From: Stieleria varia
GTDB lineage: Bacteria > Planctomycetota > Planctomycetia > Pirellulales > Pirellulaceae
Direction of reading: 5' to 3'
DNA: 64,000 nucleotides
Assembly (NCBI RefSeq): GCF_038443385.1
Contig: NZ_CP151726.1
Location: forward strand, 6,820,001-6,884,000
Shown: piece by piece, positions 1-64,000 of the stretch
Numbering within the stretch: the stretch's first letter is position 1
Layout: every line of letters begins with the position of its first letter
Notes under the pieces: model-generated
Databases searched by the model: none
What the model saw: only the letters and a program-made list of their open reading frames with translations
Told to the model about the DNA's origin: nothing
Translations under genes and position numbers: made by a program

Positions 1-1
1 A

Positions 2-1081
2 GACGCCAAACCGATCCCCTATCGCGACGCGGACTATGACATCGGTGGCGAACCGAAGTGGATCCGCGAGGACGTGTCGCACCACGACGGACTCGCGTTT
101 TATGGCCTCGGTCCCGAGACCTGGAATTCCATCAGTGCCGCTGACACGATCAGCACACGACGACTTGTGATCGCATCGGAACGTAGCAATGAGGAGAACA
201 CTATTCAGATCGGCGTCGAGAATCCCTTTGCTTGGGAGCTACCCGTCTGGCTTGCCAGTTCACGTATCAACGGTTTCTTTCTGATGGGTGACTGGTTGCG
301 ATTGGATCGAAAAATCCTCAAAGTCGCTGAAGGTCGCGGGCCGCAAAACGTTGGGTTCGGTGATGGTCAGCAGTTGGGACGCTATGCCGAAGAAATCTAT
401 CGCAACATCTTGGATGCAGGTATCCGAATGCCTCCTTTGGCCGGTGGCGGTTCCGCATCCAACGGCACACCGGTCGGCTACAACCGTTTGTACGTGACCT
501 TGCCGAGCGACGCACCGAGCGATCATGACGTCAGTGATCCCTTGGCGGTCACCGACGCACAGCAATGGTGGTCAGGCGTCTGGCGAGGCAACAGCGTCGC
601 TACGAATGGCCCGATGCTGCGTCCAAAACTCGCCGGCAAGCTGCCCGGCCATGTGTTCACCGGCTCTGCCGGCACCACTTTGCAGCTACAGCCGGAACTG
701 GAGCTGGCGGTTCGTGACCCGGTCGAGTATTTGGAGGTGATTCATAACGGACGTGTTCATTACAGCGCACGCCTGAAAGAGTTTGCCGAAGCCGGCGGAC
801 GCATTCCGATGATCGAGACCGATCAGAGCGGGTGGGTGTTCATCCGCGTCGTGACGTTGCACGAAGACCATTATCGCGCGGCCGTCAGCGCCCCGTGGTA
901 CGTCGAGATCAACGGCCGCCCACGTGTTTCCAAACGGAGCGTGGAGTTCTTTCAAAAATGGCTGGCCGATTACGAAGCCAAGTTGGTTGCCCTGCCACCT
1001 GAACGTTTGGCCGAGCACGCACCCTTTATTCGGGCTGCACGGACTTTCTGGCAAGCCAAAGCGGAAGTCGCAGTGGAGTGA
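2..1081 (+). CDS. CehA/McbA-like metallohydrolase, C-terminal part (5' truncated by window)
   Basis: The frame is open from base 2, so the gene begins before the window and only about 359 codons are visible. Segments such as GYNRLYVTLP and SVATNGPMLRP resemble the C-terminal half of CehA/McbA-type PHP-like metallohydrolases, in which a conserved WxxGxxxxxTNGPxL block follows the catalytic part. That family hydrolyses esters or related bonds in exported planctomycete proteins; the substrate here is unknown. The metal-binding histidine region would lie upstream and cannot be checked. The gene is followed after 126 bases by icd on the same strand. The family call is from remembered motif pattern, not from a search. 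Confidence 0.55.
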   Translation, partial: DAKPIPYRDADYDIGGEPKWIREDVSHHDGLAFYGLGPETWNSISAADTISTRRLVIASERSNEENTIQIGVENPFAWELPVWLASSRINGFFLMGDWLRLDRKILKVAEGRGPQNVGFGDGQQLGRYAEEIYRNILDAGIRMPPLAGGGSASNGTPVGYNRLYVTLPSDAPSDHDVSDPLAVTDAQQWWSGVWRGNSVATNGPMLRPKLAGKLPGHVFTGSAGTTLQLQPELELAVRDPVEYLEVIHNGRVHYSARLKEFAEAGGRIPMIETDQSGWVFIRVVTLHEDHYRAAVSAPWYVEINGRPRVSKRSVEFFQKWLADYEAKLVALPPERLAEHAPFIRAARTFWQAKAEVAVE

Positions 1082-1207
1082 CGCCGGATGCCTCCCGGTG
1101 ACAGACGCGGTGGATCTTGGTAACGTTTTGGCTGTATTTTCGCCGCGTTGACACGGTGCCAGCATAGTGCCAGCACGGTCGGCCTCTCCAGCAAAGCGTT
1201 GCCACTG

Positions 1208-3448
1208 ATGACCAAGAACGAATCCGCCCCCGGCATTGTTTACACCCACACAGATGAAGCCCCCGCATTGGCGACTTATTCATGGTTGCCGATCGTGGAA
1301 GCCTTTCTGAGCACGGCCGGCGTTTGCGTTCAAACCAAAGACATTTCGCTTGCCAGTCGCATCCTGGCCAGCTTCCCAGAGGTCCTAGCGGAAAACCAGC
1401 GTCGTGAAGACGCCTTGGCACAACTGGGCGAGCTAGCGAACACTCCGGCCGCGAACATCATCAAACTGCCGAACATCAGCGCGTCGATTCCACAGTTGAC
1501 CGAAGCCATCGCGGAATTGCAGGCCGATGGATTCCCCGTGCCTGATTTTCCGGCGGACCCAAAGACTGATGCAGAGAAAGCGGTTCGGGCCAAGTACGCC
1601 AAAGTGCTCGGCAGTGCGGTCAACCCTGTCCTGCGTGAAGGCAACTCGGATCGCCGCGTCGCCGCACCGGTCAAGAACTACGCCAAGGCTCACCCGCACT
1701 CGATGGGCGTGTGGTCCGCGGACTCTCCATCGCATGTCGCCAGCATGACCGAAGGAGACTTCTATGGCAGCGAGAAGTCCGCGATCCTGGACGATGCAGG
1801 TTCCTTGACGATCACGCTCAACGCTGCCGACGGGTCCACGACCGTGCTGCGTGAATCGGTGCCGGTGGAAAGGGGGGATGTTGTCGACGCATCAGTCATG
1901 AGCGTTCAATCGCTGCGAGCTTATCTAAAAAAAGAAATCGAAGACGCGCGGCAGTCGGGCATCTTGTTATCACTGCACCTCAAAGCCACCATGATGAAGG
2001 TGTCCGATCCGATTCTGTTCGGTCACGCCGTCAGCGTTTACTTCGCCGACCTGTTTGAGAAACATGCCGACACGTTTGCTTCACTGGGCGTGAATCCGAA
2101 CAACGGCTTGGGCGGCTTGGAAGCAAAACTGGAAAGCCTGCCGAGCGACAAAGCTGCCGAGATCCGAGCAGAGATCCAAGCCACCTACGATGCCGGGCCC
2201 AAACTAGCGATGGTCGACTCCGATCGCGGCATCACGAATCTGCACGTCCCCAGTGACGTCATCATCGACGCCTCCATGCCCGCTGCCATTCGCAGTTCCG
2301 GAATGATGTGGGGACCAGACGGAAAACTTCATCCCACCAAAGCACTGATCCCCGACCGATGCTACGCCGGTGTCTACCAAGCGACCATTGATTTCTGTAA
2401 AGAACACGGTGCCTTTGACGTCACGACGATGGGCAGCGTCAGCAATGTCGGCTTGATGGCAAAGAAAGCGGAAGAATACGGATCGCACGACAAAACGTTC
2501 CAGATCCCGGCCGACGGAACGGTCACGGTAACCGACAACACGGGCAAAGTCATCTTTGAGCATCCTGTGGCGTCAGGCGATGTTTGGCGGATGTGCCAGA
2601 CAAAGGACATCGCGATTCGCGACTGGGTGCGTCTTGGCGTCCAGCGCGCCCGACTGACCGGCGCGGCCGCCGTGTTTTGGCTCGACGAAAACCGTGCCCA
2701 CGACGCAAACCTGATCGGCAAGGTCAACGAGTACCTCCAGGATCACGACACGTCTGGTTTGGAAATCCAAGTGCTCGCGCCCGTCGATGCCACATTGCAT
2801 GCTTGCGGTCGTGCTCGTGACGGCATGGACACCATTTCGATCACCGGCAATGTCTTGCGAGACTACCTGACTGACTTGTTCCCCATCTTGGAACTCGGCA
2901 CCAGCGCCAAAATGCTCTCGATCGTTCCCCTGCTCGCCGGTGGCGGAATGTTCGAAACCGGTGCCGGTGGCTCAGCGCCCAAACACGTCCAACAGTTTGT
3001 CGCCGAAGGACACTTGCGTTGGGACTCCCTGGGCGAGTTCCTTGCCCTGGCGGTCTCCTTGGAAGACCTCGGTCGCAAGAGTGAAAGTGCTGATATCACC
3101 GTGATGGCAAACACACTCGATTCGGCAACGGAAGTCTTTTTGCAAAACGACAAGTCTCCGAAACGGGGTGTCGGTGATCTGGATACCCGCGGCAGCCACT
3201 TTTACATGGCGATGTATTGGGCGCAAGCGTTGGCGGAGCAAACCGAGTCCCCCGAGCTGGCGGCAAAGTTTGCACCGGTCGCCGATGCGATGAAACAAAA
3301 CGAAGCCACCATTGTGGGTGAGCTCGCCAGCGCGCAAGGCAGCCCGGTCGACCTCGGCGGCTACTATTCCCCCGACTGCGCCAAAGCAGCCTCAGCACTG
3401 CGTCCCAGCAGCACGCTCAACGGGATTGTTGAATCGATCGCTGAGTAG
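1208..3448 (+). CDS. icd: NADP-dependent isocitrate dehydrogenase, monomeric type
   Basis: The 746-residue product fits the single-chain isocitrate dehydrogenase family (about 740 residues), which oxidises isocitrate to 2-oxoglutarate in the TCA cycle with NADP. Family-typical segments are visible along the whole length: [12 protein letters not shown] near residue 140, [14 protein letters not shown] near 260, the [12 protein letters not shown] region near 465 and [16 protein letters not shown] at the C-terminus. The frame is open upstream to a GTG at 1148, but the ATG at 1208 gives an N-terminus ([20 protein letters not shown]) that matches the family start, so I prefer it. No frameshift or missing block is visible. 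The gene is complete and is followed directly by an insertion sequence that does not touch it. Confidence 0.93.
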
Positions 3449-3484
3449 TCGACGCTTTGACGGAGCACCTGGGCTGTTCAAAAT

Positions 3485-5208
3485 GAGTGTGACCGGCAAC
3501 CCGCGAGGCTTCTGCGGAGCATTGCGGAATCTGGGTAAACAAAAAGCGGCCAACCTGCCATGATTTGGGTTCTAACTTCCAGGTATCAAAGGCAGGAGGC
3601 CGCTGAAATGAGCGTCGAACATTCAAGCGATATTGACAACCCCACTTCGTCTTCTTTTCCGCAGTCGCCCGAGCAAATCGCCGAGAAACTGCAGCAGTGC
3701 GGCGACACCATCCGAGAACACGTCGTCAATGCTTCTAAATGCGGCCAGTCTTTCGATGAAACCGAGCGTGCCGTGTGGAATCTTGTCTTGAAAACCGGCT
3801 TTCTGGCGATGGAGCTCTTCACCAAACTCCAAGGCAAGGGGGACCTTGGTGATCAAGCGGTCAGCGAATCAGGCAAAACACTGCGACGCAGCGAGAAACC
3901 GACCGACACGGTGGTTCGGTCGATTTTCGGTGAACACGCCTTTCAACAGTACACCTACAGCCCGGGAAAGAACAAGAGAATCGAACTGCATCCGATCAGC
4001 GCCCGCATGCAACTGCCGGAGCACCGCTGGTCGTACCTGCTCCAAGAGTTCTCCCAAATGTTCTGCGTCGAATCCGCATTCAACCAGGCCGCTGATAATC
4101 TCGAACTCGTTTTCGGAGCGAAATTCTCGATCGACACGCTCGAACAGACCAGCCAGAGAATGGGGGTCCAGGCCGATGCCTTTCTGGACGACTTGCCCAC
4201 GCCCAAAAAGAAGGATGAAGCCGAGCTTCTCGTCGCTTCGGCCGACTGCAAGGGCGTTCCCTTGATCAAAGACGATGCCGCCAAAGTGGCTGCTTTTGAG
4301 ACAGCAAAGAAACGGCCCGGAAACCGTCGCATGGCAACGGTCACGAGTGCTTACACCGTCGATCCCTATGTTCGCACAGCCGAGCAAATTGTCGCTGCCT
4401 TGTTCCGTGATGACAAAGAACCCGGCACGCAATCACGCAAGAGCAAAAAGAAACGACCGCGGCCAAAGCACAAGCATACATCGGCTCACTTTCCCGCGAC
4501 CTTCGTGGACGACGATACGGAGGTTCCCATCAGCGGTATCCACGAGGGGATCGCATGGCTCGCAGATCAAGTCAGTGTCCGCCGAAAGAAACTCCAAGTG
4601 ATCATTCTGTTAATGGACGGTCAGCAGAGCCTCTGGGAAGTCGCGCAGTTACACTTAGGCGACGATCCATTAGTGGTGCCAATCTTGGACATCATTCACG
4701 TAGCGACTTACGTGTGGGAGGCTTCGTCATTGTTCGAGAAATCCAGCGAAAAGCGAGCAGCGTTTACGCGGGAGCGATTGCTGAAAATCCTGCGTGGTGA
4801 GGTCAACGGGGTGATCCGAGGGCTACGTCGAATGGGTTCGCTTGGGAAACTCAAGGGCGATAAACTCAAAGACCTTCGACGCATCTGTGGTTACTTCGAG
4901 AAACACAAGGATCGGATGCGTTACGACGAATATCTTGCTGCAGGCTACCCGATTGCCTCGGGTGTGATCGAAGGCGCGTGCGGGCACTTGGTAAAGGACC
5001 GCATGGAACGAAGCGGGATGCGTTGGACGCTGGAAGCTGCACGGAGCATGCTCAACGTGCGGGCGGTATTTCAGAGTGACTACTGGGATAAATTCTGCAA
5101 ACAGCGAGTCACGGAGTTGAGCGAGAGCACCCATCCAAACCGTAACATGGTCTGCCACTACACTCCGCTTACCATGGCATGTTAACCGGCGGGTTGCCGG
5201 TCACACTC
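3485..5208 (+). mobile_element. ISKra4-family-like insertion sequence with perfect TIRs and 9-bp target duplication
   Basis: The element is 1724 bp and ends in perfect 20-bp terminal inverted repeats, at 3485-3504 and 5189-5208 (left copy begins GAGTGTGACCGG). It is flanked by the direct repeat gttcaaaat at 3476-3484 and 5209-5217, a 9-bp target-site duplication. It holds one transposase gene. Perfect ends and duplication indicate a recent, probably intact insertion. Removing the element and one duplication rejoins sequence matching the 158-bp repeat units that follow (5221 onward), so it landed in the first unit of that array. Confidence 0.9.
3608..5185 (+). CDS. ISKra4-family transposase
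   Basis: The 525-residue product has the layout of ISKra4-type transposases: a variable N-terminal half, a lysine-rich linker near residue 275, an IILMDGQQSLW-like acidic segment near 335 and the C-terminal block SGVIEGACGHLVKDRMERSG that is typical of this family. It would act in trans on the inverted repeats of the surrounding element. The frame is open from 3560, but the ATG at 3608 has a good AGGAGG ribosome site 8 bases upstream, so it is the preferred start. The reading frame is undamaged and stops 3 bases before the right inverted repeat. Confidence 0.88.
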   Translation: MSVEHSSDIDNPTSSSFPQSPEQIAEKLQQCGDTIREHVVNASKCGQSFDETERAVWNLVLKTGFLAMELFTKLQGKGDLGDQAVSESGKTLRRSEKPTDTVVRSIFGEHAFQQYTYSPGKNKRIELHPISARMQLPEHRWSYLLQEFSQMFCVESAFNQAADNLELVFGAKFSIDTLEQTSQRMGVQADAFLDDLPTPKKKDEAELLVASADCKGVPLIKDDAAKVAAFETAKKRPGNRRMATVTSAYTVDPYVRTAEQIVAALFRDDKEPGTQSRKSKKKRPRPKHKHTSAHFPATFVDDDTEVPISGIHEGIAWLADQVSVRRKKLQVIILLMDGQQSLWEVAQLHLGDDPLVVPILDIIHVATYVWEASSLFEKSSEKRAAFTRERLLKILRGEVNGVIRGLRRMGSLGKLKGDKLKDLRRICGYFEKHKDRMRYDEYLAAGYPIASGVIEGACGHLVKDRMERSGMRWTLEAARSMLNVRAVFQSDYWDKFCKQRVTELSESTHPNRNMVCHYTPLTMAC

Positions 5209-5217
5209 GTTCAAAAT

Positions 5218-6090
5218 ATGGGGTTGACATTGTTTTTTCAGTCCATGTTTTTGTCCCATGCATCGCAATCAGAGTGAGCCTCAGGCGCTAGCCGTGGGCC
5301 GGCACCACAATCCGCCTCAGGCCCACGGCTAGCGCCTGAGGCTCACTGGGGGCCACCAGCTGGACTGCTCAAAGCTTGGGGTAGACATTGTTTTTTCAGT
5401 CCATGTTTTTGTCCCATGCATCGCAATCAGAGTGAGCCTCAGGCGCTAGCCGTGGGCCGGCACCACAATCCGCCTCAGGCCCACGGCTAGCGCCTGAGGC
5501 TCACTGGGGGCCACCAGCTGGACTGCTCAAAGCTTGGGGTTGACATTGTTGTTTCAGTCCATGTTTTTGTCCCATGCATCGCAATCAGAGTGAGCCTCAG
5601 GCGCTAGCCGTGGGCCGGCACCACAATCCGCCTCACGCCCACGGCTAGCGCCTGAGGCTCACTGGGGCTACCGGCTGCGCCGGGAGAGCCTCAGGCGCTA
5701 GCCGTGGGCCAGCACCACAATCCGCCTCAGGCCCACGGCTAGCGCCTGAGGCTCACTGGGGGCCACCAGCTGGACTGCTCAAAGCTTGGGGTTGACATTG
5801 TTGTTTCAGTCCATGTTTTTGTCCCATGCATCGCAATCAAAGTGAGCCTCAGGCGCTAGCCGTGGGCCGGCACCACAATCCGCCTCAGGCCCACGGCTAG
5901 CGCCTGAGGCTCACTGGGGGCCACCAGCTGGACTGCTCAAAGCTTGGGGTTGACATTGTTGTTTCAGTCCATGTTTTTGTCCCATGCATCGCAATCAGAG
6001 TGAGCCTCAGGCGCTAGCCGTGGGCTGGCACCACAATCCGCCTCAGGCCCACGGCTAGCGCCTGAGGCTCACTGGGGGCCACCAGCTGCG
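5218..6090. repeat. Tandem array of about five 158-bp units, each with a 27-bp perfect inverted repeat
   Basis: Units begin at the motif gggttgacattg (or gggtagacattg) at 5221, 5379, 5537, 5789 and 5947. Four intervals are 158 bp or 158 plus 94; the longer third unit carries an additional hairpin copy (about 5690-5755). In each unit two 27-base arms reading gtgagcctcaggcgctagcc and its complement face each other around a short spacer. The copies are almost identical, so the array is recent or homogenised. The two arms share their core with other dispersed planctomycete hairpins in this window (for example 45453-45549). Confidence 0.9.
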
Positions 6091-6667
6091 CCGGGAGAGG
6101 TGACAGAAACTTGCGGAACGCCACAGTGCCACAACGCCCAATTTTGAACAGCCAAATTATGATGAGACATCCGATTGTCCCGAATCGGCTTCTCCGGCGA
6201 CTCCCATTGAGGGGCCCAGGGACTACACAACGCGTCCGCCGCTTCGCTAAGAATATTTTAAATTGATTGCGCGGAACATCGCTGTTTGATGAGCGTTTAA
6301 TCTCACGTGGATTCCGTAGCTTCCGTGGACCGGCTTGTCCTCGCCGCCGTGGAACCAACCCGCCTGATTCCACTCTCAACCCTTCACCCCGAGTGCCCGC
6401 GTGTTGGCACCGAGTTGCATCAAAGGAACCGCCTCGACTGATCGAACCGCTATTCGATTTTGGCAATCGGCAACCGATGCCCTGAGCTGACGTTGACGCG
6501 TTGATGTTCCTGTCTTGATGCCTCCACTTTGAGTGAATCGTCACTCACTGCCGGGATGAAGTTGTGCGCCCGCAGCAGTCCCGCAGTGCGATGGCCTCAG
6601 AATCTGATCGCTTATTTACGTCCCAACGACCGCTTTTTGTTTCCCATCTGCTACCAGGTAATTTCTC
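6091..6667. other. Non-coding stretch, no gene seen
   Basis: Several short open frames cross here on both strands, but none has a family resemblance or convincing start. I see no RNA gene or strong hairpin between the repeat array and the small lipoprotein gene. Confidence 0.5.
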
Positions 6668-6838
6668 GTGACCTTTCGATCTCTGATCCCTCTGCTGTTG
6701 TTTGTGTTGGTGCTGGCTGGTTGTGGTGGAGCAGAGCTGAAAAGCCCTAGCCAAGACCAGTTGCAGCAATATGTTTCCGAAAACCCCAGCGAGCTTTCAA
6801 GCGACGCGGATGTTGACGGAGGGCAGACGGCAAATTGA
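6668..6838 (+). CDS. Small predicted lipoprotein (56 residues)
   Basis: A GTG-started frame encodes a short hydrophobic leader (MTFRSLIPLLLFVLVLAGC) ending in a clear lipobox LAGC with the modified cysteine at position 19, followed by about 37 polar, acidic residues. It should be exported and lipid-anchored. An AGG about 10 bases upstream may serve as a weak ribosome site. It lies 125 bases upstream of a DUF1559 gene on the same strand; in planctomycetes very small lipoproteins are often found next to DUF1559 pseudopilin-like genes, so the two may be co-expressed. No function can be named. The alternative is a chance frame, but the lipobox makes this less likely. Confidence 0.65.
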   Translation: MTFRSLIPLLLFVLVLAGCGGAELKSPSQDQLQQYVSENPSELSSDADVDGGQTAN

Positions 6839-6963
6839 CTGATCCGCTTTGATGGATAACCACTCCTGGATGCGATCGCATTCAGGTAACCCGCTCTCTA
6901 CGTGTCCATGTCATCGCGACTGGATTTCTTTCGATTCATGTTCTCTTTTCAGTAGGCATTTCA

Positions 6964-8223
6964 GTGAAAAACCCAAAACACCCCGCGGGGTTCACGCTTG
7001 TGGAATTGCTGGTGGTGATCGCCATCATCGGCATCTTGGTCGGCCTGCTCCTGCCAGCCGTACAAGCGGCTCGTGAAGCCGCGCGACGCATGAGCTGCAG
7101 CAACAACTTCAAACAAGTCGGCTTGGCCATCCAAAACTACCATTCGACTTACAAACGTCTGCCTGCGCACTCAAAAGGCACGACCAACAAAGTCAACTCG
7201 GGGACTCCCAACCCATCGCTTCGGATCGGTGCACACAATCGAAACGAATTGAGCTGGTTGCCCGGACTGACTCCCTTCATGGAGCAACAAGCTCTTTGGG
7301 AACAAATCAGCAACCCGATGGACTCTGACGGCGATGGAACGATCGACTTTCAAAGCATGGGCCCTGACCCACGCATGAACTTGGCGGACCACGCGGCAGC
7401 CGGCAACGAGTACAGACCATGGCTGACCGACATCCCAACGCTTCGCTGCCCCAGTGATCCCGGACAAGGTTTGCCGGCACAAGGACGCACCAACTACGGC
7501 GCCTGCTTGGGTGACTCGCCTCACCACATGCACGTCGGACAAGAAGACGACCGCGGTGTGATGCCCAACACGAACTGGGCGCTTGCAGAACAAGCCGCTT
7601 GCCGAGGCTTCTTTGTCGCAAGTCGAGCGACACGTTTCCGCGACATTTTGGATGGATTGTCCAACACCATCGCCGCCGGAGAAATCGTCACAGACTTGGG
7701 CGACCGGGATGTGCGCACAGAACCCGCTGATGGCATCACCAGCATCATGGCGAGCTCGGGAAACCCCAGCGGACCCGACAATGCACTGGCTTGCCGCGGA
7801 ATGCTGGATCCACTTCGTCCCACGCACTGGGTGGTCGGTGCGCCGTTCGTTGCTGCCGCAGCCGCAACCGGCCCTGCCGCTGAGATGACACGTGGCTCCA
7901 AATGGGCGTACGGACGTCCTCTGTTTTCCGCCGTGAATACCATTCTGCCCCCGAACGCGGAAATCTGTATGGAATCCAACCGGCATAACGAAGGCATCCT
8001 GCCTCCCGGCAGCCGTCACCAAGGTGGTGCACACATCCTGATGGGCGATGGTGCCGTGATCTTCATCTCAGATTCCATCGAAGCCGGCAACTCTTATGCT
8101 CCTCCCGTCCGCTGGGACACCTGGGCCATCAACACAGCAGGCTCGCAGAGCCCCTACGGTGTTTGGGGAGCAATGGGAACGCGTGCCGCGAGCGAAGTGA
8201 TTCAAGAACAATTGAATCAGTAG
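6964..8223 (+). CDS. DUF1559 protein with pseudopilin-type N-terminus
   Basis: The 419-residue product starts with a prepilin-like methylation/cleavage motif, GFTLVELLVVIAIIGILVG at residues 9-27, followed by PAVQAAREAARRMSCSNN, the standard DUF1559 opening. The C-terminal HQGGAHILMGDGAVIF block is the second family hallmark. DUF1559 proteins are very abundant in planctomycetes and are thought to be processed and assembled like type II secretion pseudopilins; the cargo or surface role is unknown. The start is GTG at 6964 (MKNPKHPAGF). It follows the small lipoprotein gene and no transcription stop is obvious between them. Confidence 0.93.
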   Translation: MKNPKHPAGFTLVELLVVIAIIGILVGLLLPAVQAAREAARRMSCSNNFKQVGLAIQNYHSTYKRLPAHSKGTTNKVNSGTPNPSLRIGAHNRNELSWLPGLTPFMEQQALWEQISNPMDSDGDGTIDFQSMGPDPRMNLADHAAAGNEYRPWLTDIPTLRCPSDPGQGLPAQGRTNYGACLGDSPHHMHVGQEDDRGVMPNTNWALAEQAACRGFFVASRATRFRDILDGLSNTIAAGEIVTDLGDRDVRTEPADGITSIMASSGNPSGPDNALACRGMLDPLRPTHWVVGAPFVAAAAATGPAAEMTRGSKWAYGRPLFSAVNTILPPNAEICMESNRHNEGILPPGSRHQGGAHILMGDGAVIFISDSIEAGNSYAPPVRWDTWAINTAGSQSPYGVWGAMGTRAASEVIQEQLNQ

Positions 8224-8475
8224 CTTAAGTCTGCGGCTCGCATCAAAGCGGTGCCGCCAACGCATCCTTGATTCGGAGGATTGCAGGCAAGACGCCTCAC
8301 TCCTCCGAACAAGATGCCTTCTTCGACGTCGCTGACAATTGGGATTCTCTCGTTGCGAATCATGTCATCCCGGATCTTCCATCAGCCGGAGTGCGTTTGC
8401 AGCGTGGTGAATCATCCAGCACTAGGATTTCGTGTTAGGATGTCCAACGGATGAAACGCGTCGGCGTTCTTCTAA
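8224..8475. other. Intergenic region without a recognisable feature
   Basis: A short imperfect hairpin (ttcggagga / tcctccgaa) lies near 8273-8309 and might end transcription of the DUF1559 gene, but no run of T follows it closely. Nothing else is seen. Confidence 0.4.
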
Positions 8476-9948
8476 ATGACAACCTCTTGCTCGAAAACCT
8501 CCTGCCAGACCAACTCGATGGACGCTACTCAGCCAGATCAATATCCATCGTCGGACGTTCACCCTGCGATTCGGATTTGGAACACTGGCGTTCTGGCCGT
8601 GAATCCGCGAACACAAGTAATGAATGCGTGTCAAATTGACCCGTCCTCCATCAACATCGCGGGCCACGAATTCTCACGCGAACAAATCAAACGTGTCATC
8701 GTCGTGGGCGGCGGCAAAGCAACGGCGGCAATGACCCAGGGCTTCGTTGACGCGGTCCAGGGACAGATCCCGACTTGCGGTTGGGTCAATGTTCCTCAAG
8801 ACAAACCAGAACGCTCAATTGGAAAAACCGACTCGGCAGAATACTTGAGCGGCATCCGCGTGTTCCCGGCGCGCCCCATGGGCTTGAACGAACCAACGGC
8901 TGCTGCGGTCCAGGGTACACTCGAGATCATTCGGTTGACCCAACAAGCCGATGCTTCCGATCTCTGCGTCGCGTTGATTTCGGGAGGTGGCAGTGCACTG
9001 CTGACACTGCCCGCGGATGGCATCACATTGCAAGACAAGCTGCAAGTCATCCGGCGGCTCAGCGAGAGCGGTGCTGACATCGTACAGCTAAATACCGTGC
9101 GCAAGCATCTCAGCGAGGTCAAAGGCGGCGGGCTATTGGCCGCCTGCAACGGACCACTTGTGACGCTCGTGCTGTCCGACGTGCTGGGTGATCCGCTCGA
9201 TCTGATCGCATCGGGACCAACGGTTCCCGATACGTCGTTGCCAAGCGACGCGATGAACATTTTGCAACATTTTGATCCACAACGTTCGCTGCCCGCAAAC
9301 GTCTATCGAGTGCTGGAGCGTGCGGTCGCATCTACCAATGACGAAACTCAGAACCGCTTGCAAGATTTCACTCCACCGGTTGTGATCGGAAACAATGAGA
9401 CCGCAGTGAATGCATCGGCTGAACTTGCCAGAGAACTGATGTTTGAAACGGAATCCAAGTCGGCTCAGACTTGTGAGGGGTGCGCCGAAACGATCGGGAT
9501 CCAGATCGCCCAGTGGATTTTGACACGCTTGGATCAGTCCGTTGCAACGTGTCTCGTCTGGGGTGGTGAACCGACGGTTTCTCTCGCGCCGCCGGACCTA
9601 CGCGGACTGGGCGGACGCAACCAACAACTCGTATTGGCTGCCTATCAACGACTGCTCCAAGCGAACCTGAGCGACGAAGAGTGGTCTCGCATCAGCTTGG
9701 TATCAGGAGGAACTGACGGAGAAGACGGTCCGACGGATGCAGCCGGCGCGGTGCTGACCGGCTCCGTTCATCAAAAGGCGCAACAACTCGACTTGGACGT
9801 CGAAAGCTCGCTAAGCCGAAACGATGCCTACCACTTCTTTCAGCAATGTGGCGGGTTGTTGAAGTCCGGCCCGACTGGAACCAACGTGTGTGATGTCCGT
9901 GTCGCAATCGTCACGGGACGCCAGCATCCAGCAGGAAATGCTCCGTAA
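8476..9948 (+). CDS. Glycerate 2-kinase-like protein (DUF4147/MOFRL family)
   Basis: The product of 490 residues has both parts of the MOFRL glycerate kinase family: an N-terminal DUF4147 domain with VVVGGGKATAAMTQG near residue 75 and the glycine-rich ALISGGGSALLTLP block near 175, then NTVRKHLSEVKGGGLL near 210, and a C-terminal MOFRL domain with GLGGRNQQLVLAAY near 375 and SGGTDGEDGPTDAAGA near 412. Such enzymes phosphorylate D-glycerate to 2-phosphoglycerate using ATP in glyoxylate, serine or sugar-acid breakdown. The ATG at 8476 was taken; the ATG at 8518 is also possible because the first 14 residues look unlike the family. No operon partner is evident. Confidence 0.85.
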   Translation: MTTSCSKTSCQTNSMDATQPDQYPSSDVHPAIRIWNTGVLAVNPRTQVMNACQIDPSSINIAGHEFSREQIKRVIVVGGGKATAAMTQGFVDAVQGQIPTCGWVNVPQDKPERSIGKTDSAEYLSGIRVFPARPMGLNEPTAAAVQGTLEIIRLTQQADASDLCVALISGGGSALLTLPADGITLQDKLQVIRRLSESGADIVQLNTVRKHLSEVKGGGLLAACNGPLVTLVLSDVLGDPLDLIASGPTVPDTSLPSDAMNILQHFDPQRSLPANVYRVLERAVASTNDETQNRLQDFTPPVVIGNNETAVNASAELARELMFETESKSAQTCEGCAETIGIQIAQWILTRLDQSVATCLVWGGEPTVSLAPPDLRGLGGRNQQLVLAAYQRLLQANLSDEEWSRISLVSGGTDGEDGPTDAAGAVLTGSVHQKAQQLDLDVESSLSRNDAYHFFQQCGGLLKSGPTGTNVCDVRVAIVTGRQHPAGNAP

Positions 9949-10033
9949 TTGGATTCGCCAGAATTCCCCATGCCCCGCACTGGGATTCGCCATCACTTCC
10001 ACCCAACGCCAGCCCCAAAACTCCGGCAGCCTG

Positions 10034-10360
10034 CTACCAGCCCATCACCATGTTGGACTCGATCACTTTTCGAGCCTGTTCCAGATCGCTGCCGGTCTCC
10101 ATTCGGTACAACCGGATCGCATTGACCTTGTCTCCCGCCGATCGGCTCAAACAGTCCCGAGCGATGTGGCAGGGGTCGAATGTTCGGTTGGTCAAGCCCA
10201 ATGCACCTTTGCTGATCACCCAAGTGTCCCGAGGACGCTTGGTCAGCCGGGCGACGGTATCTGTTGGAAATGCATCGGCTACCAATTCGCGCGCCGCATC
10301 GTCGTTCTCCGCCCAAGTGATGATGATGTGGGAATCGGTTTCGATTTCAAATAGCGGCAT
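10034..10360 (-). CDS. Small protein with ribosomal L7/L12 C-terminal-like segment
   Basis: The 108-residue product begins MPLFEIETDSHIIITWAEND and ends with KVNAIRLYRMETGSDLEQARKVIES. The latter resembles the C-terminal fold of ribosomal L7/L12 (helix-turn-helix with an I-R-x-x-x-x-G-L-x-x-A-K-x-x-V pattern), a module also found in stand-alone bacterial proteins of unknown function. The frame is open further upstream (to 10453), but the ATG at 10360 has a GAGG ribosome site about 8 bases away and starts at the conserved-looking part. It is convergent with the glycerate kinase gene, 85 bases apart. The function is unknown; the L7/L12 similarity is my reading of the pattern. Confidence 0.65.
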   Translation of the reverse strand: MPLFEIETDSHIIITWAENDDAARELVADAFPTDTVARLTKRPRDTWVISKGALGLTNRTFDPCHIARDCLSRSAGDKVNAIRLYRMETGSDLEQARKVIESNMVMGW

Positions 10361-10494
10361 GGATAAATCCTCGGTGAGGGCGACTCGAACGCATGAGAAA
10401 GATAGGAAAAACTGGCGTATCGCCCAAGGTGTATTTGTGGGGCAACGACTCAAACCATCCCGAATTCGACCGTTTTTGGGTGCGTTGACCTAGC

Positions 10495-10720
10495 CCGAAT
10501 TATTCATGCGGATGATTGATTTTAGCGCAAGCAGATTCTCGACAATGAGTTACGTCACCGCTGGGAAATGCAGATTGCTTTTCATAACCCGTGCTAGTGC
10601 ATCATCCGGTCTTGATTTTGGGGTTAGCCGTTTTGGCGTTAGCCACGGTTGTGTCACGAAAACCGTGGCTAACGCCAAAACGGCTCATCTACCGAACCCA
10701 CGTTCTAAGACTGGACGATT
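10495..10720. repeat. Dispersed palindrome, single copy of the 47.2-kb array element
   Basis: Two perfect 25-base arms at 10626-10650 and 10661-10685 enclose a 10-base loop (left arm begins agccgttttggcgttagcc). The flanks (tagcccgaattattcatgcg to the left, cgttctaagactggacga to the right) are the same as those that border the 53-bp tandem array at 47140-47570, so this is one monomer of the same element. Confidence 0.85.
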
Positions 10721-10779
10721 CAGTAGTACTGTACGCAACTGCATGCCCGTTGGGTTCGGAGTAGTTGATCATTCGCCCC

Positions 10780-10962
10780 TTAACGGTTGATGTTGGAGCC
10801 TTTAAGGCACAGGAACCCAAAAACCACAGCGGCTGAGGCAATCACCGCCCAGTGGGTGGTGCTCATTTTGTTGAAGTACGACGTCATTTCACGTCCCACC
10901 TCGTACAGCCACATCGTCACCGAGTTGGCCAAAATCATCGCATTGGTCGTCGTACTGATCAT
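10780..10962 (-). CDS. Small single-span membrane protein (60 residues)
   Basis: The 60-residue frame has a clear C-terminal hydrophobic span (WAVIASAAVVFGFLCL, residues about 38-53) and a second moderately hydrophobic N-terminal part (MISTTTNAMILANSVTMWLY). A strong ribosome site, GAGGAAA, lies about 6 bases before the ATG at 10962, which is the main reason to believe it. No family is recognised. It stands alone between a palindromic repeat and the tRNA-Asp gene, on the opposite strand to the tRNA. It could be one of the many small membrane proteins annotated only in planctomycetes. Confidence 0.55.
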   Translation of the reverse strand: MISTTTNAMILANSVTMWLYEVGREMTSYFNKMSTTHWAVIASAAVVFGFLCLKGSNINR

Positions 10963-11306
10963 GGCGAATTTCCTCGTTTCATTGACTCAACAGAGTTTTT
11001 CTACCTGCCCCCGGAAAAGCGATCGCCGTCGGGGGTGCCCGACCGAGCAGACGGGCTGGTCGAACGGAATTTTTCCAAGGAAAGTTAGGTCTTGGCTTAC
11101 AGAAAAGAGCCAAATTCGTACTCTTCGCCCCCTGAACTGGCCGCTCCCGAGCCTGCGAAACGACTAATCCGCACAAAAGATTCAACCGGCGAAACAAAAT
11201 TGCCGATCGGGAGGAAGCAAAGACTTCAACGGACTTGCAGGCGGATCTTCTGTCGATATAATCTGCCACTCACGTCAGGTGAAACGACTTCAGTGTCGTC
11301 GATCCA
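10963..11306. other. Intergenic region upstream of tRNA-Asp
   Basis: About 340 bases with no convincing gene. It should hold the promoters of the tRNA gene (+) and the small membrane protein gene (-). I could not pick a reliable -35/-10 pair. Confidence 0.4.
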
Positions 11307-11380
11307 GGCGCGGTAGCTCAATTGGTTAGAGCCCCGGACTGTCGATCCGGAGGTTGCGGGTTCGAGTCCCGTCCGCGTCG
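11307..11380 (+). tRNA. tRNA-Asp (anticodon GTC)
   Basis: The 74-base gene folds as a full cloverleaf. The acceptor stem is ggcgcgg with ccgcgtc (one G-T pair), the D arm holds agctcaattggttagagc, the anticodon arm is ccggact-GTC-gatccgg and the T arm is gcggg-ttcgagt-cccgt. The discriminator base is G, as expected for aspartate. CCA is not encoded. A rho-independent terminator follows 9 bases downstream. Confidence 0.96.
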
Positions 11381-11389
11381 CTCCCCACA

Positions 11390-11423
11390 AACCTCGTTGC
11401 ACAAATTGCGACGAGGTTTTTTT
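11390..11423 (+). terminator. Rho-independent terminator of tRNA-Asp
   Basis: An 11-bp stem (aacctcgttgc with gcgacgaggtt, one G-T pair) around acaaatt is followed by seven T. It directly follows the tRNA gene. Confidence 0.88.
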
Positions 11424-11762
11424 GTGCTTGAGGCCAAGCAAGAAAGAGCAAGAATACGGAAGCTGGCTGATCCCGCTGGCGCCGACTGCATTGCGACTCG
11501 TCGCCGAGGACATGCTCGCCCCCCTCCACTGGCCGCTGGTCGGATTCAAAGCACCGTGCCCTGGGTGTCGGTCTACCATCCAGACGATGCAACCACTCAC
11601 GGCTAGCCCGGATATTGCATCAGCCGGAGTGCGCTAGCCCGGATGATTCATGCGGATGATTGATTGTTTTTCATAACCCATGCAATCTCCGGGCTAGTGC
11701 AAATTCCTCGGAGAGAGGGGAAACGTCGGTTCTGCCACTCGCGCTGTAGGATGAGATCTGCC
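11424..11762. repeat. Intergenic repeat relics
   Basis: No gene is seen. The stretch 11600-11700 carries the dispersed motif gctagcccggat(gattcat or attgcat) twice, then cataacccatgcaatctccgggct; the same motif recurs near 10495, 46977 and 63300. Together they look like a degenerate interspersed repeat family. Confidence 0.6.
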
Positions 11763-12176
11763 ATGAAACAACTTGACGACTTTCGAAGTTATCTGATGGA
11801 CAATGGCGTCACGCTGCTGGAGCTTTCACGCAAAGAATCATTCGCGATCGCAAAACGCTGGACGTCAGTATTCGCAGTGCGATCAAGCCGTCTACGAGAA
11901 ACGGTGGGACTCAAAGCGATCGACAAATGGATGTGCACGACCGATGACCAATTGATCTTGCTCTTTCTATCGGCGCGAGTGACTGCATTCCCGATCTCTG
12001 ACAACAGCAGACCATGTACCGCAAACCGATACATCGGGCCAATCATTGACCTTTCAGCGTACAACGAACTCGAGTTCGCCGTGTTTCCAGAGTCATACGA
12101 ATGGACGTTGGTTCATACGCACGAGGATGGCGCATTGGGTGGCCCATACTTCATCCGCAATGACGGTCCCCAGTAG
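11763..12176 (+). CDS. Hypothetical protein, 137 residues
   Basis: The product starts MKQLDDFRSYLMDNGVTLLE and ends with EFAVFPESYEWTLVHTHEDG then GPYFIRNDGPQ. It has no signal peptide or membrane span and looks like a compact cytoplasmic protein. The WTxVxTHE...GPYF ending is reminiscent of DUF4275-type small proteins, but I hold that only weakly. The ATG at 11763 is preferred; an ATG at 11751 in the same frame is possible, and AGGATGAG just upstream of 11763 may act as ribosome site. It follows repeat relics and is not part of an evident operon. Confidence 0.55.
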   Translation: MKQLDDFRSYLMDNGVTLLELSRKESFAIAKRWTSVFAVRSSRLRETVGLKAIDKWMCTTDDQLILLFLSARVTAFPISDNSRPCTANRYIGPIIDLSAYNELEFAVFPESYEWTLVHTHEDGALGGPYFIRNDGPQ

Positions 12177-12181
12177 AGACT

Positions 12182-12676
12182 TTAGGAAGTCCTCCAGCAA
12201 AGCACCACGAGTCTCTTGGCTCCCTTTCGGCCTCGTGCCACGGGAAAGATGGAATCTGGATCAAACGCAAGACTCGCCAGGGTCGGCCTGCCCCCGACGA
12301 CAGCCCTACCCGTCATTGCGGCAAACGGACCTGCCCCCAAAATCCCCTTTGAGATTTGGTAAAAGATTGTCAGCAGAGACTGCACCACAAAATCGCTTTC
12401 TTCAAAATCTTCTACCCGAAATCTTCTGCTGAAGTGGACCCTGTCGAGGACTGCAGTGACGTGCTCACTGAGGACAGCACAGACGGGGTTGATGCTCCAA
12501 GAGGTTTCGTCGCAGTACACGACGGCAGAATTGGCCAGGGATCTTACGCAGCGATTCGTGTTCGGTTTCCCACGCTTTGGAATGCTGGTTGAGCACCCGT
12601 TGCATCGACATTCATTGGCCAACCATTCTATTGCCCTTCCCTCACACCTGATTCGTTTCAGGCCAGCACGCCACAA
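12182..12676 (-). pseudogene. Probable transposase relic (IS66-like fragment)
   Basis: An open frame without a plausible start contains NSAVVYCDETSWSIN, which resembles the catalytic VxxxDETGW-type segment of IS66-like transposases that use a DDE core. The residues around it do not continue as a transposase: downstream the frame runs into ordinary intergenic sequence with the dispersed motif of the gtgccac-gaggcc type. There are no recognisable terminal repeats. I read it as a short decayed remnant; the family assignment is uncertain. Confidence 0.35.
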
Positions 12677-12696
12677 ACACTGGGCTTTTGTGTGCG

Positions 12697-13689
12697 TTAG
12701 GTTGCCTTGCCGCGGGATGCTGTTTCAGCCTCGACCTTTTCGAATCGGACGATGCGGGTGTCGCGTTCGATTCCAGTGGGCTTTGTCAACATCTCATACA
12801 GTTCAGGCCGACGGGATTGCAGCCATCGTCGACCGGTGCTGGATGCTTGCAGGCTTGGGTCGAGATGGGCAACGACAATCTCGTCTCGGGCTTTCCAAGT
12901 CTCCGCGAGCGTCGCACCGTACGGATCGAGTACCATTGAGTTACCCGTACGGACTTCGTTATCGTCGATTCCGACTCCGTTGCTGAAAACCAGGAATAAT
13001 CCGTTATCGTGGGCTCGAGCCGGCAGCCATCGCATCAACCACTCCCGCCCTTTGGGGCCACGAAACTCCGCTTCGATTGCCTCAGGATTTTCGTCCCTTT
13101 GCTCCCACAATCTCGGTTCGATCACGCCCATGCATCGGGGGCTCGGAGAATTGCATCCGCCGGTTTGGTGAGGCGCCAGTAGAACCTCCGCCCCCATCAA
13201 GGCGTTCATGCGGACGTTTTCGCCGATATTGTTGTCATAGCAAATCAGCACGCCGACCCGGGCACCCTGAGGAATATCGAACACGGTGTACGTATCCCCC
13301 GAAGACATGTGAGGGCTGATGAAGCAATGCAGCTTGCGATGGACGGCGTGACGACCATCGGGCATCGCAACGACGTAGCTGTTGTAAAGCCGTCCATCGG
13401 CGGCGGACTCGATCAGCCCGGCGCCGATGGTCATGTCGTTCTTACGCGCGATCTCCAACAAGGCTCCCGTCAGGAACCCACCTTCAATCGGTTCAGCAAG
13501 CTCCCTGACCTGTTCTTCATCCAAATGGCGAACGTGCCAGTAACCCGTCAAGCACATCTCTGGAAAAGCCGCCAATTGAACGCCGCGTTCGGCCGCCTCG
13601 GCTGACAATGCTTGGACGCGTCCCAAGTTGAAGTGCTTTGCCCCAGGACGATGGTTGAACTGTATGGCCGCGACTGTGATCGGATTCAT
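12697..13689 (-). CDS. Carbon-nitrogen hydrolase (nitrilase superfamily)
   Basis: The 330-residue product has the full nitrilase-superfamily triad in its usual order: Glu44 in AAFPEMCLTGY, Lys119 in VHRKLHCF and Cys150 in GVLICYDNN. Enzymes of this fold hydrolyse nitriles, amides or carbamoyl groups, and the LICYD context is more typical of amidase/carbamoylase branches. No signal peptide is present, so it is cytoplasmic. The ATG at 13689 gives the standard beta-strand start (MNPITVAAIQFN). It stands alone on the minus strand, 77 bases from the next gene. The substrate cannot be told from sequence. Confidence 0.85.
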   Translation of the reverse strand: MNPITVAAIQFNHRPGAKHFNLGRVQALSAEAAERGVQLAAFPEMCLTGYWHVRHLDEEQVRELAEPIEGGFLTGALLEIARKNDMTIGAGLIESAADGRLYNSYVVAMPDGRHAVHRKLHCFISPHMSSGDTYTVFDIPQGARVGVLICYDNNIGENVRMNALMGAEVLLAPHQTGGCNSPSPRCMGVIEPRLWEQRDENPEAIEAEFRGPKGREWLMRWLPARAHDNGLFLVFSNGVGIDDNEVRTGNSMVLDPYGATLAETWKARDEIVVAHLDPSLQASSTGRRWLQSRRPELYEMLTKPTGIERDTRIVRFEKVEAETASRGKAT

Positions 13690-13765
13690 GACTTGATTCT
13701 CAGGGGAACACTTTCAAGGGAGCCGGACATCGCTTTCAGTTTATAGCCCGAAATGGTGCGATAGA

Positions 13766-14500
13766 TCAGTCATTCGGTGTCTTATCGACTTGGGTGACCG
13801 ATGCAGGCGAATTTGCCCTAGTCGCCGGATCTCGGACATGTGATTGTTCGACACGGAGCCCCTTGGCATACAGTCGCACTTGACTGGGGCAGGCGGCACG
13901 ATCGACATCGTCATAGAAAAAACCGTTCGATGTTTCGGTTTCGCGTTCGACCTTCCAGACGCTCGTATTGGTCAGATAATCAGGCTTTTCCTTCCATGGG
14001 GTGACGAAGGCTGGACAAAACCACTGAATCCGGTTGTTCGGTTGAGCCGCAAAATTTCCGTCATCCAGTGCAATCACGTGCGCACACTTGTGTCCGCCAT
14101 CACCAGCCTCCTCAGAATCCTCATTGCCGAACCAGTCCAGCGTAAACATGTATTGCCCGCCTTCGGACGAACCATCGCGGAAGCGAATTCGGACACGGCT
14201 ATTTGCAAGTCGATCAAACGCGATGCACGACACTTCGTATGAAAAGCAATCCCAGAACTGAAGCCAATCCAACGGCCGTGCGGGCGCATCCTCTCGATGG
14301 CAGAGCGAGTGGATAGGCAGTCGCCAGATGACGGCACCGTTTTCCGTCAGGACATGAAATCCTAATGCTCGACCGTAAACGGATGCTGCGCCGAAGACGC
14401 ACACTTTAACAAACTCGCCATGGTGGGCCGTGCCGTCATAAAGAAACTCCTTCCGAAGCAAGCAATAGAATCGCGGAATGTCGACGTTCAACGTTGCCAA
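13766..14500 (-). CDS. Hypothetical protein, 244 residues (possible distal cassette gene)
   Basis: The product begins MATLNVDIPRFYCLLRKEFL from a TTG start; a stop lies five codons upstream, so only TTG or later starts are possible. It has no signal peptide and is rich in aromatic residues, with segments such as WLQFWDCFSYEVSCIAFDRL, and a polar C-terminal tail. I recall similar proteins in Rhodopirellula genomes, without assigned function. Its start is 27 bases from the hairpin at 14527-14577, the same spacing seen at 18750/18777, so it may be the last gene of the integron array, although no attC is visible at its 3' end. Confidence 0.6.
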   Translation of the reverse strand: MATLNVDIPRFYCLLRKEFLYDGTAHHGEFVKVCVFGAASVYGRALGFHVLTENGAVIWRLPIHSLCHREDAPARPLDWLQFWDCFSYEVSCIAFDRLANSRVRIRFRDGSSEGGQYMFTLDWFGNEDSEEAGDGGHKCAHVIALDDGNFAAQPNNRIQWFCPAFVTPWKEKPDYLTNTSVWKVERETETSNGFFYDDVDRAACPSQVRLYAKGLRVEQSHVRDPATRANSPASVTQVDKTPND

Positions 14501-14526
14501 TTCTTGAATCTCTCATGTGTGGCCGG

Positions 14527-14577
14527 ACGAAATGCGATCAATGGAGGCACAGGACGTGCATGCATCCATCGTGCGTT
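14527..14577. repeat. Degenerate 51-bp hairpin, third copy of the 52-bp cassette-end element
   Basis: This aligns with 18777-18828 and 26479-26530 (core ggcacaggacgtgcatgcat). Arm changes are compensated: atgga pairs with tccat here where the other copies pair atgca with tgcat. The left end is GAC rather than AAC. The homology with the end of the IS91-like element continues to about 14700. Confidence 0.7.
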
Positions 14578-14699
14578 CAACTTTGTCAGAGCTTGGCAGG
14601 CCAGATTGACTTGGCCCGCAGGACTTGGATCGGAGCCTCCCATCCGCCCCGAAAAGATTCTATCCCAAACGACCCTCCAAGTGTCGAACGCGACCGGTA

Positions 14700-14984
14700 C
14701 AGCATCCCGTAGTGGACGAAGTCATGAGTTCCAACTCAACGGACTCCTGACATCGTCCCCTACAGATTGCGCCCTTGAGCTTCGTCTTCTGAACAGACTC
14801 CATCCGCCCTTGAGGTTTGTGCAGGGGGCGAATCGACTGACCGGCTACCACGTAGGAGCGTCTCTCCGAGACGCTAACCAGGCGAGCGTAAGCGAGGAGT
14901 CACTTTACTCTTGCTGAGCGCCAATACCGTTCAACGAAGCATCCCGCTGAGGCGTGCCCGCTTAGCCGGTAGCCGCAGGCGACG
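14700..14984. repeat. Repeat-rich distal end of the array
   Basis: Sequence 14800-14905 (cgactgaccggctaccacgt and following) matches 19200-19290, and the motif agcgtctctccgagacgct is a small palindrome. No gene is seen. Confidence 0.6.
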
Positions 14985-15155
14985 CTACCATTTCTCCCGA
15001 CCGCGAAGCCGGCCACAGAAGCAATCGTAGGTCATGCCGTGCATCACGAAATCCGGTACGCCCCGCCAAACGCTTGGCCGCCCGGATTCGGGATAACTCC
15101 CGCTGAGCTCCAGCACGACCGCGTTGCAGTAGACGGATGGTGTCATGTCCAGCAT
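14985..15155 (-). CDS. Possible small cassette protein (56 residues)
   Basis: In the distal cassette, beyond the attC at 15222, an ATG-started frame encodes MLDMTPSVYCNAVVLELSGS and ends CFCGRLRGREKW. It is aromatic and cysteine-containing and looks more protein-like than the overlapping alternative frame (14962-15204), but neither has a family match or a clear ribosome site. The frame is open upstream to 15236, inside the attC. The cassette may also be gene-less. Confidence 0.3.
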   Translation of the reverse strand: MLDMTPSVYCNAVVLELSGSYPESGRPSVWRGVPDFVMHGMTYDCFCGRLRGREKW

Positions 15156-15221
15156 GACCCACCCAAACCTCTCTGTGGCAAGGAGCGGTGGTATGCATTG
15201 CCATAGCGGACACTGTCGGGT

Positions 15222-15298
15222 AACGGTGGTCGACACCGAGGACAGTGATTTTCCACTTCACAAACCGCGCAAGCCGTCTTTTGGTGCACGGCATGGTT
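15222..15298 (-). other. attC: attC site
   Basis: 77 bp, AAC at the left and GGTT at the right on the + strand; it closes the DUF4272 cassette, whose stop lies at 15307. Confidence 0.8.
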
Positions 15299-15306
15299 AT
15301 CGCAAC

Positions 15307-15957
15307 TCAAGTGTTCATCGATACGGAGCCCCAAGTCAAGCCCGGCGACAGTAGCCACTCAAGCGCCCTTCGACGTTCGATGAATCGCGACAGGTCGAAT
15401 GTTCCACGCTCGTCACGCAGTTGATTCTGAAAGGCATACCAATGCAATCGATAATGCAGGTCGAGTGATCGGTAAATCTCGTCAAATGATCGAATTGCCA
15501 TTCTGTCCGCGAATTTTGTGGGGCCATCGTCATCACGAACATGCGGACACATCTCGTACATTTCATCAGGAATCGGCCGAGTGAAGTCCAGATGTTCGAA
15601 CAAATTACCTGCCCACATCAATGCCCAAAGCGCGTCAAGTGACCACGCAAGATTGTTTCTGTCTTGCTCGTTGATGCGCTCTGGTCCGCGATCCAAGAGC
15701 GAAACCTCGTGGTCGGTCAAGTATGTAGCGACGCCATGCTGTTCGAGCCATCGCCTGACAACGACATCAGGCACATTGAAGTTCAGGTCAATAATTGCGT
15801 TTAACGCTAAGGATCGGCCTATCAAATCCGATTCAGGTCGAATGCCCGCTCTATCGAGAAATGGAAGCGAGGCGAGAACGCTTCCTCCGTGTGAGATGAT
15901 TGTCGCTTCAGATTCAGCAGCGACTTCGAGTGCGTATTCGACGGTAACACGATCCAT
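15307..15957 (-). CDS. DUF4272 protein (cassette gene)
   Basis: The 216-residue product shows the DUF4272 pattern: GRSLALNAIIDLNF near residue 48, WLEQHGVATYLTDHEVSLL near 70, NLAWSLDALWALMWAGNL near 101, SLDLHYRLHWYAFQNQLRD near 165 and the ending ERRRALEWLLSPGLTWGSV. Members are cytoplasmic, of unknown function and often found in polymorphic-toxin or accessory regions. The ATG at 15957 is 17 bases from the attC at 15974, and the stop is 9 bases from the attC at 15298, so it occupies a complete cassette. Confidence 0.82.
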   Translation of the reverse strand: MDRVTVEYALEVAAESEATIISHGGSVLASLPFLDRAGIRPESDLIGRSLALNAIIDLNFNVPDVVVRRWLEQHGVATYLTDHEVSLLDRGPERINEQDRNNLAWSLDALWALMWAGNLFEHLDFTRPIPDEMYEMCPHVRDDDGPTKFADRMAIRSFDEIYRSLDLHYRLHWYAFQNQLRDERGTFDLSRFIERRRALEWLLSPGLTWGSVSMNT

Positions 15958-15973
15958 GGCTCTCGAATATGAT

Positions 15974-16045
15974 AACGGTGGCCGTCACCAAAGACGGACG
16001 ATTGATTAAACCTCGCAAACCGGCGTTCGCGTGCACGGCACGGTT
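15974..16045 (-). other. attC: attC site
   Basis: 72 bp, AAC to GGTT on the + strand, with complementary arms (gccgtcacc / ggcgttcgcgtgcacggc region). The TAA stop of the next gene (16044) overlaps its end. Confidence 0.8.
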
Positions 16046-16511
16046 ACTCCGAATCCTTGATCACTATCGAACGCGGTGGAAGCTCCCTCGCGATTGCTAT
16101 TCGTGCGTGTAGTGTGTCCGCACGAGCAACAAGCAAGTCGGCCTCAGAACCTGTTGCTTGATCAAAGGCGGTAGCTCGATATTCCTCAATGCGATTTCGA
16201 TTCTTGAAGATACGCCCAAGCAACTCTCTCCGTTCGGACTGGGTCACACAGCATTGTAGCTGTGCGTTCAGGAAGTCGTACTCGGCGTTCAGCAAGGCAT
16301 CCAGTGACGTATCGCCGTGTCTGTGGCTGTCCGTAAGAACCTCGAACCGCCTTTTGAGTACTTCACTCCTCTCAGACTGAAGTTCGCATTTATACGCCTC
16401 GACTTTCACTTTCGTGGGTTGATTGGTTGCATCGTCAGCTAACAGAGCGATTGTGGTGGAAACGGTGAAGAATGAGAGCAAAGCTACAGTCAGTTTTTGT
16501 CGCGATGCCAT
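16044..16511 (-). CDS. Secreted hypothetical protein with coiled-coil character (cassette gene)
   Basis: The 155-residue product starts MASRQKLTVALLSFFTVSTT, a signal peptide with probable cleavage after IALLA. The mature part is helical and charged, with repeated RR/EE-rich stretches (ERSEVLKRRFEVL, SERRELLGRIFKNRNRIEEY) suggesting a coiled coil. The two neighbouring cysteines in LQCCVTQ are the only other striking feature. The frame is open upstream into the attC; the ATG at 16511 was chosen because it begins the signal peptide, 70 bases after the attC boundary. No family is recognised. Confidence 0.7.
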   Translation of the reverse strand: MASRQKLTVALLSFFTVSTTIALLADDATNQPTKVKVEAYKCELQSERSEVLKRRFEVLTDSHRHGDTSLDALLNAEYDFLNAQLQCCVTQSERRELLGRIFKNRNRIEEYRATAFDQATGSEADLLVARADTLHARIAIARELPPRSIVIKDSE

Positions 16512-16580
16512 TTTGCATGTCCAGTGAGAGGGGCAATTTGCAGGAGCAACGGATTGTCGTTGTGAGCAATTCAGTCGGGT

Positions 16581-16663
16581 AACGGCACGGAACGCCCGGT
16601 CGCCGCGAGCGATCCTCCACTTCAGAAACCACGACTTGGCGACTCGTCGTGCATCCGATCGTT
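16581..16663 (-). other. attC: attC site
   Basis: 83 bp, AAC at 16581 and GTT at 16661; arms contain gtcgccgcgag and ctcgtcgtgc-type partial complements. It follows the stop of the gene at 16682. Confidence 0.75.
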
Positions 16664-16681
16664 CCTCGCATTCTATCACTA

Positions 16682-17035
16682 TCAATCGATCTTGATGCCT
16701 CGCACCCAGGGAAACAGAGCAAATCGGACAGCCGCGAGCATTAGGAATACGATCGCAGTCGTCACAAAACCGAATACAGTCGTCGCACTACTGCGTGACA
16801 GCGTTAGATATGATCCAGTCCACAATGGCCACGGAGCACGGTAGCGTCTGCGGTATTTACGTCGCTCATCCTCCGGGAGGTCGAGGTACCAGTTTGTCCA
16901 GTCAGTCAGGTGTGATTCGGGAATTCCCATCCGCCAACTGATGCTGAATCGTGGGAGTTTAGGAAAAGCACGCCAAGGAGGAAGCAAGTCGCCATACTCG
17001 TCGCGCAGTTCAACCGTCTCACGCTTATCATTCAT
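16682..17035 (-). CDS. C-terminally anchored membrane protein (cassette gene)
   Basis: The 117-residue product has a polar N-terminal part (MNDKRETVELRDEYGDLLPP), a highly basic stretch RRKYRRRYRAPWP near residues 58-70 and one clear membrane span near 86-107 (TTVFGFVTTAIVFLMLAAV). The arrangement suggests a cytoplasmic domain with a C-terminal anchor. The ATG at 17035 is 45 bases after the degenerate attC at 17080. Upstream in the same frame the sequence runs through that attC into a gene-less cassette copy and is not likely to be coding. No family is recognised. Confidence 0.65.
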   Translation of the reverse strand: MNDKRETVELRDEYGDLLPPWRAFPKLPRFSISWRMGIPESHLTDWTNWYLDLPEDERRKYRRRYRAPWPLWTGSYLTLSRSSATTVFGFVTTAIVFLMLAAVRFALFPWVRGIKID

Positions 17036-17079
17036 GGCGACGTCAATTAAAGCGGCAGGTTGCGATCGGTTTGTCGGGG

Positions 17080-17154
17080 AACGACCGCGATGCGCGGGCG
17101 CCGGGCTTCCATGTCTAATTGCTGACCACCGACGCTCCGTACCATCGCATGATT
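17080..17154 (-). other. attC: Degenerate attC site
   Basis: About 75 bp with AAC at the left, while the right end reads GATT instead of GGTT. It closes a diverged copy of the gene-less cassette (17155-17494). Confidence 0.55.
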
Positions 17155-17494
17155 CTGGCGTCTTCCGTCGCGGAACCAATCCGCAGGAATCGACACCGGA
17201 TTGTATCGTCCGCTGAGACCTTGGTGCAAATCGAGTCGTGGATTCCGCTCCTGATCTTGTCCCGTCGACGATCTGGCCGAAGTCGAATGCCGAAGCCGGA
17301 CCGTCACACGCGATCCAATGGCAACAAATGGTTGGAACATGGAATCGATCACGCACGTTTCGCCACCCGTCCTATCAGCAACAGATCAGATTGTCATCAT
17401 CAACATCCTGCTGTCGGACTCAACATCATCCGACGCATGCGTTTTGTCGATCACAACATCGCGACCGAACCATCGTGCACTGCGACGCCAGTAC
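17155..17494 (-). repeat. Diverged copy of the gene-less cassette
   Basis: Sequence aligned with the copies at 30-38 kb (shared blocks ccgaagtcgaatgccgaagc and ggaccgtcacacg), but with many substitutions. Like the copy nearest attI, it keeps the ggattccgctcc variant that leaves a minus-strand frame uninterrupted. Confidence 0.75.
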
Positions 17495-17574
17495 AACCGC
17501 GGCAACCGGGCCGCCGCCGAGGCACTATGATCTCAAAAAACGCGAGTTCGGCGGATCCGGTTCACCGCTTGGTT
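17495..17574 (-). other. attC: attC site
   Basis: 80 bp, AAC to GGTT; arms ggcaaccgggccgccgcc and gttcggcggatccggttcac pair with extra unpaired bases. The stop of the SMI1/KNR4 gene (17562) lies inside it. Confidence 0.85.
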
Positions 17575-18224
17575 CTGTCCGTCTTCGCTCTGGGAAGTTT
17601 GGCGACTGCTTGTTGTAGCCAGTCATTGTACCATTTGAAGAAAGTGACTCGCGTCTTGCGTTTCAGTTGTGTGGGTTTGAGTCCCTCTTGATCGGTCCGT
17701 AGGTCTTCCCAAATGTGTCCGGCCTCGGGGCCCGTAACAATCAGCCAGTTGCGGTAGGCACAACCTTGGTGGCAAATCGGTATTGCGCCGTTCACGTTCT
17801 CGGTGTTCCAGTAAATCTCGTAAAAACGTTCCATTTCAGCATCGTAAAGCGATTCATCATCCTGTTCTTCGGGAAATGGCGGTACATCATTCCATGCCCT
17901 TGTGTGCGGGAACGGTTTGCTTAGTGTTCCTACGAAGCCATCGTTTTCCTTCCAGCGTTGGAACGAATGGCAGTCATCCATCTCCCGAAACTTGAAAACT
18001 CCGTAATACGGTCCGGCACCTCCGTTTCCAAGCTCAGTGATGAAGCGACGATAGTCTTCCGGGAGCTTGATTCCGTGCCTTGCTTCAAATTTGACTACGA
18101 CCGATTTCCGAACCACTGGATTTAGCTTGAAGCCATGTGCTTCGGCGCCAAAGACTTTGAGCGGCCGCTTGGCAGTTCGGCACCGTTCAAGATCTTCGCG
18201 AATCGATTCAATGATTGCGGCCAT
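17562..18224 (-). CDS. SMI1/KNR4 (SUKH) family protein (cassette gene)
   Basis: The 220-residue product contains the SUKH signature: KFEARHGIKLPEDYRRFI, then TELGNGGAGPYYGVFKF, and the later CHQGCAYRNWLIVTG with GHIWEDLRTD. SUKH proteins are frequently immunity proteins against polymorphic toxins. No toxin gene is beside it. The ATG at 18224 is 16 bases from the attC boundary at 18240; the longer frame to 18254 would start inside the attC. The last residues (AKTDRTKR) are encoded by attC sequence, a common feature of cassette genes. Confidence 0.85.
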   Translation of the reverse strand: MAAIIESIREDLERCRTAKRPLKVFGAEAHGFKLNPVVRKSVVVKFEARHGIKLPEDYRRFITELGNGGAGPYYGVFKFREMDDCHSFQRWKENDGFVGTLSKPFPHTRAWNDVPPFPEEQDDESLYDAEMERFYEIYWNTENVNGAIPICHQGCAYRNWLIVTGPEAGHIWEDLRTDQEGLKPTQLKRKTRVTFFKWYNDWLQQAVAKLPRAKTDRTKR

Positions 18225-18239
18225 CAGGTTACATGCCAG

Positions 18240-18323
18240 AACGTTACGCGTCACCGGGAACGCGAGGAAAGGTTTCTAACGGCCAAGACGCTCGGCTCGC
18301 GTTCTCCGGTGCACGCGATGGTT
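18240..18323 (-). other. attC: attC site, textbook structure
   Basis: 84 bp. The left arm CGCGTCACCGGGAACGCGAG pairs with the right arm CTCGCGTTCTCCGGTGCACG, leaving single extrahelical bases, as in known attC sites. GGTT at the right overlaps the stop of the gene at 18322. Confidence 0.92.
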
Positions 18324-18750
18324 ACCCGCCGTTTGGGAATACAGAGCAGCGTCGGAATAGATAGACTCCGAGTTCTGTGAAGCACCCAGCGAGAAATCCC
18401 ACTATAGCAGCGCCACCACCGTACATGACAGTGAAAATGACGACGGCCGTCGGAGTGTCAATGTATACCTCATCGGGATCGGGCCACGTATCGGTCACCG
18501 AAGTGTATGCGTAGCCGACGGCGATTGTCGCTCCGCCAAAGATCATCATCCAAATGAACGACACTGCTGCTCCCATCCAGATCAATCGTCCATCACGAGT
18601 TGTATCCCGCATCAGACGTTGAGCAAGAGTGAACGTCAGCATCAGGAATGTAGCAAGCGAAAGCGCCCAGACGGGGTGTGTCCGAATCAGCGACATTTGA
18701 ATTGCCGACGCGGTCAGCACAGCAATCGCGAAGGGAAGGCCGAATCGCAT
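18322..18750 (-). CDS. Multi-span membrane protein (cassette gene)
   Basis: The 142-residue product has about four hydrophobic spans: residues 3-20 (FGLPFAIAVLTASAIQMS), 27-45 (VWALSLATFLMLTFTLA), 56-80 (LIWMGAAVSFIWMMIFGGAT) and 100-127 (TAVVIFTVMYGGGAAIVGFL). An acidic loop TWPDPDEVYID separates the last two. It has no family that I recognise. The ATG at 18750 is 27 bases from the hairpin at 18777, and its TAA stop lies in the GGTT end of the attC at 18240-18323. Confidence 0.75.
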   Translation of the reverse strand: MRFGLPFAIAVLTASAIQMSLIRTHPVWALSLATFLMLTFTLAQRLMRDTTRDGRLIWMGAAVSFIWMMIFGGATIAVGYAYTSVTDTWPDPDEVYIDTPTAVVIFTVMYGGGAAIVGFLAGCFTELGVYLFRRCSVFPNGG

Positions 18751-18776
18751 GCAAACGCTTCAATCGGGTAACGAAT

Positions 18777-18828
18777 AACGAATTGCGATCTATGCAGGCA
18801 CAGGACGTGCATGCATAGATAGTGCGTT
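18777..18828 (-). other. 52-bp hairpin at cassette end (short attC-like or IS91 oriIS-like)
   Basis: AAC at 18777 and GTT at 18826 enclose complementary arms gatctatgca and tgcatagat. It is where an attC would be expected (27 bases before the start of the gene at 18750) and it is also the outer end of the IS91-like element. Confidence 0.6.
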
Positions 18829-18884
18829 GAGCTTTGTCGGAGGTTGACGTCCCGCAGGACTTGGATCGGAGCGTCCAATCCGCC

Positions 18885-19202
18885 TCAAAAAGATTCTATC
18901 TCAAACGACACTCCTGGTGTCAAACCGAAGAGGTACATCTGGATCGCTTTTGCCGGTTCCGGCCCCATTTCCTTTGCGACTTCTACCTGCGTTTCCAGGT
19001 ACCAGTCGTAATCATCCGAAAAGTAGTGTGCCGTCCAGAACTCGCGGTGCGACTCCCGCTGACGCTCCGCGTACCACTCCGGACACGTCTCACTCTCCCG
19101 CCAAAACAACTCCTTCCATGTCGGTTTGGGCGTCTCACACACCAAGCTTAGCTCGATGCTGCCGCAGTGCGCACACTCGGGCAACGATGGAGCAAACTCC
19201 AT
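18885..19202 (-). pseudogene. IS91-like transposase, C-terminal remnant
   Basis: About 105 codons are close to the end of the full transposase at 26588: SLPECAHCGSIELSLVCETP, TWKELFWRESETCPEWYAER and the terminal TPGVSFEIESF occur in both. Everything N-terminal is missing; the sequence changes abruptly at about 19205 into dispersed repeats. With the shared 5' segment at 19981-20178 it marks a decayed relative of the element at 26.5-29.4 kb. Confidence 0.85.
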
Positions 19203-19980
19203 CCGGCCTTGTGCCGGTGGTGAATCGACTGACCGGCTACCACGTAGCAGCGTCTCTCCGAGACGCTACCCCAACGAGCGCAGCGAGCAGTCACGCCGCC
19301 ATACACAATCTCGTTTAACGCCAAGCCGCAGGCGTAATCGAATCCGCCGACACAACCAAAAACCATCGCCCAACCCACCAACCTCGTTTAACGCCGAGCC
19401 GCAGGCGCAATCGAATCCGCCGACAAAACCGAACCCCATCGCCCATACCACCAATCTCGTTTAACGCACAGCCGCAGGCGTAGGCGAATCCGCCGACACA
19501 ACCGAAAACCATCGCCCAACCCACCAATCTCGTTTAACGCACAGCCGCAGGCGCAATCGAATCCGCCGACAAAACCGAACCCCATCGCCCAACCCACCAA
19601 CCTCGTTTAACGCCAATACCGTTCAATGTTCGTAGGAGACACGTGGGGCAGGTTTGCAACCTGCCGACGCTCCAGGAACGAATGCCCGCATTTTCATAGT
19701 TTCTGCTGCACCTTCGGCAGGTTACAAACCTGCCCCACTTGGAACATTGAACGGTATTGCGTTTAACGCACAGCCGCAGGCGCAATCGAATCCGCCGACA
19801 CAACCGAGCCCCATCGCCCAAACCACCAATCTCGTTTAACGCACAGCCGCAGGCGTAGGCGAATCCGCCGACACAACCGAAAACCATCGCCCAACCCATC
19901 AGCATCAGCACAGCAAAGTCGCCGTTCATGCAACACGACGCCCTAGACCGCGAAGTCGGTCACAGCAGGCAGCCACCGAT
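19203..19980. repeat. 73-bp tandem repeats and a nested palindrome
   Basis: Units containing ctcgtttaacgc start at about 19310, 19383, 19456, 19529, 19602 and 19832, a period of 73, each carrying agccgcaggcg and atccgccgacaaaacc. Between 19610 and 19760 a palindrome intervenes (aataccgttcaatgttc ... gaacattgaacggtatt with ggggcaggtt arms). No convincing gene: the long minus-strand frames are a by-product of the 73-base repetition. Confidence 0.85.
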
Positions 19981-20178
19981 TGCGCCCAAGCGGCGGGCGA
20001 AAGAAGGTGCGGTGTGCGAATGCAAGAAGAAGCACAATCAACGCTTGAAGTTGGTTGGCAAGGATGCCAATGCCTCCTTCCCCGCAAGGATGCGTACTCC
20101 TGACTTGCCCCAACGGACGATCAGTAACCCGCTGCCAGACTCTTCACGAATTCAACCAACAGAGACCCGATTAAGTTC
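19981..20178 (-). repeat. Cassette segment shared with 29216-29410
   Basis: Almost 200 bases match 29216-29410 (for example gcacaatcaacgcttgaagt and gttcaac at the end). In both places it forms the start of a cassette, next to the attC at its right, and IS91-like sequence follows. Confidence 0.9.
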
Positions 20179-20261
20179 AACGGTTGCGATGACCGGGCGG
20201 CGGCGATCGATCATCCACTTCAAAAAACACGACTCCGCGGCTCCGTGTCCATCGCGTGGCT
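20179..20261 (-). other. attC: attC site, right core mutated
   Basis: 83 bp from AAC at 20179; the right end reads GGCT instead of GGTT. Arms ccgggcggcggcgatcg and cgactccgcggctccg resemble the site at 36140. Confidence 0.7.
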
Positions 20262-20307
20262 CCCCGCATTCGCCAAGCGACGCTTACCAGTGGCAAGGTC
20301 TGTCGCT

Positions 20308-20724
20308 TCATTTTATCATCACAATGTCCACGTCGCTTGCCCAGTATGCGTCAAGCAAATTGGGGTGCAGCAACGAGAGGTCACTCTTGATCTCAACGCG
20401 ATCGCCAACCGAGATCGAAGACAATTCGTCGCAGTTCGGCTCCGAGCCATCCAGCGCGATGCGAATGGCTGAATGGCCGTTAGTCAATTCTATTCCGTCG
20501 TACCAAACATCGTACATCCCATCCTCGCCGTCCGTGTACATGATGTTGCCCAAGTTGACGGCCGTTTCCTGCACGGTGTAGATGCTCTCCGAGGTTCGCG
20601 AGCATCCCGCAAGTGAAAACAACAAGAGGATCGGGACGGATAGGACCACGCAAATGACGCAAGACCGCGAAGCTAGAAAGGTATGTTTCGCGTCGGATTC
20701 GACTTTGCACGTGCGAGGGGGCAT
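20308..20724 (-). CDS. Predicted lipoprotein (cassette gene)
   Basis: The 138-residue product has a long leader with a hydrophobic stretch VICVVLSVPILLLFSLAGC, ending in the lipobox LAGC at about residue 41, so a later start may be used. The mature part is acidic and begins SRTSESIYTVQETAVN; it includes SISVGDRVEIKSDLSLLH, which could be a small beta-barrel. No family is recognised. The ATG at 20724 is 18 bases after the attC boundary; the stop is 46 bases before the next attC. Confidence 0.7.
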   Translation of the reverse strand: MPPRTCKVESDAKHTFLASRSCVICVVLSVPILLLFSLAGCSRTSESIYTVQETAVNLGNIMYTDGEDGMYDVWYDGIELTNGHSAIRIALDGSEPNCDELSSISVGDRVEIKSDLSLLHPNLLDAYWASDVDIVMIK

Positions 20725-20741
20725 GACTCTGTCAGTCGGGG

Positions 20742-20824
20742 AGCGGCACGCGTCACCGGGTACGTGCGAAAGATTCTCAATTCCAAAACCGGCCGACTCG
20801 CGGACTCCGGTGCACGCGATGGTT
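20742..20824 (-). other. attC: attC site, left core mutated
   Basis: 83 bp; the left end reads AGC in place of AAC (gagcgg). Arms gcgtcaccggg and ccggtgcacgc pair with an extra base. GGTT at 20821. Confidence 0.75.
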
Positions 20825-20832
20825 CCCCGCAG

Positions 20833-21522
20833 TCACCCCATGCCGAGGTCTTCGATAAACCTTGCCGTCAGGACAACCTCGGAACCGTCTACACCAAGTG
20901 TGTCCACGACAATGGGGCGCAGTTCGTCGAGTATCGCATGATCCGAATCAAGATGCAATTGTTTTGTCGCCGCAGTGATGCCTGTCATGCGTCTGGCGAC
21001 TGCACCAAAGGTCGTGAGCGTGTCTGGCGGATAGGTGCGAAAACGCACGGTAGCGAGATGTAGTATCAACGTCGCGACCGCCGCAAGAACAAGTGTGAGC
21101 GGTAGTATTTCGATGTCAACTGCGGCGGCAACGGTCACCGCCAACACGATCGCGGTACAAACGAGGACGACGAGCACCTTTCGTAGTGTTGGATGACGGC
21201 GTAGCGATGGCGGAGCAGAGCCCAGAATATCGGTCAAACGCTTCCAAAGGCGTCGACGCTGTGTTGGATTCAGCACATCAACGACGCGTGTTCGACTGCG
21301 TATGCGAAGGGTTTGGTTTGTTGCGAGTTCGCGAACGCAGGATCGAAGCTGCAGGAAAGACTTCAAAGTCGGGCACGACGCAAGGTGAGCGGCCTGAATC
21401 CGAGATCGAATTAACGAAACCAGATCGCCAACGGTGCGAACATGCTCCGCTTCCGTGTTTTGGATCGCAATGCCGAAGTGGTCTTCGACATCCATTACGA
21501 GTTCAACAGCGTCGAGTCCCAT
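20833..21522 (-). CDS. Membrane protein with split, permuted acyl-carrier-protein-like domain (cassette gene)
   Basis: The 229-residue product begins MGLDAVELVMDVEDHFGIAI with RTVGDLVSLI after it, i.e. the second half of an acyl carrier protein. It ends with IVVDTLGVDGSEVV and ARFIEDLGMG, i.e. the first half of such a domain, breaking exactly where DLGxDSL would continue. Between them lie two membrane spans (VLVVLVCTAIVLAVTVAAA and LPLTLVLAAVATLILHLA). The phosphopantetheine serine is replaced by alanine (GLDAVE). The halves could fold together as a permuted ACP-like module. ATG at 21522, 14 bases from the attC boundary. Function unknown. Confidence 0.75.
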   Translation of the reverse strand: MGLDAVELVMDVEDHFGIAIQNTEAEHVRTVGDLVSLIRSRIQAAHLASCPTLKSFLQLRSCVRELATNQTLRIRSRTRVVDVLNPTQRRRLWKRLTDILGSAPPSLRRHPTLRKVLVVLVCTAIVLAVTVAAAVDIEILPLTLVLAAVATLILHLATVRFRTYPPDTLTTFGAVARRMTGITAATKQLHLDSDHAILDELRPIVVDTLGVDGSEVVLTARFIEDLGMG

Positions 21523-21535
21523 GATTCAATCGAGG

Positions 21536-21617
21536 AACGCCTGCCGTAACCGGGCACAAACGGAAGGCTTTGTTTTCAGTTGCCGCTTGAATGAGTGCTC
21601 CGGTTCACGGCTTCGTT
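21536..21617 (-). other. attC: attC site
   Basis: 82 bp, AAC to GTT; almost identical to the site at 29411-29492, although the adjoining genes differ. Confidence 0.85.
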
Positions 21618-21787
21618 ATGTGCCCCTGCGCCGAGAATCGACGCCAACGCGGTTAGTGAAGTTCGAGGTTTGTAATTACGGACTCACTGTAGGACGCAAT
21701 CACGCCTATGTCCAGTGCCGTGACGTCTTGGTCCCGAAAGCCATCGGAATCGCCAACGGCCACGGTTTTGCTGCCGAGTAACCTTAG
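21618..21787. other. Unassigned part of a cassette
   Basis: About 170 bases between an attC and the 3' end of the gene at 21788; no attC or gene is recognised. Confidence 0.4.
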
Positions 21788-22072
21788 TTATTCAGCTAGC
21801 TGCTCTGGTGCGAGAGTGTTAACGTGAATGGTGTCGAGCGTGATCTGAAGGGAGTCAGGATCGGCAGTTACGGAAATGAGACCAAGTTCAGGAGTTATCA
21901 ATAGCTCGTAGTCAGCGTACTCAAGAATCTGGCGGGATACCGGGTGCGTTGGTGTGTCACCGATCGTGGACTCGCGGGTGGGTCTACCGAGCGCCGCCAC
22001 AATGTCATCTTTCGATGTGCCAAATGGAAGGCGGGGGAGTCCTTTGTTGATGATGAGGTCTATAGTCGGCAT
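21788..22072 (-). CDS. Small hypothetical protein (cassette gene)
   Basis: The 94-residue product starts MPTIDLIINKGLPRLPFGTS and contains KDDIVAALGRPTRES, EYADYELLITPELGLISVTA and ends NTLAPEQLAE. The G-x-s-x-x-D-V-x-x-x-L-G-x-P pattern is typical of small proteins of cassette and immunity regions that begin with a short strand and a helix. The ATG at 22072 is 48 bases from the attC at 22120. The longer upstream frame runs into the group II intron and is not used. No signal peptide. Confidence 0.65.
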   Translation of the reverse strand: MPTIDLIINKGLPRLPFGTSKDDIVAALGRPTRESTIGDTPTHPVSRQILEYADYELLITPELGLISVTADPDSLQITLDTIHVNTLAPEQLAE

Positions 22073-22119
22073 ACGCGAAACATTGGCGGAGAGAGTCTGC
22101 GCCCGGAGCCTTGGCACAT

Positions 22120-22192
22120 AACGACAGCCGTCACCGAGCCGCCGGAGAAACGCTCTCCATTGGCAAACCGCGCGATCGGCGGCTTCGTGTGC
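22120..22192 (-). other. attC: attC site interrupted by a group II intron
   Basis: AAC at 22120 and arms ccgtcaccgagccgccgg / cggcggcttcgtgtgca match other sites, but the expected GGTT end is missing: after about 22192 group II intron sequence starts. Confidence 0.75.
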
Positions 22193-23385
22193 AGTACGCC
22201 CAACATGGGCGTGATCTTGTGGGGTGAAAGTCCCCTGTACTGAGTTCCGGTAACTTCCAGTAGGAGACAGGATACCAAATGTAAATCCGAAAGAAGAGAG
22301 TACGAGGCCCTGTCTCCAAGATGCCCGGCAACTGCGCACAAGGTGACAAACCGTGGGGAGGAAGCCTGCGGATGTGCTCTTAAAGATGGCTCTGACCTGA
22401 GGAACGTGCGGTTCGACGAGAACTGAATCGGACAGAATTCCCACGGCTACTCGTGCCGTCCACATCCACGCCAAGACCCGTCAGGTTCGCGCGCAGCATG
22501 CAGCAACGTGGTACAGAAATCACATTGAGGCCGATGACCCTAGGTGAGCTGGCTGCTGACAGCGAAACCGAACCGGAAAAGCAGGGCACAGGTAGATGTG
22601 GCCCAACAAGCAATGAATACAGTGACGGAAACAGATCACGTGTCCGTGAAAAACCGATGCCCCCCATCGACCAAACGGACGTCCCTTATTTGGGGAGGGC
22701 TTCATCCTGTGCCCGCTAGTAGAGCTTGCTCCAACGCGGGGTGGGCCGTGGTAACACGAACCCAAGATCGAAGTCGGCAGCAGAAGGCATAGGAGTGATC
22801 CGCCGAGTCCAACGGCGACACAAAGGCCTGAACGTCACAAGACAAGGAACGAACCACCGATGAACTCTGATGTTTCCTCGCTCTCCATCCGGGCTTGGCC
22901 CGGTGGAAGCAAGACTGATGAGCTACAAAGAAGCGGTCGATTCTCTTGGCTCCCCTCCGGCCTCGTGCCGGTGGAAGCAAGCACGATCACTGGGCATCTC
23001 AAGTCGCGTTGGCCCCTTTGCCACTGGCACGAGGCCAGTGGGGAGATGGGGTTCGATTGGCCTGCGGTGCCGTAGCCAGTCAGTCGGATTCACCACCGGC
23101 ACGAGGCCGGTTGGAGTCTGGTCAAATCGAACGAATGGTAACAGCTATGCAGACGACTTCGTGATTTTCACGAAGACGGAAGCGGCGGCGCAACGTGTGT
23201 ACGCGAGCACCGAACGCTTCTTGACCGACCGATTGAAGTTGACCGTCAACCACGACAAGAGCAACATCCGCAAAACGGATGGGCTTGACTACGTGGGCTA
23301 CGAGTTTCGTGGTTTTGGCGGCCAAACTCGCGTGAGCGAGAAGAAGCTCTTGGCATTCAAGAAACGTGTCTGCGGAATGCAACAA
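22190..23385 (+). mobile_element. Truncated group II intron in an attC site
   Basis: The stretch begins with a hairpin (acgcccaacatgggcgt) and ggggtgaaagtcccc, a typical start of bacterial group II intron domain I, and continues with intron-like sequence up to about 22860. From 22861 to 23140 dispersed palindromes of the gcctcgtgccggtgg type interrupt it. A reverse transcriptase fragment follows at 23147. Domain V was not found, so the 3' end is lost. Group IIC introns are known to target attC sites, which fits the place. Confidence 0.72.
23147..23385 (+). pseudogene. Group II intron reverse transcriptase fragment
   Basis: The translated fragment reads NSYADDFVIFTKTEAAAQRV at its start, containing the catalytic YADD box of reverse transcriptases, and continues with LKLTVNHDKSNIRKTDGLDY and VGYEFRGFGG, the usual following motifs in intron-encoded proteins. 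The N-terminal domains and the C-terminal maturase and endonuclease parts are absent. It ends abruptly in the 3' half of a gene-less cassette copy at about 23400. Confidence 0.85.
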
Positions 23386-23399
23386 AGCCCCCCTTCCCT

Positions 23400-23545
23400 T
23401 TTTCTCGTCCGATCTCACGCACAACAGTTCGGCGAGAGGACGCATTGCCGAAGTCAACAACATGCTGTCGGCCCCAAAATCTGAAAACTCATTCGATTAG
23501 TCGATCGCTACATCGACACGCAACAATCCAGCACTGTGACGACAG
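23400..23545 (-). repeat. Partial copy of the gene-less cassette
   Basis: Matches the attI-proximal part of the gene-less cassette (blocks cagttcggcgagaggacgca and catgctgtcggcccc), joined on its left to the intron fragment. Confidence 0.85.
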
Positions 23546-23628
23546 AACGTCAGACATCACGGGGCACGGAGAGTAAACTATCCATTGCAAGAAACGCCGC
23601 AAGCCGTCCTCCCGTGCATGTCATTGTT
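23546..23628 (-). other. attC: attC site
   Basis: 83 bp, AAC to TGTT; arms cacggggcacgg and ccgtcctcccgtg; similar in type to 30875 and 31816. Overlaps the stop of the gene at 23621. Confidence 0.85.
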
Positions 23629-24466
23629 CTGCCTCGCGTTCAAGGACGTTGATCTTCTGTCCGCACCTAGTGTGCATCCCATCGACGAAGGAAAACAGAT
23701 CTGCCGGTGAAAATCGGTTGCCGCAATTTGGGCACTGGATAAAGCCACCCTTGTTCTTGCGTGCGTCAAGTACGGGTATGGAATCATCAATGCGTTGCAA
23801 CCACGCAGCTTCCGCGTCGAAGCAACCTTTGCATGATATCAGAATGGTCTCTGTGGCAGGAATGCCTGACCAGGGAAATGAGACTCGTGATTCATGGAGC
23901 CATGCGTCAACGTCACGGTCGCGATATGCATCGAACATAGAATGGCGTTTGCGGTCGTGTTCGGCGACCGGAACGTCATGTAGCACGCAATGCGCCGGAT
24001 AGGGAGATAGCGCAAGATCAGAGTTGTTAATCCGAAACGGGAAGTGAAGCCAAGGAAGAACTCGTACTCCGTCATCAGAGACACTCCACTGTGCTTCAAG
24101 ATACCGAACCGGTGCTCGAACGATGGCCGACCATGTGACAGAAGGAAACGTGAGTACGTCCCCGTGTTCAGGGTCAACCGCAGCAAAACATTCGAGCTTG
24201 GGAATCCAGCAGAACAAGCCTTCAGGGTCGTAGTCAGAGGATTCAGCAACCAGATCAACGACGTCGATGTGGTACATGCCGTCAAACAGCTGAAACGGGT
24301 CGTCAAGAATGGATTGGCAGCCAGGAAACGTCGTAATAGTCGTCAGCGCAAGTTGGCCAGCCGTTTTGAGCGTGATCTTACCGATCGAAGATCGACGCAG
24401 TCGCCAAAACGAGAACTGGAATCCACTGCGGAGTGCGTCCAGGCAATCTTGAGGAACGTTTTCCAT
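23621..24466 (-). CDS. Hypothetical protein with C-terminal zinc-ribbon-like motif (cassette gene)
   Basis: The 281-residue product has no signal peptide. It starts MENVPQDCLDALRSGFQFSF and near the C-terminus contains FIQCPNCGNRFSPADLF with a further cysteine in HTRCGQK, so a zinc ribbon of type CxxC plus one or two ligands is possible; an earlier pair of cysteines occurs in ILISCKGCFDAE. The middle region (LLPWLHFPFRIN-like, aromatic) has no known family. The ATG at 24466 is 32 bases from the attC boundary; the stop lies in the next attC. Confidence 0.7.
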   Translation of the reverse strand: MENVPQDCLDALRSGFQFSFWRLRRSSIGKITLKTAGQLALTTITTFPGCQSILDDPFQLFDGMYHIDVVDLVAESSDYDPEGLFCWIPKLECFAAVDPEHGDVLTFPSVTWSAIVRAPVRYLEAQWSVSDDGVRVLPWLHFPFRINNSDLALSPYPAHCVLHDVPVAEHDRKRHSMFDAYRDRDVDAWLHESRVSFPWSGIPATETILISCKGCFDAEAAWLQRIDDSIPVLDARKNKGGFIQCPNCGNRFSPADLFSFVDGMHTRCGQKINVLEREAEQ

Positions 24467-24497
24467 GCGTTGACGATCGAACTCACATCAGTGGCAG

Positions 24498-24580
24498 AAC
24501 GCTAGTGATCACGGGGCCGGAACCAGTGATCTAACCATTTCGAAACGCACGCAAGTCCGGCTCCCGTGCATCACCTTGTT
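24498..24580 (-). other. attC: attC site
   Basis: 83 bp, AAC at 24498 and TTGTT at the right end; arms gatcacggggccgg and ccggctcccgtgcatc pair. Confidence 0.85.
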
Positions 24581-24601
24581 CTACGCTTCCGAGGTTCGAG
24601 G

Positions 24602-24949
24602 ATGTGCGATTGCTATTGGGACAACCCGCCGACGTTTTACGAGTGCCGAACGGTCAAAGGCCGCAAGGAACACAAGTGCAGCGAGTGTCTGCGTGTGATT
24701 GAAAAAGGCGAGCATCACGAATATGCAAAGGGACTGTGGGAAGGCGACTTCTCGGATTTCAGGACGTGTAAAACGTGTTGCGATATGCGAGACGAGATCA
24801 AGTTGACGTGCTACTGTCACGGACAAATGATGGATGAACTGGACGAACGAGACTATCCAGGCGTGGTATCGGTTGCGGCGTTTTTGGAGCGTCGGCGTCA
24901 AAACTGGGATCGGTTGTACGGCAAGAATCGCCAATTGGCGAATGCGTAG
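24602..24949 (+). CDS. Cysteine-rich small protein, gene inverted within its cassette
   Basis: This is the only clear gene of the array on the + strand. The 115-residue product starts MCDCYWDNPPTFYECRTVKG, followed by EHKCSECLRVIEKGEHHEY, FRTCKTCCDMRDEI and CYCHGQMM, about ten cysteines in CxxC pairs, so it probably binds zinc. The ATG at 24602 lies 22 bases after the GTT of the attC at 24580, and the stop ends against the AAC of the next attC at 24950. The gene would not be read from the integron promoter and needs its own. Confidence 0.8.
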   Translation: MCDCYWDNPPTFYECRTVKGRKEHKCSECLRVIEKGEHHEYAKGLWEGDFSDFRTCKTCCDMRDEIKLTCYCHGQMMDELDERDYPGVVSVAAFLERRRQNWDRLYGKNRQLANA

Positions 24950-25032
24950 AACGACAGCGATCACCTAGTCGCCGCGAAAAATCTATGATTCAAATTCGCG
25001 GCCGACCGGCGACTTAGGTGCATCGCTTGGTT
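24950..25032 (-). other. attC: attC site
   Basis: 83 bp, AAC to GGTT; arms cacctagtcgccgcgaa and ttcgcggccgaccggcgact pair with several unpaired bases. The stop at 24983 of the next gene is inside it. Confidence 0.85.
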
Positions 25033-25522
25033 CGTCCAATTCGTCGCCCTCCGGTGTGAAATCAGCAGACCAACGCTCCGCATCTGCCCAACCTGCACTG
25101 ACCTCGTTCACAAGTTCGCCCGTTTTAGGATGCCGAAACTCCTTGCCACCAGACAGAGCAACGATACCAAAACTGCCACATTCTAAGCAGCGTGGCGGAT
25201 TCGATCTAGTGTTTCTCCACTCGATTCTTTTTTCAATCTCAGCAATTCTAATCGCAATGGGTTGGCCATTTGAGACGAAATTCCAAATCTGAATCGTCTC
25301 TGAGTCACCGGATTTCGTTTTCTCTAGCTCGCTTCTCAACGAAGCGATTGAAGGTATTTCTTCTGCAACAACAAACCTGTCGCATTTGTGGCACCAAGCT
25401 GCAACTTGCAGGATATGCAGTTTGCTACCATCAGCAAAACGGTAGTCAATGAAGGCGGAAAACAGCACCCATTCTTCGCGTCCGGACACCTGAAGCTTGT
25501 ATTGAGTGTATCCACGTCCCAT
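24983..25522 (-). CDS. Hypothetical protein with two CxxC pairs (cassette gene)
   Basis: The 179-residue product starts MGRGYTQYKLQVSGREEWVL. Two cysteine pairs, AAWCHKCDRFVV near residue 45 and PPRCLECGSFGIV near 113, could together hold a zinc ion. The end (PKSPVGREFES) is encoded within the attC, so the stop is 47 bases beyond the attC boundary. The ATG at 25522 is 20 bases from the previous attC; the longer frame to 25570 would start inside it. No family is recognised. Confidence 0.7.
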   Translation of the reverse strand: MGRGYTQYKLQVSGREEWVLFSAFIDYRFADGSKLHILQVAAWCHKCDRFVVAEEIPSIASLRSELEKTKSGDSETIQIWNFVSNGQPIAIRIAEIEKRIEWRNTRSNPPRCLECGSFGIVALSGGKEFRHPKTGELVNEVSAGWADAERWSADFTPEGDELDEPSDAPKSPVGREFES

Positions 25523-25541
25523 CAAGCAATTCTCATGGACG

Positions 25542-26444
<903 letters not shown>

Positions 26445-26478
26445 TGCATATCACGTGGTGACGCGAGTGGCAAAATAA

Positions 26479-26530
26479 AACGAATTGCGATCTATGCAGG
26501 CACAGGACGTGCATGCATAGATCGGGCGTT
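26479..26530 (-). other. 52-bp hairpin at cassette end (short attC-like or IS91 oriIS-like)
   Basis: Same element as 18777-18828: AAC, arms gatctatgca and tgcatagatc, GTT. It separates the IS91-like element from the DUF2310 gene by the spacing expected for an attC. Confidence 0.6.
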
Positions 26531-26587
26531 GAGCTTTGTCGGAGGTTGACGTCCCGTAGGACTTGGATCGGAGCGTCCAATCCACCC

Positions 26588-27964
26588 TCAAAAAGATTCT
26601 ATCTCGAACGACACTCCCGGTGTCAAACCAGGCAGGTACATCTGGATCGCTTTTGCCGGTTCCGGCCCCATTTCCTTTGCGACTTCTACCTGCGTTTCCA
26701 GGTACCAGTCGTAATAATCCGAACCGTAGTGGGCCGTCCAGAACTCGCGGTGCGACTCCCGCTGGCGCTCCGCGTACCACTCCGGACACGTCTCACTCTC
26801 TCGCCAGAACAACTCCTTCCACGTCGGCTTGGGCGTTTCACACACCAAACTTAGCTCGATGCTCCCGCAGTGCGCACACTCGGGCAACGATGGAGGCTCC
26901 CACTGCGAGTCCATCGAATCGACCGCTTCGGTCGGCGTTTCCGAGACATCCGGCTCTGTCCCCAGCAACTCCTGACAACGAGCCATGTAGCTTGCCAGTC
27001 GGTTGTTGCTCCAACCGCCGAAGTACCGTGACTTGGTCAACTGGTCCGGTTGGATGTGCAGACACCAGCGGCGGGTGAACTCGAGCACTGATAGCTTGAT
27101 CGGGACTTGTTCCCGCTCACCGCCCACACGTTTTCCTTCACGGGCCATGAAGACCACCTCGTCGCTGTCCGCAGCAGTGATGCGGTGGTTGCTGATCGGA
27201 CCGCCGGTCAAGTAACGCGTCAGGTAGTTGACCACTTCGCCGCCACCGCTGGTCTCTTTGGGCGGCGGTTGGATGTAGGCAACCCATTGGGTCGACTCAA
27301 GATTCTTGACGAACACCTCCCAGTTCTCATCGCTTTGCAGGTACTCGAACTTTCCGCCCAGCTTCAGTTTGCCGTCGCGTCGCAAGCGACGAAGCTTCGC
27401 GATCGCCCGCTTACGGAAGTCTTCCTTCAACTTCTCGGAGTCGACCAGATAGTAACCATCCGAATTGCGAACCCCCGGCGGCGTCTTGGCTTCTTTCCAG
27501 TCATCGCCACTCAAGCTCGGCCCGGCACCGGGCACCAGCATGTGAACATGCCAGTGCGCCTCCAGTTTTTGGTTCCAAGTGTGCAATACGCTGATCGCTG
27601 CCGGATCGTAGTCTTGCTCGGACTTGATGTTCTTGGAAAGGCTCTTCCAACCCGTACTGACCAACAAGTCCGCCAGCTCGTTTCGGTTGGCCAGTGCCAA
27701 CTCGGAGAGATCGCTCGGCAGAGTGAAGACGACTTGATAGTACGCCACGCCGGAGAGGATCAGCTTGGACGCCTTGTCATTGAAGTCCACTCGCTTGCTG
27801 CCACTGCATTGGGGACAGTGGCGGTCGCCGCACAAGTTGTACCGTGAGCTGCTCTTACCGCAGTCGTTGCACAGATACTCGCGACCGCCAAGCACATGCG
27901 TGCGGCAAAGCGACAGCTTCGCCAGCACGCTCTGGACTTGGCCGCAAGTCGATGCGTCGACCAT
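26588..27964 (-). CDS. IS91-like transposase
   Basis: The 458-residue product (from the ATG at 27964) has the zinc-finger opening of IS91 transposases: HVLGGREYLCNDCGKSSSRY, then LCGDRHCPQCSGSKRVDF, then GVAYYQVVFTLPSDLSELAL, followed by the HUH-type EAHWHVHMLVPGAG motif and the later GGGEVVNYLTRYLTGGPISN. The usual N-terminus (LTVAEILRVGAAS) is encoded upstream up to about 28009 and overlaps the end of the recombinase gene without a standard start codon, so initiation at TTG 27985, coupled translation or a frameshift is possible. It catalyses rolling-circle type transposition. Confidence 0.88.
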   Translation of the reverse strand: MVDASTCGQVQSVLAKLSLCRTHVLGGREYLCNDCGKSSSRYNLCGDRHCPQCSGSKRVDFNDKASKLILSGVAYYQVVFTLPSDLSELALANRNELADLLVSTGWKSLSKNIKSEQDYDPAAISVLHTWNQKLEAHWHVHMLVPGAGPSLSGDDWKEAKTPPGVRNSDGYYLVDSEKLKEDFRKRAIAKLRRLRRDGKLKLGGKFEYLQSDENWEVFVKNLESTQWVAYIQPPPKETSGGGEVVNYLTRYLTGGPISNHRITAADSDEVVFMAREGKRVGGEREQVPIKLSVLEFTRRWCLHIQPDQLTKSRYFGGWSNNRLASYMARCQELLGTEPDVSETPTEAVDSMDSQWEPPSLPECAHCGSIELSLVCETPKPTWKELFWRESETCPEWYAERQRESHREFWTAHYGSDYYDWYLETQVEVAKEMGPEPAKAIQMYLPGLTPGVSFEIESF

Positions 27965-27999
27965 CGACGCCGCACCGACCCGCAAAATCTCCGCGACGG

Positions 28000-28953
28000 T
28001 TAGCTTTTCTTGTTCGGCTGCGAATCGTCGTCTTTCTTTGGTTTCCCGTTCTCCTCCGGCGGCCCTTCTTCGGGTATTACGTACGTCGGCAGTTGTTTCA
28101 CTGGCAGCCAGTCCAGCGGGCTCGGTGCGCTGCTGAGGTGCTCGCGACGACAGTGCAGATAAATCATCGTCGTCAGGAAACTCGCGTGACCCAGCAGCCG
28201 ACTGATGGTCAGAATGTCCACTCCGGCTTCCAAAAGTCCGGTCGCGTAGCTGTGACGCAGAGCGTGCGGAAAGATCCTCTTTTTGATCCCCGCTCGCTTG
28301 CCTGCTTCCTTCATCGCCTTGCGGATTGTCGTGTCGGCGTAGGTCTTGTTGGCCGAGTTGCCCGGGAACAGCAGGCCCTCCGGACGATACTTCAGCCAGT
28401 AGATTCTGAGCTCTTTCAAGAGCCTCGGTGAAAGCGGAACGCTTCTCTCCTTGCGTCCTTTGCCGCAGGCGATCTTGACCATCATCCGGTCCGAGTCGAT
28501 GTCCGCGATGGTCAAGTTGGCGGCTTCTGAGTACCTCATCCCGCAAGCGTAGAGGGTCATCAGGAAGGTTCGATGTTTCAGATTGGGAGTGCACTGGAGC
28601 AGCCTGTCGACTTCGTTCCGGCTCAGCACGGTGGGCAGTTTCTTTTCACGTCTGCCGAAGGGCAGCATGGTGACTGGCCAGGAAACGGGGATGGAATGTT
28701 TGTAGAGGAACCGTAAGGCGCAGACTGCTTGGTTGAAGCTGCTGTAGGAACCCTTTACCTCTTCGATCAGATAAAGCTGGAACAATCGAACGTCTTCCGG
28801 GGTTACGCGGTCTAAAGGCTTTTTAATGAAGTCGGCGAACCGCTTGGTGTGGTAGGTGTACGCGTCGATGGTGGCCTGAGCGTAATTGCGAATCTTCAAG
28901 TCTTCCGCGAGACGTTTGGTGAGTTCGCAGGAACGTTTTTGATAGGGAGTCAT
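28000..28953 (-). CDS. Tyrosine recombinase of the IS91-like element
   Basis: The 317-residue product has the full tyrosine-recombinase set: Arg in YACGMRYSEAA, Lys in CGKGRKERSVPLS, HxxR in PHALRHSYATG, His in RLLGHASFLTT and the nucleophile in MIYLHC. It lacks the extra internal segment of integron integrases, so it is not IntI. Such genes accompany several IS91-type elements. The ATG at 28953 (MTPYQKRSCELTKRLAEDL) has AGGA about 8 bases upstream; the frame is open to 28983. Its 3' end overlaps the transposase frame. Confidence 0.9.
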   Translation of the reverse strand: MTPYQKRSCELTKRLAEDLKIRNYAQATIDAYTYHTKRFADFIKKPLDRVTPEDVRLFQLYLIEEVKGSYSSFNQAVCALRFLYKHSIPVSWPVTMLPFGRREKKLPTVLSRNEVDRLLQCTPNLKHRTFLMTLYACGMRYSEAANLTIADIDSDRMMVKIACGKGRKERSVPLSPRLLKELRIYWLKYRPEGLLFPGNSANKTYADTTIRKAMKEAGKRAGIKKRIFPHALRHSYATGLLEAGVDILTISRLLGHASFLTTMIYLHCRREHLSSAPSPLDWLPVKQLPTYVIPEEGPPEENGKPKKDDDSQPNKKS

Positions 28954-29215
28954 GTTGTGAATCCTGAGTGGAAAGGGAAACAAAAAAGGTTGTCCAACCT
29001 ACGAATGAGATTGGTGTTTCCGAGGCTGCTTACGGTTAGCAAAAGCGCAAGTAAAAACTGGAAATAAAGTCAAAAAGAATCAAAACGTTCAACGATTAAC
29101 CCGGCTATTTACGGGTCGCATGCGAAGAAAAAAAGAATGAAAGAAAGACTGTCGCGAAGCGAATCAAAGACCTTTGAAAGACACGTCAGCATGCGTGTGC
29201 ACTGGGGTCAGCCCA
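28954..29215. other. Upstream region of the IS91-like element
   Basis: AT-richer than its surroundings (runs such as agaaaaaaagaatgaaag), no gene; it should hold the promoter of the recombinase-transposase unit and the second end of the element. Confidence 0.5.
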
Positions 29216-29410
29216 GCCCAAGCGGCGGGCGAAAGAAGGTGCGGTGTGCGAATGCAAGAAGAAGCACAATCAACGCTTGAAGTTGGTTGGCAAGGATGCC
29301 AACGCCTCCTTCCCCGCAAGGATGCGTACTCCTGACTTGCCCCAAAGAACGATCAGCAATCCACTGCCAGATTCTTCACAAACTCAACCAACAGAGACCC
29401 GATTAAGTTC
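29216..29410 (-). repeat. Cassette segment shared with 19981-20178
   Basis: Second copy of the roughly 200-base segment that starts a cassette just after an attC. No plausible gene is seen in it. Confidence 0.9.
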
Positions 29411-29492
29411 AACGACTGCCGTAACCGGGCACGAACGGAAGGCTTTGATTTCAGTTGCCGCGTGAATGAGTGCTCCGGTTCACGGCTTTGTT
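29411..29492 (-). other. attC: attC site
   Basis: 82 bp, AAC to TGTT; near-identical to 21536-21617. It closes the LRR cassette, with 67 bases between the site and the LRR gene stop. Confidence 0.87.
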
Positions 29493-29559
29493 ATTTGGCT
29501 GTGCTGAGGGTGACGGCGATGGTGTTGCGCCGCTCAATAGTCATAGGACTTCGCGTGCC

Positions 29560-30426
29560 TCAGGGATATGCGATGTCGCGATTAACTGTGCAACTTGGCA
29601 GTGCTGACTGAATATCGGCAGCGCCCTTTGAGGTGATTGTCGTTCTTTTAAGGTGAAGATAACGCAATTGCGTCAATTTTGCAAAATGCGGTACGGCACC
29701 ATCACTGATAGGAGTGCCATCGAGCGTGACGTGTGTCAGTGAAGGAAGCTTTGCCAGATGTCGAATCCCTTGATCCGTCACCTGAAGTCGCCCGAGATAA
29801 AGACCTTCGAGCTTACCAAGCTTGTGAAGGTGTGCGAGTCCGGAATCTGAAACGAGGGGGCTCGAAATTGAAAGCCTCTGCAACTGGGCAAAAACGGACA
29901 GAAACTCCAGATCACTATCGTCAATAGCGATATCCACGAGGTCGAGCATGCGTAGCTGACTCATGTCCGCGAGGCTGCGCAATCCATGGCCCGTGATCGC
30001 GGTCGAACTGATGTTCAGTCGTTCTATCTCGTTAAGGCCTTTGAGATGCTTTAGCCCTGCATCGGTAATTGCTGTTCCAGCAATGTCCAACCGCTCGAGT
30101 TCGGGAAAAGGTTCCAGCAATCGGAGGTCGGAGTCTATGAGTTTGCGTGGCGCAAATCCCCTGTCAGACAGCCCAACCGGATCGTAGAACGACACGCCAA
30201 AAAGGCGACCGGACGAGTCCATATCAACCAGTGCCAGGTCACGAACTGTACGGAGGCTGGTCTCGCGGGACAGTAGCGACGACGGGCGTTGCTTGGCAGT
30301 ACGAGCCAATTCGGCGGTGGGTTGGAGACTGGCTGGTTCACGCGATCGGTGCCAGATGCTCGCGGCAAGCACAACGGCAGCGATTGGTGCCGCAACGAGA
30401 ATCCAAATCGACCAAGGGCGGTTCAT
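29560..30426 (-). CDS. Membrane-anchored leucine-rich repeat protein (cassette gene)
   Basis: The 288-residue product starts MNRPWSIWILVAAPIAAVVL, a signal anchor, then a linker and about seven leucine-rich repeats of 22-24 residues, for example LERLDIAGTAITDAGLKHLK, IERLNISSTAITGHGLRSLA, LEGLYLGRLQVTDQGIRHLA and LRYLHLKRTTITSKGAADIQ. The DAGLxxLxxLxxLxxLxLxxTxIT pattern is the common planctomycete LRR type and suggests protein binding outside the membrane. The ATG at 30426 is 30 bases after the attC; the much longer upstream frame is attC and gene-less cassette sequence. Confidence 0.85.
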   Translation of the reverse strand: MNRPWSIWILVAAPIAAVVLAASIWHRSREPASLQPTAELARTAKQRPSSLLSRETSLRTVRDLALVDMDSSGRLFGVSFYDPVGLSDRGFAPRKLIDSDLRLLEPFPELERLDIAGTAITDAGLKHLKGLNEIERLNISSTAITGHGLRSLADMSQLRMLDLVDIAIDDSDLEFLSVFAQLQRLSISSPLVSDSGLAHLHKLGKLEGLYLGRLQVTDQGIRHLAKLPSLTHVTLDGTPISDGAVPHFAKLTQLRYLHLKRTTITSKGAADIQSALPSCTVNRDIAYP

Positions 30427-30455
30427 TTGTCGTCCGATCGAGCACGTTGCCAAAT

Positions 30456-30536
30456 AACGGCGGCGTTGACCGAGCGACGCCATTGTGGTTTCCATGTTCA
30501 TCCGCCCGATGCGTCGCTTCGGTCCAACGCATGGTT
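30456..30536 (-). other. attC: attC site of a gene-less cassette
   Basis: 81 bp; GCGTTGACCGAGCGACGC pairs with GCGTCGCTTCGGTCCAACGC leaving one unpaired base at each of two positions. Common to the seven gene-less cassettes. Confidence 0.92.
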
Positions 30537-30874
30537 CTGTCGTCTTCCTTGGCGGCACTGTACCGCTCGGATGCGACCATTGGATTGTATCGCATGCTCG
30601 GACCGCACTGCAATTCGAGTCCTGGTTTCGTTTCTGAATATGTCCCGCCGACGATGTGGCCGAAGTCGAATGCTGAGGCCGGACCGTCACACGTGTTCCA
30701 ATGGCAACAAGTGGTTCGAGCATCCGGTCGACCACACTCCATTTCACTCGCAACAGTTCGGCGAGAGGACGCATTGCCGAAGCCAACAACATGCTGTCGG
30801 CCCCAATATCTGCCAACTCATTCGACTGGTAGATCACTACATCGACACGCGACGCTCGAGCACCGTAACGACAG
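30537..30874 (-). repeat. Gene-less cassette copy
   Basis: About 340 bases, near-identical to the copies at 33397, 35803 and 37964. No frame on either strand has both a start and a stop inside the cassette. Confidence 0.9.
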
Positions 30875-30956
30875 AACGGTAGACATCACGGGGGACGGAC
30901 GAAAGACTTTCCACTCCAGAAACCGCGCAAGCCGTCCTCCCGTGCATGTCATGGTT
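30875..30956 (-). other. attC: attC site
   Basis: 82 bp, AAC to GGTT; arms cacgggggacgg and ccgtcctcccgtg pair. It contains the stop of the gene at 30949. Confidence 0.9.
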
Positions 30957-31350
30957 CTCTCATAAAACGAACGGACCATACCGTTTCCAGCTCATCCAAG
31001 GAGGAGTCGTCGATGATCGCTTCATTGTACAGAAAAGAAGCAACATAAAAACCAAATCGTTCGCACTCCGACGGGGTTTCTACAGTAGCATCGTCGAAAC
31101 GAACCACGACATCCAAGAATGGGACAGGCTCCAGCTTGCGGAAGCTCGTCGATTCGGAACTACCTAGCGTAGCTACAACGTTCGCACCAACGGCACACCT
31201 AGCGATCGCATCAAACCCGACGAGCGACTCGCAACCAATGACAGCGTTGATCGCATCTGAAGCATCAGATCGCCACAACCTGGCCTTCGCGACACCCGGC
31301 AACAATCGCAGAAGCTCACTTATGCGTTGGATGCTTTTGGGATCAGTCAT
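30949..31350 (-). CDS. Hypothetical protein, 133 residues (cassette gene)
   Basis: The product starts MTDPKSIQRISELLRLLPGV and contains GFDAIARCAVGANVVATLGS and PVPFLDVVVRFDDATVETPS, ending ELETVWSVRFMREP. It is soluble with no signal peptide. A helical N-terminus followed by strands is likely, but no family is recognised. The ATG at 31350 is 33 bases from the attC boundary. The frame is open upstream through the attC and a gene-less cassette (to 31683), which I regard as non-coding extension. Confidence 0.65.
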   Translation of the reverse strand: MTDPKSIQRISELLRLLPGVAKARLWRSDASDAINAVIGCESLVGFDAIARCAVGANVVATLGSSESTSFRKLEPVPFLDVVVRFDDATVETPSECERFGFYVASFLYNEAIIDDSSLDELETVWSVRFMREP

Positions 31351-31382
31351 TGCCTTACAGGCTTCTAGCCAAGACGTGAGAG

Positions 31383-31463
31383 AACGGCGGCGTTGACCGA
31401 GCGACGCCATTGTGGTTTCCATGTTCATCCGCCTGATGCGTCGCTTCGGTCCAACGCATGGTT
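31383..31463 (-). other. attC: attC site of a gene-less cassette
   Basis: 81 bp, same type as 30456; one base differs in the central spacer (ccgcctgatgcg). Confidence 0.92.
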
Positions 31464-31815
31464 CTGTCGTCTTCCCAGGCGGCACAGTACCGCTGGGATG
31501 CGACCATTGGATTGTATCGCATGCTCGGACCGTACTGCAATTCGAGCCCTGATATCGCTCCTGATTTTGTCCCGCCGTAGACGCGGCCGAAGTCGAATGC
31601 CCAGGCCGGACCGTCACACGTGTTCCAATGGCAACGAATGTTTCGAGCACTTGGTCGTCCGCGCACCGTTTCACGCGCACCATTTCACGCGCAACTGATT
31701 GGCGAGAGGACGCTTCACCGAAGTCATCCTACTGTTGTCGGCCCCAAGATCATCCAACTCTTTCGAGGCGTAGATCTCAACATTGCGACGCGACGATCGA
31801 GCGTTACGACGACAG
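31464..31815 (-). repeat. Gene-less cassette copy, variant form
   Basis: Shares the attC-side half with the other copies, but its attI-side half is the variant with acttggtcgtccgcgcacc and tttcgaggcgtagatctcaa, also present at 35369-35720. Confidence 0.88.
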
Positions 31816-31897
31816 AACGGTAGACATCACGGGGGACGGACGAAAGACTCTCCACTTCGAAAACCTCGCAAGCCGTCCTCCCGTGCATGTCATGGTT
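31816..31897 (-). other. attC: attC site
   Basis: 82 bp, AAC to GGTT; near-identical to 30875. The stop of the gene at 31890 overlaps its end. Confidence 0.9.
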
Positions 31898-32333
31898 CGC
31901 TCACTTCTTCTGTTTCGGGCGACGTGTAGTCTACCATTTCGTGAGACCATCGCGGGTCACCATCTGAATGTTCGACAGGAGCGTCCGAGATTGAGTGGAT
32001 GTATCGGTCTACGAGGACATCATAATCGTCGCGTGTTTCGTACGTCGGACGAAAATCGTCACGCAGTACCCGCAACTCGGTGAGGACGTCGTCGACCTTA
32101 TCGTTCTCAAGTTCAATGATCGTGTTTTGAATCAGGTCTTTTGTTGCTTCGGAGAAGTAAATGTTGGATTGCATGCGATCAAGTGATCCGACGATCCACG
32201 CAACGCCGAACGACATCGCGATCGCACAAACGCCCAACGTGATTCGTGCCGCGCGGTTGTCGTAGAACTCAGCGATCAGCCACGCGATGGGAAATGCGAC
32301 GACAAGCAGTAGTATCAATTCAAGCACAAGCAT
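31890..32333 (-). CDS. Membrane protein with two N-terminal spans (cassette gene)
   Basis: The 147-residue product starts MLVLELILLLVVAFPIAWLI, a first membrane span, followed by a second near residues 31-50 (ITLGVCAIAMSFGVAWIVGS). The remaining 95 residues are acidic and helical (DLIQNTIIELENDKVDDVLT), probably cytoplasmic, with coiled-coil tendency. ATG at 32333, 34 bases from the attC boundary. No family is recognised; many cassettes in this array encode proteins of this general kind. Confidence 0.75.
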   Translation of the reverse strand: MLVLELILLLVVAFPIAWLIAEFYDNRAARITLGVCAIAMSFGVAWIVGSLDRMQSNIYFSEATKDLIQNTIIELENDKVDDVLTELRVLRDDFRPTYETRDDYDVLVDRYIHSISDAPVEHSDGDPRWSHEMVDYTSPETEEVSEP

Positions 32334-32366
32334 GCACCGACTTTGCAGTCACAATCTGGTTGGGCG

Positions 32367-32449
32367 AACGCCTGCGGTAACGGGGCCGCCGCCAAAATAC
32401 TATGATTTCAAAACCCGCGTCACCGGCGGCTCCCGTTCACCGCATGGTT
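32367..32449 (-). other. attC: attC site
   Basis: 83 bp, AAC to GGTT; nearly identical to 25542-25624. The gene of its cassette reads through part of it. Confidence 0.9.
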
Positions 32450-32882
32450 CTGCGACGTTTGACGCGCTCCGACCAACAGCGGAGCACACCAAGCCTACCA
32501 ATGGCATTATGGCAAAGAGGACAATCGGATACCACAAGGTCACCATCAAAGTCCAAATTGTGGAATCGGACGATTTGAAGTACCGATAGTAAATGCCCCA
32601 TGAATCGCCAAATGCCTCTTCGCGTTCAAGCGGCGGATAAACGTTTCCGTCTGCGTCAACCAGTCCGATGATGCTGCCACGATACGGACCGTATTCAGCG
32701 TCGTTAAAGAAGACGAGTCGAGAATCAAGTCCGCGCGTCCATACACCGACGTGGGAATCATCGCTGAACGAAAAATGGTAATCCCATGGGCTGACGATGT
32801 AACCCACGATAAACAGTAAGATTGATATCGCGAGCATCAATGTCGAAAACACGGTCGCGATCTTGAATGTTCGATGTGCCAC
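32400..32882 (-). CDS. Two-span membrane protein reading into its attC (cassette gene)
   Basis: From a GTG at 32882, 15 bases from the attC boundary, the 160-residue product has one span near residues 9-29 (FSTLMLAISILLFIVGYIV) and another near 108-128 (LMVTLWYPIVLFAIMPLVGL), with a polar extracytoplasmic loop between them. The frame does not stop before the attC at 32449 but continues about 17 codons into it (EREPPVTRVLKS). The frame upstream of 32882 is open for another 240 codons through an attC and a gene-less cassette but is unlikely to be used. No family is recognised. Confidence 0.7.
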   Translation of the reverse strand: MAHRTFKIATVFSTLMLAISILLFIVGYIVSPWDYHFSFSDDSHVGVWTRGLDSRLVFFNDAEYGPYRGSIIGLVDADGNVYPPLEREEAFGDSWGIYYRYFKSSDSTIWTLMVTLWYPIVLFAIMPLVGLVCSAVGRSASNVAEPCGEREPPVTRVLKS

Positions 32883-32896
32883 TGGATCAGTCGCAG

Positions 32897-32977
32897 AACG
32901 GCGGCGTTGACCGAGCGACGCCATTGTGGTTTCCATGTTCATCCGCCCGATGCGTCGCTTCGGTCCAACGCATGGTT
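32897..32977 (-). other. attC: attC site of a gene-less cassette
   Basis: 81 bp, same type as 30456. Confidence 0.92.
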
Positions 32978-33315
32978 CTGTCGTCTTCCGAGGCGGCACC
33001 GTACCGCCGGGATGCGACCATTGGATTGTACCGCCTTTTTCGACCGCTCTGCAATTCGAGCTCTGGATTCGTTCCTGCTTTCGACCCGCCGACGATGTGG
33101 CCGAAGTCGAATGCCGAAACCGGACCGTCACACGTGTTCCAATGGCAACAGATGACTCAAGCATCCGGTCGACCGCACTCCATTTCGCGCGCAACAGTTC
33201 GGCGAGAGGACGCATTGCCGAAGCCAACAACATGCTGTCGGCCCCAAGATCCGCCAACTCATTCAACTGGTCGATCACTACATCGACACGCCACAATGGA
33301 GCACTGTAACGACAG
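32978..33315 (-). repeat. Gene-less cassette copy
   Basis: About 340 bases; differs from its neighbours by scattered substitutions (for example gtaccgcctttttcgaccgc), so it is among the older copies. Confidence 0.9.
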
Positions 33316-33396
33316 AACGGCGGCGTTGACCGAGCGACGCCATTGTGGTTTCCATGTTCAACCGCCCGATGCGTCGCTTCGGTCCAACGCATGGTT
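33316..33396 (-). other. attC: attC site of a gene-less cassette
   Basis: 81 bp, same type as 30456, with ttcaaccgccc in the spacer. Confidence 0.92.
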
Positions 33397-33726
33397 CTGT
33401 CGTCTTCCGTGGCGGCACTGTACCGCTCGGATGCGACCATTGGATTGTATCGCATGCTCGGACCGCACTGCAATTCGAGTCCTGGTTTCGTTTCTGAATA
33501 TGTCCCGCCGACGATGTGGCCGAAGTCGAATGCTGAGGCCGGACCGTCACACGTGTTCCAATGGCAACAAGTGGTTCGAGCATCCGGTCGACCGCACTCC
33601 ATTTCGCGCGCAACAGTTCGGCGAGAGGACGCATTACCGAAGCCAACAACATGCTGTCGGCCCCAATATCTGCCAACTCATTCGACTGGTCGATCACTAC
33701 ATCGACACGCGACGATCGAGCACCGT
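33397..33726 (-). repeat. Gene-less cassette copy
   Basis: About 330 bases, nearly identical to 30537-30874; ends against the attC at 33727. Confidence 0.9.
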
Positions 33727-33811
33727 AACGACCGGCATCACCGGGCGGGGAGAGTAAAGTTGTCCATTTCAAATTCGGCCGCAAGCCCCGCTCCGTGTGA
33801 ATGCCATGGTT
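33727..33811 (-). other. attC: attC site
   Basis: 85 bp, AAC to GGTT; arms catcaccgggcgggga and tccccgc-like (gccccgctccgtgtgaatg) pair. The TAA of the next gene overlaps GGTT. Confidence 0.88.
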
Positions 33812-34223
33812 ATGCACCGTTGTACTGCTTCAGGAACCATCTCTCAAGGAAGATGAATCCGTCAACAGTCATCAACGGATATTCGGCGGTATCTCTTTTC
33901 GTGGCATGTCGCACCAACTCGTCGCAGCGCCAGAGTTCGTTGGCGACAATGCGAAAAGTGAGATTGCCATCGTCAGAAGATGTTTCTCCAGCGGAAACTA
34001 CATTCCAGCCTCTTTTCGCGAATCCAGTACATGCAGTCCATCGCGGGCGATGGATGCCAGTTGTAGGAGCAAGCTGTTCGTACGATGGTGCAAATCCGCG
34101 AAACTCCAATTGCATGACGTCACGAAAATGCTTGGAGACGTGAACGACTCGGACATAGGCAAAAGTATCGTCGACGGGAATCTGAATCACATCACCGTGT
34201 ACTGCTTTTGAGCGTCGAATCAT
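33810..34223 (-). CDS. Imm26-like immunity protein (cassette gene)
   Basis: The 137-residue product begins MIRRSKAVHGDVIQIPVDDT with AYVRVVHVSKHF after it, the opening typical of Immunity-26 proteins (a strand with GDVxxIPL-D-x-x-x-A-x-x-R-V). KRGWNVVSAGETSSD near residue 72 is a second block of that type. Imm26 members are associated with polymorphic toxins, but no toxin gene is near. No signal peptide. ATG at 34223, 29 bases from the attC boundary. The family call is by pattern and only moderately certain. Confidence 0.65.
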   Translation of the reverse strand: MIRRSKAVHGDVIQIPVDDTFAYVRVVHVSKHFRDVMQLEFRGFAPSYEQLAPTTGIHRPRWTACTGFAKRGWNVVSAGETSSDDGNLTFRIVANELWRCDELVRHATKRDTAEYPLMTVDGFIFLERWFLKQYNGA

Positions 34224-34251
34224 GAACAGTACCTGAGAGCCGATGGTGCAT

Positions 34252-34334
34252 AACGACCGCCGTCACCGGGCACGGAGAGACGACTTTCCACTTGTGAAAA
34301 CGCGCAAGCCGTGCTCCGTGTGCACGGCATTGTT
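34252..34334 (-). other. attC: attC site
   Basis: 83 bp, AAC to TGTT; arms cgtcaccgggcacggag and ctccgtgtgcacgg pair with extra bases. Confidence 0.9.
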
Positions 34335-34354
34335 ATTTGCAAGAGATTGTAGAA

Positions 34355-35263
34355 TCAAACGGACTCGACGAATAGCAAAATGTTTGCCGCGGTGGAATGG
34401 AGCGCAAAACGCGCTGTCGATTCCGATACAGTAGTTACAGTTGCGCCCTGTCCGTGTCCGCCAAGTTTGTTTCGTACGGTTGGAACGCCACTCTCTAGGA
34501 TCGCCCGAAGGTTTCCAATGTGGGATTGCATAAACGTCGGAAAAAGCCCGTTTGTCATGCATGTATCAATCAGCGTTTTCGCCGTGTCACGTGGTTGATA
34601 TTGCCAACCCTTTAGGTCGCAGATCGTCTTCATCGTACTCTCGAATGCCTTCAGGCATTCGGCTAGACATTCTTTATGACGGCCATGCCGGTAGTGTTCA
34701 TGTGCCTTGAGGAATTCATCGTTAGCGCCTTTGTACTTCGGATCAGAAAGCAGCTTAAGTGCGGGTTTAACGACATCATCATGAATCAACTGGGAGTCGA
34801 TTCGTATTACTTCTCCTGATACGTATTCAAAACCAACTCCGTGTTCTTTGAATCGAGAATTTGCTTCCGCGATCGTGGCATCTGGGCTTGAAGAACAGCC
34901 AATGTACTGCCAATTGCGTTCACGAATAACAGTATCAACGGCGCGCAGGCAGAGTTCAACAATGTCAATTATGTGTTCGACGTCGTCCGTTTGCAGTAGA
35001 TAATTTGCAACCGACTCCCAATCTGATGAACGATGTTCTTTTGTTAACGAGAAAACACCATATTCACGACAAAGCGTCTTGTGAATGTGGGCGTAAAGCT
35101 GCAGAGGCACGTCCTGAAATTGCTCATCACGGCCAATTCCGTCTTGCAGTATCTGGACCAACTGAACGCGAAGTGGCGACGGGACGTCGTCGTACACGTA
35201 GACTTCGGGCACATCGCCGCGTAATCGTTTTTGGCGTTTAGAAAACAGGTCGAAAACGGCCAT
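34355..35263 (-). CDS. Abi/HEPN-type protein, STM4504/CBY_0614-like (cassette gene)
   Basis: The 302-residue product opens with MAVFDLFSKRQKRLRGDVPE and VYVYDDVPSPLRVQLVQILQ, the characteristic start of the STM4504/CBY_0614 family, and closes with an abortive-infection-type C-terminal domain, including VPTVRNKLGGHGQG with the HEPN-like R-x5-H pair (Arg264, His270). HEPN proteins with this motif are RNases acting in phage defence or toxin-antitoxin settings; activity here is inferred. No signal peptide. The ATG at 35263 is 25 bases from the attC boundary, so it is a complete cassette. It is the most defence-like cargo of the array. Confidence 0.82.
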   Translation of the reverse strand: MAVFDLFSKRQKRLRGDVPEVYVYDDVPSPLRVQLVQILQDGIGRDEQFQDVPLQLYAHIHKTLCREYGVFSLTKEHRSSDWESVANYLLQTDDVEHIIDIVELCLRAVDTVIRERNWQYIGCSSSPDATIAEANSRFKEHGVGFEYVSGEVIRIDSQLIHDDVVKPALKLLSDPKYKGANDEFLKAHEHYRHGRHKECLAECLKAFESTMKTICDLKGWQYQPRDTAKTLIDTCMTNGLFPTFMQSHIGNLRAILESGVPTVRNKLGGHGQGATVTTVSESTARFALHSTAANILLFVESV

Positions 35264-35287
35264 CCGTGATTTCTCTCAGTTGCAAAT

Positions 35288-35368
35288 AACGGCGGCGTTG
35301 ACCGAGCGACGCCATTGTGGTGTCCATGTTCATCCGGCCGATGCGTCGCTTCGGTCCAACGCATGGTT
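35288..35368 (-). other. attC: attC site of a gene-less cassette
   Basis: 81 bp, same type as 30456, with tgtccatg and ccggccgatg variants in the spacer. Confidence 0.92.
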
Positions 35369-35720
35369 CTGTCGTCTTCCCAGGCGGCACTGTACCGCTC
35401 GGATGCGACCATTGGATTGTATCGCATGCTCGGACCGCACTGCAATTCGAGCCCTGGTTTCGCTCCTGATTTCGTCCCGCCGACGGTGTGGCCGAAGTCG
35501 AATGCCGAGGCCGGACCGTCACACGCGATCCAATGGCAACGAATGTTTCGAGCACTTGGTCGTCCGCGCACCGTTTCACGCGCACCATTTCACGCGCAAC
35601 TGATTGGCGAGAGGACGCTTCACCGAAGTCATCCTACTGTTGTCGGCCCCAAGATCATCCAACTCTTTCGAGGCGTAGATCTCAACATTGCGACGCGACG
35701 ATCGAGCGCTACGACGACAG
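35369..35720 (-). repeat. Gene-less cassette copy, variant form
   Basis: About 350 bases, same mosaic form as 31464-31815 (attI-side half variant). Confidence 0.9.
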
Positions 35721-35802
35721 AACGGCGGCGTTGACCGAGCGACGCCATTGTGGTTTCCATGTTCATCCGCCCGATGCGTCGCTTCGGTCCAACGCATGGC
35801 TC
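35721..35802 (-). other. attC: attC site of a gene-less cassette, right core mutated
   Basis: 82 bp, same type as 30456, but the right end reads GGCT rather than GGTT, which should weaken recombination here. Confidence 0.88.
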
Positions 35803-36139
35803 TGTCGTCTTCCGTGGCGGCACTGTACCGCTCGGATGCGACCATTGGATTGTATCGCATGCTCGGACCGCTCTGCAATTCGAGTCCTGGTTTCGTTTCT
35901 GAATATGTCCCGCCGACGATGTGGCCGAAGTCGAATGCCGAGGCCGGACCGTCACACGTGTCCCAATGGCAACAGATGACTCGAGCATCCGGTCGACCGC
36001 ACTCCATTTCGCGCGCAACAGTTCGGCGAGAGGACGCATTGCCGAAGCCAACAACATGCTGTCGGCCCCAAGATCTGCCAACTCATTCGACTGGTCGATC
36101 ACTACATCGAGACGCGACGATCGAGCACTGTAACGACAG
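35803..36139 (-). repeat. Gene-less cassette copy
   Basis: About 337 bases, near-identical to 33397-33726. Confidence 0.9.
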
Positions 36140-36221
36140 AACGGTGACGATCAGCCGGCGGCGACGGAAGATCAACCATTTCAAAACGCCCGACTTCGCC
36201 GCTCGGTTGCATCGTTTGGTT
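36140..36221 (-). other. attC: attC site
   Basis: 82 bp, AAC to GGTT; arms cagccggcggcgacgg and cgacttcgccgctcggttgc pair with several unpaired bases. Confidence 0.85.
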
Positions 36222-36238
36222 CATCGCATCTCTGTTCA

Positions 36239-36607
36239 TTAGCCGCCGCTAAGCGCCTTACGGTAACGAACAAGTAGAAGGACCCAAACGGTTATTGTAA
36301 CCATCCCCATCGCGATGAGCATCCAGCCGAACCACTCGTCATTGGAAATCGGAACGCGCAACGCAGCGACCTGCACGTAGGAATGGTCATCCGAAAAACC
36401 GTTGATTTCACCGAAAACGAAACGATGCTGTACATGCACGTCATGTATGTGGCCTGTAGCATCGGATTCGGTGATCAGTTGCTTGTATCGGCTCGGAACC
36501 GCAGATTCTGCGAGAAGCCTTGCATTTACGATCGAGGCGGCACCTACGAACGAAAAGGACGCGATAACAAAGGCGACAACGATAATGATGATCCAAAAAC
36601 GCGTCAC
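36239..36607 (-). CDS. DUF3592-like two-span membrane protein (cassette gene)
   Basis: From a GTG at 36607, 19 bases after the attC boundary, the 122-residue product has a first span near residues 4-27 (FWIIIIVVAFVIASFSFVGA), an extracytoplasmic beta-rich domain with HVQHRFVFGEINGFSDDHSY and a second span near 96-113 (MLIAMGMVTITVWVLLLV). Two spans around a short domain with a Y/F-x-F-x-x-G strand is the plan of DUF3592 proteins; the match is by pattern only. The frame upstream is open through the attC to 36808 but has no suitable start outside it. Confidence 0.65.
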   Translation of the reverse strand: MTRFWIIIIVVAFVIASFSFVGAASIVNARLLAESAVPSRYKQLITESDATGHIHDVHVQHRFVFGEINGFSDDHSYVQVAALRVPISNDEWFGWMLIAMGMVTITVWVLLLVRYRKALSGG

Positions 36608-36625
36608 GCGTTCACTTTGTCGATG

Positions 36626-36707
36626 AACGGCGGCGATCAGCGGGCCGGGAGAGTTGACTTTCCATCTGTGAAACCCTGCAAGCCCGGCTCCGTTGCATCG
36701 CATGGTT
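36626..36707 (-). other. attC: attC site
   Basis: 82 bp, AAC to GGTT; arms agcgggccggga and agcccggctccg pair. Confidence 0.88.
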
Positions 36708-36728
36708 CGCCGCGACTGTCTGTTGCGT

Positions 36729-37205
36729 TCAGTCGCCGCCTTCAGCGTAGTAGCGTAGCTGTTTTGCGTATTCGCCGTCAAACGATCCGTGTGGTCGTTC
36801 GCCGTCACGGAAGTAGCGCTCGAGCGTCGTCTTGGGGTGAATCCAATGTTGTTCGATGCCTTGTATCGGTGTGATCACGTCGGCAGGCAAGTCCGGTATG
36901 TCCTCGTTTGCGAACGCCACGAGCGATTCAAAGTCAACGGAAATGTGTTGTGCCGCCGCGTCCATTGTCCTCGGATCGGGGAGGTACTTAGTGTGGTACT
37001 CGTAGCCAACTAAATCATCCCATTTAGCCGGAGGCGAACCGTCGTGGTCCTCGGCGTATGACGCGATGATGCAGGTAACGCCCCACTCGTAGTACGCCGA
37101 CTTGATGCCGCGTTGAAGATTGATGGCAGTCCATCCAAGACACGCGACTATCAGAGTCGGCAGTGCGATCCAAAGCAGCGTTTTGGTGCGTTGTCGCATC
37201 GGCAT
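36729..37205 (-). CDS. Single-span exported protein (cassette gene)
   Basis: The 158-residue product starts MPMRQRTKTLLWIALPTLIV, a positively charged leader and a membrane span to about residue 30 (ACLGWTAINL). The rest is an acidic, soluble domain with YAEDHDGSPPAKWDDLVGYE, a motif also met in pseudopilin-related planctomycete proteins, where the asp-gly-x-x-P-x-x-W-x-D-L segment follows the N-terminal helix. A second ATG lies two codons later. Located 51 bases from the attC boundary. No firm family. Confidence 0.7.
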   Translation of the reverse strand: MPMRQRTKTLLWIALPTLIVACLGWTAINLQRGIKSAYYEWGVTCIIASYAEDHDGSPPAKWDDLVGYEYHTKYLPDPRTMDAAAQHISVDFESLVAFANEDIPDLPADVITPIQGIEQHWIHPKTTLERYFRDGERPHGSFDGEYAKQLRYYAEGGD

Positions 37206-37255
37206 ACTTCAGTGCAAGGTGACAACGGATTGATGATAGCCATTTCCAGTCGGCG

Positions 37256-37338
37256 AACGACAGCCGTAACCGGGCGGCCGCCAAAAGACTCTGATTTCAA
37301 TATCCGCGTTGTCGGCCGCTCCGGTTCACGGCATGGTT
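37256..37338 (-). other. attC: attC site
   Basis: 83 bp, AAC to GGTT; arms cgtaaccgggcggccgcc and ggccgctccggttcacgg pair with extra bases. Confidence 0.9.
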
Positions 37339-37343
37339 ATGCC

Positions 37344-37865
37344 TCATTCTGCAATGTCGCTGCGCCACAGCGAAATGTCCAAGCCGTGTTCGGTGTCCCA
37401 ACTGGAGTGAAAATGAAATCTTGCGATCGCGCAGTCATCACGCACTTCCGGACCCAGCGTAATTGATGTGAGTGTGTATAGTTTGTCAATTGCGGATTCT
37501 GATTCCCAGTCGACAAGATCTTGGACATCTTCCCAACCTTCGACATCGTCGTCTCTGTCTCGTTGGAATCCACTCCATCCTAGCTTGTGATGCCTCATTA
37601 GTTCAGCACGCAACACCTGCTCAATTCTTTCACGATTGGCAATTAGATGATCCCATGCAGCTTCATGATGCATGGACACGGCTCCATTTCCAAGCGATTG
37701 CACGAAGAGTTCAAAGGTAGATTCGCCGTCTTCCTCATCTTCTTCCCAGCAGCCGTAAACTGACAGGTCGAACCGTGCACGCGATTCTTGCAGAACTGGC
37801 CGTTCTGTGATGGAGCGCCAGTACCCGTGGGACTCCTGCTGAAAGCTGTCTGCGAATGTGCTCAT
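37344..37865 (-). CDS. Hypothetical protein, DUF6985-like ending (cassette gene)
   Basis: The 173-residue product starts MSTFADSFQQESHGYWRSIT and contains the acidic CWEEDEEDGESTFELFVQSL, AAWDHLIANRERIEQVLRAE near residue 85 and the ending FHFHSSWDTEHGLDISLWRS. A C-terminal strand with W-D-x-E-H-G-L is common in DUF6985/DUF2262-type proteins, so I suggest that group with low certainty. It is soluble and has no signal peptide. The ATG at 37865 is 18 bases from the attC boundary, and the stop is 6 bases before the next attC. This is the first clearly coding cassette after intI. Confidence 0.7.
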   Translation of the reverse strand: MSTFADSFQQESHGYWRSITERPVLQESRARFDLSVYGCWEEDEEDGESTFELFVQSLGNGAVSMHHEAAWDHLIANRERIEQVLRAELMRHHKLGWSGFQRDRDDDVEGWEDVQDLVDWESESAIDKLYTLTSITLGPEVRDDCAIARFHFHSSWDTEHGLDISLWRSDIAE

Positions 37866-37882
37866 ACGGAATCCGAAGGCAT

Positions 37883-37963
37883 AACGGCAGCGTTGACCGA
37901 GCGACGCCATTGTGGTTTCCATGTTCATCCGCCCGATGCGTCGCTTCGGTCCAACGCATGGTT
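37883..37963 (-). other. attC: attC site of the attI-proximal gene-less cassette
   Basis: 81 bp, same type as 30456 with one change (ggcagcgttgacc). Confidence 0.92.
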
Positions 37964-38305
37964 CTGTCGTATTCCGTGGCGGCACTGTACCGCTCGGATG
38001 CGACCATTGGATTGTACCGCATGCTCGAACCGCACTGCAATTCGAGTCCTGGATTCCGCTCCTGATTTTGCCCCGCCGACGATGTGGCCGAAGTCGAATG
38101 CCGATGCCGGACCGTCACACGTGTGCCAATGGGAACAAGTGGTTCGAGCATCCGGTCGACCACACTCCATTTGACGCGCAACGGTTCAGCGAGAGAACTC
38201 GCGGCCGAAGCCGACGTGCTGCTGTCGGCCCCATGATCTGCCAACTCATTCGATTGGTCGATCGCTACATCGACACGCGACGATCGAGCACTGTAACGAC
38301 AGAAC
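37964..38305 (-). repeat. Gene-less cassette copy next to attI
   Basis: About 340 bases, first cassette of the array. It has the ggattccgctcc form, so a minus-strand frame stays open through the whole unit, but that frame has no ATG start and runs on into the attC. Confidence 0.9.
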
Positions 38306-38470
38306 TTGTAATTAAGGGGAGTCAGGACTTGGCGGTTGGTTATTTGACGCCTTATTGGCGGTTGGCCCTCGCGTTATCCCGGTCTTATTGGCAGTTGACT
38401 GATTTTGGCCAAGCTTTTCAGCAATTTGCCAATAAGAACGCCACGCATTATAGGCAGTTGCCGCTTTGCG
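38300..38470. promoter_or_regulatory. attI: Candidate attI region with repeated TTATTGGCAGTTG-like motifs
   Basis: The array ends at gacagaac (about 38305). Over the next 150 bases related motifs recur: acttggcggttggtta (38329), ccttattggcggttggcc (38350), tcttattggcagttgact (38383), an inverted ttgccaataag (38427) and cattataggcagttgccg (38447). attI sites normally hold several integrase-binding repeats, so this is the natural candidate. The exact crossover is not determined. Confidence 0.6.
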
Positions 38471-38487
38471 TGCAATCCCAGGTGGGG

Positions 38488-38516
38488 TTGACACCGCCTG
38501 GCAGGGTCTGCATTTT
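38488..38516 (+). promoter_or_regulatory. Possible intI promoter
   Basis: TTGACA at 38488-38493 and, 17 bases on, CATTTT at 38511-38516. The -35 is perfect but the -10 is poor, so this is only a candidate. It lies about 52 bases ahead of the intI start. Confidence 0.3.
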
Positions 38517-38567
38517 GACGGCACGGACATTTTGTGCATTTGGATTTCCGATTTGAGGGGGCATGCA

Positions 38568-40295
38568 ATGACAAGATCTGAGAGCAGGCGTGAGAGTGGG
38601 TACGGTGGGGGTCATGAGAGCGTTGTCGCTTCGGGAAAGCCGGATTGGCCAGCGATCTGGTATGCGAAGTTGCGACGGCATCACCAAATTGCCCAGCGTG
38701 AACGATGGCAGTTCGATGGCGAGCATGTTGTTGCCTATTTGATTCGCATCAAAGCCGACGGCATGCCCATTTGGAAACGCTTGAAAGTGGCAGAAGCGCT
38801 ACTGGAGTTTCGCCGACGCAAACGATGGGAAGAGTGCCCGCGTTTGGATGAGGTGTGTGAGACGCTGCGCAATATGAAACGAGCCCAGCACCAACGTGAG
38901 CTTGGAAAGGAAGCGTTTGGGAGCAATCTCAGGACATCCGAATCGGACCTTGAGGAGCGTGGACACATTGACCCCAGAGAACCGATCGTGTTGCAAGAGT
39001 TTCGAAGTGTGATCCGAGCGAATCAACTTGCGTACAGCACTGAGGAAGCCTATGTCGCTCAGGTCAGAAAATTTCTCAGAGCAGTCAAACGCTTGGATGC
39101 GTTTGAACGCGTGGGGGCGGAAGATGGTTATGGGCTGAGTGACTTGACCGCCCGAGATGTGGAGTCCCATCTGACGAATTTAGCAGTGAAAGAGAACCTT
39201 GCTGAGAACTCTCAGGATCAGGCGTTCTATGCGATCCTTTATCTTTTCACTCACGTCTTGAAGAGAGAACTGAAAGAAGTCAACGCGATCCGGTCGACCA
39301 AGCCGAAGCGAGTTCCCGTGGTGATGAGTCGACCAGAGGTCCGGTCCGTGCTGTCGCACTTGAGCGGCGTCTACTTTTTGATGGCTCAGTTGATGTATGG
39401 AACGGGGATGCGTCTGGGGGAGTGTTTGCGTTTACGCGTGAAAGACATCGACTTTGACAACCGCATGATTTATGTGCGTCGTTCTAAGGGCAAGAAGGAC
39501 CGTCGTGTTCCTTTGCCCGAGACGGTGGTTGAATCATTGCAAAAGAAGCTTCAGTGGCGCAGGAAGCTTCACGACCAAGATTTAGCCGAAGGCGTTGCTT
39601 CCGTGTTTCTGCCGAAAGCGTTGGATCGAAAATACCCCAATGCCCACCGGGAGTTTCGTTGGCAGTTCATTTTCGCGTCTCATCGTTTGTCACGAAATCC
39701 GCGAGACAGGCGGATGCATCGTCATCATTTGCACAAGAAAACGTTTCCTGATCATTTGAAGCGAGCGGTGGAGAAAGCAGGAATTGAGAAGCAGATCACG
39801 TCTCATGTTTTTCGCCACAGTTTTGCAACTCACTTACTGGCCAGCGGTACGGACATCCGGACAATCCAAGAGTTGTTGGGGCATGCGGATGTAAAGACGA
39901 CCATGATTTACTTGCACTGTTTGAGCGATCCGTCGGAGACGGTTAAGAGTCCGCTGGATCGGTTGAACGAGGGCATTGTTGATCGAAACAATGCGTCGGA
40001 GCATGTCCGAGCACAGGCGAAGGAACTGGAGCTTCATGCCTCTGACGGTGGCGTGGCGAAGCCTAGGAACGGTGGCGAATCGGTGCAAGAAAGTTCGAGA
40101 ATGCAAACGCATATTCCGGATCAACCGGTCATTGACCGTGGATGCGTTGAAAGCACCCCGCCATTACCTACTTCTGAAGGAGGTTCGTCGCGTGTCGGTT
40201 TGATGAGGGATGCGAGTCGACGGATTGGGACGTGGGTCGCGGTACACCTACGTGGATTTGGCAAAAGGCAGGATCGCGGGGTGGCGAGTGGGTAG
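38568..40295 (+). CDS. intI: Integron integrase with long N- and C-terminal extensions
   Basis: The 575-residue product has a tyrosine-recombinase core from about residue 140 to 470: Arg282 in GTGMRLGEC, the HVFRHSF box with His413 and Arg416, His439 in LLGHADVK and the nucleophile Tyr448 in TTMIYLHC. The segment PNAHREFRWQFIFASHRLSR to RRHHLHKKTF-like (MHRHHLHKKTFPDHLKRAVE) is the extra internal block that defines integron integrases. The usual IntI is about 320-340 residues; here about 140 residues precede the core (WYAKLRRHHQ, MPIWKRLKVAEALLEFRRRK) and about 100 follow it. ATG 38568 has a GAGGGG ribosome site 7 bases upstream. It is divergent from the cassettes, as expected. Confidence 0.95.
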   Translation: MTRSESRRESGYGGGHESVVASGKPDWPAIWYAKLRRHHQIAQRERWQFDGEHVVAYLIRIKADGMPIWKRLKVAEALLEFRRRKRWEECPRLDEVCETLRNMKRAQHQRELGKEAFGSNLRTSESDLEERGHIDPREPIVLQEFRSVIRANQLAYSTEEAYVAQVRKFLRAVKRLDAFERVGAEDGYGLSDLTARDVESHLTNLAVKENLAENSQDQAFYAILYLFTHVLKRELKEVNAIRSTKPKRVPVVMSRPEVRSVLSHLSGVYFLMAQLMYGTGMRLGECLRLRVKDIDFDNRMIYVRRSKGKKDRRVPLPETVVESLQKKLQWRRKLHDQDLAEGVASVFLPKALDRKYPNAHREFRWQFIFASHRLSRNPRDRRMHRHHLHKKTFPDHLKRAVEKAGIEKQITSHVFRHSFATHLLASGTDIRTIQELLGHADVKTTMIYLHCLSDPSETVKSPLDRLNEGIVDRNNASEHVRAQAKELELHASDGGVAKPRNGGESVQESSRMQTHIPDQPVIDRGCVESTPPLPTSEGGSSRVGLMRDASRRIGTWVAVHLRGFGKRQDRGVASG

Positions 40296-40590
40296 TGTCG
40301 TATGGGAATGCTGATCGTGAGATGTTGCCGTGTGAGTCACTGAAGAAGCTGTGTTGTTTAGATGGTGGTTGCTCGAGAACATTCGGGTCTGTGATATCTT
40401 CCTGCATTCGGTTTTCTTCTCTGCAAATTCGAAACTTGGCGACGCGGCACGGTTGGTCACCTCGCTTCGCTCGCTGGGGTGAGCGTCTCGGAGAGACGCT
40501 TCTACGTGATGTGGTGTATTGGGATTTGTGCATGCTCATCCCCAAGCCTTTCTCCGCCAGATCCTGACTCGCTGGAAACTCGCCAGGATT
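40296..40590. repeat. Intergenic repeats after intI
   Basis: Includes the palindrome gagcgtctcggagagacgct (40480-40499) of the dispersed family also seen at 14860 and 19250, and a stretch (tttgtgcatgctcatcccca) that resembles 41488. No gene. Confidence 0.55.
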
Positions 40591-40984
40591 CGGGGGAGAA
40601 GAAAGTGGTCAGTCCGCTGGATCGACTCAATGAGCGGAACGCGATGCAGAGTGAAGTCAAGCGAGTGTTCCGGAGCGGATGGTAATGCCGGAAGGCAATC
40701 TCAGGACATCCGAATCGGACTTGGAGGAGCGTGGACACATTGACCCCAAAGAACCGCTTGTGCTGCAAGAGTATCGAAGTGTGATCCGAGCGAATCAATT
40801 TGCGTACAGCACAGAGGAAGCCTATGTCGCTCAGGTCAGAAAGTTTCTCAGAGCAGTCAAACGCTTGGATGCGTTTGAACGCGTGGGGGCGGAAGATGGC
40901 TATGGGCTGAGTGACTTGACCGCCCGAGATGTGGAGTCCCATCCTACGAATTTAGCAGTATCTGTCGCTGCATCCGCAGCTTGA
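40591..40984 (+). pseudogene. Partial intI duplicates (3' remnant followed by 5' part)
   Basis: From 40604 a frame reads VVSPLDRLNERNAMQSEVKR and stops at 40683; it matches the post-core sequence of intI (KSPLDRLNEG). Directly after it, 40679-40960 encodes NLRTSESDLEERGHIDPKEP to AEDGYGLSDLTARDVESHPT, nearly identical to intI residues about 119-205. It breaks off there. So the ends of two former intI copies abut. Nothing catalytic remains. Confidence 0.9.
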
Positions 40985-41638
40985 TGGGGTGATTATCGGT
41001 TGGACGTGGGGCTGACGCCCCACGCTTTATGCTGTCGCTGCCTCCGCAGCTAGAAGCGGTCACACGCAGAAGATGTTTTCATGTTCCATGGCCAACATCC
41101 ATCGACACGTTTGACCAACGCAGCAAAGTGCTGTGTCCCCCGGATCGTGTTCGTGTCCCCCGGATCGTGTCTGAAAGTCCAGGGCGGAACGCAGTACCGC
41201 CTTGAGTAATCGAACACCCGACTACTTTTACCTTGCCAGAAATGGCAAAACACCTTTGTCCATCCCGGACGTACCATTCGTTGAAATCATTATTGCGTCG
41301 AACAAAGAGTGTGACGCCCACTTCGGGGCTTTGTGGGAACGACGCACATCAACCCAGGGCGACGCTGCGCTCTGCCCTGGGCTATCTTGTCATGTCCCTT
41401 CAGGACGGTATCGATATCGTCCCTCTGAAACGAAAATAGCGTCTACCGTCCCGAGAGACGTTGCTATGTGGGGTGGCATATGGGTTTTCGTGCATCCCTC
41501 ATCTTCAAGGCATTCTCCCACAGATCCGGCCTCGTCTGGGTTCGCTGGGATTTGAGGGAGATCGGGGCATTGGTTTGGGGGCGTGCAGTGCTGAGCGGCT
41601 GAAGCCTGGACACCAGCGCGGGCTGCTAGATGCGCTTG
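40985..41638. repeat. Intergenic region with short direct repeats
   Basis: A 19-20 base direct repeat (gtgtcccccggatcgtgt) occurs twice at 41130-41170. The stretch 41355-41385 (gacgctgcgctctgccctgg) is a dispersed planctomycete repeat. No gene is convincing. Confidence 0.5.
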
Positions 41639-44600
41639 CTAGGGGGTGCTGATCGACAGGACGTTGAAGTCGCTGACGGTGGGTGGTTGCAGGATGACGG
41701 GATGCTGGGCGTCGTTGGTCAATTTCTTGACCCTGCGGCTGAGATTGAATTGAATCTCCGACAGGGTCAGCAGTCCGTCGCCCGGTTTGTCCAAATCGGA
41801 ATCCCGGTCGGCAGCGGCATCCAAGATGGCTTTGGTGAATGCGCCGTGCCCCCAGTCGGGACGTTCCAGACTTTCCTCTCGAGGGAGCGAAGAGCAAAAC
41901 ACCACCGCACCGACTTCTTCTTGCGCCAGGCTTCGCAGTGGATCACGAATCGAGCCTTGCCCGCCGCTGACTCCGCCGCTGTGACAGGTATCCGCGAACA
42001 GTAGGAACTTGCATGGCAGGTCTTCGATCAACGCTTGGACTTCACTCCAACGCAACCCGGTGCTTCGCATCCGCTCAACGTCCAAGTCGTGAGGCGCGAA
42101 ATAGTAGTTGTCGCGAGCATCACGCACGCCGTGGGAGGAAACGAACATGACAGCGACGTCAGTGGGTTGGCAATTCTCGACCAGCCAATCCATCGCGTCC
42201 AAAATGCCTTGGCGAGTGGCGTCTTGGTTGACCAGCAACTTGGACTGGACGTCACGATACAGACCAGACTGTCGCTCCGCGAAGAGCTTGGCAAACTCGG
42301 TTGCGTCGTTATCGGCAAAGTTCAAGTTGTATTCTTCATGCTGGAATTGCGAGACGCCCACCGAAAGCACAAAGAGTTTGGATTTGAGAATCGTCGGCTC
42401 AGGTACATTCTGCTCAAGCTCCACGATGACTTCGTTGGAAACGCTGCGAGCGGCTGGCGTCAGCGCGACGGCGGTCAAAACGTTCCTGCCAGGAGTCAAC
42501 GTGACGGTTTGTTTCAAGGGAGCCTGTAGTGATTCTGCTGATGGAAGAATCGGTTTGCCCACGGCGATGCCATTGACCAGCACGCGGACTTCACGTATCG
42601 GCATGCCGGTGGATGCGCATTGGACTTCAACAATGACCGTTTCATCTTGGACGAGCGAACCTGTTTGAGGAGAAACGATCTGGATACTGGGTGGCTGAAC
42701 TTCGTTCATTTGCTGTTTGTCCCGGAGGTCCATCGGTTTGGGCGGCCGGGCTTGTTGGGCATTGGCCGCCGCGATGGCTTCGCTGGTATTGCCAAGAACC
42801 AGGACTTGGTCAATGACATCAGGTCGATAGAAGTTTTCTTGAAACAGGCGTGCGGGATAATAGTCCGCTGCCTGATCCCATCCTCGATTGACGTGCCAGC
42901 CGATCAAGGAGTCGCCGCGTGGCGAGGCGTCGTAGTAGCCCTCGGGCGTCCACAATACCCATTCGTTGTCACGTGAAATAAACAGGCTCAACAGCAAGCG
43001 GGCGCGGAGCATGGGATCGCGGATCAGTTCGACATCGGCTTGGTAGTTCTCCTCTCCGCGTCGCAAGGTAAGAGTGACTTTGTCGCCCGGCATGTATGGA
43101 AAACGATTGTCGGCAGACAACTGGCCGATTTCCGAGACATCGACGTCACCAATCTTGAGCAGATAATCTCCCGGTTTCACACCTGCTTTTTCAGAAGCTC
43201 CGCCGGCAGCGACTTGGTGAATCAATCCGTTTTCAAACGAGATATCCAAGTCCACCGTTCCGGATTGCCCAAACCGTTCCAGGTTCCAAATCCGAATGGT
43301 GCCATCCATCCCGGAGGTCGCCAAGAAGCGTCCATCGCTAGATTCGCTCATCGCGGTCACGCTTTCCTCGTGCCCCATCATCATCGCATGGTTGACCAGA
43401 ACCCCCTGAGTCGGAAAACCGAGAAAGACGATATTGCGATCCGCAAATGCAAAGGACCCCGGCTGAGCTTGGCCAAGTGACCGCAACAGGGAATACGTCC
43501 AGATGTAGCTGTCGTAGACTTTGCCCTTGGCGATCGGGCTGCTTGTTTGGTCCTGCATCTCCAGTTGGAAATTCAGCGTCTCAATCGTCTTGTCTTTGGT
43601 GGACTTGATCCAGCGCTGACCATCATTGATGAGTTCTTGGCGAAAAGTCTCTCCTGATGCGGGGACGATCCGCCGTTTGACAAGATCGAAGACTTGGTCC
43701 AGCTCGGACCAATGGTTCGTCCTCCACTCTTTGCCTTGATTGGGCCGAATGCCGAAGCCGATCTTGGTTCCGGTTTCATCGAACCCGACATCCCAGATCG
43801 GTCGCGTGCCGCTTTTGAATACGCGGACCGGGTTCCCCGTTGCTGCTTCCCACACATGAATTTCGCCCAGCGTGTCACCAGCCGCGATCAGCTTGCCGTC
43901 GGGACTGACAGCCGGCCGTGACGGCAGGTACCTGTGTTTTTCGTAGACACCGACCGGCTTGCCATCGCTCATGTTGCATGTCGCAACGATGTATTTGGGT
44001 GCACCGTTGGATTCTCCGATCGCGGAGACGACGATCATTTGCTGCTCTATCATCGGCTCAAAGAAAGCGGGTTTGGCTTCGTAGGGCAACGAATCGACAA
44101 TCAGTCGATTGGCCGCTTGAATCGCCGGCAGATGGCCACCATTTTCAACGGTTTGACCAGTGACGGCATCAAAGGCAAAGGCACCTCGATCGGTAAAGCC
44201 GTAGAGATGCGAATCGCTCGTGGGAAAACCGAGGTAGGTGATGAATTCGCAATCAAGCCGAATCGTCATGCGGTTGGCTTGGGTATCGAATGAAAAGATA
44301 CTTCGTTTGGGCTGGTCGCCTTTCAAGTCCACGCCGTGAAAAGCGATGTGTCGTCCATCGGCGGATCGAACCACACGATTGATGGCGACGTTCTTCATTC
44401 CCTGAGTTCGCAGGAACGTTGGAGGCAGTGTTTGATAGTCGTAGTCGCGAAAGGTTTCGCCCAGTCCCTGGATGCCGACAGTCAGCGTGTCGTTTGTTAC
44501 ACACAGATCGCCGACGTTGCCCAGTGAAGCCGTCCCCCGCTGACCGCGCAACGTCCACCTCAGGTCACCCGATGCGATGTCCCAACAGCGGACCAATTTT

Positions 44601-44791
44601 TCTCCGCCGACGATGATTTCGCGACCGTCCGGCGAAAACCGGAGCCCGTTGACTTCGCCGGAAAAGCCGCCGGCATCAAGCACCAACTGGGTCGAACCGT
44701 CTGAGCCTTGCAGGGCGGGGCGTTGTTGAGCTGACACCAAAGAAACAAATGTCAGTGCGCATCCAATCGTCATCGCTACACGGCTTTTCAC
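41639..44791 (-). CDS. Secreted WD40-PDZ-caspase (peptidase C14) protein
   Basis: The 1050-residue product starts with a signal peptide (MKSRVAMTIGCALTFVSLVS, cleavage after SAQ). WD40-type blades follow, for example GLRFSPDGREIIVGGEKLVR near residue 50, VSPDGKLIAAGDTLGEIHVW near 298 and SSDGRFLATSGMDGTIRIWN near 481. A PDZ-like part (GASEKAGVKPGDYLLKIGDV) lies near 535. The C-terminal 240 residues form a caspase-like domain starting LFVLSVGVSQFQHEEYNLNF, with catalytic His887 (FVSSHGVRD) and Cys936 (ADTCHSGG). It should be an exported clan CD protease. The ATG at 44791 is the only start giving a signal peptide. Confidence 0.9.
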   Translation of the reverse strand: MKSRVAMTIGCALTFVSLVSAQQRPALQGSDGSTQLVLDAGGFSGEVNGLRFSPDGREIIVGGEKLVRCWDIASGDLRWTLRGQRGTASLGNVGDLCVTNDTLTVGIQGLGETFRDYDYQTLPPTFLRTQGMKNVAINRVVRSADGRHIAFHGVDLKGDQPKRSIFSFDTQANRMTIRLDCEFITYLGFPTSDSHLYGFTDRGAFAFDAVTGQTVENGGHLPAIQAANRLIVDSLPYEAKPAFFEPMIEQQMIVVSAIGESNGAPKYIVATCNMSDGKPVGVYEKHRYLPSRPAVSPDGKLIAAGDTLGEIHVWEAATGNPVRVFKSGTRPIWDVGFDETGTKIGFGIRPNQGKEWRTNHWSELDQVFDLVKRRIVPASGETFRQELINDGQRWIKSTKDKTIETLNFQLEMQDQTSSPIAKGKVYDSYIWTYSLLRSLGQAQPGSFAFADRNIVFLGFPTQGVLVNHAMMMGHEESVTAMSESSDGRFLATSGMDGTIRIWNLERFGQSGTVDLDISFENGLIHQVAAGGASEKAGVKPGDYLLKIGDVDVSEIGQLSADNRFPYMPGDKVTLTLRRGEENYQADVELIRDPMLRARLLLSLFISRDNEWVLWTPEGYYDASPRGDSLIGWHVNRGWDQAADYYPARLFQENFYRPDVIDQVLVLGNTSEAIAAANAQQARPPKPMDLRDKQQMNEVQPPSIQIVSPQTGSLVQDETVIVEVQCASTGMPIREVRVLVNGIAVGKPILPSAESLQAPLKQTVTLTPGRNVLTAVALTPAARSVSNEVIVELEQNVPEPTILKSKLFVLSVGVSQFQHEEYNLNFADNDATEFAKLFAERQSGLYRDVQSKLLVNQDATRQGILDAMDWLVENCQPTDVAVMFVSSHGVRDARDNYYFAPHDLDVERMRSTGLRWSEVQALIEDLPCKFLLFADTCHSGGVSGGQGSIRDPLRSLAQEEVGAVVFCSSLPREESLERPDWGHGAFTKAILDAAADRDSDLDKPGDGLLTLSEIQFNLSRRVKKLTNDAQHPVILQPPTVSDFNVLSISTP

Positions 44792-44906
44792 TCAACTAGC
44801 TCCGATCTGAGGTCATGAAACGGTGACTTCGCCAGCGTACATGTTTCCGTGACGAGGTCGGTCGATGAGTCGCCAGGATAGCACGTCAACTGCGAGTCAT
44901 CAGCCG

Positions 44907-45326
44907 TTAGCCAAGGAACTCTGGCGGCAGACGCGATGGGCGTCCTTGGCTGTCCAGACAAGCGATCGTCGACTCGGCTTCCACGATCAGTTCATCGCCA
45001 CGCAGGATTCGGTAACGATGGCGGATTCGCACCTTCCGCACCTCGATGACTTCCGTGATCAAGTCCAGATGGTCGTCAAACTCGGCTGCGGCGTGGTAAC
45101 GGACATTCATTTCGGTGACCACCAGAATCCGGCCAGCGTCTTCGACGGCTTTGTAGAGGATTCCGGCCGCTCGGAGCATTTCCACTCGTCCGCGTTCGAA
45201 ATAGTTGAGATAGTTGGCGTGGTGGACTCGACGTTGCCCATCGGTTTCGTGATAGGCGACCCGAATCTGCGTGTGAAAAGGGGACAACGGAGACGAGGAG
45301 TCGGCAATCGGCTTAGACGTGGCCAT
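44907..45326 (-). CDS. Acyl-CoA thioesterase, 4HBT (YbgC/FadM-like)
   Basis: From the ATG at 45326 the product has 139 residues, typical of single hotdog-fold thioesterases. The catalytic stretch RVAYHETDGQRRVHHANYLN with YFERGRVEMLR is the 4HBT signature, with the aspartate in ETDGQ in the position of the nucleophile. It would hydrolyse acyl-CoA thioesters in the cytoplasm. The frame is open to 45401, but the extra residues do not resemble the family. It stands next to the caspase gene on the same strand, 116 bases upstream. Confidence 0.85.
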   Translation of the reverse strand: MATSKPIADSSSPLSPFHTQIRVAYHETDGQRRVHHANYLNYFERGRVEMLRAAGILYKAVEDAGRILVVTEMNVRYHAAAEFDDHLDLITEVIEVRKVRIRHRYRILRGDELIVEAESTIACLDSQGRPSRLPPEFLG

Positions 45327-45452
45327 GACGCGTCCGGCAGACGAGAATATGCGGCAAAACGAGAGAAATTCACGAACACTCGTATTTGGCGGGCTCTCCA
45401 ATCGCCCGACGATGAGACCGTTTCAGTGGAACAAGCAGACTGTCGACTTAGT

Positions 45453-45549
45453 GAGCCGACGGCGCTAGCCACGGGCCTTATGGTAATGATCCAACCCTTC
45501 GAAGCCCGTGGCTCAACCCTTCGAAGCCCGTGGCTAGCGCCATCGGCTC
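45453..45549. repeat. Dispersed hairpin
   Basis: gagccgacggcgctagccac at 45453 and its near complement (gtggctagcgccatcggctc) at 45530 enclose a direct repeat of cccttcgaagcccgtggct. Arms share the ctagcc(a/g)cgggc core with the array at 5221. Confidence 0.85.
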
Positions 45550-45696
45550 AAGAGAATTGCGCGACGCACTGCATCAACAGCCCGCAGCGACGGGGTTTGA
45601 ATTGACCGGTCGGAGCAAAAAAGCCTACACTTCCTGCTGTACGCCGGCTAGGGATTGTCGGATGGTTGCCACACCCTCAACAACACGAGCGAGCAG

Positions 45697-46239
45697 ATGG
45701 GATCAGGTGATGGATCTGACATGGGGAATGGGTCAGATAGTGGTGGAGGCGGAGCAGGAACCCGATTTGAAACGCTCCGCGGCAAAGATTTCCCCGCGCT
45801 CCGACAGTTTACGATTTTTCTAGAGAATCGGGTCGGTCAGCTGCTGGAGGTCGTGCGACGGTTCGAGGGCACGGGAATTCGCATCTGCGCCCTGTCGATC
45901 AACGACGCGGCGGAATGCGCCTTTGTGCGTTTCCTGGTCAGTGACGCGGACCGTGGTCGTGAGATTCTGGAACGCAGTGGATTGGCATTGATCGAAACCG
46001 ATTTGATCGGAGTTCAATTGCCCGATGGGCCACAACCGTTCTTGCGCGTCTGCACCGCCCTGCTGCAAGCCGAGCTGAACATCATTCAGACTTATCCACT
46101 CATTGTCCGTCCCTTGGGACGTCCTGCGGTCGCCATCATGGTCGAGAATATCGACACCGCCATGGAGACACTTCGCGAAAAAGGATTCACGATGATCACC
46201 GAGGGCGATTTGGACGATAATCCGACGATCGATCAGTAA
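45697..46239 (+). CDS. ACT-domain protein
   Basis: From the ATG at 45697 the product has 180 residues. After a glycine-rich tail (GSGDGSDMGNGSDSGGGGAG), two ACT-like units follow: FTIFLENRVGQLLEVVRRFE near residue 38 and FLRVCTALLQAELNIIQTYP near 112, ending in a strand (RPAVAIMVENIDTAMETLRE). ACT domains bind small ligands, mostly amino acids, and regulate enzymes. No catalytic domain is attached. The start is uncertain: TTG 45655 and ATG 45721 are in frame. csrA lies convergently next to it. Confidence 0.8.
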   Translation: MGSGDGSDMGNGSDSGGGGAGTRFETLRGKDFPALRQFTIFLENRVGQLLEVVRRFEGTGIRICALSINDAAECAFVRFLVSDADRGREILERSGLALIETDLIGVQLPDGPQPFLRVCTALLQAELNIIQTYPLIVRPLGRPAVAIMVENIDTAMETLREKGFTMITEGDLDDNPTIDQ

Positions 46240-46274
46240 GCCAGCGAGATTTCGCTGAGCCCACTGTCGGATCG

Positions 46275-46502
46275 CTATTTATCGCCAGGCGGTCGTACGT
46301 CTTTGGTCGCATTGGCACCCGTCTGCGTTGCGCGACGGTTTTCACGTTGGATCGCCTCGTAGACTTCTTGGCGATGGACCGGGATCGACTGCGGAGCTTC
46401 GATGCCTAATCGGACTTTATCACCACGGATATCTACGATCGTCACGACGACGTCGTCGCCGATCATGATGCTTTCGTCGCGGTGTCGGGATAGGACCAGC
46501 AT
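46275..46502 (-). CDS. csrA: Carbon storage regulator, RNA-binding protein
   Basis: From the ATG at 46502 the product has 75 residues and the complete CsrA pattern: [20 protein letters not shown], then [20 protein letters not shown] and [18 protein letters not shown]. CsrA dimers bind GGA motifs in mRNA leaders and control translation. The frame is open upstream to 46658, but the family always starts MLVLxR. A polar C-terminal tail of about 15 residues is slightly longer than usual. FliW, its protein antagonist, is encoded 1.2 kb away on the same strand. Confidence 0.95.
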
Positions 46503-47139
46503 TATGGCCTCAACATCATCTGAATGAGTGGGAATTGGGAGACTGCTAACGAGACCGTCGAACACACTGAGCGTCAAAGGGAGTGTTGCTCGGGCACGCA
46601 TTCGGCGGCGTTGAGCGTGATTCGATTTTGAGCGAACCACCCTCGACACGGTTAGCATCGGCGCAACTGCAGAAGAATTTGATATCGTTCTTTGCAGATA
46701 GGGCCATGCCGATCATGCAGATTCATCTCGGCGATGCGGTTGTTGGGAAAGACGGCATGGCAACGCGTCTTGAGCCCCTACAACCGGTCGATCATGTGTC
46801 GCTCCTACATAGATTTTGGTTCGCGTGCCTCAGAGTCGCTGCGAGCCTCGCAATGGAACCGACCGTCCGAACAAGAAGTGGCGAAAGAGTTTGCCAGCGG
46901 TGGGGAGGTGGATCTCATGCTCGTTCTGGAAAACGAGACGCTCGCCAACGCGATGCGGCCAATGGATGCCCATGGGGCTAGCCCGGATGATTCATCAGCC
47001 GGCACGCGATAGCGTCCGGTTCCGGATTACAGGCGTGAGAACCGGACGCTATCGCGTGGCGGCTGATGGGAGCAGACTGTTTTCGCACCCGTCCGCGTAA
47101 GAGCCGCTTTGTGAAAGCGTATTGCGAAGCCTAGTGCAT
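46503..47139. other. Intergenic region, no firm gene
   Basis: A + frame from 46692 to 47012 exists, but I cannot support it. Near 46977-47100 the dispersed motifs gctagcccggatgattcat and cgatagcgtccggttc...gaaccggacgctatcgcg form a hairpin. Upstream part may carry the csrA leader. Confidence 0.4.
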
Positions 47140-47566
47140 CGTCCAGACTTGATTTTGGGGTTAGCCGTTTTGACGATAGCCACGGTTGAGTCGCGAAAAC
47201 CGTGGCTAACGCCAAAACGGCTCATTGATCGAACTCGCGTTCTAAGCGAAAACCGTGGCTAACGCCAAAACGGCTCATTGATCGAACCCGCGTTCTAAGC
47301 GAAAACCGTGGCTAACGCCAAAACGGCTCATTGATCGAATCCGCGTTCTAAGCGAAAACCGTGGCTAACGCCAAAACGGCTCATTGATCGAATCCGCGTT
47401 CTAAGCGAAAACCGTGGCTAACGCCAAAACGGCTCATTGATCGAACCCGCGTTCTAAGCGAAAACCGTGGCTAACGCCAAAACGGCTCATTGATCGAACC
47501 CGCGTTCTAAGCGAAAACCGTGGCTAACGCCAAAACGGCTCATTGATCGAACCCGCGTTCTAAGAC
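47140..47566. repeat. Tandem array of seven 53-bp units between csrA and fliW
   Basis: Copies start (aaaaccgtggctaacgcc) at 47196, 47249, 47302, 47355, 47408, 47461 and 47514, exactly 53 bases apart and nearly identical. The first is preceded by the complementary arm (ggttagccgttttgacg), so the first unit closes a hairpin, while the later units are half-palindromes only. The monomer occurs singly at 10626-10720. Confidence 0.95.
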
Positions 47567-47607
47567 TGGACGAAGCACTTGTGCCAAGATCGCGAGTTGA
47601 GCTTTGA

Positions 47608-47674
47608 TACCAGCACGAAGCGCAAGCGAGTGATTCACGGCGTTTTATTCACTCGCTTGCGCTTCGTGCTGGTA
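47608..47674. repeat. 26-bp inverted repeat
   Basis: Perfect arms at 47608-47633 and 47649-47674 (taccagcacgaagcgcaagc...) around 15 bases. The same family occurs at 63412-63476. It may end transcription of fliW, whose stop is at 47744. Confidence 0.9.
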
Positions 47675-47743
47675 TTTGCTTCGTTTCCAATCAAGGTCAA
47701 TTCAAAATCGCAGCACTAGAGAGAGTCGCGTGAATGATCCGAG

Positions 47744-48232
47744 CTAGGCGGCTCGTCGGGCGGCGATTTTGGTCGCAACGCCAGTTGGTCGTGTATCAGA
47801 CGCTGCGGTGTCGTTACGACGCGTGGGCAGTGCATACTGGATCGGGTAGGATTCTGCCGTAACAATTTGGCAGCCCAGTCGGCGACTCAAGTTCAGCAGG
47901 ATCGGGGCCCTGAGATTCGTGGTCATGCGTCCGGAGTGCCCCGACAGCGTGGACAGCACGTACAATTCGGCTTCTGCGCTAAGGTGCAAACAGGCCAGAT
48001 CACGCCGTGAAACTTCCACGCGATAGTCCGCGTAAAAGGCTCGCGGGCTGACCACTGCCAATGCCCGGTCCCCCCGAGCCGCCGATTGCAGCCATGCGAC
48101 CGATGGATTACTGGGGTCCGGCAGCAGCGCCCATTGACGCAACATTTCCATCCCTACCAGGCCACTGGGGAACAAGAAAAGCTGGTCTTGTTCCAAGTGA
48201 ATGGTGCCAAATCGTTGAGTATCTATCCGCAT
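47744..48232 (-). CDS. fliW: Flagellar assembly factor FliW
   Basis: The 162-residue product has the FliW layout: [20 protein letters not shown] with [20 protein letters not shown], then the strands [20 protein letters not shown] and, near the end, [18 protein letters not shown] and the conserved YPIQYALP. FliW binds flagellin and CsrA and frees flagellin mRNA from repression. It has about 25 additional C-terminal residues ([20 protein letters not shown]). It lies upstream of csrA on the same strand, separated by the repeat array. Confidence 0.93.
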
Positions 48233-48373
48233 CGCACATGCCTGGTCATGAAGGCTGACGGTCCTGGCACGAGGGATCGACGTGATTGCCAGGATTCACA
48301 TAGTGGTCTATCGGCAAAGTCGCCGGTACGAATCGACAAAATCGTTTAAGAACGCCAAAGCCCAACAACCGCG

Positions 48374-48991
48374 ATGATCTTCATCGGCACCACCAATCTG
48401 ACTCGGACGCGAGATCGTGGTCAGTTCTATTGCCCGAACTGCCGGTGTGACCAGCCATATTGCTTGCGCTCTCGCCGGCCATTCCTGACGGTTTACTTCA
48501 TCCCGACCGTGCCCATCGGCGACGCGCAACGCTACATTCAGTGCGACGAATGCGGCCAACGCTGGGATCAGTCGGTGATGCACTTTCGCACACCTGGGCA
48601 ACCCACCATCGACCGGGAGAGTTTTGAATATCAAGCCTTTCACGCTGCGATTCTGGTGGTGCTGATTGACGAGACGATCGACGAAGTAGAAATCGCGGTG
48701 CTACACGACATTGCGATTCGGCTGTCGGGCGAACCGGTGGACCGTGAAACGTTGGGACGTTGGTGTTCGATCGCTCAAGAAAACCGGATCAGCGCTGTCA
48801 ACTATGCCTGGACCTTGTCTCGCCGATGGGACACCCAGCAGCGTGCGGAAGCCTTGGGGGTGATGTTTCTGGCCGCCACCGCCCACGGCGAAATGAACAC
48901 GCTGCAGTCTGACACGCTGGCTCGCATGCGTGATATCTTTGATTTCAGTGACGACCAATATCGACGTGCGATCGAGTCAGCATTCCAATGA
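48374..48991 (+). CDS. Zinc-ribbon protein with TerB-like domain
   Basis: The 205-residue product begins with a zinc ribbon (FYCPNCRCDQPYCLR near residue 19 and IQCDECGQRWDQ near 55), followed by a helical domain from about 85 (AFHAAILVVLIDETIDEVEI) that ends FDFSDDQYRRAIESAF. That second part resembles TerB-type metal-binding helical domains, in which the ILVVLIDETIDEVE acidic helix is characteristic. Function is unknown. Its TGA overlaps the ATG of the next gene (ATGA), so the two are translationally coupled. The call on TerB is by pattern. Confidence 0.75.
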   Translation: MIFIGTTNLTRTRDRGQFYCPNCRCDQPYCLRSRRPFLTVYFIPTVPIGDAQRYIQCDECGQRWDQSVMHFRTPGQPTIDRESFEYQAFHAAILVVLIDETIDEVEIAVLHDIAIRLSGEPVDRETLGRWCSIAQENRISAVNYAWTLSRRWDTQQRAEALGVMFLAATAHGEMNTLQSDTLARMRDIFDFSDDQYRRAIESAFQ

Positions 48992-49758
48992 AATTTCCAA
49001 TGTTCCATCGCCTGCCAATCACGATGCTCGTGCTGGTCTCTATGGCATGTGTGTCGGCTTGCGGTAGGAAGGTCCGCGAGGATCTGGACTACGACTATGA
49101 CGTGATCCAAACGTGGGAATTGCCAGAGCTTCAATACGGCGAGATCGTTCAGTTTGAAAGTGTGTTTTGGGAACCTGACGACACGGGTTCGTTGAGAAAG
49201 TTGATTTGCGAAGACCAGATCGTCAGCGGACGTACCGTTTTGGAAATCGGTACAGGGTCCGGCTTGTTGGCAATCCTGTGCGCTCAGAACAATGCCGACA
49301 AAGTTGTCGCCACCGACATCAACCCGGCGGCTGTCGCCAATGCACGGTACAACGCGGCGATGCTGCAAGTCGATCCGCTGATCGATTTTCGAAAGGTGGA
49401 CAAAGCATCGCCCGGCGGTTTTTCGGTGATCAAACCTGGCGAACGTTTTGACCTGATCCTCTCCAATCCACCTTGGGAAGACGGCAGCGTGGCTCGTCCG
49501 GCCGACCACGCCTTTTATGATCCGGGTTTTGCCTTGATGGATTCGATCTTGGACGGTTTGCCAAAGCATCTCAATCCCGGCGGAAGGTGTCTCCTGGCAT
49601 ACGGCCATCGTCCCGCCATCGAACGCCTGCTGGTCGAAGCGAAAAAGCGAGGCTATCCGCTCAAGATCCTGGACGATCGCAAGCTCGGGGATCTGCAGAA
49701 AGATTTCCTGCCGGGAATGTTAGTGGAAGTTCGTTTGCCTCAGGACCAAGATTTCTGA
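48988..49758 (+). CDS. Class I SAM methyltransferase with lipoprotein-type leader
   Basis: The 256-residue product starts MKFPMFHRLPITMLVLVSMA with CVSACGRK after it: two cysteines (21 and 25) fit a lipobox, so it may be lipid-anchored. The enzyme part has motif I VLEIGTGSGLLAILCAQ near residue 86, the acidic DINPAAVANAR after it and LILSNPPWEDG near 157, the NPPW motif of N-methyltransferases acting on amino groups. A lipoprotein-type leader on such a cytosolic enzyme is unexpected. It overlaps the previous gene by 4 bases. Alternatively the true start is further in, for example at the GTG/ATG codons after the leader. Confidence 0.8.
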   Translation: MKFPMFHRLPITMLVLVSMACVSACGRKVREDLDYDYDVIQTWELPELQYGEIVQFESVFWEPDDTGSLRKLICEDQIVSGRTVLEIGTGSGLLAILCAQNNADKVVATDINPAAVANARYNAAMLQVDPLIDFRKVDKASPGGFSVIKPGERFDLILSNPPWEDGSVARPADHAFYDPGFALMDSILDGLPKHLNPGGRCLLAYGHRPAIERLLVEAKKRGYPLKILDDRKLGDLQKDFLPGMLVEVRLPQDQDF

Positions 49759-50241
49759 CCAATTCAGAACCGTAAACCTAACTTTGCGGCCTGACATCTA
49801 ACGCCCAGATTTCCAGCGTCTTGGTGACTGGTCTTTCATCCAACACCGTTCCATTTCGTTTAACCCTCGCCCGAAGGGTAGGTCGTACTGCGTTGAGCGT
49901 CGCCTACGGCTACCGGTTAAACGAAAACGCCACCGCCGGGTGCTTCGTTCAACGGTATTGGTCTTTCATCCGGAAAACCTACAGTGCGGTTCCTCACGCC
50001 ATCTCTCGCGTTGTTCCAGGGTCGGCAACCTATTTGTTGACGGCCCTAAGACGCCCCGCAGTCGCTGTCAAGTGAAAAAACATTGCTGAAATTGCGCGAT
50101 TGTTTTCGCTTGCGACTGCTTGCCTGGCGTCAGTAACATAGAACTTAATCGCGGTGACTTCATTCATTGATTATCACGATCGTGCTCGGGCCGATCACGT
50201 CGCCACGAACTCCTCCATTCAGTAGCGGGATAGTTCACAGG
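49759..50241. other. Intergenic region with imperfect hairpin
   Basis: tttcgtttaaccctcgccc at 49855 and ggttaaacgaaa at 49915 form an imperfect hairpin of the dispersed type with tcgcctacggctaccgg inside; ggtctttcatcc occurs twice (49830 and 49960). No gene is seen. Confidence 0.6.
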
Positions 50242-50544
50242 ATGATCCACTACACCTGCGATCGATGCAAACAGAAGATCGATCCGAATACTCAAGTGCG
50301 TTACGTCGTGACGATCGACGTACAAACCGCCGATGACGCGATGGGCGTGTACGACGAAGAAGTCGATCAATTAGCCGAGTTGCATTTGGAGTTGGAAAGT
50401 TTGAACGAGGCCATCGATATCGATGATTCCGTCGAGACGGTGGACAGGGAACAATACGATTTGTGCGAAGACTGTCACCGACAGTTTCTCAAGAATCCCC
50501 TGGGACGCGACCCTCTGTTGGCGATCGGATTTAGCAACAATTGA
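50242..50544 (+). CDS. Small zinc-binding-type protein
   Basis: The 100-residue product begins MIHYTCDRCKQKIDPNTQVR and has a second pair in LCEDCHRQFLKNPLGRD, two CxxC knuckles that probably hold one zinc ion. Between them are about 60 acidic residues (YDEEVDQLAELHLELESLNE), likely helical. The ATG at 50242 is chosen because it begins directly before the first knuckle; the frame is open to 50167. Related short proteins with split zinc knuckles are frequent in planctomycetes. Function unknown. Confidence 0.75.
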   Translation: MIHYTCDRCKQKIDPNTQVRYVVTIDVQTADDAMGVYDEEVDQLAELHLELESLNEAIDIDDSVETVDREQYDLCEDCHRQFLKNPLGRDPLLAIGFSNN

Positions 50545-50562
50545 ATCCGCTGAACAACGGAA

Positions 50563-51657
50563 TCAGTTTGCCGTACTGACCAACTTTTCATCGGATACGC
50601 CCGATTCGCCTTGGATGGATTGTTCTGCACCGAGTTCACGAAACGCTTTGCGGGTGTCGTCGTACTCCAAAACGGCGACCCGCACGGGCATCTGCAAGCG
50701 ACTGATGGTTTTGTCGATCATTGGATCAGCCGCACCGGCGAGCAAACGGTCCAGCCAGTTCGAGTGTTCCATACCGTCCGAGTCGTTCCACGGTGTCAGC
50801 GACTCCAAAGCCTGTTTCCAGGGTGGTGTCCGCGGAGTTGACTTGGACGCCAATTCACGCAAGCGTCGTTCGTTGCGAGCGAGTTGTTCGGCAAGCTCAC
50901 GTGCTTGAACATCACCGGCACAGTAGACCGCGACGACGAAGTGATTCATTTGCACGGTCTCGGCTTTGACATCACCTGCGAATGTCATCGTGTCCTGTTG
51001 AGCATGCACGGTGACGTCGAGCAAGTCGCCTCGCCAACCATCGGGGATCGCGAATGTCACATGGAAACGTTTTTCGCCCTCCAAGACCAATGTCGGCGTC
51101 TCACGAAGTTTAAAAAACACGCCGTGACCTCGATTGATCGTTCCCGATGCCATCACGGTATGTAGAGGGGCGACGCGATCGTATTGCTGTGAGTTGATCC
51201 GTTTCTGTTGGTCGTCCATACCGACATGACCGCGGGCCAGATGGCTGTAGTTGATGTCCGCGGCGATACCGAATGAATCGACGTCCTCACGCGTCTGGGT
51301 CACTTTGATCGGTCCCTCGACGCCACTGTGCAGTTCCGTCTTGGGGTCGTAGTCCAACACCGTGATACGACTTTGCGGCGTGCATCGAATGATCCATTGA
51401 TCCACTTTTGACCCAGATCCCCCTGAGACCAGTGACGAGAGCCGCAGTTCCACCTGAACTTGTCGGCCGCCATCGGGGCGATCACTGCAAACTCCTGCGA
51501 CAACCTGTGGCATGTCGAACTCGATCGACGAGCCGGCTGCCCACGCGGAGGGAGAAACGATTCCACTGGACAAGTCGACCAGCGCGACCAGCGCAAACGT
51601 GGTGCAGAACCGAAGCAGAACTCGTGCTGGTGTTTGTGTAGCGTGTGATTGGTACAT
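50563..51657 (-). CDS. Secreted hypothetical protein, 364 residues
   Basis: The product starts MYQSHATQTPARVLLRFCTT followed by FALVALVDLSSGIVSPSAWA, a signal peptide with cleavage after SAWA. The mature part is mostly strands, with FDMPQVVAGVCSDRPDGGRQ at its start, and WIIRCTPQSRITVLDYDPKT, GHGVFFKLRETPTLVLEGEK and RFHVTFAIPDGWRGDLLDVT in the middle. I recall similar exported proteins in Pirellulaceae without assigned function. It is convergent with the gene at 50242. The start lies at 51657. Confidence 0.75.
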   Translation of the reverse strand: MYQSHATQTPARVLLRFCTTFALVALVDLSSGIVSPSAWAAGSSIEFDMPQVVAGVCSDRPDGGRQVQVELRLSSLVSGGSGSKVDQWIIRCTPQSRITVLDYDPKTELHSGVEGPIKVTQTREDVDSFGIAADINYSHLARGHVGMDDQQKRINSQQYDRVAPLHTVMASGTINRGHGVFFKLRETPTLVLEGEKRFHVTFAIPDGWRGDLLDVTVHAQQDTMTFAGDVKAETVQMNHFVVAVYCAGDVQARELAEQLARNERRLRELASKSTPRTPPWKQALESLTPWNDSDGMEHSNWLDRLLAGAADPMIDKTISRLQMPVRVAVLEYDDTRKAFRELGAEQSIQGESGVSDEKLVSTAN

Positions 51658-51772
51658 CCGTATTGACTCCGTGAAGTCGACTCAACTGAGTCGCTCAAGA
51701 CAGCGAGATTGCCTTGCCGGATCCATCCGAATGAAACGTCGTGTACGCACTGGGCGACCACGACGGCGGTCA

Positions 51773-51850
51773 CCTTGACAGCGGGCACCTTGAAAGCGGG
51801 CACACTGACGGCGGGCACACTGACGGCGGGCACATTGACGGCGGGCACTT
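51773..51850. repeat. 15-bp tandem repeat (about five copies)
   Basis: The unit gcgggcacactgacg (with ccttgaaa and catt variants) repeats with period 15 between 51780 and 51850, upstream of the secreted protein gene on the other strand. A + frame over it would read GHTDG repeats, but I see no gene. Confidence 0.85.
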
Positions 51851-52052
51851 TCCTGTCGCCCGCAATGATTTGGCCATTTGGCTGACACAACGGTACGCAC
51901 CGAAGTCACGGGCGGTCAAGCAAACACGGCGTTGACCAGAGGCAGCGACCAGCGACATGGATTGCCGGTTTTTCAAGTTGCACAGCGTGAAACAATGCCT
52001 CTGGTTCTGCGATGCATTGGGAGACCGAGGTAAACTGCGAGTGTGAAACTCG

Positions 52053-52634
52053 CTAGCTGTGCATTCGCGCCAAGCCGCTGCCTTTGGCGATGATTTCAGA
52101 TTCGCACTGCGACAGTTGGTCCAGTCTCTGTCGCACCGTTTCGCGATCGGCAAACTGTTCTGCAAGCTGGACATACGTGGTGTGATGCCTTGCTTCGCTC
52201 TCGAACAGACCGGCATAGAAATCTGCGAGCTCAGGTTCGCGAGGGCGAATGTGCTCGGCGAGCAATCGAAATCGCTCACAACTGCGGGCTTCGATCAACG
52301 ACGCGACGAGCAAACGATCGACTGCTCTGTCTGGTTCCTGACTGCGAGTCAACGCGTTGAGCTCGCGTCCATAGTGACCGCTCGCCAATCGACGAAAGAC
52401 GATCCCTCGCTTGTCCAGTATCTCTAGGACCATATGAAAATGCTCCAACTCCTCCTCCACGATCCGAGTCATCTCGCGGCAGAGTTCGCGATGCTCCGTG
52501 TAGGAATTCATCAAATTCATTGCCGTGGACGCCGCCTTGCGTTCGCAGTGTGCGTGATCGATCAGGACTTCGTCCAGGTTCGAGTCAACTTGATCCAGCC
52601 AACGTCGGGTCGATGCGGATTGCAGATGTAGCAC
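52053..52634 (-). CDS. miaE: tRNA-(ms2io6A)-hydroxylase
   Basis: The 193-residue product is a ferritin-like diiron protein of the MiaE family, which hydroxylates ms2i6A at position 37 of certain tRNAs. The metal ligands are visible in order: DHAHCERKAAS near residue 27, EEELEHFHMV near 60, LIEARSCERF near 112 and LFESEARHHTTYVQLAE near 144. Length and order fit the family. The ATG at 52634 gives the expected helical start (MLHLQSASTRRWLDQVDS). It stands alone, 162 bases from the porin gene. Confidence 0.92.
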   Translation of the reverse strand: MLHLQSASTRRWLDQVDSNLDEVLIDHAHCERKAASTAMNLMNSYTEHRELCREMTRIVEEELEHFHMVLEILDKRGIVFRRLASGHYGRELNALTRSQEPDRAVDRLLVASLIEARSCERFRLLAEHIRPREPELADFYAGLFESEARHHTTYVQLAEQFADRETVRQRLDQLSQCESEIIAKGSGLARMHS

Positions 52635-52796
52635 GATGTATTTAAGCAGCAGATGGTTCGATGATGGGGCCGACGGTCGTCAACGAAATCGTAACCGACA
52701 CCTTGCCTGGCGACCATGATGGCACAAAAAAACAACCGACGTGGTCTGTTGCAGAGCACGCCGGTTGAGCGGGAATCGTTGATTGATGCCTGTTTC

Positions 52797-54131
52797 TTAG
52801 AACAGCAGGATCGTATCGATGCCGAAAGTCGTTTGGTCAGAGCCTTCCTCCAGACCGGCGACTTCATCGCTGTCCCAATCGAATCTGACTTCGGGGCGAA
52901 TCAGCACGTTGGCGTGCGGTTTGATGTTCGTACCCAATGTCAGAGCGTAGATGTCCGACTCATCATTGATGGGAGTATACACGCCTGATTCGTTGTACCA
53001 CTCAAAGCGAGCACCGGCGGCCAAGCAGTCGTTGATCGTGTAGATCGCGTACTGGTTGATGTCAAAGGTGTTGCGAACGGTCGCTCCATTTGCGTCGGTC
53101 GAATCCAGGTAGTCGGTTTGGAAGACGTACTGCAGGTTGTCCGTAACAGCAACGTCCAATACCAACGACTGCATGTAGCCTCGCTCGCCGGGTTCCTTGT
53201 TGAACCGGCCGCCGATCGCCGCATAGGTCAAGCTGACGTCGTCAGTCAGAGACAATGACAATCCACCGAGGAACGAGTCCCCGTTGTCTTCGAATCCGCT
53301 GTCCCAACCAAGTGTATAACCGCCCCACACGGTGACGTCATCGCTCGCGTTGTACGTCCCCAGCACGCCGGTGTGAGTGAAAGGCTCGCTGTTGTACATC
53401 GTGTACGCGTGGCTGTAGAAAAAGTTGTCCGGGGCCGTGACGACTTCGTAACCGATCAAGGTGTAGAAGTGACCGACTTTGAACGACAGGTCACCATATC
53501 CGGCTTCCAGATACAACTGCGGGATCGCGTGACCATAGTCGTTGCCGTTGGTCCAACTGCTGTCCCAATGTCCATTGGAAAGGCCGAACGCCTGGGTGTC
53601 TGGTCCGTCGGTACCGTAGACGTAGTCGATCCGTCCACCGACATCAAAGCCGCACGAGGTGTCGATCGACTTTTCGGCGTACAGCCACATTTGATGCAGT
53701 TGAACGTTGTCCGGTCGGCTGTTGAACAGTGGCAATGCGTCGGTGTGATACCCCAGCTGCACCCAGCCACCTGCGGACCAAGCTCCGGCCTCGCCGAACA
53801 GGGAGAACGGATCTCCTAGATCGCAGTCGCCGCCGAAGATGGACATCGGACAACCGCCGCCGCAACCTCCGTCACATCCGCCATCGCAACCGGGGGCCTC
53901 GCATCCGCAATCAGCCGGCTCCAATCCACATCCTGGTTCCACGCCGCATCCGGGATCACAGTCGCACGGCACTTCACAGCCGCAGCCGGCGTCATGATCA
54001 CAATGGCTGACTTGAGCGACCTGCTCGCCCATGCCCATTCCAGGTTGATAGTAAGCGTGGTTCGCGTCCGCGGCCGACACGGCAGCACCGCTGCACATCA
54101 TGATCAGGGCGGCCAATAGTTTGCGTTTCAT
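52797..54131 (-). CDS. Outer-membrane beta-barrel protein with cysteine-rich N-terminus (paralogue 1)
   Basis: The 444-residue product starts with a signal peptide (MKRKLLAALIMMCSGAAVSA). Residues about 40-95 are extremely rich in cysteine and glycine (CDCDPGCGVEPGCGLEPADC, GCDGGCDGGCGGGCP). The barrel part begins WSAGGWVQLGYHTDALPLFN and includes AYTMYNSEPFTHTGVLGTYN, TVWGGYTLGWDSGFEDNGDS and a final hydrophobic TTFGIDTILLF, with a C-terminal Phe as usual in porins. It shares most of its barrel with the gene at 54569. It probably forms a pore; the cysteine part may make disulfides outside. Confidence 0.88.
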   Translation of the reverse strand: MKRKLLAALIMMCSGAAVSAADANHAYYQPGMGMGEQVAQVSHCDHDAGCGCEVPCDCDPGCGVEPGCGLEPADCGCEAPGCDGGCDGGCGGGCPMSIFGGDCDLGDPFSLFGEAGAWSAGGWVQLGYHTDALPLFNSRPDNVQLHQMWLYAEKSIDTSCGFDVGGRIDYVYGTDGPDTQAFGLSNGHWDSSWTNGNDYGHAIPQLYLEAGYGDLSFKVGHFYTLIGYEVVTAPDNFFYSHAYTMYNSEPFTHTGVLGTYNASDDVTVWGGYTLGWDSGFEDNGDSFLGGLSLSLTDDVSLTYAAIGGRFNKEPGERGYMQSLVLDVAVTDNLQYVFQTDYLDSTDANGATVRNTFDINQYAIYTINDCLAAGARFEWYNESGVYTPINDESDIYALTLGTNIKPHANVLIRPEVRFDWDSDEVAGLEEGSDQTTFGIDTILLF

Positions 54132-54493
54132 TATTCTTGTTCCCGTTGGGCAAGAGACCGGCTCGCCACCACGCTCTGGGTACCCCGTCGCGTGCGTCTT
54201 GTGCCAAAGTTTCGTTGGTGTTCAAAGTCGTGAGGAGATCACCGATCCGGGCAACGTTCCTTCGACGTCGACCATTTGGCCGTCGTCATCGGGATCCGCC
54301 GCATTGCCCAATTCGGTCGCCCTGTCGCTGACAGAGCCTCCGTGCTGGTCGTATCGGGACGAACAATCGGAAAAATCCACACGAACCGAAAAACCCAGTC
54401 CACCAACTCGCCCTATTTTCACACGCAATGTTAAGCCGTGACGGTCACGCGGGATTTGCAGTGCGATCGCGACAGAAAGCGGCGTCTGCGCGC
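54132..54493. other. Intergenic region upstream of the first porin paralogue
   Basis: About 360 bases; no gene. It lies between the terminator of the upstream paralogue and the start at 54131 and should hold the promoter. Confidence 0.5.
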
Positions 54494-54533
54494 AAAAAAA
54501 GGCCGGCCGTCGCTTGGAAGCGACGGTCGGCCC
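54494..54533 (-). terminator. Rho-independent terminator of porin paralogue 2
   Basis: On the minus strand, gggccgaccgtcgctt and aagcgacggccggcc form a long stem with a short loop, followed by seven T. It is 36 bases after the stop of the gene at 54569. Confidence 0.93.
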
Positions 54534-54568
54534 ATCATGCCCTGACAAAGCAGATTTCAGTGAGATGC

Positions 54569-55867
54569 TTAGAACAGGAAGATCGTGTCGAAACCGAAGG
54601 TCGTTTGGTCGGTTCCGTCTTCCAGGCCGGCGACTTGGTCGTCATCCCAGTCGAAGCGAACTTCGGGGCGAACGATGACGTTGGCGTGCGGCTTGTAGTT
54701 CACGCCCAAGGTCAGAGCGTAAATGTCGGCCGAGGTTCCAACTGGTGAGAAAACGCCTTCTTCGTTGTACCACTCGAAGCGAGCTCCGTAGCCCAAGCAA
54801 TCGTTGACCGAGTAGAGCAGGTACTGGTTGATATCAAACGTTTCGCGAACGGTTGCACCGGTGTTGTCTTCGGTATCCAAGTAGTCTGTTTGGAAGACGT
54901 AGTTCAGCTTGTCAGACAGTGCGAAGTCAGCGACGATCGACTGCATGTAGCCTTTCTCAACACCTTGGAAACGAGCTTCGCCGAAACGTCCGATGGTGGT
55001 GGCGTAGGTCAGCGTCAAGCTGTCGCTTACCGAAGCCGAGAAACCACCGAGGAAGTTGTCGCCGTTGTCGTCGAAACCGCTGTCCCAACCGAGGGTGTAT
55101 CCACCCCAAACGGTCAAGTCATCGCTAGCGTTGTACGTGCCCAAAACACCGGTGTGGGTGAAAGGCTCGCTGTTGTACATCGTGTAAGCGTGGCTGTAGA
55201 AGAAGTTATCGGGGGCGGTAACCACTTCGTACCCGATCAGGGTGTAGAAGTGACCGACCTTGACCGACATGTCTCCGTAACCGGCTTCCATGTACAACTG
55301 AGGGATGGCGTGACCGTAGTCGTTGCCGTGATCCCAGGAGTTGTCCCATCCACGATTTCCCGTGCCGAAGGCTTGGGTGTCCGGTCCGTCGGTACCGTAA
55401 ACGTAGTCGATACGTCCACCGATATCGAAACCGCACGAGGTGTCAATGGCTCGTTCGGCGTACAACCAAGCTTGGTGAAGCTGGAAGTTGTCCGGACGGC
55501 TGTTGAACAAAGGAACGGCTTTGGAGTGGTATCCCATTTGGATCCAACCGCCGACCGAGTAGGCTCCTTCGGTGCCGAAGAGCGACCAGGGGTCACCCAA
55601 GCAGCAGTCGCCACCGGTCAGGCAATCGCCAATACCGAGTCCGCATCCGCTGTCACAGCCACCGTCACAGCCGCTGTCGCAGCATGCGGAGTCCGTGTCA
55701 CAGCAGCCGAGGTCTGCTGCTTCGCAACCGCAGGCGGGTTCGCCACAGTCACATGCAGCAGCACAATGTGAAACAAGTTGAATTGTATCGTTTCCGCCAG
55801 CCGTGGCGTTACCTGCGTACGATGCGCACGCGATGGCAGCTAGCATGGCAAGTTTGCTGAGCTTCAT
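54569..55867 (-). CDS. Outer-membrane beta-barrel protein with cysteine-rich N-terminus (paralogue 2)
   Basis: From the ATG at 55867 the product has 432 residues: signal peptide MKLSKLAMLAAIACASYAGN (cleavage near NATA), a cysteine-rich part (CAAACDCGEPACGCEAADLG, CCDTDSACCDSGCDGGCDSG) and a barrel starting YSVGGWIQMGYHSKAVPLFN and ending TTFGFDTIFLF. Identity to paralogue 1 is high in the barrel and low in the leader. The frame is open to 55921, without family support. A strong terminator follows, so the two paralogues are separate transcripts. Confidence 0.9.
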   Translation of the reverse strand: MKLSKLAMLAAIACASYAGNATAGGNDTIQLVSHCAAACDCGEPACGCEAADLGCCDTDSACCDSGCDGGCDSGCGLGIGDCLTGGDCCLGDPWSLFGTEGAYSVGGWIQMGYHSKAVPLFNSRPDNFQLHQAWLYAERAIDTSCGFDIGGRIDYVYGTDGPDTQAFGTGNRGWDNSWDHGNDYGHAIPQLYMEAGYGDMSVKVGHFYTLIGYEVVTAPDNFFYSHAYTMYNSEPFTHTGVLGTYNASDDLTVWGGYTLGWDSGFDDNGDNFLGGFSASVSDSLTLTYATTIGRFGEARFQGVEKGYMQSIVADFALSDKLNYVFQTDYLDTEDNTGATVRETFDINQYLLYSVNDCLGYGARFEWYNEEGVFSPVGTSADIYALTLGVNYKPHANVIVRPEVRFDWDDDQVAGLEDGTDQTTFGFDTIFLF

Positions 55868-56398
55868 AGCTTTGAAATCTCCCGAATTTCCATATTGGGT
55901 TTTTGTGCAGGGCAACCACATCAGTTGCTAGGCGACTGCCCAGTAGATGATTGGGAAATTCCAACCATCCACTAGAAAAATTTGAGTGATCGCTCCCGCC
56001 CCGGCCAAAGTCGGCCGAATCAGGGCACTCACACTTTTTGACTTCCTGACGAGCCGCCTCTGTCGTCAAGCATGGTATCGGTGAGCTGTCAAACGTTTTG
56101 CCTGTTTACTGCCCCGACAGCGTGCCAATTTGACGAGAGCCGCGCCTGCTGGCATTGTTGTGCCGCATCTCCCGCTAAGGCAAAGACGAATTGTCGTGCC
56201 GATTGTTCCGTTTGTCCGGAATTGAGGACCAATCGGTGGCGTCAAACCGTCAAAAACACCGTGAATCGGGGGCTCTAAAGAAGGGGAAGCTCGCCAGCCG
56301 GCAATCGCTTACTCTTAACCGCCTACCCGATCCGCATGACTTGGCGCAAAATCCCCTTGCCAGTCCGTCTCTCTCCCACACAGAAAACGATTACTCTG
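55868..56398. other. Divergent intergenic region
   Basis: About 530 bases between porin paralogue 2 (-) and ftsY (+). No gene. It should contain both promoters; no motif can be assigned with confidence. Confidence 0.5.
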
Positions 56399-57403
56399 AT
56401 GGCATTTTGGCGATCTAAGAAAGAATCAACGCAGCCGGAAAACTCAGCCGAACCGTCAACCACGCCGCAAAAACCACCCGCGGCCAAGCCGACCGGCATC
56501 CTGGCGAGGATGAAGGCCGGGTTGTCCAAAACACGCCGCGCCTTGAACACCGACATCCGCGACCTGTTCAAGAGCGAAGGGCGGCTCGTGGACGAAGAGT
56601 TTCTGGAACAGCTTTTTGCACGACTGATCCGCACCGACATGGGCAACGGCCCGGCCGAAGAAATCCGTGATGAAATCGCGACCCGTTTTCGCGGTCGCGT
56701 CGTCCATTTTGAAGAAGTCTTGGATTCGATCACCCAGCAAGTCCAGACGATGCTGGAACAGCAAGCCGCTCCGCTGAACCTGAGCGGTAAACCGACGGTG
56801 ATCTTGGTGGTGGGCGTCAACGGCAGCGGCAAGACCACTTCGATCGGCAAGCTCGCGTACTTCCTGCACAACTCAGGCAAAAAAGTGATGCTCGGCGCAG
56901 GAGACACGTTCCGCGCCGCGGCCGTTCAACAATTGACCATCTGGTCCGAGCGAATCGGATGCGACATCGTCACCGGTGCCAGCGGCGCCGACCCCGCCAG
57001 CGTGGCGTTTCAGACGATCGAAAAAGCCATCGAGATGCAATCCGATGTGGCGATCATCGATACCGCGGGCCGCCTGCAGACGCAAACAAAGTTGATGCAG
57101 GAACTCGACAAAATCCGTCGCGTCGTGGGAAAGAAGATTGAGGACGCCCCACACGAGGTGCTGCTGGTGCTGGACTCGACCGCCGGGCAAAACGCTTTGT
57201 CGCAAGCTAAGGGGTTCAGTGAAGTCGCCGGTTGCACAGGCATCGTGCTGGCAAAATTGGACGGTTCGGCCCGAGGCGGGGTTATCCTGCCGATTCGTAA
57301 ACAGTTCCAATTGCCCGTCAAGTTCGTCGGACTCGGCGAAGGCATCGAGGACATCGCCGAATTTGACGCCAAATCGTTTGCCCACGCACTGTTTGCCGAC
57401 TGA
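56399..57403 (+). CDS. ftsY: Signal recognition particle receptor
   Basis: From the ATG at 56399 the product has 334 residues: a short acidic/proline N-terminal part (no long A domain), the N domain from about residue 40 and the G domain with the P-loop VGVNGSGKTTSIGK at 138-151, then GDTFRAAAVQQL, IIDTAGRLQTQT, VLDSTAGQNAL and LAKLDGSARGGVILPI. FtsY binds SRP at the membrane and GTP hydrolysis releases the nascent chain to the translocon. AK instead of TK precedes LDGSARGG, a permitted change. Its stop overlaps the next start (TGATG). Confidence 0.95.
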   Translation: MAFWRSKKESTQPENSAEPSTTPQKPPAAKPTGILARMKAGLSKTRRALNTDIRDLFKSEGRLVDEEFLEQLFARLIRTDMGNGPAEEIRDEIATRFRGRVVHFEEVLDSITQQVQTMLEQQAAPLNLSGKPTVILVVGVNGSGKTTSIGKLAYFLHNSGKKVMLGAGDTFRAAAVQQLTIWSERIGCDIVTGASGADPASVAFQTIEKAIEMQSDVAIIDTAGRLQTQTKLMQELDKIRRVVGKKIEDAPHEVLLVLDSTAGQNALSQAKGFSEVAGCTGIVLAKLDGSARGGVILPIRKQFQLPVKFVGLGEGIEDIAEFDAKSFAHALFAD

Positions 57404-59307
57404 TGCCCCGAAACGCTGCAACGGTGAGACTCCACATGAAGACAAGAATGAGCATGCGAATGAAAAAGTCTGCCTTCCGTCTTGGCAACGTCCTGCTTGA
57501 TTTGCTGGCTGATTTACGGCCTGCTGTGATCACTGCCGCAGTTACCACTGTGACCATGATTGGCTGTCTCTCTGCAGCACACGGTCAAGACCCTGGCGTC
57601 GCCAGGCCAGCGGCCACCCATCCGAACGTGACGACCAATGATCCAAGTGCCTGGCGCGCGGAGCGGCGGATTGTGGACGTTCACACCCACGTCAGCCCAA
57701 CGGCGGATCGATACACCCGCGCGGTTCGCATACTGGATGAAGTCGGTGTTGGTATCGCTATCGAACTGGGCAGCGGAACGGTGACTCCGCCACAGAATGA
57801 CCCCAACGGACGATCCGCCCTGGAACGGGCAATGAGTCTGTCCGAAGAAATCGCGCCAGGACGATTCATGCACCACATGCTGATCGACTACAGCGGATGG
57901 GACTCACCGGATTGGAGCGTCCGAGCAGCCGCACAAGTGCAACGTGGACACGAATTGGGTGCCGCGGGACTGAAGGAGTTCAAGCGTCTGGGGCTGTTCC
58001 TACGCGATGGCAACGGCGAATTGATTCGTGTCGATGATCCCAAACTCGATGCGGTCTGGGCCAAATGTGGTGAACTCAAGATGCCCGTTTCGATTCATGT
58101 CGCCGACCCCAAAGCCTTCTGGCTGCCACGCGACGAGACGAATGAGCGATGGGCCGAGCTTCGCGATCATCCGAACTGGTGGTTCGGCGATCCAAAACGA
58201 TACCCCAAACGAGAGGAGCTGCTTGAGCAATTGAGCCGTGTGATGGAGCGACATCCCGAAACCACCTTCATCGCCGTTCACTTTGCAAATAACGCCGAAG
58301 AGATTGACTGGGTGGATGAGCAGCTTGATCGTCATCCGAATCTTTTCGCGGACATTGCGGCACGTATCCCGGAAATCGGGCGACATCCCCCGGAGAAGCT
58401 GCGAGCTCTTTTCATCAAACATCAAGACCGATTGTTGTTCGGCACTGATTTTCAAACCCATCAGCGTTTGATTCTTGGCTCGGCCGGCGATGACGAGCGG
58501 CCGAGCGATTATGACGCGGTGGTCTTTTACGAAAAGTCGTGGCGATTCTTTGAGACGGCCGACCGCAACTGGCCCCACATGACGCCCATCCAAGGCGATT
58601 GGACGATCAGCAGCATTAATCTGCCAACAGACGTGCTCCGCAAAGTCTACTTCGACAACGCGCGTCGATTGTTTGTCCGCCGCTTTCCTCTGCCGACTCT
58701 GCGAGCCAAGTTGATCGAATCAGATTTTGTGCCCGATGGAAAACTCGACGACGAAGTTTGGCAGACGACACAACCAGCGCGGATCGAATACACGATTGAT
58801 CGCGCGACACCGATGCCGAATATCAGCACCCAAGTGCGTGTGTTGTGCAGTCCCAAATATCTCTACTTGGGCTTTGTCGCCCCCTACACCCAATTGCAAA
58901 TGGGGCCAGATGACGCAACAGGTGAACGCTTTGGACTGTGGGAGGACGACGTCGTCGAAGCGTTCATTGCCCCAGATCCCTCCACTATCAATCACTATAC
59001 CGAGTACGAGTGGGCACCCAACGGCGAGACGCTGGACTTGAAACTGAAGCTCCCGGAAAAAGATTTCCAATGGAGCAGCGAAATGCAATCGGCGGTGAAG
59101 CTGGACAACGAGCAAAAGATTTGGACGACCGAGGTCCGCATCCCGATCGAGAAGATCACGTCGAAAGTGCCGACCGCCGGCGATCGGTGGCGAGTCAACT
59201 TCTACCGTCACGACAACGCCGCCAACGCGTTCCTGGGATGGAGCCCAACTGCAACGCGAACCGCTCACGAACCCCAGAAGTTCGGCTGGCTTGAGTTCAC
59301 AAAGTGA
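57403..59307 (+). CDS. Exported amidohydrolase fused to CBM9-like domain
   Basis: The 634-residue product starts one base inside the ftsY stop (TGATG); in-frame ATGs at 57436, 57454 and 57460 are alternatives. A signal sequence is visible (ITAAVTTVTMIGCLSAAHGQ). The first domain is an amidohydrolase-2 type TIM barrel: RRIVDVHTHVSP near residue 87, MPVSIHVADPKAFWLP near 226, TFIAVHFANNAEEIDW near 288 and LLFGTDFQTHQRL near 345. From about residue 440, FVPDGKLDDEVWQTT to FGLWEDDVVEAFIAPDPS and GWLEFTK form a carbohydrate-binding family 9-like domain. Likely periplasmic; the substrate is unknown. Confidence 0.87.
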   Translation: MPRNAATVRLHMKTRMSMRMKKSAFRLGNVLLDLLADLRPAVITAAVTTVTMIGCLSAAHGQDPGVARPAATHPNVTTNDPSAWRAERRIVDVHTHVSPTADRYTRAVRILDEVGVGIAIELGSGTVTPPQNDPNGRSALERAMSLSEEIAPGRFMHHMLIDYSGWDSPDWSVRAAAQVQRGHELGAAGLKEFKRLGLFLRDGNGELIRVDDPKLDAVWAKCGELKMPVSIHVADPKAFWLPRDETNERWAELRDHPNWWFGDPKRYPKREELLEQLSRVMERHPETTFIAVHFANNAEEIDWVDEQLDRHPNLFADIAARIPEIGRHPPEKLRALFIKHQDRLLFGTDFQTHQRLILGSAGDDERPSDYDAVVFYEKSWRFFETADRNWPHMTPIQGDWTISSINLPTDVLRKVYFDNARRLFVRRFPLPTLRAKLIESDFVPDGKLDDEVWQTTQPARIEYTIDRATPMPNISTQVRVLCSPKYLYLGFVAPYTQLQMGPDDATGERFGLWEDDVVEAFIAPDPSTINHYTEYEWAPNGETLDLKLKLPEKDFQWSSEMQSAVKLDNEQKIWTTEVRIPIEKITSKVPTAGDRWRVNFYRHDNAANAFLGWSPTATRTAHEPQKFGWLEFTK

Positions 59308-59331
59308 GTCTAAGTACTCATTAACTCAAGG

Positions 59332-59425
59332 GTAGTGGATCTTGTTAAAGATCCTGCAGCGGCTCAAGGTTAGTGGATCTTGTTAAAGATCCTGCAGCGG
59401 CGGGATCTTTGACAAGATCCACTAC
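59332..59425. repeat. Direct and inverted repeat, possible terminator region
   Basis: The segment tagtggatcttgttaaagat (then cctgcagcgg) occurs twice (59333, 59371), and its complement cgggatctttgacaagatcc closes at 59401-59425. It lies between converging genes and could end transcription from both sides. Confidence 0.8.
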
Positions 59426-59457
59426 GGCCAACCCTAACTCTTCGCCGTCCCAGAACA

Positions 59458-59898
59458 CTAGGGACCCGACGCGGCTCCCACGGCGTTGGCCATGTCGGCG
59501 GCCACGCGTTCGGAATACATCCGAGTGCGACCAGAGATGTCACCTGTGAAGTAAACGGGCGAAACCCACGAGTTTCCACTCACTGGCAACGTCACCTGCA
59601 CGTCCACCATTTGTGTGTCATCGTCGAGTTTTCCAGGCGAAACGACGACGGTCGCTCCGGTCAGATTCAGATCATTCAAATGATCCTTTGCGACCTGCTC
59701 GGCATCGCTGGAGCTTGCACCCACGATCACGGCGCGGCGAGCTGCGAGATAGGAAGCATGCTCGACAGAATGCTTTAGCAAATTGAGTCGACCAAACTCA
59801 ATCGATGCAAACACAATCATCAAGAGCACGGTGATCGCGACGGCAAACTCTACCGCTGCGGCACCGGTGCGTGTCTGTATTCTTGTTCGGGACATCAT
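59458..59898 (-). CDS. TadE-like pseudopilin
   Basis: The 146-residue product has the TadE layout: a short basic leader (MMSRTRIQTRTG), then AAAVEFAVAITVLLMIVFAS with the glutamate at the fifth position of the mature helix, and IEFGRLNLLKHSVEHASYLA. TadE-like proteins are minor pilins of Tad (Flp) secretion systems, cleaved by the prepilin peptidase TadV. The C-terminal domain (VVVSPGKLDDDTQMVDVQVT) is extracytoplasmic. It is the last gene of a three-gene group on the minus strand (gaps of 6 and 49 bases). Confidence 0.87.
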   Translation of the reverse strand: MMSRTRIQTRTGAAAVEFAVAITVLLMIVFASIEFGRLNLLKHSVEHASYLAARRAVIVGASSSDAEQVAKDHLNDLNLTGATVVVSPGKLDDDTQMVDVQVTLPVSGNSWVSPVYFTGDISGRTRMYSERVAADMANAVGAASGP

Positions 59899-59904
59899 GT
59901 GGTT

Positions 59905-61044
59905 TTACTCAGTCAACATGCTGGGAAGTCGGCGGGCGATCTTGCGAAACGCCTCAGCGAGCTCCAAAGACGTATTTGCGTGATAGTGCTTTCCACCGGT
60001 TCTGTCTGCGATCTCCCGCATCAAGAGCTGATCGGCTTCGTTGCTGAAACTGACAGTGTAGATCGGGATCTGACGGTCGATTGCTCCTTGGATGGCCACC
60101 AACGGATCCGTGCCGGTGTTGTGAATCCCATCACTCATCAGAACCAACGCGTTACTCGCCCAGGGGCGAGCAAGAGACGGGTGCGTCACCGCGGCAATCC
60201 CTTCCACGATTCCATCGCCGACACTCGTCGCGCCACCGTTGAACGACTGGCTGATCGCGCTGAGTGCCGCATTGATTCCGGTGTAGTCGTCGGTCAAGTC
60301 GACTTCTCTTGTCACATCGCTGGCATAGCTGACCAGACCGACCTTTTCGATTTTTCCAGTCGCGTCCAGCTCCTCGCAGAACGCCGTAACAGAGAATGCC
60401 AAATCCAACCAGCGACTGTTGGGCGGTGCCGGATCGCCCCAAGACCAGCCCGCCGGCTGGGAGGCTGGAGTTCCAGAACCGCTCGACTCGTTCGCCGCAA
60501 ACTTCATCGAACCGCTGCGGTCGACAATCACCGACACGTCCAAAGTGGTCTGTGTGTTCGTGGCGGTGCACCTGGGACGAATTTCAAAATTGGCACCAAA
60601 GGCACTGAAGAACGGAGTCAAAGCGTCGCCCGCGCCGTCGGCAAAAGCGGCCGTGGTCACTCGAACCGAGTTTCCGTTGGGGGCATTGGAAAACGTGTAA
60701 GCTTTGTTCTTTGCGTTTCGCGAACTGATGCCAAATTCCAAGTCACCCTCGGCGAACGTCAACTCGCTGGACTGGATCGGATTGAGCTCTGCCATGGTTT
60801 GAGCGGCCGCCAACGCGGCGGACTCGCTACCGGTCTCCACAAAAGCACGTCCCGCCGCGCGTGCGGCGATGTCCGTCACAATTTGAGCTTTGCCGCTGAT
60901 CATCTGAATGTACGAAAGATTGATCACCATCGCAGCGAGAATGAACAACAACGGCAGCAGTGCAACGACAGCCACCATGGTGGCCGCTTGTCGCCGGCGT
61001 GACAAACGTTTTCGTGAAGGGCTCAATGCAACTGTTCGAGTCAT
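59905..61044 (-). CDS. TadG-like protein with von Willebrand A domain
   Basis: From the ATG at 61044 the product has 379 residues. A basic leader and a span (AATMVAVVALLPLLFILAAM) followed by SYIQMISGKAQIVTDIAARA are the TadG opening. The vWA domain begins LDVSVIVDRSGSMKFAANES with the metal-ion site DRSGS and continues with GATSVGDGIVEGIAAVTHPS (second metal motif) and NALVLMSDGIHN. TadG is attached to the Tad system and may act in adhesion. The frame is open to 61104, which would overlap the upstream gene. Placed between two TadE-like genes. Confidence 0.88.
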   Translation of the reverse strand: MTRTVALSPSRKRLSRRRQAATMVAVVALLPLLFILAAMVINLSYIQMISGKAQIVTDIAARAAGRAFVETGSESAALAAAQTMAELNPIQSSELTFAEGDLEFGISSRNAKNKAYTFSNAPNGNSVRVTTAAFADGAGDALTPFFSAFGANFEIRPRCTATNTQTTLDVSVIVDRSGSMKFAANESSGSGTPASQPAGWSWGDPAPPNSRWLDLAFSVTAFCEELDATGKIEKVGLVSYASDVTREVDLTDDYTGINAALSAISQSFNGGATSVGDGIVEGIAAVTHPSLARPWASNALVLMSDGIHNTGTDPLVAIQGAIDRQIPIYTVSFSNEADQLLMREIADRTGGKHYHANTSLELAEAFRKIARRLPSMLTE

Positions 61045-61093
61045 GGAGTCACTTTGGAAAGAAATGGATGAAACACACCACCGCCGCTGTGAA

Positions 61094-61516
61094 TTACTCA
61101 GCACGCATCACGATCGTGTCGGTGACCGTCGTATTGGTAAATGCCGCGTTGCCGAACAGAGAGTTGTCGGCGAAGGGTACGCTGACGGTCACGGAGAAGT
61201 TGTCTCCGATCTCTAGCGTGGACGGATCAGAGGGATTCAGTGTGATCTGATAGTTTCGAATATCGCGATCATCCAACAACATCGTGCATTGGGATTGAAC
61301 AATGCTGGCGCTGACGCCAGGCACGATCCCGATACGTGCTCCCTCATAGGCCGTCATCGTGACGTTCTGCTTTAACTGCAGCATCCGGCAAGTCTCGACC
61401 GTGGCAAAGAACAGAAATGCCAGCACCGGCAGACAAACAGCCAACTCAGCGACGGCCACTCCGATGCGATTGTTCGCTGATTTGCGTTGTTTTCGCAAGG
61501 CTCTATGAGTGTTCAT
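61094..61516 (-). CDS. TadE-like pseudopilin (second)
   Basis: The 140-residue product starts MNTHRALRKQRKSANNRIGV with AVAELAVCLPVLAFLFFATV after it, a TadE-like N-terminal helix with the conserved glutamate, and MLQLKQNVTMTAYEGARIGI downstream. The C-terminal domain contains QCTMLLDDRDIRNYQITLNP. It heads the TadE-TadG-TadE group on the minus strand, 49 bases before the TadG-like gene. The other Tad genes (ATPase, TadB/C, secretin) are not in this window. Confidence 0.85.
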   Translation of the reverse strand: MNTHRALRKQRKSANNRIGVAVAELAVCLPVLAFLFFATVETCRMLQLKQNVTMTAYEGARIGIVPGVSASIVQSQCTMLLDDRDIRNYQITLNPSDPSTLEIGDNFSVTVSVPFADNSLFGNAAFTNTTVTDTIVMRAE

Positions 61517-61765
61517 CAGGGCGGGAGGGGCGGGAGAGGAGTGAGCAATGGTGCGGGTAGCAGAATATCCAGTTGAAACCTAGGTCGCCGCATTTGCCGG
61601 TCGGATCGCCGACATCCCAATGTGGTGGAATTCCAGACCGTCAGACGACTTCAAGATCAATCGAACGGATTGTGGCAATCGTGACGTTCGCACCATCGCA
61701 TCGTGAAATGGACTAAACTGGCCGTTCGGTTTTGTTCCGTTCCCATACTCCGAACTTGATCTCCC

Positions 61766-63295
61766 ATGCCCACCGACGACACCTCCTCCCGCCAAGAAAG
61801 CGTCTTGAACCAAGTCAAGCACACCGAAAACCGCAGGGTCTTTTTGAAAGCCGGTGCCGGTGGCGTTACCGCCGCAGCACTCATCGCCCCCGGACGCTCC
61901 CAAGCTGCCGCAGCAGCGAACGAGCGACTGCGGGTGGGATTCATCGGCCCTGGCGGACGTGGATTCGGCGCACACGTCAAATCAATGTGCGAGCTGTTCA
62001 AAGACGGCCGCAAGATCGACTTGGTCGGAGTCGCGGAGGTCTACCAGACTCAACGTGACATGGTCGCTGACTACATCCGCGACAAAACCGGCACGGACCC
62101 TGGACGTTTCGTGGACTATCGCGACATGATCGAGAAACAAAACCTCGACGCCGTTTGCATCGCAACCCCCGACCACTGGCACCACAAACAAGTCATCGAT
62201 TCGCTCGATGCCGGACTCCACGTCTACTGCGAAAAACCGATGACCAAAACGGTCGAGGAAGCGTTTGACATCGAGGACAAATGGCGTAAGACGGGCAAGG
62301 TCATGCAAGTCGGTGTTCAATCGACGAGCCTCAAAGTCTGGGATGAAGTCCGAGCCCTGTTGCAAGACGGTAAACTCGGCAAGGTTCTCGGCTTCCAGAC
62401 CGAGTACTTTCGCAACAGCGGCATCGGTCAATGGCGAAACTACAAACTCGTCAAAGACATGGCGCCCAGTACGATCGATTGGAATCGTTGGCTGGGAATC
62501 GAAGAAGGGCTTGCGCCCGAAATGCCGTTTGACCGAGCGGTCTACAAACAGTGGCGTCGATTCTGGCCCTTCGGCAGCGGCATGTTCACCGACTTGTTCG
62601 TGCACCGCACCACGGCAATGCTCAAAGCCACCGGCCTGCGGATCCCCGGTCGCGTCGTCGGTGCCGGCGGTATCTATCTCGAGTACGACGGACGCGACGT
62701 TCCTGATGTCGCCACCGTTGTTGCTGACTTTCACGAAGGCGTCCAAGGCATAGTCACGGCGACGATGTGCAACGAAGAGTCACGCGTCAATCAACTGATC
62801 CGTGGCCATTACGGCACGTTCACCTTCGGCAATGGCGAAAAATTTGATGGGTTTGATTTCACACCAGAACGCCGGCAAGTCACAGCAGAGGGTGACAAAG
62901 AAAAACGCTCCTTTGAACCTGAACGCATCGCGACCGAAGCCGTTCCCAACACCACCAAAGCCCACTTCGCGAACTTCATCGACTCCTGCGAAGCCGGTGA
63001 CCCGATGATGTGCAACAACCCGCCAGACCTAGGCGCCGCCGCGATGGCCGTGGTCAACCTGGGTGCCCAGAGCTACCGCAAGGGACAAGTATTCTTTGTC
63101 GACCCCGAGTCCCGCGAGATCTCCAACACCGATCCCGGTTGGGCGGCCAAATGGGAGAAACTCTCCGCCGCGCGTGCGACGCCCAATCACATCCCTGGTT
63201 GGAAAGCAGGTGACTTTGGCAGCAAGCTCGACGAACCAGACTGGATGAAGAACGCCGGCCCTTGGGTCGACGGCAAAGATCCCGCCACGAGCTAG
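61766..63295 (+). CDS. Tat-exported Gfo/Idh/MocA-family oxidoreductase
   Basis: The 509-residue product has a Tat signal region (NRRVFLKAGAGGVTAAALIA; the twin arginine is at residues 23-24) with cleavage after RSQAAAA. The Rossmann start RVGFIGPGGRGFGAHVKSMC with the GxGxxG-like GPGGRG lies near residue 55; ATPDHWHHKQVIDSLDAGLH near 131 and VYCEKPMTKTVEE near 154 give the conserved EKP catalytic motif. Such periplasmic enzymes oxidise sugars or inositols with bound NAD(P) and are very common in planctomycetes. The ATG at 61766 gives an N-terminus typical of the group. Confidence 0.9.
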   Translation: MPTDDTSSRQESVLNQVKHTENRRVFLKAGAGGVTAAALIAPGRSQAAAAANERLRVGFIGPGGRGFGAHVKSMCELFKDGRKIDLVGVAEVYQTQRDMVADYIRDKTGTDPGRFVDYRDMIEKQNLDAVCIATPDHWHHKQVIDSLDAGLHVYCEKPMTKTVEEAFDIEDKWRKTGKVMQVGVQSTSLKVWDEVRALLQDGKLGKVLGFQTEYFRNSGIGQWRNYKLVKDMAPSTIDWNRWLGIEEGLAPEMPFDRAVYKQWRRFWPFGSGMFTDLFVHRTTAMLKATGLRIPGRVVGAGGIYLEYDGRDVPDVATVVADFHEGVQGIVTATMCNEESRVNQLIRGHYGTFTFGNGEKFDGFDFTPERRQVTAEGDKEKRSFEPERIATEAVPNTTKAHFANFIDSCEAGDPMMCNNPPDLGAAAMAVVNLGAQSYRKGQVFFVDPESREISNTDPGWAAKWEKLSAARATPNHIPGWKAGDFGSKLDEPDWMKNAGPWVDGKDPATS

Positions 63296-63645
63296 ACGCG
63301 GATGATTCATGAGCCGCAGTGTGACAGCCCGGATATTGCATCAGCCGGAGTGCGCTAGAGAGCGTCCCGCTTAGAAAGTTGATCGCACCAGCCATTTTTC
63401 TCGTCTTTACTAGCACGACGCGCAAGCGAGTGAATCGTCTTTTTGTGCTTCGATTCACTCGCTTGCGCGTCGTGCTGGTATTTTGCTTGAAATTCAACGT
63501 GAAACCATGCGTTCTAAGCGGGACGCTCTCGCTAGCACCCGGTTCTCGCATTTTGCCGGGTGAACCGGACGCTATCGCGTGGCGGCTGATCAGGGCAGAC
63601 CGTTTGCGTGCCAACCCATGTCAGCCGTTTCGTGCAAACGATCCA
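63296..63645. repeat. Intergenic repeats with a 26-bp inverted repeat
   Basis: Perfect arms at 63412-63437 and 63451-63476 (agcacgacgcgcaagcgagt...) with a T-rich loop, of the same family as 47608-47674. The outer sequence agcgtcccgcttagaa (63362) returns inverted at 63508-63523. Motifs gcggatgattcat and gcccggatattgcat of the dispersed family lie at 63300-63340. Confidence 0.88.
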
Positions 63646-64000
63646 TCACCAAACGATTTCGTCTGCGTTGAAGATCGGTCCTTCGACGCACGTGCGTTTG
63701 TAGTCCCATTGCTCGGGGCCGTCCTGACGCACTTTGGCGACACAGGAGAAACAAATCCCGATGCCGCATGCCATCGGCGTTTCCATCGAGACCTGGCAGT
63801 CAACGCCAGCGGACAAACAAGCTTGAGCGACCTTTTCCATCATGATCTCAGGGCCGCAGGTCACCACGCGGATCGTTTCACCTGGGCGAGCTTCGCCCAA
63901 TCGCTTGGCCAGGACGTCGGGCACACGAGCCTGCATGCCGACCGAACCGTCATCGGTGCACAGCGTGATGTCAAACCCGGCACTGCGAAAGTCATCGACT
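63646..64000 (-). CDS. pyrK: Dihydroorotate dehydrogenase electron transfer subunit, C-terminal part
   Basis: The frame is open to the window end (5' part missing). The visible 118 residues end with the [2Fe-2S] motif of PyrK: METPMACGIGICFSCVAKV, then KRTCVEGPIFNADEIVW, with cysteines in the usual CxxxxCxxC and one later position. Before it VVTCGPEIMMEKVAQACLSA is the conserved NAD-binding strand. PyrK passes electrons from NADH-reduced FAD to the PyrD subunit in pyrimidine synthesis. It is convergent with the oxidoreductase gene. Confidence 0.9.
   Translation of the reverse strand, partial: VDDFRSAGFDITLCTDDGSVGMQARVPDVLAKRLGEARPGETIRVVTCGPEIMMEKVAQACLSAGVDCQVSMETPMACGIGICFSCVAKVRQDGPEQWDYKRTCVEGPIFNADEIVW

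Follow-up and report, generated by a model that had tools for sequence, protein, structure and literature searches.

Sedentary chromosomal integrons of the Vibrio type are the closest described systems, in which intI is divergent from a long attC array of small genes, mostly of unknown function, together with repeated non-coding cassettes. Passages of Boucher et al. (PMC1382264) tabulate Vibrio arrays at 36–219 cassettes each and attribute to V. vulnificus CMCP6 a paralogous non-coding cassette family of 45 members. Gene-less cassettes with a promoter pointed at the next cassette are described for Vibrionaceae in passages of Blanco et al. (PMC11014356), according to which promoters in such cassettes are not identifiable in silico. 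Planctomycetes were among 11 taxa whose attC sites were modelled (PMC8352920), and Planctomycetota are among the integron hosts surveyed in PMC8618304; the available passages of these two surveys concern the host group studied here and give no array-level description. Our search of titles and abstracts, with subscription journals largely outside it, found no detailed planctomycete integron arrays. For large integrons, how cassettes far from Pc become expressed is an open question.

The locus analyzed here lies in a 64-kb stretch of a planctomycete chromosome (the window). It shares with the Vibrio-type integrons both the divergent intI and the repeated non-coding cassettes among small, mostly unknown genes, but differs in that one chromosome holds 20 attC clusters and six integrase loci of two types. 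Less familiar are the scale, the host group, and a two-headed integrase, as is the exact fit of an IS91-like element into cassette slots. The host assignment of the first-pass annotation agrees with 55 matches to DUF1559 (PF07596) in this genome versus 0 in 14 control genomes; DUF1559 is typical of planctomycetes. From its sequence, the locus is very probably a complete chromosomal integron and one platform of a multi-array system, with a putative Pc-like promoter in attI and, as we propose, portable promoters in two families of repeated cassettes, R and the smaller S. IntI would excise cassettes at folded attC sites and integrate them into attI, which borders the cassettes at 38302; cassettes are shared among the six integrase loci and 20 clusters. 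The Pc-like promoter would drive the first cassettes, while R and S may restart transcription along the array.

The attC array

A covariance model built from 10 window sites detected 30 attC sites in the 64 kb, all on the minus strand at 15216–37969 (E ≤ 8.9e-7), and none outside this span; 20 of the 30 were outside the training set. A second model, trained on 45 sites from two other species that had originally been located with the first model, recovered the identical 30/30, the lowest-scoring (E 0.00094) at 22114, along with one weak stray match at 61404 (17.8 bits, E 0.01). From outer AAC to GTT, the sites measure 72–85 nt. This corroborates the earlier description of about 30 sites of about 80 bp running AAC...GTT, and where at least 20 minus-strand attC matches had been proposed as a check, each model gave 30/30 on that strand. 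The earlier start of the array at 14527 had to be revised, as this position belongs to the relic of an IS91-like end and carries no attC; the array proper spans 15222–38305.

That the sites fold with unpaired bases was borne out in part. In the 10-site alignment, the stem is interrupted by unpaired columns, much as extrahelical bases interrupt attC stems, and 13 of 20 pairs show both-sided, compensatory changes. Among 14 sites folded as single-stranded DNA, z-scores against shuffles ranged from -4.85 to -0.90, so not all beat shuffles, and the site at 15222 lacks the usual stem. The sites that fold no better than shuffles would fit some other inverted-repeat family, but we give almost no weight to this reading: the array is one-stranded and adjoins intI, the stems contain compensatory pairs, gene starts lie 2–69 nt from the junctions, and a model from other species recovers the sites.

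Integrase and attI region

The type-A intI gene (38568..40295, plus strand; 575 aa from ATG) is divergent from the array, as first annotated, and its product scores 407 bits against a cut-off of 265 for TIGR02249, the NCBI integron-integrase family. Residues 195–466 match IntI4 (PDB 2a3v; E 2.8e-66). Pfam and structural comparisons distinguish an extra N-terminal four-helix domain (aa ~27–118), a SAM-like domain, and a catalytic domain. Arg, His, and Tyr positions of catalytic type are invariant in eight aligned integrases, and we take them to be the catalytic residues. The N-terminal domain was modelled with a pLDDT of 87; its top Foldseek matches were Cre chains at E 0.18 or worse, so the possible Cre-like likeness is a lead only. 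We infer that IntI may be active at the present day. A second, partial intI copy (40695..40959, plus strand) is 95% identical to 38923–39187, and such a copy stands behind both type-A integrases.

The putative attI region (38302..38567, minus strand) was delimited by platform comparison and pattern matching. Its border with the cassettes, 38302, is the end of a 98.2% block common to both type-A platforms, and the region contains direct repeats CTTATTGGC(G/A)GTTG. Pattern matching found a Pc-like TTGCAC-N17-TATAAT facing the cassettes in the type-A attI and TTGACG-N17-TATTAT, also facing the cassettes, in the type-B attI; a stock promoter scan at a stricter threshold found no promoter in 37880–38620.

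Cassettes and cargo

Numbered from intI, the array comprises 30 cassettes or slots, 21 of them gene-bearing, and 20 genes read with the array, consistent with the first-pass description of small genes nearly all on one strand. Junction-to-start-codon distances are 2–69 nt (with an intervening IS, counted from its end), close to the 14–70 bases given earlier. Because the gene cassettes are almost leaderless, they would need outside transcription. The cargo had been called mostly unknown, and only 7 of the 21 products exceed the curated cut-off of a Pfam family. The genes of cassettes 3, 4, 8, 11, 12, 14, 20, 22, 24, 25, 28, and 29 have no Pfam match, and that of cassette 18 has none over the cut-off. 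Features below are on the minus strand unless stated.

Next to intI, cassette 1 (37883..38305; attC 37883–37963) is an R repeat with 100% the same sequence at 8363657. Cassette 2 (37256..37882; attC 37256–37338) carries a DUF6985 gene (37344–37865), cassette 3 (36626..37255; attC 36626–36707) a gene at 36729–37205, with a 99.5% copy at 5355362, and cassette 4 (36140..36625; attC 36140–36221) a gene at 36239–36607. Two R repeats follow, cassette 5 (35721..36139; attC 35721–35801) and the longer variant in cassette 6 (35288..35720; attC 35288–35368). The gene of cassette 7 (34252..35287; attC 34252–34334; gene 34355–35263) encodes AbiJ_NTD4 and DUF7014 domains, with a weak PADLOC match to PDC-S32, and cassette 8 (33727..34251; attC 33727–33811; gene 33810–34223) has a 100% copy at 5365981. 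Cassettes 9 (33316..33726; attC 33316–33396) and 10 (32897..33315; attC 32897–32977) are again R repeats. Cassette 11 (32367..32896; attC 32367–32449; gene 32400–32882), with a 99.6% copy at 5375577–5376110, and cassette 12 (31816..32366; attC 31816–31897; gene 31890–32333) precede another longer R variant, cassette 13 (31383..31815; attC 31383–31463). Cassette 14 (30875..31382; attC 30875–30956; gene 30949–31350) is followed by an R repeat, cassette 15 (30456..30874; attC 30456–30536), and by cassette 16 (29411..30455; attC 29411–29492), whose gene (29560–30453) encodes leucine-rich repeats and which has identical copies at 6983056 and 6988231.

Beyond the IS91-like element described below, cassette 17 (25542..26478; attC 25542–25624) carries a DUF2310 gene (25623–26444) and cassette 18 (24950..25541; attC 24950–25032) a gene at 24983–25525. 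Cassette 19 (24498..24949; attC 24498–24580, minus strand) has open reading frames both ways, 117 aa with the array and 127 aa against it; the latter was chosen, and the gene is taken as 24566–24949 on the plus strand. Cassette 20 (23546..24497; attC 23546–23628; gene 23621–24466) borders slot 21 (22120..23545), which holds the weakest attC (22120–22200, minus strand), a decayed group II intron on the plus strand, and an R relic at ~23410–23545. Next come cassette 22 (21536..22119; attC 21536–21617; gene 21788–22117), cassette 23 (20742..21535; attC 20742–20824), whose gene (20833–21522) has a partial PP-binding match, cassette 24 (20179..20741; attC 20179–20261; gene 20308–20724), and cassette 25 (18240..20178; attC 18240–18323; gene 18322–18750). 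The gene of cassette 26 (17492..18239; attC 17492–17574; gene 17562–18224) belongs to SMI1/KNR4 (SUKH), and cassette 27 (17080..17491; attC 17080–17154) is a diverged R (71%) with TTGCA-N19-TACAAT. The array ends with cassette 28 (16581..17079; attC 16581–16663; gene 16682–17035), cassette 29 (15974..16580; attC 15974–16045; gene 16044–16511), and cassette 30 (15222..15973; attC 15222–15298), which carries a DUF4272 gene (15307–15957).

IS91-like element and group II intron relic

An IS91-like element occupies a cassette slot at 26479..29410 (minus strand), and its ends coincide with cassette junctions, as seen in stretches chosen around attC. Its open reading frames encode a Y2 transposase (26588–28594; 251 bits against the NF033538 cut-off of 125, with a Y2_Tnp match) and a Xer-like tyrosine recombinase (28000–28983). 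The element resembles the IS91 family in its transposase, which exceeds the curated cut-off, but differs in its added Xer-like recombinase and its seat at attC junctions. IS91 family members move by rolling circle through their transposase, as this element may. It is conceivable, though doubtful, that the element is instead a giant integron cassette whose end mimics attC, with an R''-like CTCAAC, a perfect stem, and an R'-like GTT, and which IntI inserts into attC sites after the G and before the TT; if so, the cassettes circulating in a distributed multi-array integron would include a transposon as well as mobile promoters. Within cassette 25, 18777–20178 retains the two termini of the IS91-like element and was apparently derived from it by deletion.

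The group II intron of slot 21 is represented by a D1–D4 match (22511–22601), on the strand opposite to the cassettes and near the weakest attC, and by a reverse-transcriptase relic (22870–23484); its 3' part was not found. Group IIC-attC introns are class IIC ribozymes that lie within attC in antisense to the cassettes, and the relic may be one of them.

Multiple arrays and shared cassettes

Six integrase loci of two types exceed the cut-off in this chromosome, which also holds at least 311 attC matches in 543 kb of chosen stretches. (Whole-genome attC totals are lower bounds, with 150 candidates per genome scored.) The 300 attC matches that remain when the 11 weakest of the 311 are left out fall into 20 clusters. 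Among 196 genomes of the order, drawn from a larger group and scored for at most 10 integrase candidates each, no other reaches six loci above the cut-off; the runner-up has four, two of them imperfect.

Seven whole-cassette families, bounded by attC, are 99.5–100% identical between arrays megabases apart; part of these families occur under different integrase types, and an eighth family is shared at 99.6%. Since identical cassettes stand in distant arrays, cassettes appear to have moved recently. The first-pass annotation had described a large sedentary integron, and while the integron features stand, the array is one of 20 clusters rather than a lone one, and because near-identical cassettes are common to several arrays, "sedentary" does not mean a static array here.

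Part of the sharing between arrays is segmental, judging from the blocks involved: one of 4.4 kb covers an IS, a gene cassette, and an R copy, another of 2.8 kb lies in the platforms, and the four type-B platforms are 95–99% alike. It might be argued from this that copied chromosome segments, and not IntI moving single cassettes, account for the sharing as a whole. We consider this improbable, as the shared unit in seven families is a single attC-bounded cassette and, by the array layouts, the neighbours of shared single cassettes usually differ between arrays. We infer instead that IntI-mediated exchange may occur in trans between arrays, and a genome with identical cassettes across arrays offers a natural system for studying such exchange between integron platforms.

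R and S as candidate promoter cassettes

Full R copies make up 7 of the 30 window cassettes and 48 of 300 genome-wide, pieces of 250 nt or less being omitted. In all 48 copies TTGCA and TACAAT are preserved on either side of a variable spacer, oriented toward the following cassette, and 11 of the 12 hexamer positions are invariant; the hexamer pair varies by 0.7% on average, the spacer by 12.6%, and the remaining body by 8.7%. When both strands of the R consensus were searched for TTGNNN-N16-18-TANNNT, this pair alone matched. TTGCA-N19-TACAAT has 51 exact matches in the whole genome versus 1 for a control pattern, and in 49 of the 51 a same-strand attC match lies 40–43 nt downstream. The motif persists in relics of 71% and 75% identity. 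Of the 315 hexamer-pair windows in R, four others are equally or more conserved; they overlap in block 181–214 and have no promoter look. The R hexamer TTGCAG agrees with TTGACA at three of six positions. As a host promoter standard we used 21 tRNA upstream regions (that of the window tRNA-Asp and 20 selected among 70 tRNA matches), a heterogeneous set without shuffle control that gives no more than a hint; the tRNA-Asp has TTGCAG-N16-TATAAT in one of two overlapping readings.

Altogether, the sequence pattern suggests that R is probably a mobile promoter cassette, and S likewise an internal promoter. As in the Vibrionaceae promoter cassettes described in passages of PMC11014356, R may lack a gene and would point a promoter at the next cassette, but it forms a single family of 48 copies in another phylum, marked by an invariant hexamer pair. 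It can be likened to the V. vulnificus non-coding family by description only, from passages of PMC1382264, and differs in being spread over many arrays. With its 48 copies and single invariant promoter-like motif, R makes the question of distal expression testable outside Vibrio.

Alternatively, R and S could be selfish or neutral cassettes that multiply via well-recombining attC sites, the invariant hexamers being left over from recent descent or having another role. Selfishness is one option raised for paralogous non-coding Vibrio cassettes in passages of Boucher et al. (PMC1382264). R–R neighbours occur at chance level (11 observed, 10.0 expected), and the 40 R copies of six arrays are skewed toward intI (mean relative position 0.32; KS test, p 0.0009), as expected of recent insertions. 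We hold this to be unlikely, if worth serious attention, given that 11/12 hexamer positions are fixed in 48 copies while the spacer varies and that diverged relics retain the motif. Far less likely is that R is an ordinary many-copy gene cassette encoding a small protein. Over 345 nt, the sense frame is stop-free in 29 of 48 copies and the antisense frame in 33, and window copies have antisense open reading frames of 50–127 aa and, in one, a sense frame of 81 aa; however, polymorphic sites show no clear codon phase (46, 49, and 57 in 345 nt; 46 of 48 copies), and copies differ in length by non-multiples of three.

Several other ideas about the promoter candidate R were set aside. Its divergence is no insertion clock (rho -0.08, p 0.63 against attI distance; 40 copies). 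One remnant array alone gave rho 0.87 (p 0.01; 7 copies). R stands first in three of the six arrays headed by an integrase and in another that retains no more than an intI remnant, but such counts are unconvincing as evidence of a favoured first cassette because R makes up 40 of the 214 cassettes in the six arrays. The case for R as a folded RNA is weak: in tests on non-identical copies (31 R, 23 S, 26 T), 5 of 100 column shuffles folded as well for R and 20 of 100 for T. For S, 0 of 100 did so, yet no pair shows both-sided changes. The S TACAAT, from which a few copies deviate, is also part of a hairpin arm, so its conservation could be structural.

Repeats fixed at the same positions in distant strains, named in the first-pass annotation as a case against an integron, were not seen for R, for which 13 further genomes of the genus gave only two matches, both short and partial. 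Three other species of the genus carry similar cores in repeated cassettes of their own, adding depth to the R motif.

Anatomy of the window integron

The window array was first inspected by eye, after which its attC sites were modelled. A covariance model trained on an alignment of the 10 attC sites closest to intI finds 30 sites (15216-37969), every one on the minus strand. In the consensus fold of that alignment, 13 of 20 pairs are preserved despite changes on both sides, and unpaired columns break up the stem. The same 30 sites, plus a weak stray match at 61404, are recovered by a second model, whose 45 training sites come from two other species and had been located there with the first model. 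The first-pass annotation had claimed about 30 minus-strand attC sites and a divergent intI at 38568; both claims stand, as each model yields 30 sites and the integrase (ORF 38568-40295) scores 407 bits with the NCBI curated integron-integrase model (cut-off 265).

Read on the minus strand, the layout is a divergent intI, then attI, then 30 cassette slots. By our count 21 slots contain genes, 20 of them oriented with the array, as expected from the earlier description of small genes nearly all on one strand. Start codons in these cassettes lie 2-69 nt from the junction, in keeping with the 14-70 bases behind the sites first proposed. Full copies of R, a repeat of ~420 bp, occupy seven of the 30 slots; one more slot has a diverged R and another a decayed group II intron with an R relic. 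Among the gene slots, one additionally contains an IS91-like element, and another contains what looks like a deletion derivative of that element.

The cargo had been called mostly unknown, and just 7 of 21 gene products indeed match Pfam over cut-off (DUF6985, AbiJ_NTD4/DUF7014, LRR, DUF2310, partial PP-binding, SMI1/KNR4, and DUF4272). A PADLOC search covering 10 of these 21 products gave a single weak match.

Integrases

In the S. varia genome, six loci score over the cut-off for integron integrases. Two of them, the window integrase included, belong to type A and are 98% alike; the other four belong to type B. Three type-B proteins (462 aa each) are separated by few residue differences, while the ORF of the fourth locus is 413 aa. 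Among 196 genomes of the order, with up to 10 candidates scored per genome, at least 48 have one or more loci over cut-off and no other has six. The IntegronFinder 2.0 survey (PMC9024848) reports more than one IntI in 22% of IntI-bearing genomes.

The best solved-structure match of the window integrase is IntI4 (2a3v). Preceding the family-model match are 140 residues in type A and 131 in type B. The type-A segment is predicted as four helices in a confident model (pLDDT 87), and its best matches are Cre chains, albeit weak ones (E 0.18 or worse); together these suggest a second core-binding-like domain. The extra four-helix domain (window 38568-38930) is present on both IntI types, and N-terminal IntI pieces without the remainder of the gene occur elsewhere in the genome, e.g., at 369885 and 1974661.

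Arrays across the genome and genus

The window is part of a single 9.72 Mb contig, on which 29 stretches chosen around matches (543 kb including the window) hold 311 attC matches at E ≤ 0.001. The best 300 group into 20 clusters totaling ~245 kb, 19 of which have all their sites on one strand. Eight more stretches added 10 matches, seven of which extend the array at 30-42 kb. All 14 genus genomes have attC matches, from 10 to at least 150 each (best 150 candidates scored per genome). DUF1559 has 55 matches in S. varia and none in 14 control genomes, consistent with a planctomycete host. Smaller clusters with intI fragments nearby, at ~369-385 kb and 1.29, 1.42, 1.97, 2.55, 5.12, 5.74, 7.18, and 7.67 Mb, look like decayed integrons.

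Cassette sharing between arrays and the IS91-like element

Seven complete-cassette families, a count that excludes one IS-bearing and one unbounded family, repeat at 99.5-100% identity across different arrays, and four of them span arrays under different integrase types. Cassette 16, for example, recurs without any difference at 6983056 and 6988231, as does cassette 8 at 5365981. In recurring families attC bounds the shared unit, which is the footprint expected from site-specific cassette movement. The window array also has a 4.4 kb multi-slot block in common with another array, evidence that segmental copying takes place as well. The two type-A platforms are 98.2% identical from past intI up to the attI-cassette border.

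The IS91-like element sits at exact cassette junctions in the window (26479-29410) and at 5359070-5362000, 6989278-6992208, 8767837-8770754, and 8772589-8775519. Within array-centered stretches, all 13 left ends lie directly behind the attC GTT, and 14 of 15 other ends are TTCGTT ahead of the next cassette (the fifteenth is TTCGTC). This placement may reflect a transposase targeting attC or carriage by IntI. Related end pieces at further places, away from attC, argue against a strict attC habit: five of seven stretches fetched around them gave no attC match, and 3 of 10 such ends terminate at TTCG without TT.

R and S as possible promoter cassettes

More than 250 nt of R is present in 48 of 300 cassettes. 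In the 13 other genus genomes its only traces are a piece of 28 nt and one of 88 nt located at the attC end. R varies without clear codon phase, and its copies differ in length by amounts not divisible by three, although two frames stay open in 29 and 33 of the 48 copies. TTGCA and TACAAT are retained in all 48; the two hexamers vary by 0.7% on average, compared with 12.6% for the 18-nt spacer and 8.7% for the rest of the body. The pattern TTGCA-N19-TACAAT has 51 exact genome matches versus 1 for a control pattern, and 49 of these precede a same-strand attC match by 40-43 nt. Similar hexamer motifs in both attI types point toward the cassettes, and one reading of the region upstream of the window tRNA-Asp gives TTGCAG-N16-TATAAT.

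The second repeated cassette, S (217-219 bp; 30 cassettes, 19 full-length), contains TACAAT, with a hairpin surrounding and trailing the motif. Three sister species (G007, G004, and G005; loci L078-L097) carry a repeated cassette, T, with 48, 6, and 6 core copies, respectively, in the fetched stretches. Most G007 copies read TTTCCC-N18-TACATT-GGCA, near the TTGCCC-N18-TACAAT-GGCA of some S copies, and by eye we take the S and T cores to be homologous.

Because gene cassettes are nearly without leader, we infer that the most plausible role of R and S is to provide the array with promoters along its length. The chief competing explanation is a selfish R cassette. Promoter cassettes are already a known idea, given the measured promoter activity of gene-less Vibrio cassettes (PMC11014356), a 45-member non-coding family in V. 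vulnificus (PMC1382264), and a recurrent empty cassette in Xanthomonas arrays (PMC12444791). To these, S. varia adds conserved-motif evidence, the host, and the multiplicity of arrays.

Other features of the window

Between attI and intI (38329-38460) are direct repeats CTTATTGGC(G/A)GTTG and an inverted copy, possible sites for the integrase or a regulator. The decayed group II intron (22179-23490) is antisense to the cassettes and has 83-84% relatives at 5346739-5347895 and 6997368-6998563. By eye, repeated units CTCGTTTAACGC...GCCGCAGGCG (19290-19930) lie within the apparent IS91 deletion derivative in cassette 25. Just past the platform, 41639-44791 encodes a protein matching caspase (Peptidase_C14), WD40, and PDZ.
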